Below, one piece after another: positions 1-64,000 of a DNA stretch of 64,000 nt (position 1 is the stretch's first letter; each line of letters starts with the position of its first letter). Both the position numbers and the translations under genes were made by a program. Origin of the DNA: Pichia kudriavzevii (lineage: Eukaryota; Ascomycota; Pichiomycetes; Pichiales; Pichiaceae); NCBI RefSeq assembly GCF_003054445.1, contig NC_042507.1, positions 1,426,001 through 1,490,000 of the forward strand. The letters are read 5' to 3'. The notes beneath the pieces are model-generated. The model was not told the origin of the DNA. It made no database searches and was given only the letters and a program-made list of their open reading frames with translations.

Positions 1-2
1 TC

Positions 3-1442
3 CCGTCGCCTCGCAAACGGTCGTCTTCAAAGACATCACAGAATTTCCACCCCGTAGCTATTAAAGCTTCAGGAGGCCCCTCTATCGAGAAAAGAAACTC
101 CCCTCTTGTAATGGAGAAAACATCATCTAAAGAGAGTCCCAAATTGAAAAAATACATTCACGTAGCTAAATTGGTATCACCAGAGCAACCAAATGAGTAT
201 CTGAAGGTCTTGAATATTCCGGTGTATCCAGATACGTTGAAAATAGGGCGTCAAAACACACCAAAGACAAGTAACAAAATTACAGACGGATTTTTTGACA
301 GTCGAGTGCTTAGTAGGAACCATGCAGAACTCTTTGTTAGAGATGATTCGTTGATGATTCGTGATTTAAAGTCGTCAAATGGTACGTTTATTAATGACAC
401 AAAACTGGAACCTTATAAAGAATATCAATTGCACATTGGCGATCAAATCGATTTAGGTACAACTTTAGAGAGCCAAATGGCTCACAAAAAAATTACGTGC
501 ATTATCAAGGAGTTTGATTTTGTAACACTGAAACAATTCTCAGACTTGGTAGAAGAAATCAATAATAAAGATGTAATGATTTCAAGGAAGTTGGAGCTGT
601 TCAATTCCACATTTGATGCACTAGTCTTTGGTGAAATTGTGGATGACGTTGTCATTGACAATAAGGAAGGTGGCTTGCTGGAATTAATTAGTGAAGATAA
701 TGATGTTGGTGGGACTATTAGCAACTACAATAATGGCAACAACCAAAGTATACATAATAGCAGCAAGGGTAATAATAATAAAGATACCCATTTAGAGAAA
801 AACATAAAATACATTCCCGGTGTTGAGTTAAGAAATGGCTCGACAACAGAAATGGTCAGAAGGCTGGTTGTTGCTGTGAACAATGAATATATCCAACAAC
901 AACGGTTGAGAGAGATGAACTCTTTTCTTAAAAACTACAACAATACAATCGCAGGTTATGAAAACAATCACATTTTCAAAATCTATGACAAGCTTCTCAG
1001 ATCTAATGTCAGAGGATCTCAGACTGTGGTATCAGAGAAAGATCGAATGCGATTAGAGGATCAGCTAAAGAAAATTAATGCTGAATTACACCATGCACGT
1101 AGACATTTGAGCACGGCTCAAGGTAAGGAGGAAGAATATAAGAAATCACTTGCGAATAAGGAGGAACTCGAAAGAGCACTAGCAACTGCACAGGAACGAG
1201 CAAAGCAGCTAGAGAAGGAGCTGGAGTCTGTGAAGGCTGCAAATGGTGAACTGGAGAAACGTGTTGCTGTTCTGGAGAAGCAAGCCGAAAAGGAGAGGCT
1301 TGAAAACATAGAAATGCTAGAAAAATGGAAGCAGATGGAATCTGAAAAGAAAGGATTGTATACCTATGGATGCAGCGCTGGTTTCGTAGGGCTAGTTGCG
1401 ATTGCTTTGTACTGGTATGTCGGTAGACATGACCTAATGTAA
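3..1442 (+). CDS. VPS64: FHA-domain tail-anchored protein, VPS64/FAR10 (SLMAP) family; 5' end outside window
   Basis: Far9/Vps64 and Far10 are the FHA, tail-anchored subunits of the Far (STRIPAK-like) complex on the ER and outer mitochondrial membranes, acting in pheromone arrest and TORC2 signalling. Counting from the first internal ATG (111), an FHA domain is seen at about 30-110 with its phosphothreonine-binding residues (G46-R47, S68-R69 and H71, then S89-N90-G91-T92). An Asn-rich linker follows, then a long Glu/Lys-rich coiled coil (about 310-415) and one C-terminal hydrophobic helix (about 420-438) with a short polar tail. The frame stays open upstream of 111 to the window edge and reads like coding sequence (Ser/Lys/Arg-rich, ending NSPLV before the internal Met). 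The true start is therefore probably left of the window, as in the longer Vps64 proteins. Convergent with LIP2. The family is secure; VPS64 versus FAR10 is not resolved. Confidence 0.8.
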   Translation, partial: PSPRKRSSSKTSQNFHPVAIKASGGPSIEKRNSPLVMEKTSSKESPKLKKYIHVAKLVSPEQPNEYLKVLNIPVYPDTLKIGRQNTPKTSNKITDGFFDSRVLSRNHAELFVRDDSLMIRDLKSSNGTFINDTKLEPYKEYQLHIGDQIDLGTTLESQMAHKKITCIIKEFDFVTLKQFSDLVEEINNKDVMISRKLELFNSTFDALVFGEIVDDVVIDNKEGGLLELISEDNDVGGTISNYNNGNNQSIHNSSKGNNNKDTHLEKNIKYIPGVELRNGSTTEMVRRLVVAVNNEYIQQQRLREMNSFLKNYNNTIAGYENNHIFKIYDKLLRSNVRGSQTVVSEKDRMRLEDQLKKINAELHHARRHLSTAQGKEEEYKKSLANKEELERALATAQERAKQLEKELESVKAANGELEKRVAVLEKQAEKERLENIEMLEKWKQMESEKKGLYTYGCSAGFVGLVAIALYWYVGRHDLM

Positions 1443-1639
1443 TAATGATTTTGTATAGTTGACTAATTAGCACGAATAATACGTAATGATAGGTACCGAA
1501 AAGAGCTTTAACAGAAACTTCATCTGATCTATTGGTTATTTTATCGGAACACTTGAGAAACCTCGCAAAATGTGCGATTCGCTTATTTCGGATATCATAG
1601 GAGACCAATACCCGACACAATAGCCGACTTCATGCAACG

Positions 1640-2509
1640 CTAGTTATTCTGGTTATAGGTTACATAATCAAGGTCAAAGTCATCTATGGATGGGAAAATG
1701 TGCTTTTCAACGGGAACAGCACCCATATAAACATCCATACGCTCAGTAACGCTCTGAATCAGTAAATCGCCTAAATCGGAAACGTCAATATCCACATCAC
1801 CAATCTCATTCACAACGCTAGTCTGCTTATACCCATCCAAACCACACATTACAAAGTGTGGATTGTTCAAATACATTAAATTTGGTCTCAGGTTAATGCT
1901 TAATCCGTGGCTACTGACGCCACGCCTCATGTTCATACCAATGCTACCGATTTTCCTCTCCTGTTCATCGCCTAGACGCTTTACCCACACGCCTGTGTTT
2001 TCCGTGGTGCAAACTCCATCTACACCTGTCTTTTTAACGGTAGCAACACTGCACTGCTCAACAAAGTTTACAAAGCATCTTGCAGTGAGACCTTTCCACA
2101 ATTTGGTGTCCCACAAAAAATATGCAACCAGTTGCCCAGGCCCATGGTACGTAACTTGTCCGCCTCTGTCTGTTTGTACATAGGGTACACCTAAATTAGA
2201 AGGCACAGGGGTTGCCAATTTGGCATTCCGCTCCCTTTTCCCACCCGTATACACCGATTCGAATTCAAAAGTCATAATTGTAGGGTATATTGGGGCAATC
2301 ACCCGGGGATTCTTGTGACGGATCTTGTATTCGGTATGTCTCTGGACAATTTTGGCCTGGATTTCTGATGCTTTACTGTACGGTGTTAAGCCTTTGAAAT
2401 GAAGGTGCTTTATCTTGGCTTTGCTAAAGTATTCTTCGTTCAACGGGAACTTCAGCGCACATGTTGATTGGTATCTTTTAAATATCCCTATTGTTTCTAG
2501 AACCTTCAT
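1640..2509 (-). CDS. LIP2: Lipoyl (octanoyl) transferase, mitochondrial
   Basis: LipB-family enzyme that moves octanoyl from acyl-carrier protein to lipoyl domains (H protein, then the 2-oxoacid dehydrogenases) in mitochondria. The 289-residue product shows the family signature RGGQVTYHGPGQ at 115-126, the catalytic lysine in KIGSIGMNMRRG (K186), the following SSHGLSINL segment, and the catalytic cysteine in the MCGL context (C222). The first about 20 residues carry K/R and hydroxylated residues without acids after E5, as expected of a mitochondrial presequence. It shares a divergent promoter with TOP3 and is convergent with the VPS64-like gene. An 11-base G run (2511-2521) lies one base upstream of the ATG on its leader strand. 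Confidence 0.93.
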   Translation of the reverse strand: MKVLETIGIFKRYQSTCALKFPLNEEYFSKAKIKHLHFKGLTPYSKASEIQAKIVQRHTEYKIRHKNPRVIAPIYPTIMTFEFESVYTGGKRERNAKLATPVPSNLGVPYVQTDRGGQVTYHGPGQLVAYFLWDTKLWKGLTARCFVNFVEQCSVATVKKTGVDGVCTTENTGVWVKRLGDEQERKIGSIGMNMRRGVSSHGLSINLRPNLMYLNNPHFVMCGLDGYKQTSVVNEIGDVDIDVSDLGDLLIQSVTERMDVYMGAVPVEKHIFPSIDDFDLDYVTYNQNN

Positions 2510-2510
2510 T

Positions 2511-2521
2511 GGGGGGGGGGG
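2511..2521. repeat. 11-bp poly-G/poly-C homopolymer at the LIP2 start
   Basis: An uninterrupted run of 11 G on the + strand (11 C in the LIP2 leader) ends one base before the start codon. It is the only such G run noticed in an otherwise AT-rich window. It may vary in length by slippage or be a sequencing miscount; either would alter only the leader if the ATG at 2509 is the true start. Confidence 0.85.
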
Positions 2522-2749
2522 TTCCGGATTTAGTGGCGATAATGCCTAAGAAGAGTATCATAAATAACGGTATAGTGAAAAATTTCGAGATGATCTATAC
2601 TTGAATTGGTGGAATTAAATTACCTCATTTGGACGACGCGATTCATGTTTGATCTTGGATTATCTTTCAAATTCAAAAATATTGTGATCGGATACAAGTT
2701 CCATGTTATTTCTTTCGGGGTGGACCACTACTTCAGTTTTAATCGGTAG

Positions 2750-4642
2750 ATGGCAGTGAAGGTTCTTTGTGTTGCTGAGAAGAACAAAATTTCCAAAGGA
2801 GTTGCAGAACTTTTATCAAATAAACACTTCCAGACAAAAGATACACGAAATAAATATGTTAAAAATTATACTTTCAGATGTAAACTTCCACAATGGGGGG
2901 ACTGTGACATTACCATGACAGCGGTGGCTGGCCATATATTAGAAAAAGACTTGCCCAAGGGATACGGGTGGAACGATGTGCGAAACGTAGATTTACTAAG
3001 TTGTCCATTGATTGACCGATTTTCATCTAAAGATTCAGAGAAAATTGCAAGCAATATCAAAGATTTAGCTAAAGAGGCAGATATATTGATGATTTGGACA
3101 GATTATGATAGGGAAGGAGAATATATTGGATATGAAATCATGGTCCAAGCTCAGGCAGGAAACGGCAGATTTAACCTAGATACTACTTATAGAGCCAAGT
3201 TTTCACATCTTGAGAGAAATCATATATATGCAGCCGCATGTAATCCTATAAGGTTAGATAAAAATGCAATACAAGCGGTTAGCACGCGTATCGAAATTGA
3301 TTTGAGATCAGGGTTTTGTTTTACCCGACTGTTAACTACATCACTGAAATCATATTTACAGAATGACGATAAGTCACTTGTAAGTTATGGAAGTTGTCAG
3401 TTCCCCACATTGGGATTTGTTGTTGATCGAGCCAAAAGGATGAAATATTTTAAAAGTGAAGAGTATTGGGGGATAAACATAAGTATTAGGAAAGATCGCA
3501 AAAAGTATCCATTTTCTTGGTCAAGAAATCGTTTATTTGATCGTTTATTGACAATATCTATTTATCAAAATTGTATCGAAAATCAAGGAGATAATGTAGT
3601 TGTTACCAAAGTTGATAACAAGCCAACTACTAGGTATGCACCTCTACCATTAACAACAGTTGAGTTGCAAAAAGATTGCTCGAAGTACTTCAAACTAAGT
3701 GCAAAAGACACTTTAAATGTTGCTGAAGGACTATATACAAAGGGGTTTATTTCTTATCCACGTACTGAGACAGATAGCTTTCCAAGCAAGATGGATTTTA
3801 AAGAATACATTGGAAAACAGACACAGTCATCAGAATGGGGTGGTTATGCTAAAATGTTAATCGATGATCCCTCTAAATTCAGGATACCTCGAAGAGGAAA
3901 GAACAATGATGAGGCACATCCTCCCATTCATCCTGTTTCGTACGCCGGAAGCTTGACCGGTAGAGAGAAACAGGTTTATGAATATATTGTGAGGCGATTC
4001 TTAGCATGCTGTTCATTAGATGCCAAGGGTGCGTCAACGACAATTACTGTCAGATGGAGTACGGAATACTTTAGTACGACTGGAACAGTTGTTCTTGAAA
4101 GAAATTTTTATGATATTTTCAAATATGCAAATTGGACATCGTCTTCGAAAAGCTTACCTGTGTTAGCTGTTGGCGAGCAGGTCCCTATAGCAGACGCAAA
4201 GATTACCTCAGGAAAAACATCAAAACCTCAACCTCTCACTGAAACTGAACTGATTGCACTCATGGATAAAAATGGAATAGGTACAGATGCAACTATTGCG
4301 GAACATATTGAAAAGATCATCCAACGCCAATATGTTATTAAGGAGAAAGATGGACATGGTAGAGGTGCAAAGGAGTGTTTATTTCCTACTCCTTTAGGAT
4401 ATGCATTGGTTGATGGTTTCTCAAAGATTGATCTTCAGGACATTTCACTGACGAAGCCGTTCTTACGTAAAGATATGGAATCTGATCTATCAGCTATTTG
4501 TGATGGTAGAAAGACGAAACAGGAAGTGTTACAAGAAACCCTTAAAATATACAAAGATGCATACTCAATCACTGAAGACCAAATGCCGCTCCTTATACGG
4601 GCATATAGGGATTCAATTAGGCACGTTCAGTCACAAACTTAA
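2750..4642 (+). CDS. TOP3: DNA topoisomerase III (type IA)
   Basis: Type IA topoisomerase that works with Sgs1 and Rmi1 to dissolve double Holliday junctions and other recombination intermediates. The 630-residue protein (S. cerevisiae Top3 has 656) opens with the TOPRIM domain (E10, then the DYDREGE motif at 118-124). It carries the active-site tyrosine in the SYPRTETDS motif (Y336) and the conserved PLTETELIALMDKNG and GIGTDATIAEHIEKI blocks near 495-520. No zinc-finger tail is present, as in other yeast Top3 proteins. A CTG codon at 4250-4252 falls on the conserved Leu of TELIALMD, which shows the standard nuclear code. Its stop is 39 bp from the stop of convergent NUP42. Confidence 0.97.
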   Translation: MAVKVLCVAEKNKISKGVAELLSNKHFQTKDTRNKYVKNYTFRCKLPQWGDCDITMTAVAGHILEKDLPKGYGWNDVRNVDLLSCPLIDRFSSKDSEKIASNIKDLAKEADILMIWTDYDREGEYIGYEIMVQAQAGNGRFNLDTTYRAKFSHLERNHIYAAACNPIRLDKNAIQAVSTRIEIDLRSGFCFTRLLTTSLKSYLQNDDKSLVSYGSCQFPTLGFVVDRAKRMKYFKSEEYWGINISIRKDRKKYPFSWSRNRLFDRLLTISIYQNCIENQGDNVVVTKVDNKPTTRYAPLPLTTVELQKDCSKYFKLSAKDTLNVAEGLYTKGFISYPRTETDSFPSKMDFKEYIGKQTQSSEWGGYAKMLIDDPSKFRIPRRGKNNDEAHPPIHPVSYAGSLTGREKQVYEYIVRRFLACCSLDAKGASTTITVRWSTEYFSTTGTVVLERNFYDIFKYANWTSSSKSLPVLAVGEQVPIADAKITSGKTSKPQPLTETELIALMDKNGIGTDATIAEHIEKIIQRQYVIKEKDGHGRGAKECLFPTPLGYALVDGFSKIDLQDISLTKPFLRKDMESDLSAICDGRKTKQEVLQETLKIYKDAYSITEDQMPLLIRAYRDSIRHVQSQT

Positions 4643-4681
4643 TCTAAATACTACTATACAATTTATCTATAGATTCCATAT

Positions 4682-6181
4682 TTAACATAATTCCAATGGT
4701 GGTGGGATATCAGGAACTTTCCCAAGTTCAAAAGTGTCGGCATTAAAGAGCTCCAGAATTTTATCCCCAAGATCTTGTATCCTAGTTTTTGGTTCTTCGA
4801 TTTCAGACTGCCTAAATTCGGTAGCGTTTCCCTGACTGTTCCCTCCAAAAGGTGAATTATCCTGTGCTCCAAAAACACCACCAAATACTTTATTTCCAAA
4901 AGCGTTGCCTGTTGACACTCCACCAAATGGATTAGATTGTGCGTTTGTGCTGCTACTCCTGTTAAAAGTGTTTGCATTTTCAGAATGTTCTTTGAACGCA
5001 TTTCCTAAATTTTTTCCAAACCCTGCATTCCCAAAACCTCCCGTGTCAAAAGATGAAGTAGCATTAGCGGAGTTGGTAACACCAAAAGTACTTGCTGTAG
5101 CTGATGATGTTCCACCAAACGGTCCTGATGTAGTAGAAGCTGGTGATGAGCCAAATGGAGATTGTGCTGATGCTGCCAGGTTTGATAAAGTAACCGAACC
5201 GAATGCACCTGATGTTTTCGTACCAAATCCACTGCTTCCAAATCCACTGCTTCCAAATCCACTGCTTCCAAATCCACTGCTTCCAAATCCACCGCCTCCT
5301 AAACCAGTTTTACCAGTAGCACTCCCCCCAAATGGAGAGGCTACAGATGTTTGATTTCCGAATGCTCCTGTCGTAGATGTTTGATTTCCAAATGCTCCTG
5401 TCGTTGATGACCCGAACCCAGATGACCCAAATGTACCTCCACTACTCAAATTTGCAGAACTTCCAAAAGGATTAGACTGGCCACCAAAAGGATTAGACAC
5501 ATTACTCGACGTCGATGTGCTAAAAATGCTACCAGATCCTGTTGCCGAAACAGGTACATTGAAGTCAGGGACTGGAATCAGTGGTTTAGGAGGTATGCTT
5601 TGGTTGGAAAGTGATAACTGCAAGTACCTCACAGCCTTATCTGAATTCTGTTTTATGAAGTTTACTGCATTCTTCATATCATTGTGTCTATTAGCTATCT
5701 GTTGTTGATATTGTGGAATAGTATTTGTGGCCTGTGCCTGATAGTACTGAACCCTAGCTTCTTCAAAGGAAAAATCACGATTCGAAATAGCATTTGCAAT
5801 TGCAGGAGGCTTCAAAGAATAAGATGTAAATATACAATTACTAATATTCAGCATTTCATCCAATTCAAGCATATCGTTTCGCATTTCATTTTGACGTTTG
5901 GTGAGAGATTTTGGATCACAAAACTGTTGTGGTGTTTCCTGTGCTGCATTACCCGTATTTCCACCACTACTACTAAACCCGGTATTGTTATTTGAAGCAA
6001 AGTTTCCAAATGCGCCTAATCCACCACGTGTTTGATTTCCGAATGCGTTGTTCCCACTCGCAACACTACCATAATTATTGTAATTATTATTCGATTGTTG
6101 GGGGTGGTAAAATCTGCAACTATTGCCATATTGACAGCGTCCCTGCTTAAAAAATTTGCAAACCTGCTGCCTGTTCGACAT
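4682..6181 (-). CDS. NUP42: FG nucleoporin with CCCH zinc finger, Nup42/Rip1
   Basis: Cytoplasmic-face FG nucleoporin that holds Gle1 and supports Dbp5-driven mRNA export. The 499-residue product begins with a C-X7-C-X5-C-X3-H zinc finger (C8, C16, C22, H26), also seen in human NUPL2/hCG1. An Asn/Gly-rich stretch and a helical segment of about 80-200 follow. The FG region of about 210-450 is dense in SFG, PFG and GFG motifs. The C-terminal segment (DLGDKILELF ... LGKVPDIPPP) is the conserved Gle1-binding end. A run of identical five-residue GFGSS units lies at 5225-5292. It is divergent from ARV1, with a poly-A tract at about 6241-6252 between them. Confidence 0.93.
   Translation of the reverse strand: MSNRQQVCKFFKQGRCQYGNSCRFYHPQQSNNNYNNYGSVASGNNAFGNQTRGGLGAFGNFASNNNTGFSSSGGNTGNAAQETPQQFCDPKSLTKRQNEMRNDMLELDEMLNISNCIFTSYSLKPPAIANAISNRDFSFEEARVQYYQAQATNTIPQYQQQIANRHNDMKNAVNFIKQNSDKAVRYLQLSLSNQSIPPKPLIPVPDFNVPVSATGSGSIFSTSTSSNVSNPFGGQSNPFGSSANLSSGGTFGSSGFGSSTTGAFGNQTSTTGAFGNQTSVASPFGGSATGKTGLGGGGFGSSGFGSSGFGSSGFGSSGFGTKTSGAFGSVTLSNLAASAQSPFGSSPASTTSGPFGGTSSATASTFGVTNSANATSSFDTGGFGNAGFGKNLGNAFKEHSENANTFNRSSSTNAQSNPFGGVSTGNAFGNKVFGGVFGAQDNSPFGGNSQGNATEFRQSEIEEPKTRIQDLGDKILELFNADTFELGKVPDIPPPLELC
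5225..5292. repeat. 15-bp minisatellite inside the NUP42 FG region
   Basis: The 15-bp unit aaatccactgcttcc is repeated four times exactly from 5225 to 5284, with a fifth degenerate unit. It encodes tandem GFGSS in NUP42 on the minus strand. The period is a multiple of three, so copy-number change would lengthen or shorten the FG repeat without breaking the frame. Confidence 0.95.
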
Positions 6182-6402
6182 GATGGCGTCCTTGTCTAAC
6201 GATCCTTTGGAAGTTTCCCCTGCACTTGTTTTGTAATGTAAAAAAAAAAAAAGAAACCACTCACATGTTTATGAACTTGAATCATAAGCCAGCACGAAAC
6301 AAATTTTCAGCATTACCGCATCAAGTTACCTTCAAGAAAAATCTGATTTACAACTCCAACAGGAAAGCTTCTGAGAATCACATTTCTACAAGGTAGCAAG
6401 AA

Positions 6403-7611
6403 ATGGAGACTCAACAATTTGTTTGTATACATTGTGGAAGTTACCTTCCCTCGTTATACGAAAAATATGGGAGCTCGCATATTCGATTATCTGTTTGCCA
6501 TCATTGCAACAACATTGCTGATAAGTACATTGAATATGATAATGTTTTGTTGTTTTTGGACTTAATTCTCATAAAACCAAATGCTTATAGGCACACAATA
6601 TACAATGTTTTTATGGCTTCGGGATCTGACCCCTGCCGTGAAATGATTCAAAAACGTAAGCCGGACAAACAAGAAACAGTACCATCAACCAATGCACTTG
6701 ATGGACGTTCGTGTAATGAAAGATCATTCTCTTTGCTACCTCTGATTTTTAGACTTACTATTCTCATGATACTGTTTGAAGTTTATGTAACATGGGCATA
6801 TCAAGAGAAAAGTTTTGTTGATAATCCGGACCAAACCTCATTGATTGTTTCAATGGTTTTGAGGGGACCTAATCAATACATTTTCTTTCTAACATCGACC
6901 CTTCTGCAAAATATCACTCTATGCCTCAGTCTAGCATATTTCGGTCTTAAGTGGTTACCATTCTCAGAAGGTACAGTTTTATCATCATTTGTTAGCAAAT
7001 CGCAAAATACAGACTTTATATCTGCACAATCTACTATTTCTCTGGCGCAAATCGAGGATAACTCACTGAAATTACAGATCCCAAACACCCAAATCAATAC
7101 CTATAATGAGGAAAAGGTGCTTGATCCAATAATTTATTCCCCAAAAATCACCTTCAAAAGGCTTTTCAAAATTATGGCAATCACCACGTTGATATCAAAC
7201 ATAATTAAGTTGTTTCCAATTGTTATGTTGATTTGGCCCTATGATTCGCCTATACTGCATGCCACTCGATTTTTTGTGAGAATAGTTCACATTTATTTGC
7301 TGATTGAAGCCGTTCATATTGTCTTTATTGATACAAAAAACACACGTCAAAAATACAATCGTAGGTGGGCAATGATAAAAGGCGTTCCTAATACACAATT
7401 CCAGTCCTCGAGTGATTATTATAGAATAGCTGCCATTGTGATACTTAGTGAACTTTCAACAATTGTTATCTCTAATTCAATCATTGCAATTATTGCCTCT
7501 TTATGTTGTGGAGTAGGTATTTCTGATATAGGAAAAGACTACTTGAAGATGTTCAGTGTTGGAGTTAAAATGCTTAAAGAATTGATGGAATACACATTAG
7601 GTGAGTTCTAA
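6403..7611 (+). CDS. ARV1: Sterol/GPI-intermediate transport protein Arv1
   Basis: Arv1 is an ER/Golgi membrane protein needed for normal sterol distribution, sphingolipid metabolism and early GPI-anchor assembly. The N-terminal Arv1 homology domain is clear: two zinc-ribbon cysteine pairs (C8/C11 and C32/C35) followed by the family's AD(K)YIEYDNVLLFLDLIL-type segment and the RHTIYN motif. At least four or five hydrophobic segments follow (about 107-127, 150-175, 250-272, 282-302, 340-370). At 402 residues it is longer than S. cerevisiae Arv1 (321); the extra length lies in a loop after about residue 185. Convergent with the CSC1-like gene with only 5 bp between the stops. Confidence 0.92.
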   Translation: METQQFVCIHCGSYLPSLYEKYGSSHIRLSVCHHCNNIADKYIEYDNVLLFLDLILIKPNAYRHTIYNVFMASGSDPCREMIQKRKPDKQETVPSTNALDGRSCNERSFSLLPLIFRLTILMILFEVYVTWAYQEKSFVDNPDQTSLIVSMVLRGPNQYIFFLTSTLLQNITLCLSLAYFGLKWLPFSEGTVLSSFVSKSQNTDFISAQSTISLAQIEDNSLKLQIPNTQINTYNEEKVLDPIIYSPKITFKRLFKIMAITTLISNIIKLFPIVMLIWPYDSPILHATRFFVRIVHIYLLIEAVHIVFIDTKNTRQKYNRRWAMIKGVPNTQFQSSSDYYRIAAIVILSELSTIVISNSIIAIIASLCCGVGISDIGKDYLKMFSVGVKMLKELMEYTLGEF

Positions 7612-7616
7612 TAATA

Positions 7617-10535
7617 TTATACAATAGTTCGACTAGTTTCTTCTTTTATTTTTTTGCGGATAATCCCATCACTAGTCCATACTAGGATCCAATTATCACT
7701 GTAAGAATCGTTTGTGTTTGTGTCCGACTTTTTTATACCTATCCAAGGACCTTCCAAATGGTCAACAAGATACGGATAATCATAATCTTGGAACAATTCT
7801 CTTCTCTCATCAATTGTGGCACCTGTTTTTAGGTTATTAATAATTCTTGAACTGGAATCAGTGTTTGGATCGCAAGAATGGAATGCTGCATTTTGCTGTG
7901 AATCAGTGGAATCATCAAAAATCGCATCACTCCAAATTTTGGAAGTATCAAGATCACCAGTATCGCTAAGTCCAGTTGGTTCAAAGTCAGTGGATGTTCT
8001 ATTATTATGAGTTTTTTTCCTTCTTTGGTTTGATGAGAGAATGGTACCCGATAGGTTTGGATTGGAAGATGTGGTTAATGGAATATCATCGGAATAGCTA
8101 GGTTTACTTTCATTGATTTTAATTGCCCTTAAGGCAATGAAAACACTCAACGGTTTTAATTTTTCTTGAAAATACCAGAGAACCATCAAAGTAAACAAAG
8201 GTAGTGGGGTGAGACAAGCAGCTAAAATCCATGACTTCTCCAACACTAAAGAACCAGCAACAGTTAGCTGAAATAACAATAACCCCAGGATAACTCTGCG
8301 AAAGATAATTGGCATCACCTTTCCCGTTGAGTGTTGTGGATGGATGTATGTATAAATTAACAAAAATTTGAAGACATAGTAACCGATAATGAAATAAACC
8401 AAACCTGCACTCAATATCTTAGTTGAAATAACTGAATAGATTAGCGTAATAACCAACACCAATAATGGATGCGGTAATTGTAAGCCAAAATTAAATGTCG
8501 GAGGTTGATACAATGTCGTTATTTCCCTAGCTGTCGGCACACCAAGACCGAACATAAATTCTGCTTTCCCCCTCGTTGAATGAGACACCCAAAAAAACAA
8601 AAACTGAAATATTCTACCCATTGGTAAAAGTTTGAATGGCATCAAACCGATACCTTGAAGTACTATCGTATCAACATAGAAGGAAGCTAAATCATGTAGA
8701 GACTGGGCTAATTGCAATGCTATTTGCTTAGAGTCGGACAAATACCCCCAATAGTTGGAAGCGGTTCCTGCCATTGTGAAAACAAGGAAAAGATTGACAA
8801 AAACATAAAAGAAGTTTTTTGAAACAACAGATAACTCCTCCTCTCCGTGAGATATGAACCCTTGCTTTGAAGATAACCAGACGTATAAGAAAGGTATTAT
8901 TGCATTCAAGAGGGTATATAAGTAAACTGGTAACAATTCAGTGACAAACTTCAATGCCCATTCGTGATGCAATAGAAAATTTGCTAGAGTAGGCCAAAAC
9001 TTCTTTATGGATTTATAATTCAAAAGCGTGGCAAGATAACCAACAGGAAATATAAAAGCCACACCTAATATTCCTGTGATTATTGTAATGTAGTATATTT
9101 TCAGTTTTCTTGAGTGACTCGGTAACGTTGCATTTTCCCACATTATGTCTGCAGGAGCTGGTGCTGGACTAGCTATTAAATAACCAATCCTTGGATCAAG
9201 CACTGCTTGTGCCAAAGTTTGGGCAGTCGCTACGGAATCCATTGTTAGAAAAGCGGTCGGTGTTGCAGGATAATGTTCATTTCTGGCTTTTCTTATCTCT
9301 TCATTTATAACATCCAGTTGATTTGTATAATAGTCTAAAGCATCTTTTTTTTTTCCAAACAACCCCCAGAAGCCTTGTCTTATAGTGGGTCTTGCCCTTA
9401 CAGAAATCGTTGAAATAAGGCTGTTTCTACTTTCCAAAGTGACCTGGGAATTCATTGGGGAGCCACCTTCAAGATCATCAAAATAGACGGAAGGAGGCAC
9501 ACTCTGGACAGTGCACTGGTTATTATTGTCGTTATTATCCCTATTATCAAGATTATTCTCGGTCGTGTCAGTACGACTATCTTGCCCAGATAATCCAATG
9601 ATGTCACTATAAGGATCTGATACATTCACCGAGTTTCCAATTTCCATGTAATTAGCCCAATAAAATTCCAGTTTCTTCACTATCTTTGATCTTATCTTGA
9701 ATAAATTGTCAAGTTTTTTCCACTCTTTACATATTACAATTTTTTCAACTTTCCCAATATTCAAATTTTCAATTGTCTCCCGTAAAGCTTTCTCTGTACG
9801 AAGCTCGGGAGGAATTCCGGATAACCTGATAGTTCTATCCGTAATCGAATTCTGTTTCCCTAATATTGTTTGTCTTATTTTGATAATTTTCACTGAGTGC
9901 TTAACAAGGAAATGGCATGTAACTAAAGTAAAGAAATAGGTGAATATCACATAAGTAAGTAAATAGATGTAATAATGAGGCTTCAAGGTATCTTCGCCAT
10001 CGCTATTATTCTTTCTAGTAACACCATTACGGTAAATATCCGAGTATGTGAAAAGGTTCTCATCACCTTCATCGAACTTTCCCGTGAAGTGATATCGAAT
10101 TGGTGAGATGATAATAAAAGCAGATATCCAACAAACTGATACTATTTGAATTGCCATTTTGAAAAAATCAAGAAACACATATGCATCTAAACCAGCAAAA
10201 TCTATTATTTCCTCATCTGTTATTCTGTGTAAGGTTCTAAACGTATTAAAGAGCGACTTCTCGGATATATTAAGAAAAGACCTTGTAAATACTGATGAAC
10301 GAGTAGCTGAAACGTTACCTGAATCGCTGGATGACTTCTTGCTATCATTGATTTTCTTTAGATAATGCAGTCTTGCGATGAAAATGTGTGGAAATCTTGT
10401 CCTCAGTATACTAAACACGGCGACAGCCGTGAAACCAAGCGTACACGCAATGAGCAGCTGTGTTGACAGAACACGCGTGCTTGGAGGGTCCCTAAGATTT
10501 CCTGAAGAGCCCATCAGTATATCTGTGCCATCCAT
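7617..10535 (-). CDS. OSCA/TMEM63-type channel (CSC1/RSN1/PHM7 family)
   Basis: Multispanning membrane protein of the DUF221 family, hyperosmolality- or stretch-gated cation channels (OSCA in plants, TMEM63 in animals; Csc1, Rsn1, Phm7 and Spo75 in S. cerevisiae). The 972-residue sequence has an N-terminal membrane helix (about 26-45), two more near 135-155 and 195-215, then the family's large cytosolic loop. That loop starts with an RRM-like fold (RTIRLSGIPPELR, about 235-285) and carries an Asn/Asp-rich insert (about 325-350). A block of hydrophobic helices runs from about 480 to 800, including the GLMPFKLLPMGRIFQFLFFW stretch. A polar C-terminal tail contains a conserved-looking YPYLVDHLEGPWIGIKK patch. 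Which of the four yeast paralogues it matches is not settled; CSC1 or RSN1 is most likely. Confidence 0.85.
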   Translation of the reverse strand: MDGTDILMGSSGNLRDPPSTRVLSTQLLIACTLGFTAVAVFSILRTRFPHIFIARLHYLKKINDSKKSSSDSGNVSATRSSVFTRSFLNISEKSLFNTFRTLHRITDEEIIDFAGLDAYVFLDFFKMAIQIVSVCWISAFIIISPIRYHFTGKFDEGDENLFTYSDIYRNGVTRKNNSDGEDTLKPHYYIYLLTYVIFTYFFTLVTCHFLVKHSVKIIKIRQTILGKQNSITDRTIRLSGIPPELRTEKALRETIENLNIGKVEKIVICKEWKKLDNLFKIRSKIVKKLEFYWANYMEIGNSVNVSDPYSDIIGLSGQDSRTDTTENNLDNRDNNDNNNQCTVQSVPPSVYFDDLEGGSPMNSQVTLESRNSLISTISVRARPTIRQGFWGLFGKKKDALDYYTNQLDVINEEIRKARNEHYPATPTAFLTMDSVATAQTLAQAVLDPRIGYLIASPAPAPADIMWENATLPSHSRKLKIYYITIITGILGVAFIFPVGYLATLLNYKSIKKFWPTLANFLLHHEWALKFVTELLPVYLYTLLNAIIPFLYVWLSSKQGFISHGEEELSVVSKNFFYVFVNLFLVFTMAGTASNYWGYLSDSKQIALQLAQSLHDLASFYVDTIVLQGIGLMPFKLLPMGRIFQFLFFWVSHSTRGKAEFMFGLGVPTAREITTLYQPPTFNFGLQLPHPLLVLVITLIYSVISTKILSAGLVYFIIGYYVFKFLLIYTYIHPQHSTGKVMPIIFRRVILGLLLFQLTVAGSLVLEKSWILAACLTPLPLFTLMVLWYFQEKLKPLSVFIALRAIKINESKPSYSDDIPLTTSSNPNLSGTILSSNQRRKKTHNNRTSTDFEPTGLSDTGDLDTSKIWSDAIFDDSTDSQQNAAFHSCDPNTDSSSRIINNLKTGATIDERRELFQDYDYPYLVDHLEGPWIGIKKSDTNTNDSYSDNWILVWTSDGIIRKKIKEETSRTIV

Positions 10536-10884
10536 GTTGTAAACCGTTGCTGATATGAACTATTATGTCTAAAACCCTTAAATGAATAGCAGAATACAGA
10601 CAAAAAGTGGGAAGATCATGCTTTAATTATTGATTCAACCTAAAAGGGTAGCAAGATATTATCGACGCGCCGCTTTGGGTCTGGTTCTGAAAACTTTTCA
10701 GTATATTATTTTCGTTTTCAAGTATATAGTACTTTTTTGTGAAATTGGTTTTTTTTCCTTGACACCTTCAGACCTGTACAGTTGAATACCACTATTTTCC
10801 TTTTGTCCATTTAGCCTCTGCAATTCAAGAAAGCCACTGCGCCAGCACCCATTACCAGAGTTGGCTTCCTCCTTGGTCACTAAG
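10536..10884. other. Divergent intergenic region, CSC1-like / EBS1-like
   Basis: 349 bp between two divergent starts. T-rich tracts (10735-10760) lie on the EBS1-like side. No specific operator is recognised. Confidence 0.6.
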
Positions 10885-13800
10885 ATGTCCGTCGACACAC
10901 AGAGCGTCATTTCTGATGAGCAGGGCGAACGAAGCCAAAATAACAAATATAGTAGACGCAATACGGAACGTCAGCAACAAATTGACATTGACTCGATAAT
11001 ATCCTCCAACAAGGCCACAATACGTGATATTCTAAATCATTTCAACACTCAACAAGACACTTCTTTGCTACAAGGGACTCTTTCATTTTGTAATTCGAAA
11101 TTCACTTCGTTTATATTGGGAAATCTTTCCGAAGAATATACAGCGTCTAAAGAATTGACACTTTCCGAGGGGGGTATTCTTGTCAATGATAGAAACGACA
11201 CACCTTCAAACTCGCTAGGGAATATTGTTGATAGAGTTTGGATCGAAATTCATCATCCGGCTATTAAATATTTTCAAAATGCCTTTTATCAGTTGAGTAA
11301 ACCCACTAAGGATGCACATGATCAAGGCCATTATTCCGGTTCAAATACAAAGCGTCATGCTAACAAGTACGGCAAGACGAGTAACAATGGTGGCAATGAA
11401 ACCGGAAATGGAAATGGAAACTTATTTGTTGAATATAGAAAGCTGTTTGAGAAATTTGTTAAATTCATCTCCAAAGCCCATGATTTCTATTTTTTCATCT
11501 TGAAGTCCATCTTGAATACTTATGACTTATCCGTTTTTATTCCGGTGAAGAAAATATGTTCAACTTTGAAAATCGATCTAACTTCAGTCTCTGAATCAAA
11601 GGATGCTAGGTTGTCACTCTTAGATCCAGGGATGAATCATTTGGCGTCAACCATAATCTATTTAACTCATAAATGTGTTTTGTTTATTGGAGACTTATCG
11701 AGGTATCGGACTCTAGTGGCGAAAACGTATTTACCAGCAACATCAATTTCAAAGGAGGATAATAACAATTATTCCAAATCGATTGAGCTTTACAAATTAT
11801 CTTTATTAATTTTACCTTCTCTTGGTGACCCCTACAACCATATTGCCATTATCGATAATTTGAAAGACGATAAATTCAACGTCATCTATAACTTTATTAG
11901 GGCCTCCTTAACTTCATCTCCCTTGACAATTGCGTATTCTAATTTACTCAATTTGCTGAACAAAAATGCAAAGAACAATTCAATTCTGAAAAAGTTTGAG
12001 CAGCTGAATTCATTGGATAGATCAACGATTACCAAGAATGATCGGTTAAGTTTATTAAAGTCACAGTTCTTAATTTTATTCAATTATCACTTATTGCCTT
12101 CCAAATGGAGATTAAAGCCTGGTTTCTTAATAACAGGACATCCTATTGACATAATTGAATCAGATTTTTATTATTTACTCTCTATTTTAGATTTCCATAA
12201 ACAAATATTCAACGATTTTTATTTTAAGCAGCTGGTCATACTTACAGGTGGATTTGAATTGTTGATTGACTCAAAAAACTTGAACAATAATTCAAATCTG
12301 ACGCAATCAACTGAAATTCTTTCTGATTACTTAAACTTTATCTTCAGATACTTAGAAACATTTCTTAAAATTTGCATAAAAATTTGCCGGTGTAATCATA
12401 AGGATGACATTTCCATGATGTCAACAATTAATACCAATATTACCGGAGATACTCCACCCTCTTCTGCATCGTCATTTTCTGCCAATCAAAAGTTTTCAAT
12501 GTCTTTTTCCACATCTCTGTTACCCGTTCTAAGACTATTACTTTGCTGGTTCAAAGAAAGAGAAATCGCAAGACTTTATTTAAGGGAGAATAATAATGTT
12601 GCTAGTCTACTTGCGCAATTAGTGAACGCTTCGCTTGATTACGTTGGCAATTCTGCAAATATACCATATCTTAAATCTATTTATCCAATGGCACTTCAAG
12701 GTGAGCCACTAGTCAAAGCGTTGTCTGACAAACCTAGACGTAAGAGGTTGTTCAAAGAAGATGTTGCCTTAAGAGAATTCAAGCCAATCAATTACCTATT
12801 AACTGATTTTGAAGATTCACATTTGTATCATAAGGATGCTAAATCAGTTTTGACTTTAATTGGCGAATTGCCAGAAACATTACCACCATCTACCCTAGAT
12901 AGCAAAACTGATGTGAATGGCGCAGACATGTCGAACAATTCAGTTAATGGACTCTCAATCAAAATCAATGACAATCTGTTGAGATTAATTGCCGTCATTG
13001 TCTTAGGCAAACAGTTAGTTATAGAGAATTCAGATACAATCAAATGGTACGAACCGGATCCTGGTAGCGATGATAATGTTGACGTTGCTGCGCAAGAAGT
13101 CAATATCGAAAACGAGTCCAATAAGCTAGGTCATTTTGTTATTGATGAAGAAATTGATATAGAAATTACTGAACCGAAAATTATTAGTTGTAATAAAAAA
13201 GTCAATGACAAGACTAAAGCCAGTAATAACAAATCCAAAAATAAGAAAAAAGAAAAAGATACTTCTTTCTACAATAATAATTCAAACGCCAATGGTCCTG
13301 TTAGATTGAATGAGAATCTTAAAGGCTCTGTGCCAATGGTATATGCAGGTAGTTCGTTTAGTAACTTTGGGGCTCCACCGCCTGGCTCATTTGGAAAGTT
13401 TAATAAGCTCAAGAAGAAACAAAATACCAGTAAAGGTCTCAAAAGGCCGCAAAGCTCGAGCTCTATCAACTCACCATCAAATAAGGTACATGCAGAGCCA
13501 CACCCTAATAAATCTTCAGGCACTACCAAAAATGTCATTAACAATGAACCAGAAGGGTCTGAATCACATTCGAAGTATATTAGTATGGTTGATTCTATTA
13601 TTAATGAAGATGTTAATGATAGATCTTTCAATAAAGATTCGGAAAGTATCAAAGATCAGCACGAACAACCAGATAGTCATGTTTCTAGTAACCATGTCGA
13701 TGTTTCAAAATCCAATGAGTTTTCTGTTAGTAATATAGGTATCACTGACGACAATTCACGTTCTCTACAAAATATGGATTACTCGCAATCCAATTCATCT

Positions 13801-14466
13801 ATTAACGAAAAACTATCATTATTGAGTAATAATGATCATACGGGAGATGGTAATTATTCAAACTTTTTCAGTAAGTGGAATCCAATCGAAAATAATACTA
13901 GCAATAGTAGTTTTGAAGGGAATTTCAGGTCGACATCTCAATCGCAACCTGAGTCTCGACCTTCGACACAAAGAGAATCACAAGCAAATGTTATGAATCA
14001 ATTGAATCAAATGAATTTGATGAATAACTTCCAAGGTTATAATTTCAACGATGTCAATAGATATCAGAATGTAAATAACTTCCACTCAATGAGCAACATT
14101 GATAATTATAATAATGTGAATATGGGTATGAATTATAATCATTACCATATGAATCTGAACAACTTGATGAACATGCCATTAAATGGTTCTAGTATGAATG
14201 GTTTCGAAAATAACTTGCACTTAAACCAAATGAACAATAACCATGATTTTAATCAGTTTGGCAATGTCAATAATATGATGATGGATGGTCTTAACAACAT
14301 GAACGGGATGGCGTCGCTACAAAATTATAATCCAATGATGATGGGTTTCAATATGCCGGACGTGAGTGTTCTCAAATTGAATGACACGAATCGTCAGCAT
14401 CCCTTGTTCGAAGATGGCACAGGATCGAGCAGTACAGGAGATGACGCAGGATCTAACAAAGGATAA
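10885..14466 (+). CDS. EBS1: EST1/EBS1/SMG7-family protein with Asn/Met-rich tail
   Basis: SMG5-7/Est1 relatives act in telomerase recruitment (Est1) or in nonsense-mediated decay and translation control (Ebs1). The first in-frame ATG is at 10885, giving 1193 residues; the frame is open upstream only through a TTG. A 14-3-3-like/TPR region is seen from about 120 (IHHPAIKYFQNAFYQLSK, then the VEYRKLFEKFVKFISKAHDFYF helix). The family's hallmark block follows: HKCVLFIGDLSRYRTL, KSIELYKLSLLILPSLGDPYN and NFIRASLTSSPLTIAYSN (about 260-360). The second half is low complexity, Lys/Ser-rich, ending in an Asn/Met-rich stretch (about 1020-1160). No PIN domain is evident, so Esl1/Esl2 is less likely. 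Ebs1 has 884 and Est1 699 residues in S. cerevisiae. EBS1 versus EST1 is unresolved. Confidence 0.75.
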   Translation: MSVDTQSVISDEQGERSQNNKYSRRNTERQQQIDIDSIISSNKATIRDILNHFNTQQDTSLLQGTLSFCNSKFTSFILGNLSEEYTASKELTLSEGGILVNDRNDTPSNSLGNIVDRVWIEIHHPAIKYFQNAFYQLSKPTKDAHDQGHYSGSNTKRHANKYGKTSNNGGNETGNGNGNLFVEYRKLFEKFVKFISKAHDFYFFILKSILNTYDLSVFIPVKKICSTLKIDLTSVSESKDARLSLLDPGMNHLASTIIYLTHKCVLFIGDLSRYRTLVAKTYLPATSISKEDNNNYSKSIELYKLSLLILPSLGDPYNHIAIIDNLKDDKFNVIYNFIRASLTSSPLTIAYSNLLNLLNKNAKNNSILKKFEQLNSLDRSTITKNDRLSLLKSQFLILFNYHLLPSKWRLKPGFLITGHPIDIIESDFYYLLSILDFHKQIFNDFYFKQLVILTGGFELLIDSKNLNNNSNLTQSTEILSDYLNFIFRYLETFLKICIKICRCNHKDDISMMSTINTNITGDTPPSSASSFSANQKFSMSFSTSLLPVLRLLLCWFKEREIARLYLRENNNVASLLAQLVNASLDYVGNSANIPYLKSIYPMALQGEPLVKALSDKPRRKRLFKEDVALREFKPINYLLTDFEDSHLYHKDAKSVLTLIGELPETLPPSTLDSKTDVNGADMSNNSVNGLSIKINDNLLRLIAVIVLGKQLVIENSDTIKWYEPDPGSDDNVDVAAQEVNIENESNKLGHFVIDEEIDIEITEPKIISCNKKVNDKTKASNNKSKNKKKEKDTSFYNNNSNANGPVRLNENLKGSVPMVYAGSSFSNFGAPPPGSFGKFNKLKKKQNTSKGLKRPQSSSSINSPSNKVHAEPHPNKSSGTTKNVINNEPEGSESHSKYISMVDSIINEDVNDRSFNKDSESIKDQHEQPDSHVSSNHVDVSKSNEFSVSNIGITDDNSRSLQNMDYSQSNSSINEKLSLLSNNDHTGDGNYSNFFSKWNPIENNTSNSSFEGNFRSTSQSQPESRPSTQRESQANVMNQLNQMNLMNNFQGYNFNDVNRYQNVNNFHSMSNIDNYNNVNMGMNYNHYHMNLNNLMNMPLNGSSMNGFENNLHLNQMNNNHDFNQFGNVNNMMMDGLNNMNGMASLQNYNPMMMGFNMPDVSVLKLNDTNRQHPLFEDGTGSSSTGDDAGSNKG

Positions 14467-14713
14467 ACAAGCTGTTGTATTTTCTATTCAACTTTGATTT
14501 TTCTTTTTTTTTTGTTCTTCTGTTTTGTTCCCCCCTCCCCCTATCATTTGTCTTTTTTTTTCCTCTTTCCTTTCATATACAAATACGTATATCCGGAGAC
14601 CTTGGTATCTGAATATTTATCAAATCTATAAACCGATTGTATCTATATAAAATATATAACTTTAATAACGCCAGTTAAGAGTTTCCTGAATATCATGCAC
14701 TTGGCGGTGAACT

Positions 14714-16012
14714 TCAAGGTGTAGAAGCACTCTGTGCGACAGCGGCCTCGTACAGGTCACAGACCTTCCTATTTGCAGGAGTGGGTATACCAAATAAGCT
14801 GCCGAGCTCGCATATATATCGATTCGCATGGATTGCATGTGGTGGACTCCTAACGTCACCACCGGTATCACCACCAGTATCAGCACAACCATATGCATCT
14901 TTCAATTCTCCCTCAAAGTGGCGGAAGGAGTCAAAACTGTAATTGAGTTTTGTTAGTAGAGTATGGTCGTTGACAATATTCAAAGAAAGATTATAAAGTC
15001 TCTCTTTGGAGAGGACGGCATTGACTACTGGGGAGTTCACCGATATCTGCTTGACGAGCCTGTGTCTCTTCAAGACCCGTGTGGCCTCTGTAACTATATC
15101 CAACATCATGCTCCTGGCAGCGGAATCTGAACCGGAAGATCCTTCCAAGTGTGCAATCTCCGCCATTTCGGTAAAGTCCACCATATCTTCAACTTTCAAA
15201 TGGCCAATTGCTAGCCCGTCGGCATACTCCTCAATGGTAGCCAACGACAACGCCGCCTCCACAACAGTCTGCTCCGCCGTAAGCATCACCTGCTGTCTAT
15301 AACTCTGCATCTGTGGTAACATCATTGGAATACTCAGTATGTTTTTCACCAGCTCCGACTGCACAATTTCGTCATGGCCAACATTGGCAATGTCTTGATA
15401 GTCGTCGCCCCCGTCAACAACGGTAAATGGAACCCTGGCAATCTTCAACTCCCCAATAGATCGATGCTCCACCCCCCAAAACGGAGCATTCGTCACTCTA
15501 TGCGTGCATATCGCAGACCATATCCTCGGTTCCCGCTCCCCGTCCATGTACAACTCCCGAATTGCTCTCACATATCCTTCAACCTGCCCAAAATGCGGGT
15601 TCAGAATGATAACGTCTGAGTCCGGCGGAGGAATGAAAGGACATTCCGAAGTGTTTGGATTGAGTATGGTCTTGACATGCGATGCAGGCACAACCAACGA
15701 TAAACGGGCATTCATTCTCAAAACAACCCGTTCAGATTCGTTGGTACTCCCATAAGTCCTCTCCATGACAGCCTCCGCCGGCCTACACACCGACACAAGA
15801 CGGTCCACACTCACCGAGGGGAACGTGTGTCGCCTTTGGAACAAGTTGTCCCTAGAGATCCTGTTGATATACGTTATACTAGACTGTGACTTGAGAAACA
15901 CCTCTCGCATCTTCTGCGGAAGAACAATACACGGGTCTGCTCCCGCACAGGCAAGCTGCGTCGCCATGAACCGTGCCACTGGCGACAGCGGAATGATGTA
16001 TGTTCTGTTCAT
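14714..16012 (-). CDS. Ketopantoate-reductase-fold protein, possibly CBS2-like
   Basis: 432 residues from the first ATG at 16012; the open frame continues upstream only through a TTG and then meets a stop. The layout resembles the ApbA/PanE ketopantoate reductase superfamily. It has an N-terminal beta-alpha unit (RTYIIPLSPVARFMATQLA), a DVIILNPHFGQVEGYVRAIR segment and a helical C-terminal domain. That domain ends with NRYICELGSLFGIPTPANR, the family's ExxxLxxxxGxxTPxN signature. The glycine-rich nucleotide loop is not of GxGxxG form, so NADPH binding is doubtful. In yeasts such a decayed relative is Cbs2, the mitochondrial activator of COB mRNA translation; the SKERLYNLSLNIV block resembles it by eye. 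PAN5-type enzymes are the alternative. Codon use is more GC-rich than its neighbours. Convergent with the EBS1-like gene and divergent from MSS116. Confidence 0.55.
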   Translation of the reverse strand: MNRTYIIPLSPVARFMATQLACAGADPCIVLPQKMREVFLKSQSSITYINRISRDNLFQRRHTFPSVSVDRLVSVCRPAEAVMERTYGSTNESERVVLRMNARLSLVVPASHVKTILNPNTSECPFIPPPDSDVIILNPHFGQVEGYVRAIRELYMDGEREPRIWSAICTHRVTNAPFWGVEHRSIGELKIARVPFTVVDGGDDYQDIANVGHDEIVQSELVKNILSIPMMLPQMQSYRQQVMLTAEQTVVEAALSLATIEEYADGLAIGHLKVEDMVDFTEMAEIAHLEGSSGSDSAARSMMLDIVTEATRVLKRHRLVKQISVNSPVVNAVLSKERLYNLSLNIVNDHTLLTKLNYSFDSFRHFEGELKDAYGCADTGGDTGGDVRSPPHAIHANRYICELGSLFGIPTPANRKVCDLYEAAVAQSASTP

Positions 16013-16426
16013 GTTCCCCCTGAACTCTTGCCCAACTCTCAACGTCGTATACTCACTGTCCAAAACTATACATATCTACTGATAAACTTGAATATTCAAT
16101 CTGTTGATATCCACCTCTTTTTATTTTTTTTATTTTTTTTTTTATTTTGCTTTTTTTGTTTTGTCTACAAACTTGTTCTCACCTTCCCAATTAGGAAGGT
16201 CCCCAACATGAACCCCCATTCTTCACTCTCCATTCTTCATTCTCCTCAATAGATGTTCCATGTGTGTGTCTCCCCTAAAGAGACAACACTAACACCCGAA
16301 AATAGAGAAACCGTCTCTATGGCGTCGCAGTCAACTCGCCCTCCCTTGAGGAACAACCGCCCCCTGTGCACTGGAAACGCCAAACAGAGAAAGAAAGAAA
16401 ACAATGATTCTTTTTTTCTTTTAAAA

Positions 16427-16476
<50 letters not shown>

Positions 16477-16739
16477 GACCTTTGCGCTAGTCGCGACGCT
16501 TTTTCGTATCAGGAAAAATTTTCACATGAAAATTGTGTCTTGTGCAGAGAGATGGAGAAACCTGTATTGATGTAAGAACTTGTCTGTTTGTAGAGATACA
16601 AACTAATAAAGATACAAACGCAAACACAAACACAGGCACAGGCACAAACACTGGTTCTCCTCTACCATCTCCTTGCTAGATAGACACAGACTCTAATACA
16701 GGGCCATTTTTTGATACACAGAAACCGATCCGACCCACT
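16013..16739. promoter_or_regulatory. Divergent intergenic region CBS2-like / MSS116 with simple repeats
   Basis: 727 bp between two divergent starts. It holds a T-rich tract (16118-16162), a pure (AAT)n array of about 15 units (16428-16473) and a CA-rich purine/C leader (16604-16655) just before MSS116. Short open frames across it encode homopolymers and are not credible genes. Confidence 0.7.
16428..16473. repeat. (AAT)n trinucleotide microsatellite, about 15 units
   Basis: Uninterrupted AAT units in the intergenic region upstream of MSS116. Probably polymorphic in length between isolates. Confidence 0.95.
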
Positions 16740-18758
16740 ATGAGCGTCGCCATGTCCATGCTGAGAAAAACGTGGACCCCCCTCCATATGGGGGGTCTTA
16801 GAACCAGCATCCTCTCGAGACACTATTCCATGGGCCACCACAGTGGCGAGACCAACCATGTTGCAGAAGGAGCAGGTGCACCTGTTGAGGCTGAGGCTGA
16901 GGCTGAGGCGCTAGAACATCAAGCTGCTGACGCCGTGAAACTCATCAGCTCTAACGTAGTTGAGGAGACAAACCTCCATCCTACTTTGAAGAGGGCCTTT
17001 GCAAAGACCATTGGTCCAACCCTCACCCCTGTCCAAGAACAGTGCATCAACGACTTTGTCTCTTCCGAACACGGTATCGTTGTTCGTGCGAAAACAGGTA
17101 CCGGTAAGACCTTTGCCTTTGGTCTCCCCGTCATCCATTCCGTCTTGAAATCAAGAGAACGTGATGTCAAGTTCACCGACAAATACGTCAACTCGGTCAT
17201 CTTTGCCCCAACCCGTGATTTGGCCACACAGATCCGTAAATCCATCTCCACCCTGTGGGACGACTGTGGTGCAAGAAAATTCCCAAGGGATTCCTCCAAC
17301 TATAGATTGAGAATCCCTAGAAACTGGGAATCGATCCCCTTGGTTATTGGTCAGACCCCCTACAGGCAAACAATGGATTATTTCCCCGGTAGAAGCGCTC
17401 CTCCTATTGTCGTGGCAACCCCGGGTAGATTTATGGATGCCTTGGAGAACCGTCAAGCGTTTCGTGATTCTCTCGTTCATCTCGAAAATATCATCATTGA
17501 TGAAGCTGATGAACTGTTGAATGGTAATTTCAAAGAAGATATCAATAATATCATTGACGAACTAAACGCCATTCGTAAACCAATCAAAGGTGTCGAGGAA
17601 CCAGGTGCTCCAGTCAAACCAAAGACAATGTTGTTCTCCGCCACTGTTAGTGACGATGTTTTCGAACTTGCCGAACGTGCAATCGGTCCCGAATTCCCCT
17701 TTGTTGACGTCACTGGTGCTAAAACAGAGGAAGTCAACGAAAACATCACTCAAATCCTGGTTCAAACAGAAAGTATCTACGACTCTTATATTGCTGCGGT
17801 AAGCTTTATTTTGGATAACCAAAGGCAAAAGAACTTCAAACCAATTATTTTCTTAAGTACCACTTCATCTGTTGATTTCTTTGCCAAACTTTTCTCGGAC
17901 ATTCTAAGGGCTGAAGGTTGTCGTCGCCGTGTTTTACCTTTCCATGGTAAACTACCTCAAGGTAAACGTGATAACTCTCAAAAGATTTTCCGTGAATCAT
18001 CCAATGCCATCCTCGTTGCTTCGGGTATTGGTGCAAGAGGTATGGATTTCCCTGGTGTTACCCATGTTATTCAAATCGGCGTTTCTTCTGAAATTGACTC
18101 TCATACTCACAAGATTGGACGTACTGGGCGTGCAGGTAAAAAGGGTGAAGCGTTATTGTTCACTTCCAAACTTGAAGAACCTTTCGTTAAAGCACTAATT
18201 AAGAATGGTAATAAATTTGGTGAGACAATCGAATTTGATAGTACAACACCTGAAGCATTAGATGTTGCAGAAAAAATCAAGAAACAAACTAACTCTTACC
18301 TAGACTTAGACGAGACTTTTTTGAAGAATTTGTCTCATTACCGGAACATCCCTTCCAAGATTGCAAAGTTAAATCAAACAGCTCTCGCGATGGATGTCGC
18401 TAAAACCTACTCCGCATTATCTGGTGAAGCTGTGTATGACGAAGACGAAGAACCGGTTAAGTTGACCATGTCTTACAACATGGCTGACAAAATGGGTTTA
18501 AAGTGGGAAGAGTTGGAAGATTATTACAACTTCACTGGTAGACGTCCACAGAAATCCAAGTCTGGTTCTTTTAACGGTAGAAACAACAATAGACAAAGTA
18601 AGGGTAATTGGTCAAATAACAGGAGTGAGAGAGGTGGTTACAGAGACAGCAATAGAGGTGGTTATAGAAATGATCACAGAGACAGTTACAAAAGTAGAAG
18701 TAACAGAAACAGCAGAAACAGTGATAGATGGGAAGACTCGAGTGAACAGAGGTGGTGA
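16740..18758 (+). CDS. MSS116: Mitochondrial DEAD-box RNA helicase Mss116
   Basis: RNA chaperone helicase of the mitochondrial matrix that promotes group I and II intron splicing and translation. 672 residues, close to the 664 of S. cerevisiae. The N-terminus (first about 30 residues, R/K/S-rich) looks like a targeting presequence, followed by a short Ala-Glu repeat. Helicase motifs are all seen: AKTGTGKT (117-124), PTRDLATQ, TPGR, DEAD (254-257), SAT (300-302), IIFLST, the GARGMDF motif V and HKIGRTGR (457-464). A C-terminal extension of about 500-600 follows. It ends in a basic, Asn/Arg/Gly-rich tail, as in the Mss116/CYT-19 group. Met5 or Met7 could also start translation. Confidence 0.93.
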   Translation: MSVAMSMLRKTWTPLHMGGLRTSILSRHYSMGHHSGETNHVAEGAGAPVEAEAEAEALEHQAADAVKLISSNVVEETNLHPTLKRAFAKTIGPTLTPVQEQCINDFVSSEHGIVVRAKTGTGKTFAFGLPVIHSVLKSRERDVKFTDKYVNSVIFAPTRDLATQIRKSISTLWDDCGARKFPRDSSNYRLRIPRNWESIPLVIGQTPYRQTMDYFPGRSAPPIVVATPGRFMDALENRQAFRDSLVHLENIIIDEADELLNGNFKEDINNIIDELNAIRKPIKGVEEPGAPVKPKTMLFSATVSDDVFELAERAIGPEFPFVDVTGAKTEEVNENITQILVQTESIYDSYIAAVSFILDNQRQKNFKPIIFLSTTSSVDFFAKLFSDILRAEGCRRRVLPFHGKLPQGKRDNSQKIFRESSNAILVASGIGARGMDFPGVTHVIQIGVSSEIDSHTHKIGRTGRAGKKGEALLFTSKLEEPFVKALIKNGNKFGETIEFDSTTPEALDVAEKIKKQTNSYLDLDETFLKNLSHYRNIPSKIAKLNQTALAMDVAKTYSALSGEAVYDEDEEPVKLTMSYNMADKMGLKWEELEDYYNFTGRRPQKSKSGSFNGRNNNRQSKGNWSNNRSERGGYRDSNRGGYRNDHRDSYKSRSNRNSRNSDRWEDSSEQRW

Positions 18759-18768
18759 TTTCAACTTT

Positions 18769-18804
18769 AATTTTGCTAATAATTTTGCTAATAGTTTTGC
18801 TAAT
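18769..18804. repeat. 12-bp tandem repeat in the MSS116 3' region
   Basis: Three consecutive near-identical copies of aattttgctaat begin 11 bp after the MSS116 stop. No function is evident. Confidence 0.85.
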
Positions 18805-18992
18805 ATTAACATTTTACAACTTACTTGATACATAGGTGACCTCAATAATTAGTATGCTTTGAAGCATAACAAATCAACTTTGTATATACTGATATGATAT
18901 GTATGGTCTAAATAAATAAAAAGCTTTTCCTCTTTTTTTTTAATCTACCTTCATTCTTTTCTCTTTTTGAGCTTATATCTGTAGTATTACAA

Positions 18993-20447
18993 TCAATACG
19001 AAGTAATAATGAACAGTTCATCTAAAAGTAACTTTCTGCATGTAGTGATTTTACTCTCAACACTACTATCGACTTTAAAAGAAAGTACACTAGTGAGCCG
19101 ATCTTTCAATTCAGTTTCTAACTTACTCAGTATTTTCTTTAGCAACACCTTTTCTGTTGTGAGATAATACTCACCTTCAGTTAATCCTTGGTAGAATTTT
19201 TCTAGTCTCGCAGGACAAACATATGATCGTTGTAGTTCATTGAATGTGAATTCCGATTCTGCTTCGATTAGAGAAGCCAGGACTATCCTTGTGCGAAATG
19301 AAGGATGGACAGAAACGTTTATTTTACCACCTAATAACCTTGTATCATCAATGCCCAATGTGTAATCATCGTAATAACCTACTTGCTTCAACCACTCCAC
19401 CACATTTTTCTTCTTCGGTAAACTGAGCAACTTTTTCACAATTTCGGATATATTGACAGTGTTATACGGATTGAAACACTTATAGCTATAATCATTTGAA
19501 GACATATAATTCAACTCTGATGTAGAGAATCCATACTCGCATTGAAGAAAGGTGTCATCATGAGGACCATAACTGAACCAAACATGCTCATCCTTTTGGA
19601 TTCCATCTATTGAATCTACTTCATAACCGCTTTTAGCTTCTTTGGCAATCGCATTGGAATCCATGGTTTTGTGATTAATATAGTCAACAAACGGCACCAT
19701 GGTTATGCTGCTCTCCTCTTTGAATTTCGTTTTTCCAATAGGGAGGCATGAATGTAGCTTATAGTACAGACATCTTGTATTCACTGCCAACCATGCCCAT
19801 AAGTATTCTTCTTCCTTAATACCTAATTCTAAATTGCCAGAAATACTGGATATTTGGTGGATGTCATTATAAAATTGTTCAATCTGTTTCTTCGAATGTA
19901 AAATACATGATCTCGGGAGTAAATTATATATTTTTTTGGATACAGGCGGTGAATTTCTAAGATTCCAGGTCATGGGTATTCCCTCATATTCGCCTAGGTT
20001 GGGAAAACAGTCTAACAACGGCTGCCAAAAAGAATTTTTTCCTCTTTTCTTCTCAAGGCATATATAAAGAACTAAAAGTTGATGTGAAGTCAATTTCAAT
20101 AATCGATCAAAGTCCAATTTGGAATATAAGACGGTAATTGCATCTTGTGGGGTGTCAAATACTCTGACATCAAAATTTGTAATGTTTTTCTTCAAAAAGG
20201 CTAAAGCATTTTGGTTGAATGGAGACAAAAATTTTAAAATGTTCAGATAATTAAGTAAAAACTTTTTGGGAATTTTTATCAGATTGGTTGATGCCTGTAC
20301 TTCTTCACCTGTCACTATACAGCGTCCTTTGTCTGGGTCATTAGTCACGTGAAGAACCTCTGAAATAAATGCTTTGGTTTTTGTTCTGTCATTTTCACAA
20401 GGTATTTCTAGCCAATCTTTGAGCCTTTGCACTTTCGTGGAATTCAT
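18993..20447 (-). CDS. SET-domain protein lysine methyltransferase (Rkm/Efm type)
   Basis: 484 residues from the ATG at 20447. It resembles the split-SET/RuBisCO-LSMT group that methylates ribosomal proteins or elongation factors in yeast (Rkm1-4, Efm1). Visible features are a split SET domain with an EEYLWAWLAVNTRCLYY core, the MVPFVDYINHKTMDSNA segment (the family's NH motif for AdoMet binding) and WFSYGPHDDTFLQCEYGF (the SYG...N/F motif before the post-SET region). A helical substrate-binding domain follows (about 300-470). I cannot tell which target or paralogue it matches. Divergent from CAB5 (253 bp apart) and convergent with MSS116. Confidence 0.8.
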   Translation of the reverse strand: MNSTKVQRLKDWLEIPCENDRTKTKAFISEVLHVTNDPDKGRCIVTGEEVQASTNLIKIPKKFLLNYLNILKFLSPFNQNALAFLKKNITNFDVRVFDTPQDAITVLYSKLDFDRLLKLTSHQLLVLYICLEKKRGKNSFWQPLLDCFPNLGEYEGIPMTWNLRNSPPVSKKIYNLLPRSCILHSKKQIEQFYNDIHQISSISGNLELGIKEEEYLWAWLAVNTRCLYYKLHSCLPIGKTKFKEESSITMVPFVDYINHKTMDSNAIAKEAKSGYEVDSIDGIQKDEHVWFSYGPHDDTFLQCEYGFSTSELNYMSSNDYSYKCFNPYNTVNISEIVKKLLSLPKKKNVVEWLKQVGYYDDYTLGIDDTRLLGGKINVSVHPSFRTRIVLASLIEAESEFTFNELQRSYVCPARLEKFYQGLTEGEYYLTTEKVLLKKILSKLETELKDRLTSVLSFKVDSSVESKITTCRKLLLDELFIITSY

Positions 20448-20700
20448 CAATTTCAGTGTTTAGTGCCTTGGAATTCAAATTGTTTATCTAACTATGGCGT
20501 CTTGAGATCTCTCTATCAATCTTAATCCAACAATATCCAGATGTTGGAAAAAGATGTGGAATAGGGACATATTTTCATTTATTGATTTCATGTCGCAATT
20601 TTTTGAGGGTGTCTCAGATTTGGGGTTTTGATGCTATGAAGAAATGATGAATTCCAATAGGCAGCTCAATTGAATTTACACTCCAAAGCTCTTAATAGAT

Positions 20701-21432
20701 ATGCTTATTCTAGGTCTTACGGGTGGTATTGCAACAGGAAAATCTACAGTATCCAAGCATCTTGCTGAAAAGCATAATATTCCGATCATTGATGCAGATA
20801 AAATAGCTAGAGAGATTGTGGAGCCAGGCACCCCTTGTTACAATCTCATTGTTGAATATTTTGCACCTCTGATCCCAGATCTAGTAGACCTCGATACCGG
20901 AGTACTCAATAGGGGAGCTCTTGGAGCTCATGTTTTCACACACAAGAAAGATTTAGAAAAGCTGAATTCAATAACACATCCAGCTGTTAAGAAAAAGATT
21001 CTACATACGATATTGAAAGAGTATTTTAGTTTCAGTCCTGTCGTTATTCTGGACGTTCCTCTCCTTTTTGAAAGCGGAATGGATTGGTTATGCTCAAAAG
21101 TCCTAACGATAACTTGTAATGATGAAATTCAGCTGAGGAGGTTATTACACCGAAACAAAGACTTGACTCGAGACCAGGCTTTAAGCCGAATCAATTCCCA
21201 AATGAAAGTTTTGAAGAAAGCCCAAATGAGTGATTATATAATCGAAAATAATGGAACACTGGATGATTTGGTAACTAAAGTTGACGAATTTGTCTGTCAT
21301 CATCTCCATGCTTTAAATAGTAAAGCTTGTTTTGACTACTGGGTTAACCTGGCAGAGGTACTATTTCCCCCGTTAGCTCTTGTAGGTGCTCTTTATGCAT
21401 TAAGTAGAAGATTCTCCGTGAAGTACTTTTAG
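20701..21432 (+). CDS. CAB5: Dephospho-CoA kinase
   Basis: CoaE-family kinase for the last step of coenzyme A synthesis (dephospho-CoA + ATP to CoA). 243 residues, matching yeast Cab5 (241). The P-loop is GLTGGIATGKST (5-16). The IIDADKIAREIV segment, the DVPLLFESGM motif (about 118-127) and the RRLLHRNKDLT lid region are intact. A hydrophobic C-terminal stretch (YWVNLAEVLFPPLALVGALYAL) looks like a membrane anchor, as in fungal Cab5. Convergent with the downstream unknown gene. Confidence 0.95.
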   Translation: MLILGLTGGIATGKSTVSKHLAEKHNIPIIDADKIAREIVEPGTPCYNLIVEYFAPLIPDLVDLDTGVLNRGALGAHVFTHKKDLEKLNSITHPAVKKKILHTILKEYFSFSPVVILDVPLLFESGMDWLCSKVLTITCNDEIQLRRLLHRNKDLTRDQALSRINSQMKVLKKAQMSDYIIENNGTLDDLVTKVDEFVCHHLHALNSKACFDYWVNLAEVLFPPLALVGALYALSRRFSVKYF

Positions 21433-21570
21433 TGTGAGAGCTTTTCGAGTCTTTCAGAAAAACACATATTGATGAGATGTCGTATTAAGTGCTTTATAAA
21501 TTATAGTCTATACATGGATATATGATTAGTAAATAGTTTGGTCAAATCAAGACAACATGCTTATACTATG

Positions 21571-21590
21571 TATATATATATATATATATA
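21571..21590. repeat. (TA)10 dinucleotide microsatellite
   Basis: Ten TA units between the convergent stops of CAB5 and the coiled-coil gene, likely in both 3' regions. Confidence 0.95.
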
Positions 21591-21595
21591 TGATG

Positions 21596-22741
21596 CTAAA
21601 GTTTGCAATGCCTTGATCTACCATCATCCTCTCTTGCCTTTTCTCGCTGTCTTAACACAGTTACCTCGTGAAGTAAGCCATCCAAATAAGCCTTCATGTC
21701 TTCTCTCTCCAATAGAAATCTATCTTTTTCCATCTTCCATTTTTCCCTTTCACTGTCACTAACTGCCTTTGTTTTCTCAAGTAAAGCCTTATTTTGTTCT
21801 TCGACAAATTCGAGTTTATCTAGTACTTTATTATATGATTCACATAGTGATAAATAGTTGGTTCTCAAAATGGAAAAACATTTCAAAAACTTGTTCTCTT
21901 CATTCGATGAACTAGAAATAGAATTTTGTGGCTGTGCATTCGGTTTTCCTGTCTTATTCTTCCTCCTTTTAGTTCCTTCGTTTTTTTTTGTACTATTGTT
22001 GCTGGAATTGGCTCTTTTACGTGGAAATTGAGCCTGAGCAGGCAGAACCGATTCAAGTTGTCTCCCATCGTTCGGTTTCTTAGAAAGCTCTTGTGATTTT
22101 GAAACAGCGACACTGGGTATATGAACGTTTTTCTCCAGCCCAGGCTCGGGGTGTATGCTTTTTGGTCGCCCATTAAAAGAATATATCATTTGTTCAATTT
22201 CTTTATCCAATTCAAAATCATCGATTAGGAATTTTCCAGTAGTATTATCTTGTTCTAGATCTATTTTGTCATTATGCAGGGGATTTACGCATTCTTTATC
22301 ATTCTGCAATAATTCATTTCCTGTATTTGTTTCTGTGTTATTTATGAAAATATCGACTTTACTACTGAAATCATCGTCCAATATATGGGATCGGAATATA
22401 CCATGATCGTCTATGCTCTGTATCATTTCATGGCCAACAGAAGAATTTGATGTACATGATTCTAATGAATCAATAGGCGTGTAGGGAAAATTTGATTCTG
22501 GTGAAGATTCGTATTCCCTACTGCTATTGTTAGAGTTATTCGTTCTTTCAAGTGAGTCTGAATGCAATTGTGAATTGATATTCACCATTTTCTCTTCTCC
22601 GGCATCAACCTGGCATTTCAATACAGGTGAAATTCCAATTCGATCAATATACAAATCTTTCCTCACTATATCAGAAAATTCATCACCATGTTGCAAATCG
22701 TCTTTAGAATTATAACCTCCCTCGATTAATGTCTGTGCCAT
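21596..22741 (-). CDS. Unrecognised protein: acidic N-half, basic patch, C-terminal coiled coil
   Basis: 381 residues, not recognised. The first about 230 residues are acidic and Ser/Asn/Asp-rich without a clear fold. A basic patch (FPRKRANSS ... GTKRRKNKTGK, about 238-268) looks like a nuclear localisation signal. The last about 95 residues form a charged coiled coil (FSILRTNYLSLCESYNKVLD ... DRFLLEREDMKAYLDGLLHE). The ORF is long, its neighbours are ordered and its codon use is similar, so it is likely a real gene. It could be a nuclear or spindle-associated factor; basic-zipper geometry is not convincing. It is the last protein gene before the gene-poor zone. Confidence 0.65.
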   Translation of the reverse strand: MAQTLIEGGYNSKDDLQHGDEFSDIVRKDLYIDRIGISPVLKCQVDAGEEKMVNINSQLHSDSLERTNNSNNSSREYESSPESNFPYTPIDSLESCTSNSSVGHEMIQSIDDHGIFRSHILDDDFSSKVDIFINNTETNTGNELLQNDKECVNPLHNDKIDLEQDNTTGKFLIDDFELDKEIEQMIYSFNGRPKSIHPEPGLEKNVHIPSVAVSKSQELSKKPNDGRQLESVLPAQAQFPRKRANSSNNSTKKNEGTKRRKNKTGKPNAQPQNSISSSSNEENKFLKCFSILRTNYLSLCESYNKVLDKLEFVEEQNKALLEKTKAVSDSEREKWKMEKDRFLLEREDMKAYLDGLLHEVTVLRQREKAREDDGRSRHCKL

Positions 22742-25040
22742 TGTAAAATAGGTGGTGGCTAGTATAGTATTTGTCTTTTTTTTCTTTAAAGCTTAGAAAT
22801 AGTGGGGGTATGTATGTGTGTCCTGATAGATTTTTGAATAGGCAGTAATGTAGTATTGGTCAAATTGGCTAGATATTAACCAATTCTAGGGATATTACAG
22901 CTATGAAATACAACTACAAACTGAAATAAAAAAATTTTAGAGCCTGAAAAGAAATATTTTTTTGGCTATTAAATCGTATTTTTTAGCCGTGATAAGTCTA
23001 GAATTTTTATGCTGGTGGTGCACGGGTGTTATTCTAATTAGATCTCTGCTACAATGACACCCCAAGTTCAAAAGTATACGAATACCAACAACTTCTGTAC
23101 TCAATGGTTTTTTACACAACCTGATGTGAACTGAACCTATATTCTTGTGTAGCACAATAGACCTTCTGTAGAACAGGAAAGAATATGATTGGTATACATA
23201 CCGATGAAGAGTTTCTTCCATTAAGTTGAAACAAGCAGGGGAAACAAGCAGCTGAAACAAAATACTTCTTCCCCTGATCCCATGAAGTCATGGTGGCTGG
23301 TTGCTTCTTGCAATATCGAGTCACGTGGGTAAGCTATTTAAGGTTATCATTTGAAAAACGATAAATGTCAAGTAGAAGAGCTTACATTCCCTAAGGAACT
23401 AGCCGACAGTTCAAATATCTCAACAGAATATGCTTGTAATATTGTACGTTGCATATTCTCATCAGCTGCTTAGGTTGGCGGTCAGCAGATACTGTACTGA
23501 TACAAGCACAAAATTGAATCTCCCTACAATTCACTGATTTATTCTCTTGAACTAAAATACGAATGGTGAATATCTTAACGAAATCGATGATTTCTTATTA
23601 GGAAGCCCCTATAGGCGCATCAGTTAACCAAAAGCTCGCATCTAGTGTTGGTTGTTAATGTTGCTTGAAAATATTGTAGCCTTATTGAGATTAGATTTTA
23701 TTTCATATAAAAGAGATTGTATTGTTTCAAAGAACCTCTACTGATTTAGTCTGAAAATGTAGATCCTGCTTTATCAAGGATAAACAGCCACAGCACTTGG
23801 CATAAATCAATACATCCTTTCTTATTAAGATCCTATATAAAGATAAACTTATCTTTGCTTATATAGGTCTTTTTATATGCTTATGATTGCTGGGGTAAAC
23901 CCATTTTCAGATTGAATAATTGCTTCGTATTATTTATTTTTCTGTGTTAGCAAACATATATTATTTCCAAAACTAGGCAAATACAAAAACCGTAACTTCG
24001 AAGGATCTACTTGAGCTCCCTTACATTCCAAGGTCTCCCATTTACTATGATCTAATGGACCGATAAACTTTCATTCAAACGCTAGAAGAAATTTAAGGCT
24101 CTTTTATTGTTGATTGTTATCAAAACAATTGATGGTCTACTGAATGGTTCCAAAATGATTCGCCTACATTACCCATGCAAATCCAGGAAAAACCTCTAAA
24201 GTGGTTTAATATAATGTCTGGCTAAGTTCTGAGTCCCACTGATATTATATATCCCAACTATCTTTATTACTACCCACAAACATTACTTTAGACATATACT
24301 TTGTAAACTGGCTCTGAAGCTGTTACTTCAAGAACTTCACGAAACAAAACATAGAACCAATCCCATCGATATTGGTTATACCCGTATTTTCAAATTTTTG
24401 AGATGCAAGAAAGAAGTCAATGAAGATACAAATGCTTATTTTTACAAACGGGGCAACGAATCAATAACTGAAAAGTATATATAATTGTGGTGGCGTTCGT
24501 TTAATGTTGATTTATTTTGGAAGTTGAATTTTTCAAAGTAGAAAGCCATGTTATAATTAACTCCAGTATTTAAAATGAAACCAATCATATAATAGATATG
24601 ATTACTAGCATAAAGAGATAGTCTCATATAAAGGAGATAAAAACTTTCCATCACTACAGAAGTATTTCATCGTTTTTTTTTTTTTTTGAGGCATAATCAT
24701 ACTATTACTGAAGGAAATCAGTTATGAAGATAATTTTGTGTATAGTGTAAATGCAGAAATAGTTAGAGTTTTCAAATACAATATGTGTATAACTGGACGA
24801 ACCATAAAAGGGCAAATGCTGTTTGGAAACAGCCTGCAAAGCAAAAAATTTACACTTATAAATGCTCACTCTTGATTAAAAAAACTAGATAATAAAGCGT
24901 TTTGTTTACATATTAATTTATTTTTCTTATTCTTCCCACTAAAGCTAGCACATGTGAGTAAAAAATAAATTTTAAAAAGTATTTTCACAGAATGAGAATA
25001 CTTTTTGATATTTAACACCAAAAGTTACATAACACTGATT
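22742..25040. other. 2.3-kb gene-free AT-rich stretch
   Basis: No credible gene. Open frames are under about 110 codons and look random. A 10-bp perfect hairpin (aaaaagtatt at 24974-24983 against 24997-25006) lies 35 bp before tRNA-Glu. A T run sits at 24676-24686. Possibly decayed gene or element remnants; nothing is recognisable. Confidence 0.6.
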
Positions 25041-25112
25041 TCCGATATAGTGTAACGGCTATCACGGTCCGCTTTCACCGGGCAGACCCGGGTTCGACTC
25101 CCGGTATCGGAA
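25041..25112 (+). tRNA. tRNA-Glu (anticodon UUC)
   Basis: Full cloverleaf in 72 bases. The acceptor stem tccgata pairs with tatcgga, the D-arm is of AGTGTAACGGCTATCAC type, and the anticodon loop cttucac form reads TTC at positions 34-36. The T-arm has ggttcgactcc. No intron, no encoded CCA, followed by a T-rich terminator. The sequence is close to the yeast tRNA-Glu(UUC). Confidence 0.96.
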
Positions 25113-25140
25113 TATTTTTTTACTTTTCTTCTTGACTGTT

Positions 25141-25177
25141 GTCACGTGTTATACACTAGGGCTAGTAGTAACCCTAA
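25141..25177. promoter_or_regulatory. Cbf1-like and Tbf1-like sites upstream of RPS31
   Basis: GTCACGTG (25141-25148) is a centromere-binding-factor-1 E-box. TAGGGCTA (25157-25164) and AACCCTAA (25170-25177) are Tbf1-type sites. They sit about 205-240 bp before the RPS31 start. The combination is known from ribosomal-protein promoters of non-Saccharomyces yeasts such as Candida albicans. Binding is inferred from motif only. Confidence 0.55.
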
Positions 25178-25294
25178 TTACTGTCTTCGGAACTTGCGCG
25201 TTTTTTTGTTCTCCTTGGTCTGGCATCAATCCCCTCTCTGTAGCTGAATATTTTTCCATGTATTTTAGATAAGTGTAAATTATTAAGACGATAA

Positions 25295-25831
<537 letters not shown>

Positions 25832-27352
25832 GTGTAATTATTTTATAAATTTTATTTATGATATACATAGTTAACCTTACTTTAGCAAGTTTTAAATCCA
25901 ACCTATTATTTTTTGTTTTACAACTTGATTTGAAATGAAATTTATCAAAGTCAGAACCTAGAAAATTGTAAGCCGAATTGGCTTTGAGTGCCCTATCAAC
26001 AGATAAGACGAACATACTCATCAATCAATAGACCATATATTTGTATTTCGAAGGCATATATGACTCACTCGTATGTCTCTTGCTATTAATTATCGATCTA
26101 TTTCATCTAGCAAAATCAAAAAAAAAAGAAGCGCAGAGAAATGAATCAAATTTAGATATTCAAATTTGGAAGCGTTAGCACCGGGGCACTAAAACGAGAA
26201 CAAACTCTAGACGCCGTGTTATATAGCAGCATATCTCGTTTTCAAACAGAACAGTAGCATAAAATCGTCATTTTGCATTAAAAAGCATACGGGTCAGTAG
26301 AAATAAAATAGGAGATGTTATCATCTAGGGAATAATAATTGGATATATATAATGAGCAAAATGTTTACTGGAAACAGAATACATGGGATGTTATTTCTTC
26401 GAAACACTACGTGGCTGCTATGACATATCAAGCTCGATTATAAGATATTAATGACTGAAACATCAATAACGCATTGTGAGGGTGAAAACCACACAAGGAA
26501 TAAGGAACGATTGAAAGGAACAGTACCGTTTGAAGTACCGGAAGTCAGTAATATCTTCATACAGTATTTTTCCTGATCTATAACTAAGACGTGCTATTTC
26601 CTTTTTTTACTTCATGGACCAAAGTGGTCCTAGAAAAGGGGGAAAAGGCTCAATTTTCATTTTAATATTGGTACGGAAAAAGTTTCAGTTTGGTATATGC
26701 TTGAGAGAGTTTAAAATTTAGCCTTCAATACCCAGTGCTGCACTGAATTTTCCGTCAGTTTACATTTACCCGCCATGTTTCTTTTCCACAATTTTAAAGT
26801 TTATGATAATTTCTCAGACTCAGATCCACACGTCCATGGGATTGCATGCACTGCCGGACGCAATTTTTGTCAGATTAGTCATGCTTATCTGCAAACAGAC
26901 CTGAAGTTTCACTATGGATACTTTAGACCAATAACGAGATTTGAATCACTGCCAAAAATCCTCCAATCAGCTTATTATTACTAGATAAGATATGGTATGT
27001 TAAAGACTAACAAAAGTCAATAACACATAACTGTTTGCTATGTACTTTTTAATAGTTTAAACCACTAAATTGAAAAGGGAAAGACGAATGTCTTGCAAGT
27101 TCTGTTTTCTCCATTCTCATTATATAATAGCTGCATAGTTAAATCTTTCAAGTCAAGAATTGAATATGGGCACTATATATATGATATTGTCTTTCTTTAG
27201 AAGTAAAAGCCCAAAAAACCACAAAAATCGAATACAGAGTTATGTCGGAAATTGGCTAACTCTCCGATGTAAATGATTGAAAACATCTTCATGAAAGCTG
27301 AGGAATGGGAAGGACAGTATCCGCCACGCAAAAAAAATTAAGCTAATGCCAG
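25832..27352. other. 1.5-kb gene-free stretch between RPS31 and tRNA-Arg
   Basis: No supported gene. A 69-codon frame at 26775-26984 has no recognisable similarity. A short hairpin (ggacca aag tggtcc) lies near 26616-26631. Nothing else is recognised. Confidence 0.55.
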
Positions 27353-27425
27353 CACCCATGCTGGGAGTCGAACCCAGAATCTTTTGATTAGAAGTCAAAC
27401 GCGTTAACCATTACGCTACACGGGC
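27353..27425 (-). tRNA. tRNA-Arg (anticodon UCU)
   Basis: 73-base cloverleaf on the minus strand. The acceptor GCCCGTG pairs with CATGGGT, with G as discriminator. The D-arm is TAGCGTAATGGTTAACGC. The anticodon stem-loop TTTGA-CTTCTAA-TCAAA reads TCT, and the T-arm is GGGTTCGACTCCC. No intron. A run of eight A (T on the transcribed strand) at about 27330-27337 is the terminator. Confidence 0.96.
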
Positions 27426-28576
27426 ATTGCTTGTTTTGTAAAGGGCTTGGAGTAACCTGTCGAAATTATTTCCTAATTTGGGATGTTTCGACGGTTGAAT
27501 CTTTTTAAGAATAATCACTAATCTTATCAATATCTATAGTATTGTATGAAGGAATGATAATTGTGATATACGTATTAGTAAGTAGGCAATAGGTGTATTA
27601 GCTCACGAGTAGATAATGGGCGTGGTAGAAGTTAGTCGTAGTAGAAGTAGTAATAGATTTTTCTCTTCCTCCTTCTGCTGCTTTCACTCCCGATTAGGAG
27701 CTATATCAATTATATCAATTCTATATAATAGGATATTATCCGTCTTATATACTTCACGCCCGCAACCTGGAATCACCCTCAGTTGCTACTCTTTTTTCGT
27801 ATAGCAGACTCCTGTACGAGCTTATTACGTTTTAGGTCTTTATTTTTTTTAATATGCCAGTCCTGTCAACCCGTTGATAAATAATTTAACTTCCTACTCC
27901 GGATACTTGACCCTTGTTAACCTCCCTATTCTAAAATCGAAACATTAACATCAGTATGTTATCGTCTATCTACTGGCACTTCCTTTTTTTTTGGATCACA
28001 CCCTGAAAAGCCCTCTCACATATCGAAAAAGGCTAAGAGTACCGAGTTGTGGCTATTTCTAACTTACAAATGTCTTAATGAACTTAAGCTTGGCAAAACC
28101 TTGTACGACTGGCCAATAATTATATCGATATCAAAAATATCCAATTCAATGATAGCCTGTGTAAACTAGCTGAGCATGTTGCAGGTGCTTAATACGTGTA
28201 TAAATGCACATGTAGATAATGGATATATGGTGTTGACAGGCGTTACATTTACTTTAGAGATCCCTATTGCAATTACCGATTGAACTATTATCAAAAGATC
28301 TTATACTAAATAACAAATAAAAACAAACTAAGTCAAAGGAACTAACTCGCTATTTAAAAGAACATCAGGTTTGTATCAATCTAGATTGATATACGTAGGC
28401 TGACGTTTCAAAGAACAAGGGAAGAAAACATAACTAAATGAGCTAAAAAATAGCTCGGCTCTAGTTCTGATTTACGCGTACGTATGCTGGACTAGCTGTA
28501 TCGAGACTGTAAGGATATCCTTAGTTTGATGTTTAGTGCTTTAATTATATATCTAAACAATTTTTATTTTGGGTGT
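27426..28576. other. 1.15-kb gene-free stretch up to the left repeat
   Basis: No gene recognised. It contains an 18-bp perfect palindrome (28374-28391). Its last about 280 bp (28270-28553) form a diverged inverted match to the core side of the left arm (40413-40680), including one exact 19-bp match. Confidence 0.6.
28374..28391. repeat. 18-bp perfect palindrome
   Basis: tatcaatctagattgata equals its own reverse complement. It lies about 185 bp outside the left outer ~560-bp repeat. Confidence 0.9.
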
Positions 28577-29138
28577 CTGTTTCTTATTTTCCTAATATTA
28601 CTAGAAAAATATATTCAAGGAAGGATGTTTTTGAGTTGGTTCCAGCCAAGGCATCAAATATCGAAGGATTTTCTAATTAGCTCTGTTTGACTAAAGCAAA
28701 ACGAGAAAATACTCATCGTGTTTGTAATAGGTAAAGCATCTATTTTGCTTCTATTGTATTTAAGGAAATTAGAAGGTCCACTTCAACATCTAGTTGGGTC
28801 ACAACCTTTCTGTATAATACTTCTTCACCAGGTACTATAATTATCAACCTTATACGGAATTTGTTAATGCGTACGTGTCCGAAGCAAAATCTTTCAGTAC
28901 ATTACTTTCACTTATACATTTTGTATATTTTGTGCATGATCTTTGATTATATCTTCTACTATCTCTTTAAATAGTTTTGTTGCACTCAAGGTGACTGGAT
29001 GTTGATACCAAACAGTCCTCTAATTCATTGCTTGGGCTTCTAGACATGTCGTATGAGTCTGAGTAGTAAAAACATACGGTTTACAATCTGCCATTTACTA
29101 TTTCGCTATACACATAGGTATTGCCTGACGTTATAACA
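28577..29138 (+). repeat. ~560-bp repeat, copy A (left outer)
   Basis: First of four copies of a ~560-bp repeat. It begins ctgtttcttattttcc and ends near ttataaca, so the edges are TG...CA-like as in an LTR, but no internal element is attached to this copy. It lies in opposite orientation to copy B at the other end of the arm. It differs from B and C by several percent. Confidence 0.85.
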
Positions 29139-32100
29139 TAACTCTATATTATTATTAGTACAGAATCTGATGTGCTAAACATATTATTTGCCTGGGTAAC
29201 CTTTTCAATAGTAAAATGAATTGCTATCAAAATAGCAACATAAGTTATTATTAAAACTATTCATACAATTATACATATATATCTATTTTTTTATCTTTAA
29301 AAAAAACTGGAATCTTCATCATCGTCTTTATTTTGTGTATTATTGTCTTCCCCAAACTAGCAGTAGGCAGATCCAGTACTTCCAGCAAAAACGTGGATGT
29401 AAATACGTCGTTTAATAAGTAATTTTTATCACTTTCGTCGATTTATGCCTTTTAGATACCCCTATTATGATGATGCAAACCATTTAAAACTTGGATTATA
29501 TGAACCGTCATTGGAAAAATGATTAGCCTTCCTTTTCTAGTAAAATACCAATAGAATCACTTAAATAGCTTGATGCAGGCCACTTGTTGGTTCTGCAAAT
29601 CCTCATTGATATTCAGTACAGCCTTTACTATCTACTCTAAATAATCTTTAAAATCTACAACTACTGCCTTGTTTTTAATTCTATAGTTCTTAAAACAAAT
29701 AATTGATCTATCAATAGATAGCCTAAGCCCCTATTGTCTTTCCGTAGGTTTTTACCCAACCTAAACAAAATAGCTAGACAACTGTTTATTATTGACAGCG
29801 GAGAAGTCTCGAGATACTGAAAAGGCAATGAAACATAAACTAAGTAGCAGCTTTTAACCTATTCTCGTGGTTTGGACTTAACTTAAATACTCTGGTACAT
29901 TTTTCAAAAGTTTACAGGAAGACCTTTATTGTTATTAAGTTTATGGGAGGTTTTTAAATAAAAAGAAGCTCCACCTAAATCGCTTTTAGCAAACTTTAGT
30001 ACAAATATACCTATTCTTTATTCAACTTCTTTCTTTGATTTCATCTGTCTTAATATAAAAAATTAACTAGGTCCTTCTATTCAGGAGCAAAAATAGTTTA
30101 GATCAAGAAATAATTAGTTCCGTAGCAAAGACTATTATTAATATGTGTTATTTAGTGAGAACTTTGCTTTTTTCAAACTAGAATAGACTCAGAAGGGCCA
30201 ATTTGAAAGGTTACCCCTAGAAACACTACTACCTACAAAGAAATAGAAGAAAAATCCTAATACACAAATCGGTAAGTATGGACCTTTTGTTAGATACTTG
30301 TGATTAACTCGAATAACTATATAGAAAATAAACTAAAGCAACAAGATTGGATCTAAGTCTAAAGAAATGTACAAAGATGACTAGTTCAGTAGACTTTCAG
30401 TATTATAAACTCAATAGGCTAGGTGCTTTTAGTTTTATAAAAGAATATGATACACATCTTAACTAGGAAGTGAGAATACCCTTTCTAGAATTAGATGTCG
30501 TACACACTACAGTTAGAAGTCCTGATCGAAACAGAATTAGCTATTTATTAGGAAAATGAATAAAAGCGAGTGCCAGACTGAGAGGAAATAACCAAATGTT
30601 ATACAAAAATGAAATTCAGTGCTCTATAAAGTGAGTTCAGCTTATTGATGGAAAACATCCTACAAGACCGCTGATATTCATACTTAAGAAAAATGATTAA
30701 AATTGTGTAAAACTTACATTTTTTTTCAACTCATTCTTTTTTTTCAGGCTCAAGTCCCTTGGCAAGTGGTGTGAGAACACAAAAAGATAATAAACTTCCA
30801 GGATTCAGTTCAAACTAGCTACAACAAACATAAGCGAGTAGTGTAACTCAATGTCCAAAATCTAAACAGAAAAATACAGGTATTAGAATAGAGATGGGAA
30901 ATTCACACGAAAGACGAGTAGCAATGCACAGTGTAACAAAGAATCTACACCAGTTAAGCAGTGAATGTTTTAAAGGCCCATGACATTCCGGCAGTCCAAT
31001 GAAAAAACTTTATGAATTAAAACTAAATTATATATATATAGCTTCCAGGCTTTAGTTAGCACATAGGATTATTAAATATAGTTTTGATAATACGGATCCC
31101 ACTGAAAGTTATGGTACAGAGTTTTAGCTTTTCAAAATGGTGAATTGGCTGCTCATAATATACCACACACCGTGTTTGTGTTGTGCACCTATTGTATCTA
31201 TGATCAAGGTTTAGAAGTAGGTAGACTTAAAACCCCAATTGTTCAGAAGAAATACAAAAATACATCGATAGTTTCTTTTTATAATTAGGGTAGCAAGTGT
31301 AGAATTAACTCTGTATACTAGTAGGTCTTTTGATTTTTTTATCACTTATTTAGTGGCTTTCAACACAGTTATATGCTTAAACTTATAATGGCTGAAAAAA
31401 ATAATTAGCTTATAGCTTCTCTACATAAATAAGAACATATAGCTTGTCTATGAACGAAGTTTAAATAGTTTCCTAAAATTTTTTCTATTCAATGCAAATA
31501 AGATATTTTTGATTAGCCATTTCCTAAGATAAACATCGTTTACGCACCGTCTAATATGTTTTAGAAAAAATAAAATAAAATTAACGAATGGAATAGTATA
31601 TAGGAGTTAACAAACTTAGATTGTTAGGATTGTAGATGAATTCCCTGCAGCACGACTCAGTATTTTGAACAAAAAACATACGGTGAAATGATGTGCTTAT
31701 ATTTGTGAAGGCAAAAAATGTGAAGAAACTTAGAGATGCGATTTAAGGACTAGGCTGTCACTCAACTATAATATGGCGGATTTTTCATTTAGATTGGCAG
31801 AAATAAGTTTTAGATCATTCAAAGCATCTTTAAACACTGATCCAAAATTTATATCATAAACGGTTCTGCTGTAGGCAGGTATTTAACTATCAGTGGGTTA
31901 TATAAAAATGTATTATATAGAACGCCGCGTTACCTTCATAGCTTGAAGTTATATGATTCTGCGGTTAACCATGGAGGCTATAACTAAGAAACGAAGAAAA
32001 GCAAAAGAATGAACTGGTCCTAGTGAAAAGTCATACGTGTTTACCACTACTAGGCTACATGTACTTTTTGCATAGTCTAGTTGGCAGAATCATTCTAATA

Positions 32101-32200
32101 GGAGAAGATGGAATGGGTCAATAAGAATAATAGATGGAAGTAAGTAAACTGAAAAGAACATGCAAACAGCAATGGAATGATTTCTATTTAGATCTAGAAA
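29139..32200. other. Left arm, outer 3 kb: no genes seen
   Basis: AT-rich, no open frame of note, no RNA gene recognised. Mirrored in the right arm (about 60475-63537). Confidence 0.7.
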
Positions 32201-35200
32201 CAATGAACTAAAAGAAAGAAAAAAAATTTAAAGATTAACCAACAAGTACGTAGTACCTGCAATGTTCGACTTCTTATTAGATAAAGATAACAAGTTAGTA
32301 CAATTCAACTTCCTAACATCCAAACTAATATGGTGATTGTAGAGGGATATATTGAGAACACAACGACCAGGAAGACATAAATATATGATAAAATGAACTA
32401 AGGCTGCAGTGTGCACAAACAGCCAAGAGAAATAGGCATGCTCGACATGTTTATAAGTAAAAAAATAACTTTTGCTGAATGTTAGCAAACTGCTTTCGTT
32501 AAAAGGAAGAGCCGCGGCAATGCAATGGTTATCACAAATTAGAATATATTATGAATATTGTAGGGTATCATATGATAAGAAGGTTATATGCGCTGTTATC
32601 ACCCTGAAAAAAAAAATGGTTCTGAGAGGTCCCCCACTAAATTAACTGATAAAGATTTACTGAAAGAATGCTGACACAATTCTAAAGCTAAATTAAAAAA
32701 ACATTTGTTTCTATTGCGAAAAACAAGCCACGAAACGGAAATCATCAAATTTATGTGTAGAAGAAAGTCAGATCAACCAACGAAGAGCTCGCAGGAAGAA
32801 CTTAGGGTACCTATACCTACTATTTTCGATGTTGCTGAAGAGAAACCTACTATTGCTCAATATTTTAGTACAATTGAACAAGGAATGAGGAATACGGAAT
32901 TGTTACAACAGACCCTAGGTGCTATTTCCGTTTCCGAAATTTTAGTGCGCTTCCATGAGAGATACAGAGATAAGATAGTCTACAAGCCTGATTATATCTG
33001 TATTTTGAATGGCATCCCTCGCAGACCAAGGTCCAACAACTTTAAAAAAATAGGAACGAGACGAAAATAGTAAATTCATGGCTCCTGATGGACCTAAAAA
33101 ACTGCTTATAATAATTTTAAGTTGGTAAGAAATTCAAGTTTTTTTTAGTTTTACTAAGCCACCAGCAAATCCTAATAGCATAAATAATTCAGTTTTCTAC
33201 TATTCTTCACATAATATTCATAACAAAGGAAATGATGTTAAAATGCTTGTGAATCATGCAGGGCAAAAAAAGTGTTAATTTGGTAATCCTCGAATAGCGT
33301 CAATTATCAAAAATCCTATTGTTATTGGTTTTATAGCTATTCCATTTGGAAAAGACGTCAATGAAACTATTAATATAAGTGATATTAAGTCGCTTTACAT
33401 GTTGGTCAGTGACCACCAGATATTCATATTGGGAACTCTATTGACTAAGTGTCAATAAATTAATTTCAAAAAATTTAATGAGTGTTGATGCCGTTAAATC
33501 AACTGGTTTAAATATCAATCCACCTCCATCGAGCGTTTCACTCAATATCAAGAAAAGTACGTTAATAAGTTAGTTAGGAGAAATGAATCCTATCTCACTT
33601 TTATCTACTCGATTGATGTTGACGAAGTCGAAAACCCTGATAATATTAACTAACCCATGAATACAAATCCCAATAAGCTTCTCTGAGAAACAGGAACTAA
33701 CAAAACAAGTTGAAGTTTTAATCAAACAAGGTTTCATCAAAACTAGTTCCAAATCCTTTAACAGTCCAGTGCTATTTGTTAGAAAGAAAGATGGTACTAT
33801 GCGTATGTGTGTTGATTATAGGATTCTAAACAATAATACTGCTAGGAACAAGTTTCCACTTCCAGATATTGATCAATTGATTTCAAGATTTGGTAAGGCA
33901 AAAGTCTATTCTAAGTTAGAGTTGATGCCTGGTTACTACCAAGTGAGAATTGCGGATGAAGATGTCGAGAAGACGGCTTTTTCTACTCTGGCCATTATGA
34001 ATGGATGGTAATGCCGGCTGGACTAACAAGTGCATCTGCGACTTTTCCACAGATGATGAATAATGTCTTGTCTAAAAAAATAAATGGATTTGTCCAAGTG
34101 TATTTAGACGACATTTTTATATACTCCGAAGATGTTGAAACTCACGGTAAGCACGTGAAAGAAGTTTTGTCGACACTAAGAAAACATAAACTAATTACGA
34201 AGAAGTCGAAATGCAGATTCTTTTATCAAGAATTTAGGTTTTTAGGACAAGTTGTTACACCAATTTGTATTCAAACCGCTCTCGAGAAAATAAAAAAGGT
34301 AAAGAGTTGGCCAACACCAAAGACTGTCGAAGAAGCACAAAGGTTTATTGGTTTAACTTCGTATTATAGAAGGTATATCAAAGGGCATTCCAAAATTGCT
34401 AATCCAATTCATAAGTTCATGACAAAACAAATTAAATGGACAAGTGAACAAGACGAAGCCTTCAACAAACTAAAGAAAGCTTTGATATCAAGTCCCATCT
34501 TGGTGCACCCAAGCTGGTCAGGCAATTGTAAATTTGTTCTACATACCGATGCGTGTGGAGTATCGTTAGGTTATACTCTAGAACAGTTGGACGAAACAGG
34601 TAAATGACGAGGTGTGATTGCTTACGGTTCAAAGAAGCTAGTTGGAAGTCAACTGAATTATGGAATATATGACCGTGAATTTATGGCTGTTGTTGAAGCA
34701 TTAAGAACATGGAGATATTATCTCATGGGAAGACATTTCATTGTTATGACGGATCACAAGAGTTTAATTTACTTAAAAAACCAAAATCTCATAGACTCCA
34801 CTAGAGTGGCTAGATGGATGGACTTTTTACCACAGTTTGATTTTGATATTCGTTACTTACAGGGAAAAAACAATTCCGCTGCTGATGCGTTATCTAGATA
34901 CCCATACAACCACTAAAACAGGTTAACGCTAGCCAAAATCGAATTGGCGTTGCTGGAATTGACGTAAAAAGAGGAGGATGAAACACAGAGACATTCCTTG
35001 ACACTAAGTACTATCGAAGCCAATCAAGAGTTAAAAAAAAAAATTATTACGGGTTATAAAAAAAATACTAATTATGCCTTGATATTCAGAACTTTGAGAG
35101 AGAAAACAAAAGTTCCAGTTGAGATAAAAAATCATATCAAACATTTCTGTTATCAAGATGAGGTACGTTATTATAAGACATTAGAGTCTCAAGATTTCTT

Positions 35201-36450
35201 TAAAGTAGTTATTCCAAACTACAAGAAACTACCGTATAGAATATTCAAAAATGCACACGATTCCAAAGATGCTTGTCACTTTGGTGCATGGAAAACTTAT
35301 TTGAATCTTAAAGATAGTTTTTATTGGTCATCTATGTTGAGACAAATCAAAAATGGGTAGAAACCTGCCATATCTGTCAACAGCACAACACTAACACCAG
35401 AAGAAGACAAGGGTTGTTTTCCCCTTTACCAATCCCAACAGGCTACACTATCATTATGGTTATTGTCGATCGCTTCTCAAAAATGACACATCTTATACCC
35501 ACGCACAAAAGACTTAATGCTACTGCATGTGCTCGTTTGTTTAGTGACAAAGATATTCGGTTTATGAATAAGTTCTGGCAGACATTACATTATCTCAATG
35601 GTAGTTCTCTATTATTTTCAACTACTAATCATCCAGAAACTGATGGTCAAACTGAAAGATTCAACAAGATTGTTAATCAGTTACTTCGGAAATATTCTGC
35701 AAACGTTCAATTATCCTGGAATGAGCATCTGTCTATGTGTGAACTTAGTTACAATTCAACGTACCAAGATTCCATTAAAGCAAGTCCTTTTGAAATCGCC
35801 TACGGGTATGAATCGAACATGATTAAAAAAAGTAAATAGCTGGGATTTGGAGGATAACAAATATTCACCTAACGCAGAAGAATTTGTGAGACGTGTGAAA
35901 TTGATTTTAGAGCAAACACTGGATAATATTGTAAAGCGCAAGGGCAACAAGGAAAACACCATAATAGAAAAAGAAGATATTTTGAATATAAAGTTGGTGA
36001 TTTTAGTGTTAGTGCATCAAGATGCCTTTGGTGTGAATATAAGGTACACAAAAATTCAACCAGTATGATATGGGCCATACAGACTAGTCGAGAAAATAAA
36101 CGGCAATGCTTATAAAGTCGATTTACCGGTTATTAATTTGAAGGATTGTGAATCAAATGTACAGTGGATTAAATACTATAAAGAAAACCCCAATATTTAC
36201 CACGAATCGCCTAGAACAGAGCGTGAGATGTTGGCAAGAATTAACGAACTGAGTGGTATCGGTGGATGGTCAGAAGAACCAGGCAAAGAAAAGACTTATG
36301 ATGTCTTCTGGAAAGACTGTGATCAAACTCTAGCAAGAAAGGTGCCTGAAAGAATATTCAACCAAGCAGCTTTGTCACTACGTCAAAGCCTAATGCACAA
36401 TGCCAAATCGATCCAAGAACACGAACAAGCTTGATATCAACAAAGTAATC
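32200..36450 (+). mobile_element. Ty3/gypsy (Metaviridae) fossil, left-arm copy
   Basis: Relic of a Ty3/gypsy LTR retrotransposon in + orientation. Gag-like matter lies at about 32.45-33.07 kb, reverse transcriptase at about 33.7-34.5 kb (VDYRILNNNT and VYLDDIFIYS motifs), RNase H at about 34.5-34.9 kb and integrase at about 35.0-36.4 kb. The order is that of Ty3. It is broken, with at least half a dozen breaks, and I find no LTR pair at its ends. It is shared with the right arm, so it was present before or was spread with the arm duplication. Old relative to the arm duplication. Confidence 0.9.
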
Positions 36451-39307
36451 ATGATTATAATACATAGAACGTTCCTATTTTCTCGAATCTGATGAGAGAG
36501 GTATAGATATTGTTATTACTAGGAAATATTGACAAGTATTAACTCTACTTTGGAAATCTATGTGGAAGTATTTAAAATGGAGTTTTGTAAAGAACTTATA
36601 TAATACAACATAAAAACTAAATTAAGCAAGGCAATAATCTGATACTTGTAGGGAACATCATGTGTCTACTAAGCTAGATATCCAAGGACGGGTGCACTTT
36701 TTGAATGCTAAGAAATATAAACACAACCATATGCATTAGTAAATACTAACTCCTTAATTTTGACAGGTTGCCTGATCAAGTCTGTTTGGCTTCATTTGGC
36801 TCATAATGATGTTCGCATTTCGATTCACCAATGTTTAAATTATCTCTCTTAACAATCAGAATCAGCATGATCAGTTGCTTTAACTCTCATTGAGTGGGCG
36901 CAAGTACTCAAGGGAAAGTAAACAAAAATCTACTCAATCTACTGACTTTTTATTTTTCTGCTGCACCTATGACGCTCACGACTTTTCGTTCTCTAGAGAA
37001 GCGGAAAAGATATACCTGATGTAAATAAAAAGGCATGGGACTTAGCTTGCCCATTCGAAACAACTTTTTACAATTATGACAGGAAACATTTTGTAGGCAA
37101 GCATTATATAGGCTACAAAACAGTAATATTTTTTATTTTTGCTTTCAATACTAGAGCTGTTTAAATCAAAGATGCTGATATATGCTCATTAACTTATGTT
37201 GTTTCTCTATATGTAGTTGTTCTCTGCCTTGATAGGAAAGTGATAGCCTTTTTCAGAGCATTGAAACTCAAGTCTAAATATATTCCCAAAAAACACTTTA
37301 TCCTTGCAAAAAGTTCAAAGACTACTGGTTTTGTTAAGCGACAGTATAATTGTTTAAGTCGAGTTTGCAAGTGGAACATACACTATTTCTTAGAAAAACA
37401 AATATTACTGAGTTGGAAATTATGTTTATGATAACATCAGTAGGTATGTTATACTGTTTTCCACCCCAATTCAACTCTTCTAATTGAATAACCGAGGAAA
37501 ATATTTCAAACCATCAAAATATATATACCATTGGCCAGAAACGACTACTTTTACCTAATGTCTCTGCACGCCGCTGAATGTTATTTTCGAAGTACTTTGG
37601 AAACTTATACTTAATTTTGCAAAAGGACTTTTTAGAATTACCTAACTTCATATAATATGAAACTCGGCGCTCAAATTCTAGCATTTGGCATTTGAAACCG
37701 GTAAACCACTTTTTCCTTGATTGTTGTACAAAAAAAAAACAGATATTGGCTTCTGTGAAATTACCGAGGAGCATCTGTTTCTTTTTCGATCTCGTTTACA
37801 CTAAAATCAATGGCTTATAAAGTGTACATATAGTTATAGTTTATCAAATTGGGTCTGTGTAAAAACATAAAAAAACATGTTCAAAATGATAGAGCTTACA
37901 TCGAGGCAAGGTTAAGTAATTCACGCATAAGGCAAAAGAGAGAATACCGCTGGTCTATGTCTCTGTTATTTGTTTTGGTTAGTGTTTGGTAGGCGAAGCC
38001 TTCTTAAAGTCGCCTGGAAATATAACTTAACTTTTTTACTAAACAGCACCCAATTGAAAAAAAAGACCTCCATGAGCTGGTGATTAAATCACGTAAGAGT
38101 AATCCATTTTTGATTTTATAAGAAGTTAAATGCTGGCCTCTAGAGACGCTTTATGGACGGAAATAGCCCGAAAGTAATTATTTCAAGCATGAATATACTA
38201 TCAGTTCCGCCTTAGACGTTTATTGAAAAGGAGCTTTTATTATACAAATATGTACGCGTTGACAACTCTTTCTTTTTCCTTCTGTTAAGAATAATATAAA
38301 CAGTTATTTCCTTTTATTCTAAAGAACAAAAAGAAGATTCTCAAAACAAAGCTCAATGGTTTACGCATCATTTCCAGTATTTTTGTCAAGGCTTTGAAGC
38401 TGGGCGCTATAATCAACAATTTCATATTTTGGGATTACAATATATAACAGCAAGTTATTAAGAAAGCTATGAGGAAAAAATCGATTTGTTGAAGACTTCA
38501 TAGCTATCTATAGTTTCTATCAAGTATTTGGCAATATAAAAATGGATGATAGTAAATGTAGACTTCGGATAATTACTTATAGTTAAACGAAATTCAAAGG
38601 GGATTTTAACAAATCCCAAAGGTTTAGGACAATTTTGTCTGGCCTAAAGTTTCACTACTGAAATACAGTAGAGATAAGTGGCGCTACGATAATAACAAGT
38701 TCCCCTTCTAGTCATTAAAGACATCATTATGTTTACAAAAATGAAGAGAGTAAAGCTAACAGTGAAAAGCTGCTCAAAAAATATTGCAGACCGGGTTAAT
38801 TTGCAAAGTTTCGAATATTGCAAAAACTTCTCGTTATTTTTCCAGGTTTTGTATTACGCATAAAGGGAAAATTAAAAAAGATAGCTTCGGGTTTTGTAAA
38901 CAGAGTCAAGAGACGGTCTGCTTCCTAGTTTGAAAACTTTGCAAATGTACAGTACGATATAAAGGGCAAAAGCTATGTATATTGAACAATTTCAATAATA
39001 GTAATTCTTTGAACTAGGTCTCCTCGTTTGAAGTTAGTATTCTTCATTTGAACAAGGACACTAACAAATTCCTGCAGCCTCTTGAAAAGCAGCGGCTAAA
39101 GAGTTCTTGCTCCTGATGCTTTAAAAATGGAGCTGTCTTTGTAAAGAAAAAGATTTGTCAATAATGGAAAAAAAATACTTAATGAAAAGTAGCACTTTGG
39201 ATATTTACTACTTGTTTGATCCCGTTGTTGGCCAAACTCTTAGAAAATTACATTACTTTGAAATAAATATTATTAATACAAAAAATTTCATAATATTTAC
39301 TTCGACA
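36451..39307. other. Left arm, inner 2.9 kb: no genes supported
   Basis: AT-rich. A few frames of 60-86 codons (for example 37514-37774 on the minus strand) are mirrored exactly in the right arm because the arms are identical; none resembles a known protein. Confidence 0.65.
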
Positions 39308-39867
39308 TATGCTATAATGTCGGGCAATACCTATGTGTATAGCGAAATAGTAAAGGGCGGGTTGTAAATCGTATGTTTTCACTACTCAGACTCATACGAC
39401 ATGTCTAGAAGCCCAAGCAATGAATTAGAAGACTGTTTGGTACCAATATTCAGTCACCTTGGGTGTAACAAAACTATTTAAAGAGATACTAGAAGATATA
39501 ACCAAATATCATGCACAAAATATAAATGTATAAGTGAAAGTAATGTATTGACACATTTTGTTTCGGGCACGTGCGCATTAACAGATTCCGTATAAGGTTG
39601 ATAATTATAGTACCTGGTGAAGAAGCATTATTCAGAAAGGTTGTAGCCCAACTAGATGTTGAAGTGGACCTTCTAATTTCCTTAAATACAATAGAAGCAA
39701 AATAGGTGTTTCACCTATCACAAACACGATGAGTATTTTCTTGTTTTGCTTTAGTCAAATAGAGCTAATTAGAAAATCCTTCGATATTTGATGCCTTGGC
39801 TGGAACCAACTCAAAAACATCTTTCTGGATTATATTTTTCTAGTAATATTAGGAAAATAAGAAACAG
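39308..39867 (-). repeat. ~560-bp repeat, copy B (left inner)
   Basis: Reverse-orientation copy of the ~560-bp repeat. Essentially the same as copy C, its partner in the right arm, and several percent different from copy A. Confidence 0.88.
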
Positions 39868-39880
39868 TTACCCAGAAATA

Positions 39881-40412
39881 GATGGGATTAATAAACAACC
39901 GTAACATTTTTTATCTTTTCATGCGATTTTCTCGAGCTTTACATTTTCTATTCTCTCAAGAGCCAAGTTTGTGTAGCATTTGCTTGGCCTATAATTTTTA
40001 TTTAGCTCAACGCTAAAGAATACTTGTTATTGAAAAATACCACCAGTAATAAAGTACGCAAATATAGCTTCTCTAAATATTCATGAGTATCCACCTTGTA
40101 AAGGCCTCTGTAGAAAAATAACCTTATATTTGGCTAATAATTCTCACCTTAAAACAGTTTCAAAATCATATAAATGGGGTTCGTAGAAAGGTGAACAAAA
40201 TAACCCAATATATCAATAACTCATGATCCAATTTGTTCATCAGCTAGATAATTATCTAGCTGATGAATACTACTTTTCCCTAGACTCGTTAAGATTTTTC
40301 AAAATATATTGCGCCAGGGAAACTATACGTTGTACTGTTAACATTAAAATTAAAGTATGGAATAAAAAAGTTTGTTAGTTCAATATATGATTGATAGATC
40401 TGTTTGCAAAGT
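39881..40412. repeat. ~532-bp insertion beside copy B, spanning the arm/core boundary
   Basis: Next to copy A the sequence runs directly from acccaaaata into the flank aaaaattgttt. Next to copy B the matching points (ending 39880 and starting 40413) are separated by about 532 bp. The arm homology ends inside this insert at 40137, and a 32-bp perfect palindrome lies in its core part. Its nature is unknown; it lacks clear TG...CA edges. Confidence 0.6.
40236..40267. repeat. 32-bp perfect palindrome in the core
   Basis: Half-site ttcatcagctagataa followed directly by its exact reverse complement, with no spacer. It lies 99 bp inside the core from the left arm boundary and is not present at the right boundary. 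Confidence 0.95.
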
Positions 40413-40680
40413 AAAAACGGTTTCGATATATAACTAAAGCATTAAACATCAAACTAAAAACATCTTTATCAGTCTCAAAGAGGCCCCGGAGGCCGAACGG
40501 GGAAACCAATGTCTAAACCATATAGTTGTGTTGACAATTCTTTCTTCAAAGGTTATTTCACATATTTACATCTAGCATAGTACATATTTTTAATTCCCTA
40601 TAATAACCAGTATATATCCTTTTTTAAACTATTTTCATATGTTGTGTTATACCTTTTGATAATAGTTCAATTTATAGTTC
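40413..40680 (-). repeat. Diverged inverted copy of the flank outside repeat A
   Basis: Aligns in reverse complement with 28270-28553. It shares blocks such as taaagcattaaacatcaaac and an exact 19-bp block (40653-40671 against 28279-28297). A third related fragment lies at 45187-45244. Confidence 0.6.
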
Positions 40681-41422
40681 TTATTCCAGAATTCCAGAGT
40701 TGAATTAACAGAGTGCTGCAAACTGTATTTTTAAACTTTATTTATTCCAAAGGCACAACAGTACAAACTCATAATTCCGTTTTTGAGGAAAGCTTTTCAT
40801 TGTTTTATCCTTAGCAAAATAGTCTTTTTTATCATTGTTGTTTATGCTACATTATAGGAGTCATACGTGGGATTATTTAGTCGAAGCTTAAGCTGATTTG
40901 ACAAACACCTTAAAGTTACCATGAGAGCTCCTTTAGTATATAGTTCTTTTGTGGTCATCTATAATATATGCCAAATAGAATCGGTTTACCCTGAAATGAT
41001 CTTTAAATAATAATAGTCTATAGAGCTATTTTAGTCTCACTTATATACAGTTTTATCTTCACAAAAGTTTGAACACCTTCTTGTAGCACATTTTTGAACA
41101 GCTTACCAATTAGTTGCAGCATCTATCTGTGTTACTCTGAAAAAATCAACTACTAAAAATTTGGATTTCAGCAGTGAAGGTTTATCTAGTTGTCAAGCAT
41201 TATTTCTAAAGAGGTTCAATCTCACGTAAGTCTATTTCTAACTACTATTCTATAAAAGGAAGCTTAAGCAATAAACAAAGTGAAATTATTCTCACTGTAG
41301 ATATGTCGCATTTTACCCGCTCCAGGAACTCCCAAATAGTCTAAAAGAATTCTAAAACTCAACCTTGAAAGACAGCTATTAACTAAAATTTCACAATTTT
41401 AAATTCTAAAAAATAATGCGTT

Positions 41423-41494
41423 TGAGGCCAACAGGAATCGAACCTGCAACCCTTCGATCTGGAGTCGAAAGCTCTACCATTGAGCCATAGCCCC
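41423..41494 (-). tRNA. tRNA-Trp (anticodon CCA)
   Basis: 72-base cloverleaf on the minus strand. The acceptor GGGGCTA pairs with TGGCCTC, with A as discriminator. The D-arm is GGCTCAATGGTAGAGCTT, the anticodon loop CTCCAGA reads CCA, and the T-arm is GCAGGTTCGATTCCTGT. The body is nearly the same as yeast tRNA-Trp; the intron found in S. cerevisiae is absent. It lies inside the putative centromere core, with a Ty3-type LTR 18 bp upstream of its 5' end. Confidence 0.95.
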
Positions 41495-41512
41495 AACACC
41501 TTGGGATAAGAG

Positions 41513-41765
41513 TGTTGCTACTGATGCGTACTTTAGAATCTGATTATTGCTTATTTTTATCTTATATATTTTTATATGTTAATTCTCTGAAAACATATAT
41601 GGAATGTCCTCTGTTTAAATAGTAATTCTTTAATTTAAAAATAGCATTTTGAGGGATTTAATTATCTTCTAGAACTTCTGTTTAACCTTCTACAACCTTC
41701 TTCAACCTTCTATATGATTACCCGATGAGGAAATAGAGAGATAGTCCTTTGTCTGATCTCTTACA
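41513..41765 (-). mobile_element. Ty3/gypsy LTR (about 253 bp), 3' LTR of the core element
   Basis: On the minus strand it opens TGTAAGAGATCAG and closes GTAGCAACA, i.e. TG...CA. It contains a TATA-like run (about 41558-41590) and is preceded by a purine-rich tract (about 41766-41780) that fits a polypurine primer site. It abuts the 3' end of the core element's integrase region. The 18-bp spacing to tRNA-Trp is the classical Ty3 target distance. Confidence 0.75.
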
Positions 41766-44700
41766 TTACCCCGCCGCTTTAGAAACTTCGTACCGAAGTT
41801 TATTGTCCTTATCAATTGCTTTTGCATTATCCCATAAAGTTCTCTGTAAATCTTCTGGGATCTCTAAAAATAATGAAAATGGGATGCTTGAACTATGACA
41901 AGGGTCACAATCTTTCCAGTAGACATCCAATGTATCGTTTGTTTCGTCGATACCAGCTATACCGATAATCTCGGTCAGTCTACTTCTTGCTTCAGCTATT
42001 GTTCTTGGGGTACCTTGGGAAACTGTTTATCCGCTTGTAAGAATCTTCTAAGCCATCTGACATTGATTACTCTATCCTTTTTATTCGTTTTCGGTAAATC
42101 AACTTCGTAGGCGTTGTCTGATATCTTCTTGACAACCTTGTAGGGTCCGTAGTATACCGGTTGTATTTTGTAATACAATCTATCACTACCATATGCATCT
42201 TTGTGTAATAGTATCCAATCTCCAACTTCAAATGTTTCGTACACTCTCGACTTATTATGCTGTGTTTCCTGGCTTCTTTGCGCTTCAATCATGTTTTCTT
42301 TCACATTTTCCATGATGATTTTCATTTCTAATGCGAATTCTTCAGCTTTATTGCTGTACCTTCTACTTGAAACACGACTGCTAGAAATAAACATTGGCGA
42401 GTCTGGTAAGTAACCATAGCAAACTTCAAATGGTGATGAACCGATCGAGACTTGATGGGAACTATTGTAGGCAAATTCGGCCATTGACAACCATTTGTCC
42501 CAACTGCAGAGATCGTTACTCGCATAATTTCTTAGTAATTGGTTTAAGATTCTGTTCGTTCTTTCTGTTTGGGGGTGATTAGTGGTTGAGAAGAGCGATG
42601 ATGTACCAAGAATTCTATGTCATTATCTGAAACCATTCTTTTTGGAATCCCATGTAATTTAAAACAATTATCTACCATCAATTTTGCACATTGCTCTGCG
42701 GTTGCAGTTTTCCTAGTGGGGATGAAATGTGCCATCTTCGTGAATCTATCCACCACTCCCAAAATCATATCGTGTCCATTTTTGCATCTGGGGACACCTG
42801 TGAGGAAATCCAAACTATGTCTGTCCATCTTCCTTCAGGAATCGGAAGAGGGGAAAATAATCCTCTTTGACCAGTTGTCTCGGGTTTAGTTTTCTGGCAA
42901 ACCGTACATCTTTGACAATATCTCTTCACGCTTTTTAGCATATTTGGCCAGTAAAACATAGGGTGAAGTCTCATGTATGTTTTGAAATACCCAAAATGAC
43001 CAGCAGAGTTACCGTCATGAGCGTTACCAATAATTTCCTGAACCAACTTAGACTTAGGGGAGACTACAATTCTTCGATCATTTCCTCCTTTAACCACTGA
43101 GAAATATAGTAAATTATCCTCAATTGAATAATGTTTGATGTGGTTATGGATTGACTTCGGGACCGGCAAATTCTCTTTAAAATGTCGTATATCTCCTTAA
43201 TTTCGTTGTCTTCATCGTACGACTTATTGATCCGTTCTAGCAGTTCCTGATTTGGTGTTAACACCGATTCTATTGTGTTGATACCAACTTCTTTCTCCTC
43301 GTAGGGGTACCTAGACAAAGCGTCTGCTACTGAATTAGTAGGACCTTTCACGTACTGAATGGTGAAATCGTAATCAGCTAAATAATCCAACCATCTGACC
43401 ACTCTATGGCTATCTATTGCATTCTGTCGCTTTAAATAGACCAACGATCTGTGATCTGTTTTCAATACAAAGTGCCGATTTAATAAATAGTAACGCCAGT
43501 TCTTTAATGCTTCGACAACAGCGAGAAATTCACGGTCATATATTGAATAATTTAATTCTGAACCTATTAATTTCCTGGAGCCATAGGCTATTACACCACA
43601 TAATTCTCCATCTGGATCGAGCTGTTCTAACACGTACCCTAATGCAGTACCACAAGCACCTGTGTGTACCACAGATGTATAACCATCTTCCCAAATAGGA
43701 TGTACTAAAATTGGGGTATTAATCAACTTTCCTTTCAGCTCTTCGAATGGTTTATCTTGAGGTTCCTTCCAAACACATTTCTTATTTGCGAATTCCATTA
43801 TAGGAGATGCAATCTTAGAATGATCTTTGATAAATCTTCGATAATAACCAGCTAATCCCAGGAATGATTGAGCATCTTTGGCGTTTTTCGGAATTGGCCA
43901 ACTCTTGATTTTGTCTATCTTAGCAGGGCCAGTCCGGATACCTCTGCTTGAAATGAGATGTCCTAAGAAACCTAAGGTTTTGAAGTAAAATGAACATTTC
44001 TTTTTCTTCGCAATCAGCTTATTTCTCCTGAGCAATTCCAATATTTTCCCAGTGTTACTGTAGTGTTCTTCGACAGTCTTTGAGTAAATTATAATATCAT
44101 CCAGGTACACCTGAACAAATTGGTTCAAATAAGGTGCTAGAATCCTATTCATCATTCTTTGAAAAGTACTAGGGGCGTTGGTTAAACCGTAAGGCATCAC
44201 AACCCACTCGTAGTGACCGTAATCTGTGGAAAATGCTGTTTTTTCAATATCATCTTCTGCGATTCTGACCTGAAAGTAACCTGACATCAAATCCAACTTG
44301 GAAAATACTGAAGCTCCTCCAAAAAATGTGATTAATTTGTCGATTCGTGGTATTGGGAACTTGTCTTTTACCGTATTGTTATTCAGTAACCCATAGTCAA
44401 CACACATTTTCATACTACCATCTTTCTTCTGGAACAAGTAACAAAAAACTATTGAAAGAACTAGGGGCAGACTTGATAAAGGCTAGTTTCAACAGTTCAT
44501 CAACCTGTTTATTCAGTTCTTGTTTCTCTGAATAGCTTGATTTGTACTGGCGTCTGTAAGTACTCTTGGTAGGTTCAATGAGTATAAGTCTGTGAGTCAA
44601 ATCCCTTTGGGGAGGTAAACTGGTGGGTTGGTCATTGGTCACCACATCTCTAAATTTTTCATGAATTTTCTTTCTAATTCCAACAACACCACCGTAAGGT

Positions 44701-45180
44701 TCTTCTAAAACATTATTATTTTCTTTTTCTTCAACTGACTGCACGCATAGATTTAATAGCTATAAGTTCATTTTCTTTTGTTTCTTCTAAGTCATTTCCG
44801 TTATTTAATTTTATTTCTTTTTGATATCTGGGATTTCAGGAGTTTCCGTTTCCTTTTCGATATTTTCCCAGTCAACTTTATTTCCATGATCTTTAACAAA
44901 TGGGAAACCTAATATCATTTTATGGTTGATATCCTCTAAGACTAAGAACCTAATATTCTCATTTTGCCATTCGTCTCTTAGCTTGAACTACAGTTTTGTT
45001 TTTTCTACTGAAGGTAGACTTGTAGCAATATTGTGATCAACTACCTTTATGGCCTCTAATTAGTTTATTTTCTTTGGCCCGTTTTTTACCACCATAACCA
45101 GCACTATATAATCTAATAAAATTTTAGCTCCATTTAAAACCTTCCAAGTTCCGACCAAGGCATAATCTGTACTTTATGTC
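41766..45180 (-). mobile_element. Ty3/gypsy fossil in the core (pol part)
   Basis: Relic in minus orientation, distinct in sequence from the arm elements. Integrase lies at about 41.9-43.2 kb (including a YNSSHQVSIGSSPFEVCYGY-type segment), RNase H at about 43.2-43.8 kb and reverse transcriptase at about 43.7-44.75 kb (VDYGLLNNNT, VYLDDIIIYSK). A decayed protease-region remnant reaches about 45.1 kb. No gag or 5' LTR was found, so the 5' end is missing. It is broken (about four or five breaks) but keeps longer frames than the arm copies, so it is probably younger. Confidence 0.88.
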
Positions 45181-45186
45181 GAGAAA

Positions 45187-45244
45187 GATAATTAAAACAG
45201 TAACCAATAAAACCACAGCCCTCTTTATCAGTTTCAAAGATGCC
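45187..45244 (-). repeat. Third copy of the repeat-flank motif, at the edge of the core Ty3 relic
   Basis: Shares ordered blocks with 40430-40480 and 28500-28550 (taaa..agtaa/attaaac-ca-aa, then ctttatcagtttcaaaga). It marks the point where recognisable Ty3 sequence stops. Confidence 0.45.
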
Positions 45245-48200
45245 ATTCAGGCCTAGTTAGCTGATTTATCAAATTCAGGATTTAGCTATTTCTAAATTTT
45301 GATAGTAAAGTTTATATTTGTTTTTGTTTAAAAGCGATCCCGCATGTCTATTTAGCTCAGTGTACAACTGATATTCCTGTAACTGTACCAGGTGATTTTG
45401 ATTTCCATTGTCCTTCATATGTTCTTTTATATAGGCTCTTTCAAAAACGGTTCAACTGATAACATCACGATGGATATCTAAAGTGGAATTAATAGATCAA
45501 AGCAAGAGAGGATTTCCAAGGAATAGGGCAATTCTAGTATAGGAAGACTGTGGATTGTCGAGACAAACAAAAGTTGAGTTGTGAACCTTTTGTTTATGAG
45601 AAGTTCAATTCGCACTCCTTTTCTTTAAAAGCTTGGGAATTCAGATAGAGATAATACCTACATCTACTGAATATTAAGTGAACCAAAAATCACTGTAACA
45701 GCACTCAGTCAACTAAAGTCGACTGTTTAAGCTCCTCTTTAGAAAGCCCCACTCGTCTCTAAATTAGTTTCTATGCTATAAGCATCAGAGAGCTCCTCTA
45801 AGAATGTAAGAAAAGTGAAAAGCTTCTTTTGGTCTGATAGTTTTTTAATTAAACAGTTCAGTAACAGAAAAACTCGTTTTGAGCTTTTCCTTGTTAATCC
45901 ACGACTTTTGGATATACATTATATGCTGTAGGTCCTTTGTAATAACAATAGCTATTTTGGCATCGAGTTGTACAAGTTGACATTTCGTTTTATGTTGCTA
46001 TTATTTAATAATATTAAGTGTTTCTTATCAAATGTATATAACCTTTGTCGGATGAATAACGAACCAAGTTACAAACCTAGCAATTGGACTCTTTCCGCTA
46101 GCCTTTGCTGGTTGACTTGAGAAGGTAGTTTTTCATGATAAGTTGCACCCTGGCCATCTCTATGAAAATCAATATTTCAATAATCTTATATACACTTATA
46201 ATGAACGCGCATTACTCAGACAAAGAAACAAGGACTTCTTGGAATTCCAAGTTGTGGTTGTTCAATTGAATCTTTATGTTTGACTTCTTCTTTATCCGCT
46301 TTATAGAAAACTTCCTGGGACAACAAGGTTCGAACAAGAACAAGAACAAGAACATGAACTTTTGCTCAATTAAACCCATTTGCTCTAATTCATTAATGAA
46401 GTGAAAAAATAGGATTGGAAAGGTTTTTCGCTAGAGAAATCGCTTTTCTCAGCAGTCTTAAGTATCTGGCAATCACTGTGGTTCCCTTTGGTTTCAAAGT
46501 GTACAATCGTTACCTCATAAAAGTTTTCAGTATGAATGAAATGATGTTTACTAGGGAACATAAACCATTGGGATCTTTCTAGACTTAAACTGCCTTTTAA
46601 AAGCTGGGCCTTCAGAAACGATTCATCATAGGGAGTTTTGGAGCTTCCTTGGATGTGCTCCTTATGTAAACTATTCCTTAGTTCTCAAAAAAAAAGCAAA
46701 AAGAACTGTAGTGATTTAACATCATCTGTAGGAATCTTTAGCTACATCTCTTCTCAGTTTTGTTCAATATGACTTTGTTTTGGAGATTAGCCTGTTTCTA
46801 AAAGTAAACGTAGTTATGTTTCAAGGTGCTTTAGACAGCTTAGGGAGTGGATTTTCTGGAGATATGGCTTGCGCATGTCATGTGCCGAGTAGTCACCACG
46901 GGTCACCTCCTGGAAAAGTATAAACACGATCTCAAACTCGATTGGTTCTGAAAGGTTTTCATATGATAAGCTAAAAAATGGTTTTCGCGTTAAAGCTAGA
47001 ATTGTCTGATTTCCTTCATCGATGTGAAGTGATCCAGTCTGACCACGCATAAAATCCGGAATGGAAATCACACCAAAAGATGAGGAAATATCCAATTATG
47101 CTTAAATTGTCAACTCAAACACAAGATGTCGCAGCAAACATTTGACGGGCTTGTAGGCTTTAAAACCAAGAATTCTGAAATAAAAACAGTACTAATTGGA
47201 ACTTTATCATGAAGACACATGTATCATTTAATGCTCGACACCAGGTGATGACAAACAGCACCTCTCTGGTGAAAGGGATACAACAGTTCTGCCTTATCTA
47301 TCTGAAAATAAAGGTGGAGTTTGTATTAGGAAAGAAAAAACATCGAGTTTATGTTGATTCCTGATATTGTGAATGGAGTTGTACAATTTGATTAAAAGCC
47401 AGGTTTGAGTAGCATCCAACTAATCTCTGGTGTGGCTATCAAACCAATGTGTTTTTGGAATTGATGCTGCATTCAACGTGTCAACATGCCAAGATTTTAC
47501 GGCAAAAAACTATCAACCCTGAAAAAGATCTTGGTTGTGTGGGTGTTGACATATTGACAAGGATTGGGTGAGAAAGAAATAATATTAAGTGTAAACCGCA
47601 GCAAACAGTTTTGTCTCTCCATCATACACTACATATTTGATAATGTTTTACTTGCCAATGATGAGGATATATTTGACAGTATCTATTATATCTTGTATGA
47701 GGCGAGATGGAAAAGAAAAGACTATTAATCTAAGCTTTTACAGTATGTTACCTATATCGTTAGGGGCTGATATCGAACCAGTCTTTAATGTAAAAACCTT
47801 ACTTTAAATTACTTAAATTCAAGAGATGGAAGAGATGGAAGAAACCACTGGAAAGGCTGAGCTTGATCAGACCAATTAACAAAGACGGATATTTATCTCA
47901 GACAACTGACACTATACTATATAGAACACGGGATTATAGATGTGCTTAAAAACGAAGTAAAAGATATTGGGTACGAGCAGTTGTTGAGACCAAAGACGGC
48001 CACCAGCATCCATCCATTGAAAAGTCAAAACACTCAAAAGAAAAGAGTTACTGGTATTAGAAGCAGAGATTTATTTGAAATTATATTGTTGGAGCCAAAG
48101 TCTATAGTTCCAGATCAATGGAAATTGGACAGTGTGTTTATTGGGTATAGAAAGAAATGTGTTATTTACGTCTATAATGTTGGGTTGTTCCCTGCCATAA

Positions 48201-51200
48201 TTTGGTTGCTATCGTTAATATTAGTCATTGTTAAGCAGCATTGCTTGAATATACTTTTTCTATAACTATATGGCGGTTTATAGTACAACATTCTAAGGAT
48301 TCTTGAACTTTGGAAATCACCCCTGGAGCTTTTAAGATGCATCAGCATGTCTCATTCATCTGTAATATATCATGTGACCATGCTTTATGCTCAGGGAGAG
48401 TAGGGTATTTAGGATTTGATGAACCGTATAGAACTATAAAATTCTGCAACTATTCTCATGTTATATGCTGTTATATAAGCTCTACAAGTACAGATAACGC
48501 GTTTGCTTGAATTTTGTTCGTGCAGGAGTGTTTGTTATTTGGTTAAGATGAGAAGAGAATCTATTATGTTTATCCTAAAGTTAGCCTAAATCTCGTTGCC
48601 CGAATGTTTACCGTGTAAAAGCTACTTTTTTTACCACTTGGAGCATCATTTTAGGGTTGTTCTGTAAGCAGCTTAAGGTTATGTAAGGTCAAGTTTTTCT
48701 TGCCATTAGGGGACTTAGAATTGTTGAGAGTTAAAGAAGAAACGTAGTGTTATGTTTATGTTGAGAAATTCAACATTGACCTGAAAAAGACTCTAGTACA
48801 TTGACTTACATAAACTAAACTAGATCATAATCGACAACGTTAGCTGGGAAGTTGGCTAGATTTCAACAAAAAACTTAGTATAAACAATAAATAAACCTTA
48901 TAAATTATTGTTTTTTTGCTCTCAGAGCAAATGGTAAGTTGCACACCCTTATACATACGCAAAATACATTAAACTCTTATAGAAAAAAAAAACTTGTGCT
49001 CTTAAAGGTCGGCCTAACAATCTTGCAAATAGCTATTTGGGCCAATAACACAACAATGCTCTGATAATTCAGAAGAGTTCTGGTTGTTTGCAGAGGACTA
49101 GCCTCTTAATTATCAAAAGCATTTTGCCTGTTATTGTGGAACAATCATTAGCAATGTAATACATAAATCCTTTTGTTGCATTCTACTAAATTAAGCTGTT
49201 ATTCACTCACATGACTCTACCCTTAGCAGCTGCTTGAATTCCATGTGTTGGATTTTCTTAGTATACGTTTCTACTAACTTCAGCAACGTCTAACCGTTTA
49301 CCCTTATGCTTTGCATCAAATGACGGAGTCTCTGCAGCCTTTTCTGGATTCAGCTTTGGACTATGTGATTGCTGTCCCTTATGTTCCAGTTTTTTTCTTT
49401 TCATTTATTTGTTCGTTACCTACCCGTCCTTGAGCATTTTCATCAAAAGAAATCCGTGTGTGACTATTCCTCTTATAGTACATGATTTAAATATATGAGA
49501 CCCCCGTTAAAACAGCACTGTCTAAAGGATGCTTAAATAATAGATTCTAATCACCAACTTGTTTGTACTCTCAGTTCAATGGTCCCTCTATCAGGGCTGA
49601 CTCACCATGCTTAATAAACATAACGCTAATTTCAACATTATCCCACACATTGGAGTTTTTTTTTCCATCAAAAAAATAATATATAAATAGCTTTCTTAGA
49701 TTAGTGTATTCTTTTTCGCCTAATATTTGTGATATGAGCTAAAAGATAGATCGATAAGGTCTAGCAAGAAAAGAGTCATTTAGTTCTCAAAGGTAACTGT
49801 TTTTTTTTCATGTCACAATGACCAATATTTAAAGTCGCTGATCTTGAAATTGCAAAAAAAAAAGAAACACTATTCAACTAACACATACAACCTTTTTGTA
49901 CATAAAAACAAGTAGCTTTTTCAAACAGCTACTTAAAATTCAGCTACATCGTGAAACTATTCACTTTTCAGCTAGTTTGGTCCGACTGGAAACGTACGTC
50001 CTTTATAATTTTTTGTTGGACTTTTCTACTGGAGAATCTGAATTTCGAGACCAAGTATTTAATTATATGTCCAAAAAGAACGTAATAATCTGGAAGTACG
50101 TCTTTACTACTCAAATTTTCAAACTTAATTTTACTGTGTGTATTGGATGAATCTTCCATAAATACAGTACTTGGTAAAACTAGAACCCTCTAAGATCCTG
50201 CATTTTCCCAGTTTAAAATATGTATGGGTTGAAAACAGAAGAGTAATAGCCGTCTAACAAACTTTTGATATCCCTAAAGAAAACATTTCTACGACAATAT
50301 TATTTGTAATATTGGATAGCTTCCATTTCCAATCTTTTGCCGCACGAAACTCAAATTAAAAACATACAATATTTGTAATGCAATAATGTAATCTTGATAA
50401 TTTCTAAAAAAAAAACACCCAAAAGGTTTCATTGATCCATTCTGTAGGAATAAATCAGAAAAAAACAGTGTGCTTCTTTCTAAACTTTATCAAAATGTTT
50501 GTCAAGCTATAGTTTTTATAGACACTCTTCTTTTTTCTTTCTCTCCACAGTCTAATTTACCAAACATTTTTTTATAGAGTTATAATAAATGTCAAAACTC
50601 TATACAGACAATTATGTATGACTGTTATGCCTTTTCCTGAACTTATTTAAACAGTACGTTTCAGAAAACGTTTTGCGGCAAAGTCGAATTCGTGGTTCGC
50701 TTAGTTTATATTTCATGTGGGAGTCATGTAAGCCTCTCGTTATAGGATAGTAGACGCCGGCTGTTTTAAACAGGAAGGCTATAGCTTAAGGAAAATCGTG
50801 CATCCATAAAATCATTTCTGTAAGGGCTCATATATAAGAAGTTGACGTCAACGAAAAATCAATCAATAGGTGCAAATGGAACATTACGAAGTGATCTATC
50901 GACCAGCAAGAAAAGTTTGCACCTTATGAGTATCTGGCAATTTCTCGGATTTTCATGTTTAGATCACGTTGCAAATTTTCACTAAATAGTGCTATGTGGA
51001 AACAGTGCTGAGGGTAATTTTTACAATTACCTAGAGAGTAAGATTAGGTACTAAGATGTGATGTCACTTTCAGAAATAGTGCTCACTTAAAGTTGTGTAA
51101 CTGGCGATGGTTTCATTCGAAGCAAACTATAGTACAGGTGCGTTTAAACCAAAAAGAGTACGATTCTTTTTAAATTTTGAGCATCTTTCATGATTGAGTT

Positions 51201-52538
51201 AGCATAGTTTCGTTATCAGATTCAACACTGTAGATAGTTAACAATAGGCCAATTTCAGGATCAGTATTTATTTCTGATTGTTTGACAGCTATATTTAGAC
51301 CTATGTTCTGAGTTAAGCACAGAAATAACGATTAAAATTTATATCAGCATTAGTTATGGAAGACACCCTCAGTCATCATGGCACCAAAACAAAGATTAAT
51401 AAGAAACCAGTTCAACTCCAACTGAATCTATTGATATCGATCTATATAATTTGTGGATTCTTTTTAAGTTATCCAACTGCTGGACTAAATATGGGCATCA
51501 CGTCAGGAATTGTGCCTCTTGAACACCAGTTTTTATAGAATTTACAGCTACTATAAATATCTACATTGTGGCATAACGCTATTCCTTAACCACTGTTCTC
51601 CAATGTCAACTCATCTAGTATTTTTTATATAAAATATCATTTCTTATTTTGTTCGCGCTGTTTGCAAAGAAATTTGTTTTACTATCATAAAATTGATTAA
51701 TTTGTCTCCCAAGACCTTTTACATGTATATCATTACTATTAATGTGCTTATTCGATAGTTATCCGCATATATTCTGAATATCATCATACTTCGCTGGAAG
51801 TTTTCCATTATATAAATTATTTTTTAGGTTCTATCGTTTTATTTACATATATATCAATGTTGTTTATTTATTGTTGATATTGAATAACTTTTAAGTCCAT
51901 TAAAAAGGATATTGCATAATTCTCACTATTTGGTTCTCAATGAACAGAATTTGTAAATATACTTGAAGTTATTTTTTCAGTTTTCTGTATATAGTGACAT
52001 TCCTAAACTCATTTAGTAAATTGAAATTAGGCCATAACTAGATTTATCGACTCAGAGACAGCTTTATAAAGATATTCCTAATCCTCTTACTAATAAAACA
52101 AAAATTGCATTCACTTTTTTTCTGGGAGAGTCTGATTCATTTTTGTTTTTGCTCAGGAAATTTAATCGTGTTATAATATAAAAGAAGAATTTTTCTCAAG
52201 AGTACTCTTAGACATATTTATGGAGAATGAGTTTGTTTGCCTGAATGGTAAAGTAGCTAAGAATCTTTACTTTTTTCAGGGTTTTTTTTATCTTGACTTA
52301 ATGATTGGAATAATAAATTAGATTTGTAAAAAAATTGACGGAATTAGTTTGAGTGGCTTCCCATGTAAATATGCTCTCTATCAGATATATTAAACATGAA
52401 AATTTATTATACCTCATTGTACTCTCGACATTAGTTAAATCTCCAAGTTCTTCCTGGCGCAATATATTTATATAATCATAATGGAGCTAATGAAAAGAAT
52501 CTTGCTCAAGCTTGCTATCTATTTTTTGACTACTGGAT
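45245..52538. other. Core, right segment: 7.3 kb without recognisable genes
   Basis: AT-rich single-copy sequence. Between about 46.2 and 48.5 kb composition is a little less AT-rich and two frames of about 90-107 codons occur (46814-47095 minus; 47942-48265 plus), neither recognised. The rest (48.5-52.5 kb) has only short random frames and many A/T runs. No tRNA or other RNA gene was found. This is the most likely place for centromeric chromatin if the centromere reading is right. Confidence 0.6.
47942..48265 (+). pseudogene. Possible remnant coding segment, unrecognised (107 codons)
   Basis: Frame of 107 codons with a protein-like composition: a basic N-half, a segment LFEIILLEPKSIVPDQWKLD and a C-terminal hydrophobic helix (FPAIIWLLSLILVIV). 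No family recognised, no promoter seen, and it stands alone in the core. It could be a decayed gene fragment or chance. Confidence 0.25.
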
Positions 52539-52808
52539 TTAGCGAAATATAAGGTTATTGCTTTACAGAGGCCTTTACAAGATGGATACTCATGAATATT
52601 TAGAGAAGCTATATTTGCGTACTTTATTACTGGTGGTATTTTTCAATAACAAGTATTCTTTAGCGTTGAGCTAAATAAAAATTATAGGCCAAGCAAATGC
52701 TACACAAACTTGGCTCTTGAGAGAATAGAAAATGTAAAGCTCGAGAAAATCGCATGAAAAGATAAAAAATGTTACGGTTGTTTATTAATCCCATCTATTT
52801 CTGGGTAA

Positions 52809-53368
52809 CTGTTTCTTATTTTCCTAATATTACTAGAAAAATATAATCCAGAAAGATGTTTTTGAGTTGGTTCCAGCCAAGGCATCAAATATCGAAGGAT
52901 TTTCTAATTAGCTCTATTTGACTAAAGCAAAACAAGAAAATACTCATCGTGTTTGTGATAGGTGAAACACCTATTTTGCTTCTATTGTATTTAAGGAAAT
53001 TAGAAGGTCCACTTCAACATCTAGTTGGGCTACAACCTTTCTGAATAATGCTTCTTCACCAGGTACTATAATTATCAACCTTATACGGAATCTGTTAATG
53101 CGCACGTGCCCGAAACAAAATGTGTCAATACATTACTTTCACTTATACATTTATATTTTGTGCATGATATTTGGTTATATCTTCTAGTATCTCTTTAAAT
53201 AGTTTTGTTACACCCAAGGTGACTGAATATTGGTACCAAACAGTCTTCTAATTCATTGCTTGGGCTTCTAGACATGTCGTATGAGTCTGAGTAGTGAAAA
53301 CATACGATTTACAACCCGCCCTTTACTATTTCGCTATACACATAGGTATTGCCCGACATTATAGCATA
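52809..53368 (+). repeat. ~560-bp repeat, copy C (right inner)
   Basis: Partner of copy B. In stretches compared base by base the two agree completely. Confidence 0.88.
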
Positions 53369-56225
53369 TGTCGAAGTAAATATTATGAAATTTTTTGTAT
53401 TAATAATATTTATTTCAAAGTAATGTAATTTTCTAAGAGTTTGGCCAACAACGGGATCAAACAAGTAGTAAATATCCAAAGTGCTACTTTTCATTAAGTA
53501 TTTTTTTTCCATTATTGACAAATCTTTTTCTTTACAAAGACAGCTCCATTTTTAAAGCATCAGGAGCAAGAACTCTTTAGCCGCTGCTTTTCAAGAGGCT
53601 GCAGGAATTTGTTAGTGTCCTTGTTCAAATGAAGAATACTAACTTCAACCGAGGAGACCTAGTTCAAAGAATTACTATTATTGAAATTGTTCAATATACA
53701 TAGCTTTTGCCCTTTATATCGTACTGTACATTTGCAAAGTTTTCAAACTAGGAAGCAGACCGTCTCTTGACTCTGTTTACAAAACCCGAAGCTATCTTTT
53801 TTAATTTTCCCTTTATGCGTAATACAAAACCTGGAAAAATAACGAGAAGTTTTTGCAATATTCGAAACTTTGCAAATTAACCCGGTCTGCAATATTTTTT
53901 GAGCAGCTTTTCACTGTTAGCTTTACTCTCTTCATTTTTGTAAACATAATGATGTCTTTAATGACTAGAAGGGGAACTTGTTATTATCGTAGCGCCACTT
54001 ATCTCTACTGTATTTCAGTAGTGAAACTTTAGGCCAGACAAAATTGTCCTAAACCTTTGGGATTTGTTAAAATCCCCTTTGAATTTCGTTTAACTATAAG
54101 TAATTATCCGAAGTCTACATTTACTATCATCCATTTTTATATTGCCAAATACTTGATAGAAACTATAGATAGCTATGAAGTCTTCAACAAATCGATTTTT
54201 TCCTCATAGCTTTCTTAATAACTTGCTGTTATATATTGTAATCCCAAAATATGAAATTGTTGATTATAGCGCCCAGCTTCAAAGCCTTGACAAAAATACT
54301 GGAAATGATGCGTAAACCATTGAGCTTTGTTTTGAGAATCTTCTTTTTGTTCTTTAGAATAAAAGGAAATAACTGTTTATATTATTCTTAACAGAAGGAA
54401 AAAGAAAGAGTTGTCAACGCGTACATATTTGTATAATAAAAGCTCCTTTTCAATAAACGTCTAAGGCGGAACTGATAGTATATTCATGCTTGAAATAATT
54501 ACTTTCGGGCTATTTCCGTCCATAAAGCGTCTCTAGAGGCCAGCATTTAACTTCTTATAAAATCAAAAATGGATTACTCTTACGTGATTTAATCACCAGC
54601 TCATGGAGGTCTTTTTTTTCAATTGGGTGCTGTTTAGTAAAAAAGTTAAGTTATATTTCCAGGCGACTTTAAGAAGGCTTCGCCTACCAAACACTAACCA
54701 AAACAAATAACAGAGACATAGACCAGCGGTATTCTCTCTTTTGCCTTATGCGTGAATTACTTAACCTTGCCTCGATGTAAGCTCTATCATTTTGAACATG
54801 TTTTTTTATGTTTTTACACAGACCCAATTTGATAAACTATAACTATATGTACACTTTATAAGCCATTGATTTTAGTGTAAACGAGATCGAAAAAGAAACA
54901 GATGCTCCTCGGTAATTTCACAGAAGCCAATATCTGTTTTTTTTTTGTACAACAATCAAGGAAAAAGTGGTTCACCGGTTTCAAATGCCAAATGCTAGAA
55001 TTTGAGCGCCGAGTTTCATATTATATGAAGTTAGGTAATTCTAAAAAGTCCTTTTGCAAAATTAAGTATAAGTTTCCAAAGTACTTCGAAAATAACATTC
55101 AGCGGCGTGCAGAGACATTAGGTAAAAGTAGTCGTTTCTGGCCAATGGTATATATATTTTGATGGTTTGAAATATTTTCCTCGGTTGTTCAATTAGAAGA
55201 GTTGAATTGGGGTGTAAAACAGTATAACATACCTACTGATGTTATCATAAACATAATTTCCAACTCAGTAATATTTGTTTTTCTAAGAAATAGTGTATGT
55301 TCCACTTGCAAACTCGACTTAAACAATTATACTGTCGCTTAACAAAACCAGTAGTCTTTGAACTTTTTGCAAGGATAAAGTGTTTTTTGGGAATATATTT
55401 AGACTTGAGTTTCAATGCTCTGAAAAAGGCTATCACTTTCCTATCAAGGCAGAGAACAACTACATATAGAGAAACAACATAAGTTAATGAGCATATATCA
55501 GCATCTTTGATTTAAACAGCTCTAGTATTGAAAGCAAAAATAAAAAATATTACTGTTTTGTAGCCTATATAATGCTTGCCTACAAAATGTTTCCTGTCAT
55601 AATTGTAAAAAGTTGTTTCGAATGGGCAAGCTAAGTCCCATGCCTTTTTATTTACATCAGGTATATCTTTTCCGCTTCTCTAGAGAACGAAAAGTCGTGA
55701 GCGTCATAGGTGCAGCAGAAAAATAAAAAGTCAGTAGATTGAGTAGATTTTTGTTTACTTTCCCTTGAGTACTTGCGCCCACTCAATGAGAGTTAAAGCA
55801 ACTGATCATGCTGATTCTGATTGTTAAGAGAGATAATTTAAACATTGGTGAATCGAAATGCGAACATCATTATGAGCCAAATGAAGCCAAACAGACTTGA
55901 TCAGGCAACCTGTCAAAATTAAGGAGTTAGTATTTACTAATGCATATGGTTGTGTTTATATTTCTTAGCATTCAAAAAGTGCACCCGTCCTTGGATATCT
56001 AGCTTAGTAGACACATGATGTTCCCTACAAGTATCAGATTATTGCCTTGCTTAATTTAGTTTTTATGTTGTATTATATAAGTTCTTTACAAAACTCCATT
56101 TTAAATACTTCCACATAGATTTCCAAAGTAGAGTTAATACTTGTCAATATTTCCTAGTAATAACAATATCTATACCTCTCTCATCAGATTCGAGAAAATA
56201 GGAACGTTCTATGTATTATAATCAT
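53369..56225. other. Right arm, inner 2.9 kb: no genes supported
   Basis: Mirror image of 36451-39307, with the same short chance frames. Confidence 0.65.
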
Positions 56226-59200
56226 GATTACTTTGTTGATATCAAGCTTGTTCGTGTTCTTGGATCGATTTGGCATTGTGCATTAGGCTTTGACGTAGTG
56301 ACAAAGCTGCTTGGTTGAATATTCTTTCAGGCACCTTTCTTGCTAGAGTTTGATCACAGTCTTTCCACAAGACATCATAAGTCTTTTCCTTGCCTGATTC
56401 TTCTGACCATCCACCGATACCAGTCATTTCGTTGATTCTTGCCAACATCTCACGCTCTGTTCTAGGCGGTTCCTGGTAAATATTGGGGTTTTCTTTATAG
56501 TATTTAATCCACTGTACATTTGATTCACGATCCTTCAAATTAATAACCAGTAAATCGACTTCATAAGCATTGTCGTTTATTTTCTTGACTAGTCTGTATG
56601 GCCCATACTATACTGGTTGAATTTTTGTGTACCTTATATTCACACCAAAGGCATCTTGATGCACTAACACTAAATCACCAACTTTATATTCAAAATATCT
56701 TCTTTTTCTATTATGGTGTTTTCCTTGTTGCCCTTGCGCTTTACAATATTATCCAGTGTTTGCTCTAAAATCAATTTCACACGTCTCACAAATTCTTCTG
56801 CGTTAGGTGAATATTTGTTATCCTCCAAATCCCAGCTATTTACTTTTTTTAATCATGTTCGATTCATACCCGTAGGCGATTTCAAAAGGACTTGCTTTAA
56901 TGGAATCTTGGTACGTTGAATTGTAACTAAGTTCACACATAGATAGATGTTCATCCCAGAATAATTGATCGTTTGAAGAATATTTCCGAAGTAACTGATT
57001 AACAATCTTGTTGACTCTTTCGGTTTGACCATCAGTTTCTGGATGATTAGTAGTTGAAAATAATAGAGAACTACCATTGAGATAATGTAATGTCTGCCAG
57101 AACTTATTCATAAACCGAATATCTTTGTCACTAAACAAACGAGCACATGCAGTAGCATTAAGTCTTTTGTGCGTGGGTATAAGATGTGTCATTTTTGAGA
57201 AGCGATCGACAATAACCATAATGATAGTGTAGCCTGTTGGGATTGGTAAAGGGGAAAACAACCCTTGTCTTCTTCTGGTGTTAGTGTTGTGCTGTTGACA
57301 GATATGGCAGGTTTCTACCCATTTTTGATTTGTCTCAACATAGATGACCAATAAAAACTATCTTTAAGATTCAAATAAGTTTTCCATGCACCAAAGTGAC
57401 AAGCATCTTTGGAATCGTGTGCATTTTTGAATATTCTATACGGTAGTTTCTTGTAGTTTGGAATAACTACTTTAAAGAAATCTTGAGACTCTAATGTCTT
57501 ATAATAACGTACCTCATCTTGATAACAGAAATGTTTGATATGATTTTTTATCTCAACTGGAACTTTTGTTTTCTCTCTCAAAGTTCTGAATATCAAGGCA
57601 TAATTAGTATTTTTTTTATAACCCGTAATAATTTTTTTTTTTAACTCTTGATTGGCTTCGATAGTACTTAGTGTCAAGGAATGTCTCTGTGTTTCATCCT
57701 CCTCTTTTTACGTCAATTCCAGCAACGCCAATTCGATTTTGGCTAGCGTTAACCTGTTTTAGTGGTTGTATGGGTATCTAGATAACGCATCAGCAGCGGA
57801 ATTGTTTTTTCCCTGTAAGTAACGAATATCAAAATCAAACTGTGGTAAAAAGTCCATCCATCTAGCCACTCTAGTGGAGTCTATGAGATTTTGGTTTTTT
57901 AAGTAAATTAAACTCTTGTGATCCGTCATAACAATGAAATGTCTTCCCATGAGATAATATCTCCATGTTCTTAATGCTTCAACAACAGCCATAAATTCAC
58001 GGTCATATATTCCATAATTCAGTTGACTTCCAACTAGCTTCTTTGAACCGTAAGCAATCACACCTCGTCATTTACCTGTTTCGTCCAACTGTTCTAGAGT
58101 ATAACCTAACGATACTCCACACGCATCGGTATGTAGAACAAATTTACAATTGCCTGACCAGCTTGGGTGCACCAAGATGGGACTTGATATCAAAGCTTTC
58201 TTTAGTTTGTTGAAGGCTTCGTCTTGTTCACTTGTCCATTTAATTTGTTTTGTCATGAACTTATGAATTGGATTAGCAATTTTGGAATGCCCTTTGATAT
58301 ACCTTCTATAATACGAAGTTAAACCAATAAACCTTTGTGCTTCTTCGACAGTCTTTGGTGTTGGCCAACTCTTTACCTTTTTTATTTTCTCGAGAGCGGT
58401 TTGAATACAAATTGGTGTAACAACTTGTCCTAAAAACCTAAATTCTTGATAAAAGAATCTGCATTTCGACTTCTTCGTAATTAGTTTATGTTTTCTTAGT
58501 GTCGACAAAACTTCTTTCACGTGCTTACCGTGAGTTTCAACATCTTCGGAGTATATAAAAATGTCGTCTAAATACACTTGGACAAATCCATTTATTTTTT
58601 TAGACAAGACATTATTCATCATCTGTGGAAAAGTCGCAGATGCACTTGTTAGTCCAGCCGGCATTACCATCCATTCATAATGGCCAGAGTAGAAAAAGCC
58701 GTCTTCTCGACATCTTCATCCGCAATTCTCACTTGGTAGTAACCAGGCATCAACTCTAACTTAGAATAGACTTTTGCCTTACCAAATCTTGAAATCAATT
58801 GATCAATATCTGGAAGTGGAAACTTGTTCCTAGCAGTATTATTGTTTAGAATCCTATAATCAACACACATACGCATAGTACCATCTTTCTTTCTAACAAA
58901 TAGCACTGGACTGTTAAAGGATTTGGAACTAGTTTTGATGAAACCTTGTTTGATTAAAACTTCAACTTGTTTTGTTAGTTCCTGTTTCTCAGAGAAGCTT
59001 ATTGGGATTTGTATTCATGGGTTAGTTAATATTATCAGGGTTTTCGACTTCGTCAACATCAATCGAGTAGATAAAAGTGAGATAGGATTCATTTCTCCTA
59101 ACTAACTTATTAACGTACTTTTCTTGATATTGAGTGAAACGCTCGATGGAGGTGGATTGATATTTAAACCAGTTGATTTAACGGCATCAACACTCATTAA

Positions 59201-60475
59201 ATTTTTTGAAATTAATTTATTGACACTTAGTCAATAGAGTTCCCAATATGAATATCTGGTGGTCACTGACCAACATGTAAAGCGACTTAATATCACTTAT
59301 ATTAATAGTTTCATTGACGTCTTTTCCAAATGGAATAGCTATAAAACCAATAACAATAGGATTTTTGATAATTGACGCTATTCGAGGATTACCAAATTAA
59401 CACTTTTTTTGCCCTGCATGATTCACAAGCATTTTAACATCATTTCCTTTGTTATGAATATTATGTGAAGAATAGTAGAAAACTGAATTATTTATGCTAT
59501 TAGGATTTGCTGGTGGCTTAGTAAAACTAAAAAAAACTTGAATTTCTTACCAACTTAAAATTATTATAAGCAGTTTTTTAGGTCCATCAGGAGCCATGAA
59601 TTTACTATTTTCGTCTCGTTCCTATTTTTTTAAAGTTGTTGGACCTTGGTCTGCGAGGGATGCCATTCAAAATACAGATATAATCAGGCTTGTAGACTAT
59701 CTTATCTCTGTATCTCTCATGGAAGCGCACTAAAATTTCGGAAACGGAAATAGCACCTAGGGTCTGTTGTAACAATTCCGTATTCCTCATTCCTTGTTCA
59801 ATTGTACTAAAATATTGAGCAATAGTAGGTTTCTCTTCAGCAACATCGAAAATAGTAGGTATAGGTACCCTAAGTTCTTCCTGCGAGCTCTTCGTTGGTT
59901 GATCTGACTTTCTTCTACACATAAATTTGATGATTTCCGTTTCGTGGCTTGTTTTTCGCAATAGAAACAAATGTTTTTTTAATTTAGCTTTAGAATTGTG
60001 TCAGCATTCTTTCAGTAAATCTTTATCAGTTAATTTAGTGGGGGACCTCTCAGAACCATTTTTTTTCAGGGTGATAACAGCGCATATAACCTTCTTATCA
60101 TATGATACCCTACAATATTCATAATATATTCTAATTTGTGATAACCATTGCATTGCCGCGGCTCTTCCTTTTAACGAAAGCAGTTTGCTAACATTCAGCA
60201 AAAGTTATTTTTTTACTTATAAACATGTCGAGCATGCCTTTTTCTCTTGGCTGTTTGTGCACACTGCAGCCTTAGTTCATTTTATCATATATTTATGTCT
60301 TCCTGGTCGTTGTGTTCTCAATATATCCCTCTACAATCACCATATTAGTTTGGATGTTAGGAAGTTGAATTGTACTAACTTGTTATCTTTATCTAATAAG
60401 AAGTCGAACATTGCAGGTACTACGTACTTGTTGGTTAATCTTTAAATTTTTTTTCTTTCTTTTAGTTCATTGTTT
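56226..60475 (-). mobile_element. Ty3/gypsy (Metaviridae) fossil, right-arm copy
   Basis: Mirror copy of the left-arm element in minus orientation. Integrase lies at about 56.2-57.7 kb, RNase H at about 57.75-58.2 kb, reverse transcriptase at about 58.2-58.95 kb and gag-like matter at about 59.6-60.2 kb. Broken, with at least half a dozen breaks, largely shared with the left copy. The integrase 3' part differs more from its partner than the rest of the arm does. Confidence 0.9.
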
Positions 60476-63400
60476 CTAGATCTAAATAGAAATCATTCCA
60501 TTGCTGTTTGCATGTTCTTTTCAGTTTACTTACTTCCATCTATTATTCTTATTGACCCATTCCATCTTCTCCTATTAGAATGATTCTGCCAACTAGACTA
60601 TGCAAAAAGTACATGTAGCCTAGTAGTGGTAAACACGTATGACTTTTCACTAGGACCAGTTCATTCTTTTGCTTTTCTTCGTTTCTTAGTTATAGCCTCC
60701 ATGGTTAACCGCAGAATCATATAACTTCAAGCTATGAAGGTAACGCGGCGTTCTATATAATACATTTTTATATAACCCACTGATAGTTAAATACCTGCCT
60801 ACAGCAGAACCGTTTATGATATAAATTTTGGATCAGTGTTTAAAGATGCTTTGAATGATCTAAAACTTATTTCTGCCAATCTAAATGAAAAATCCGCCAT
60901 ATTATAGTTGAGTGACAGCCTAGTCCTTAAATCGCATCTCTAAGTTTCTTCACATTTTTTGCCTTCACAAATATAAGCACATCATTTCACCGTATGTTTT
61001 TTGTTCAAAATACTGAGTCGTGCTGCAGGGAATTCATCTACAATCCTAACAATCTAAGTTTGTTAACTCCTATATACTATTCCATTCGTTAATTTTATTT
61101 TATTTTTTCTAAAACATATTAGACGGTGCGTAAACGATGTTTATCTTAGGAAATGGCTAATCAAAAATATCTTATTTGCATTGAATAGAAAAAATTTTAG
61201 GAAACTATTTAAACTTCGTTCATAGACAAGCTATATGTTCTTATTTATGTAGAGAAGCTATAAGCTAATTATTTTTTTCAGCCATTATAAGTTTAAGCAT
61301 ATAACTGTGTTGAAAGCCACTAAATAAGTGATAAAAAAATCAAAAGACCTACTAGTATACAGAGTTAATTCTACACTTGCTACCCTAATTATAAAAAGAA
61401 ACTATCGATGTATTTTTGTATTTCTTCTGAACAATTGGGGTTTTAAGTCTACCTACTTCTAAACCTTGATCATAGATACAATAGGTGCACAACACAAACA
61501 CGGTGTGTGGTATATTATGAGCAGCCAATTCACCATTTTGAAAAGCTAAAACTCTGTACCATAACTTTCAGTGGGATCCGTATTATCAAAACTATATTTA
61601 ATAATCCTATGTGCTAACTAAAGCCTGGAAGCTATATATATATAATTTAGTTTTAATTCATAAAGTTTTTTCATTGGACTGCCGGAATGTCATGGGCCTT
61701 TAAAACATTCACTGCTTAACTGGTGTAGATTCTTTGTTACACTGTGCATTGCTACTCGTCTTTCGTGTGAATTTCCCATCTCTATTCTAATACCTGTATT
61801 TTTCTGTTTAGATTTTGGACATTGAGTTACACTACTCGCTTATGTTTGTTGTAGCTAGTTTGAACTGAATCCTGGAAGTTTATTATCTTTTTGTGTTCTC
61901 ACACCACTTGCCAAGGGACTTGAGCCTGAAAAAAAAGAATGAGTTGAAAAAAAATGTAAGTTTTACACAATTTTAATCATTTTTCTTAAGTATGAATATC
62001 AGCGGTCTTGTAGGATGTTTTCCATCAATAAGCTGAACTCACTTTATAGAGCACTGAATTTCATTTTTGTATAACATTTGGTTATTTCCTCTCAGTCTGG
62101 CACTCGCTTTTATTCATTTTCCTAATAAATAGCTAATTCTGTTTCGATCAGGACTTCTAACTGTAGTGTGTACGACATCTAATTCTAGAAAGGGTATTCT
62201 CACTTCCTAGTTAAGATGTGTATCATATTCTTTTATAAAACTAAAAGCACCTAGCCTATTGAGTTTATAATACTGAAAGTCTACTGAACTAGTCATCTTT
62301 GTACATTTCTTTAGACTTAGATCCAATCTTGTTGCTTTAGTTTATTTTCTATATAGTTATTCGAGTTAATCACAAGTATCTAACAAAAGGTCCATACTTA
62401 CCGATTTGTGTATTAGGATTTTTCTTCTATTTCTTTGTAGGTAGTAGTGTTTCTAGGGGTAACCTTTCAAATTGGCCCTTCTGAGTCTATTCTAGTTTGA
62501 AAAAAGCAAAGTTCTCACTAAATAACACATATTAATAATAGTCTTTGCTACGGAACTAATTATTTCTTGATCTAAACTATTTTTGCTCCTGAATAGAAGG
62601 ACCTAGTTAATTTTTTATATTAAGACAGATGAAATCAAAGAAAGAAGTTGAATAAAGAATAGGTATATTTGTACTAAAGTTTGCTAAAAGCGATTTAGGT
62701 GGAGCTTCTTTTTATTTAAAAACCTCCCATAAACTTAATAACAATAAAGGTCTTCCTGTAAACTTTTGAAAAATGTACCAGAGTATTTAAGTTAAGTCCA
62801 AACCACGAGAATAGGTTAAAAGCTGCTACTTAGTTTATGTTTCATTGCCTTTTCAGTATCTCGAGACTTCTCCGCTGTCAATAATAAACAGTTGTCTAGC
62901 TATTTTGTTTAGGTTGGGTAAAAACCTACGGAAAGACAATAGGAGCTTAGGCTATCTATTGATAGATCAATTATTTGTTTTAAGAACTATAGAATTAAAA
63001 ACAAGGCAGTAGTTGTAGATTTTAAAGATTATTTAGAGTAGATAGATAGTAAAGGCTGTACTGAATATCAATGAGGATTTGCAGAACCAACAAGTGGCCT
63101 GCATCAAGCTATTTAAGTGATTCTATTGGTATTTTACTAGAAAAGGAAGGCTAATCATTTTTCCAATGACGGTTCATATAATCCAAGTTTTAAATGGTTT
63201 GCATCATCATAATAGGGGTATCTAAAAGGCATAAATCGACGAAAGTGATAAAAATTACTTATTAAACGACGTATTTACATCCACGTTTTTGCTGGAAGTA
63301 CTGAATCTGCCTACTGCTAGTTTGGGGAAGACAATAATACACAAAATAAAGACGATGATGAAGATTCCAGTTTTTTTTAAAGATAAAAAAATAGATATAT

Positions 63401-63537
63401 ATGTATAATTGTATGAATAGTTTTAATAATAACTTATGTTGCTATTTTGATAGCAATTCATTTTACTATTGAAAAGGTTACCCAGGCAAATAATATGTTT
63501 AGCACATCAGATTCTGTACTAATAATAATATAGAGTT
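60476..63537. other. Right arm, outer 3 kb: no genes seen
   Basis: Mirror image of 29139-32200; AT-rich with no open frame of note. Confidence 0.7.
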
Positions 63538-64000
63538 ATGTTATAACGTCAGGCAATACTTATGTGTATAGCGAAATAGTAAATGGCAGATTGTAAACCG
63601 TATGTTTTTACTACTCAGACTCATACGACATGTCTAGAAGCCCAAGCAATGAATTAGAGGACTGTTTGGTATCAACATCCAGTCACCTTGGGTGTAATAA
63701 AACTTATTTAAAGAGATAGTAGAAGATATAATCAAAGATCATGCACAAAATATAAATGTATAAGTGAAAGTAATGTATTGACACATTTTGCTTCGGGCAC
63801 GTGCGCATTAACAGATTTTGTATAAGGTTGATAATTATAGTACCTGGTGAAGAAGCATTATTCAGAAAGGTTGTAGCCCAACTAGATGTTGAAGTGGACC
63901 TTCTAATTTCCTTAAATACAATAGAAGCAAAATAGATGCTTTACCTATTACAAACACGATGAGTATTTTCTCGTTTTGCTTTAGTCAAACAGAGCTAATT
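63538..64000 (-). repeat. ~560-bp repeat, copy D (right outer, cut by window end)
   Basis: Partner of copy A but a mosaic. The outer part (about 63900-64000) equals copy A. The middle (about 63770-63890) follows copies B/C. The inner part alternates, with A-like blocks around 63670-63745. Confidence 0.85.

Follow-up and report, generated by a model that had tools for sequence, protein, structure and literature searches.

The inverted repeat (IR) that fills the right-hand part of the window (the whole 64,000-nucleotide stretch of DNA analysed) is very probably the regional centromere CEN2 of Pichia kudriavzevii (Candida krusei) strain CBS573, as judged from its sequence organisation. The locus is already known from the bioinformatic work of Douglass et al. 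2018 (PMC6053246), where such IR structures, CEN2 among them, are presented as the five centromeres of CBS573. The ranges given in that text are (i) arms of 7.9-14.5 kb, (ii) 99% arm identity, (iii) a middle region of 8.0-18.3 kb and (iv) a total of 31.7-37.8 kb. All five IRs measured here fall within these ranges (for CEN2: 12.68 kb, 99.45%, 12.40 kb and 37.76 kb), with one IR locus per contig; both support the sequence-only reading of the region as the centromere of its chromosome.

Within the window, self-comparison aligns positions 28675-40137 with 64000-52539 in inverted orientation at 99.46% identity (11,468 columns, 51 mismatches). The right arm reaches the window edge and the repeat goes on past 64000; the full IR is measured by self-BLAST after addition of the next 20 kb (C2:1490001-1510000). 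The full arms occupy window positions 27458-40137 and 52539-65216 (12,680 and 12,678 bp) and align at 99.448% identity (~99.45%), with 58 mismatches and 6 gap openings; the whole IR spans 37,759 bp, of which the middle is 12,401 bp. At such length a chance origin of the arm similarity is excluded.

27458..40137, + strand, CEN2 left arm, 12,680 bp (self-BLAST)
40138..52538, no strand, CEN2 middle region, 12,401 bp, most of it with homology to CEN1 and to parts of CEN4 and CEN5
52539..64000, - strand, CEN2 right arm, extending beyond the window to 65216 (self-BLAST)

The giant near-perfect IR first read from the window is thus real, and with flanking DNA added it is larger (37,759 bp) than claimed. 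The inner arm limits proposed at 40137 and 52539 stand, while the left boundary is 27458 rather than 28675 and the right arm had been cut by the window; the suggested extension of the self-comparison beyond 64000 places its outer limit at 65216. The arms are nearly equal in length as stated, with a net difference of 2 bp, not 1. The region is also AT-rich as described: GC is 33.6% over the IR, against 37-40% in the 4-kb bins that make up the window's first 20 kb.

The left neighbour of the IR is a ubiquitin-S27a gene that ends at 25831, and beyond the IR on the right the next ATG open reading frame (ORF) of at least 100 aa starts at about window position 65587. Between them, Rfam at its gathering threshold (27200-64000) recognises a tRNA-Arg at 27353-27425 and a tRNA-Trp at 41423-41494, both on the - strand, and 20 ATG ORFs of at least 70 aa are present in 27430-64000, of which 14 were scanned against Pfam. 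Half of the scanned ORFs (7/14) have reverse transcriptase, RNase H or integrase domains, those at 33799 and 42544 below the curated cut-off; six have no Pfam match, and one has a sub-threshold match only (Jiraiya, E 0.008). The remaining six ORFs are four in the right arm with scanned left-arm counterparts and a mirrored pair (35598 and 56853) that overlaps the scanned ORFs 35456 and 56836 in a different frame. On this survey (Rfam, and Pfam on 14/20 ORFs), the locus has tRNAs and Ty3 pseudogenes and is without protein-coding genes, in line with the earlier description.

27352..27425, - strand, tRNA-Arg(TCT), just outside the left arm and transcribed away from the centromere
33666..36480, + strand, degenerate Ty3/gypsy relic in the left arm, with homologs in other centromeres
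41422..41495, - strand, tRNA-Trp(CCA), in the middle region
41511..41765, no strand, putative PkudTy3A-type LTR, 15 bp upstream of tRNA-Trp
41768..45345, - strand, degenerate Ty3/gypsy relic of the Ty3A type, with reverse transcriptase, RNase H and integrase fragments
56196..59009, - strand, mirror copy of the left-arm relic, in the right arm

The left-arm relic is probably the published PkudTy3B, a name we infer. Six Ty3A-type matches in the genome (93% over query 1374-4850, with 37 of 68 candidates scored) are distributed as one on C2, two on C3 and three on C4, the same distribution as the six intact Ty3A elements of Douglass et al. 2018 (PMC6053246). This count leaves out one further long match on C3, at 90%.

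Related methylotrophic yeasts switch mating type by inversion: recombination between the arms of a flip-flop IR inverts the middle and switches cell type. A near-identical IR such as this one would allow its middle to invert, yet a mating-type role here is barely credible. The middle contains tRNA-Trp and a Ty3 relic, and the same structure is found on all five chromosomes. When all six middle ORFs of at least 70 aa are scanned, three have retroelement domains, one has a sub-threshold match and two have nothing; none of the six matches a MAT-type domain in Pfam, a scan that intron-broken genes could escape.

Sequence homologous to the CEN2 region forms one cluster on each of the five contigs, and each cluster has one large IR, in agreement with the prediction of one similar inverted-repeat desert per chromosome; the count covers homologs of the CEN2 region, with retroelement copies and one short weak match set aside.

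CEN1 IR: total 31.7 kb, middle 12.6 kb, arm identity 99.79%
CEN2 IR: total 37.8 kb, middle 12.4 kb, arm identity 99.45%
CEN3 IR: total 35.1 kb, middle 8.07 kb, arm identity 99.29%
CEN4 IR: total 34.2 kb, middle 18.27 kb, arm identity 99.85%
CEN5 IR: total 37.1 kb, middle 10.4 kb, arm identity 99.18%

All 12 genomic matches of a 1.28-kb segment (window 28500-29778) fall within the five IR loci. The loci are chromosome-internal, with the closest approaches to contig ends on the right side of CEN5 (~160 kb) and the left side of CEN3 (~190 kb). These observations bear on whether the locus is a retrotransposon or repeat island that lacks centromere function, with the true centromere elsewhere. The Ty3 relics and tRNA-associated LTR-like repeats within the IR are compatible with such an island, and the published centromere evidence is bioinformatic only; a 2025 figure legend classes three species, by citation including P. 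kudriavzevii, under 'bioinformatic analysis only', and the literature search found no Cse4 ChIP or Hi-C evidence for the five loci. Nonetheless, an island is very unlikely given one homologous locus per contig, the confinement of the 1.28-kb segment and the internal positions. Loss of heterozygosity is also rarest at these centromeres in the population (Douglass et al. 2018, PMC6053246), a pattern that also follows from distance to telomeres. The plasmid sequence 'CEN-L' of P. kudriavzevii, from functional screening (Cao et al. 2020, as cited in a review), neither supports nor refutes the centromere assignment.

A 577-bp repeat, here labelled 'J', is present only at the five centromere loci and occurs four times in the CEN2 IR.

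28565..29140, + strand, J, outer copy, left arm
39308..39880, - strand, J, inner copy, left arm, inverted and 92% identical to the outer copy
52796..53368, + strand, J, inner copy, right arm
63537..64000, - strand, J, outer copy, right arm, running on to 64109

As a marker of arm/middle boundaries J is rejected: both inner boundaries of CEN5 and one of CEN1 have it, but those of CEN2, CEN3 and CEN4 do not. The CEN2 core, described at first as unique, is so within its own chromosome only; most of it has homologs in CEN1, CEN4 or CEN5. Of the 25,081 bp that make up the CEN2 left arm and core, 1,836 bp are without a homolog in the other four centromeres (at least 80% identity over at least 100 bp). 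CEN1 and CEN2 have 12.5 kb in common with the mirror axis shifted, such that the CEN1 arms correspond to the CEN2 middle and vice versa.

The differences between arms are unevenly placed. In CEN2, two of 13 1-kb bins hold 44 of the 58 mismatches, and the longest identical run between arms reaches 3,045 bp, against a mean maximum of 935 bp under random placement; the corresponding figures for CEN5 are 9,760 and 658 bp. None of 5000 random placements yields a run as long in either case. Arm differences are not significantly clustered in CEN1 (P 0.46), CEN3 (P 0.056) or CEN4 (P 0.07). For 181 variant sites another centromere has homologous sequence: both alleles occur elsewhere at 108 of them, one at 73 and neither at 0. 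None of the 82 variant sites of CEN3 has such a homolog.

35653..36308, no strand, cluster of 23 arm-to-arm mismatches in CEN2

At the first eight sites of this cluster (35653-35731), alleles of CEN4 are on the left arm and those of CEN1/CEN5 on the right. In the outer 500 bp of CEN5, 35 of the 53 variant sites pair the CEN2 allele on the left arm with the CEN4 allele on the right. Among 57 testable CEN2 sites, 26 have an allele private to one arm (the left arm in 23 cases), with no donor visible there. Many of the private left-arm alleles fall in the J cluster.

The arms of CEN2 and CEN5 look as if shaped by gene conversion within and between centromeres, since long identical tracts are broken by clusters of differences, many with alleles of other centromeres. 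The continuing homogenisation proposed from the near-identity of the arms is thus supported at CEN2 and CEN5 but not at CEN1, CEN3 and CEN4, where clustering is not significant. Part of the arm identity could come from collapse of a diploid assembly or from its polishing with short reads. That the assembler or such polishing created the mirror arms or made them too alike is most unlikely, even though arms at 99.2-99.9% identity far exceed short-read length and the assembly is PacBio with Illumina correction (PMC6053246). Strain CBS5147, separately PacBio-sequenced, is reported to be collinear, its 13 contigs having been merged by hand (PMC6053246); moreover, random error would not produce the allele pattern of 108/181 sites with both alleles in other centromeres and none with neither. 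In the text of Douglass et al. 2018 (PMC6053246) as available, 'gene conversion' is mentioned for ABC genes only and conversion patches do not appear; the patches are additions here.

The outer arm ends point to a second repeat.

27437..28019, + strand, LTR-like repeat, here labelled 'LTR-B', outer end of the left arm

At CEN2 a gap of 11 bp separates the start of this repeat from the 5' end of tRNA-Arg, and elsewhere in the genome it sits just upstream of tRNA genes. About 37 copies or fragments are found genome-wide, several truncated (five of 37 starts are extrapolated by 12-21 bp from matches). LTR-B is putatively an LTR; no internal region is found between two copies. Each of the six outer arm ends of CEN1, CEN2 and CEN5 is no more than 25 bp away from an LTR-B start; CEN4 misses by 270 bp, and CEN3 breaks the pattern. 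Repeats of this kind may set the bounds of the IR or may have given rise to it. In the available text of Douglass et al. 2018 (PMC6053246) the term LTR occurs 0 times and LTR-bounded arm ends are absent; these ends are likewise an addition.

A tRNA gene at every outer IR end is rejected as a rule. At CEN2 and CEN5, outward-facing tRNAs sit 28-32 bp beyond the IR. CEN4 has one 4 bp from its right end and one on the left 4.5 kb away, behind a Ty3A copy; the nearest tRNA to the right of CEN3 is an inward-facing tRNA-Thr, 966 bp off. At CEN1 the default scan finds no tRNA within 5 kb of the IR ends and Rfam recognises none in either flank. On visual inspection, what adjoins the CEN1 IR on its right resembles a decayed tRNA. 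These positions rest on the default scan plus one tRNA just right of CEN4; a lowered-threshold aragorn scan gave mostly spurious tRNAs and is otherwise set aside for tRNAs.

Compared to the published CBS573 centromeres (PMC6053246), the loci agree in chromosome number, one IR desert per chromosome, sizes, Ty3 relics, tRNAs and the way in which CEN1 and CEN2 have exchanged IR and middle sequence; the only structural difference is a longest arm of 13.5 kb here versus 14.5 kb. Komagataella phaffii, of the same clade, has a single IR around a middle but with a 2-kb IR, a 1-kb middle and 'no homogenization' between chromosomes. Candida tropicalis has an IR with middle regions homogenised between chromosomes, while its IR sequences are only a few kb and it belongs to another order, Serinales. 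In Schizosaccharomyces pombe, the regional centromeres of chromosomes 1 and 2 resemble those of P. kudriavzevii in size and organisation (Douglass discussion, PMC6053246). Other papers drawn on are PMC12711049, PMC6595149, PMC12925627 and PMC7700301.

The genome has a CENP-C domain gene, one Piwi and three RNase III domain genes, and chromodomains in two ORFs; a heterochromatic centromere of the S. pombe type would call for both RNAi and H3K9 methylation machinery. S. pombe centromeres have tRNA genes near their boundaries and use H3K9-methylated heterochromatin; no Pre-SET match is found in this genome, in a search that has no positive control and cannot show absence. NDC10_II, the domain looked for as a sign of a CBF3-dependent point centromere, is also without a match, and its controls are silent too, such that absence cannot be shown. 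CEN2 may work as a chromatin domain that carries Cse4 and is maintained epigenetically on AT-rich DNA free of genes, its long mirror arms being flanking repeats of the kind found in C. tropicalis, K. phaffii and S. pombe.

A tentative model, itself rather unlikely, is that IR centromeres arose from, and stay limited by, inverted pairs of tRNA-targeted LTRs. An ancestral centromere would be flanked by outward-facing tRNA genes; a Ty3-like element with insertion sites ~10-15 bp upstream of tRNAs would land on the centromere side of each, in opposite orientations; break-induced copying between the two LTRs would then lengthen the mirror arms inward; and later interchromosomal conversion would move the mirror axis, as between CEN1 arms and CEN2 middle. 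The route from tRNA-targeted LTRs to inverted homology to conversion is directly testable by strain comparison, because the arm ends are bounded by LTRs or tRNAs and conversion patches are traceable. If true, tRNA-targeted retroelements would be builders of regional centromere symmetry, which bears on the wider question of why several distantly related yeasts have mirror-image centromeres.

The giant inverted repeat (IR) of the window is real, but its arms extend beyond the 28675-40137 and 52539-64000 given by the sequence-only reading. Self-BLAST of the window alone aligns 28675-40137 with 64000-52539 in inverted orientation at 99.46% identity. As this alignment touches the last base of the window, the adjoining 20 kb of the contig was added, and the right arm was found to end at 65216. 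The features of this locus (CEN2) are, in window positions:

to 25831, left flanking protein gene, a ubiquitin-S27a fusion (end)
27437 to ~28019, copy of LTR-B (an LTR-like repeat, so called from its inferred nature), within which the left arm begins; its first base lies 11 bp from a tRNA-Arg
27458-40137, left arm, 12,680 bp (window plus next 20 kb)
52539-65216, right arm, 12,678 bp (window plus next 20 kb), inverted
28565-29140, 39308-39880, 52796-53368 and 63537-64109, copies of J, a 577-bp segment
from ~65587, right flanking ORF (start)

The arms are 99.45% identical (58 mismatches) and enclose a middle of 12,401 bp, for a total of 37,759 bp. The IR contains a tRNA-Trp and decayed Ty3/gypsy fragments. 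Among the 14 ORFs scanned, from 20 of at least 70 aa, seven have retroelement domains and none has a host-gene domain above the cut-off.

Searches with arm and core DNA, retroelement copies and LTRs aside, detect one cluster on each of the five contigs (CEN1 to CEN5 on C1 to C5) among the best-scored candidates, whose lists are lower bounds; the similar desert sought on each other chromosome is, by homology to CEN2, present. All 12 matches of a 1.28-kb segment fall inside these clusters, and J is confined to the five loci, with one to four copies in each, making it a candidate shared functional element. The sole exception for non-LTR arm sequence among the best-scored candidates is a 222-bp stretch (C2:1403474-1403695, minus strand) that is 71% like 28248-28470; it is situated some 50 kb to the left of CEN2 and belongs to none of the five IR loci.

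The IR totals of CEN1 to CEN5 (31,719, 37,759, 35,103, 34,173 and 37,087 bp) agree with the published ranges, CEN2 being the largest. Douglass et al. 2018 (PMC6053246) describe the five CBS573 centromeres as 35-kb gene deserts, each with one large IR (arms of 7.9-14.5 kb at 99% identity, middles of 8.0-18.3 kb, totals of 31.7-37.8 kb). The same paper reports 21 tRNA genes and Ty3 pseudogenes within them, and sequence traded between the IRs and middles of different centromeres. Ty3A-type matches at 93% number 1, 2 and 3 on contigs 2, 3 and 4 (a further long C3 match at 90% is left out of this count), the same spread as the six intact elements named in that paper. Judging from its figure legend and citation, a 2025 paper, which characterises the species' centromeres as 'IRs and homogenization', assigns them to a bioinformatic-only class of evidence. 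The literature search, with subscription papers mostly outside its coverage, turned up neither a Cse4 nor a Hi-C study of P. kudriavzevii, nor any publication on its centromeres beyond those cited. A CEN-L sequence was obtained by functional screening in Issatchenkia orientalis, the same species (Cao et al. 2020, as cited in a review), and the S. cerevisiae CEN is reported not to improve plasmid behaviour in P. kudriavzevii, which fits a non-point centromere. The topoisomerase gene of the window has named Pichia species at 59-62% among the 120 matches listed.

The centromere interpretation appears correct: CEN2 would serve kinetochore function, judging from its position, its occurrence once per chromosome, the absence of genes and its likeness to the centromeres of C. 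tropicalis, K. phaffii and S. pombe. Domain searches reveal (i) a CENP-C domain protein, (ii) a Piwi-domain protein and (iii) three RNase III domain proteins in the genome, while Pre-SET and Ndc10 searches, run without a positive control, give no match. The Argonaute-like frame (C1:2340124-2341080, minus strand; Piwi domain E 1.6e-74, 995-aa frame) is, by title, the subject of none of the nine papers that mention both this species and Argonaute. With such a gene present, a transcribed IR could feed RNAi; this reading is not built upon, as the centromeric transcription reported by Douglass et al. 2018 (PMC6053246) is limited to Ty3 elements. A chromodomain match (E 1e-11) lies in a 1199-aa frame at C2:2321463-2321615 (plus strand).

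If the arms diverged by mutation alone, their differences should be spread out, as in 5000 random placements. At CEN2, two 1-kb bins hold 44 of 58 mismatches, and identity is unbroken for up to 3,045 bp (random mean maximum 935; 0/5000 as long). At CEN5, the outer 2 kb holds 79 of 99 mismatches and the identical run reaches 9,760 bp (random mean maximum 658; none as long). The homogenisation proposed from the sequence is thereby supported at CEN2 and CEN5, whereas clustering is not significant at CEN1 (P 0.46), CEN3 (0.056) or CEN4 (0.07).

The variants recur among centromeres. Within CEN2 35653-35731, every left-arm allele (8/8 sites) is that of CEN4 and every right-arm allele (8/8) that of CEN1 and CEN5; within 36067-36127, CEN1 is the sole match of the right arm, at 6/6 sites. 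In CEN1, CEN2, CEN4 and CEN5 pooled, 181 of 185 variant sites have a homolog in another centromere, with both alleles found elsewhere at 108, one at 73 and neither at 0; in CEN3, 0/82 sites have such a homolog. Within the outer 500 bp of CEN5, the left arm carries the CEN2 allele at 49/53 variant sites, and at 35/53 this is paired with the CEN4 allele on the right; the CEN2 right flank and CEN5 left flank also align over 647 bp at 98.3%, tRNA-Glu and tRNA-Lys included. Counting against a simple donor account, CEN2 has an arm-private allele at 26/57 testable sites, of which the left arm accounts for 23; one run of these, in J (28861-28897), has no donor among the other four centromeres. Overall, this is how arm differences would look after conversion both inside a centromere and from one centromere to another; which way each transfer went is inferred.

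The mirror axis is also placed differently on common DNA: CEN1 1476010-1488511 is collinear with CEN2 44735-57238 (98.8% over 12.5 kb), yet runs from left arm into middle in CEN1 and from middle into right arm in CEN2, an IR/middle swap that Douglass et al. 2018 (PMC6053246) give in general terms. Farther out, CEN1 is flanked by a second inverted pair (C1:1462288-1463948 and 1510077-1511741; 1.67 kb, 92% identity). The left member of this pair, an ORF of 549 aa, resembles a sugar transporter by eye; CEN1 thus seems to have paralogs on opposite sides, facing one another.

LTR-B, of which 37 copies or fragments are listed, marks most outer arm ends. In 11 of 20 dispersed copies examined, the 5' end of an outward-facing tRNA lies in the outer flank, 31-36 bp from a conserved TGTC word (~10-15 bp from the LTR-B start); in seven the flank has a Ty3A LTR instead, and in two it has neither. 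LTR-B thus acts as would an element that targets Pol III genes. The IR outer ends lie 2 and 6 bp from the nearest LTR-B start at CEN1, 21 and 21 bp at CEN2, 17 and 23 bp at CEN5, 269 and 268 bp at CEN4, where a Ty3A LTR is outermost, and 1,004 and 13,342 bp at CEN3, the misfit. A random point falls within 300 bp of an LTR-B copy with probability 0.0019, although conversion, by copying the arm ends, makes them non-independent. The left and right tRNAs differ at CEN2 and at CEN5. At all five loci, the 150-bp stretches bordering the IR on its two sides score 0.55-0.61 against each other by global alignment (100 random pairs, 0.52-0.63), as for unrelated sequences. Arm homology would accordingly be read as ending where the LTR-like repeat ends. 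The hypothesis put forward here is that the LTR-like repeats seeded the IR: set in a single orientation next to tRNAs that face outward, they would provide ready-made inverted homology. Alternatively, the IR may be older, the repeats having inserted later at tRNAs on its edge and then been homogenised. Douglass et al. 2018 (PMC6053246) do not use the term LTR in their main text. The CEN2 locus is real, correctly interpreted and already published; to this the conversion patches and LTR-bounded arm ends are modest additions.
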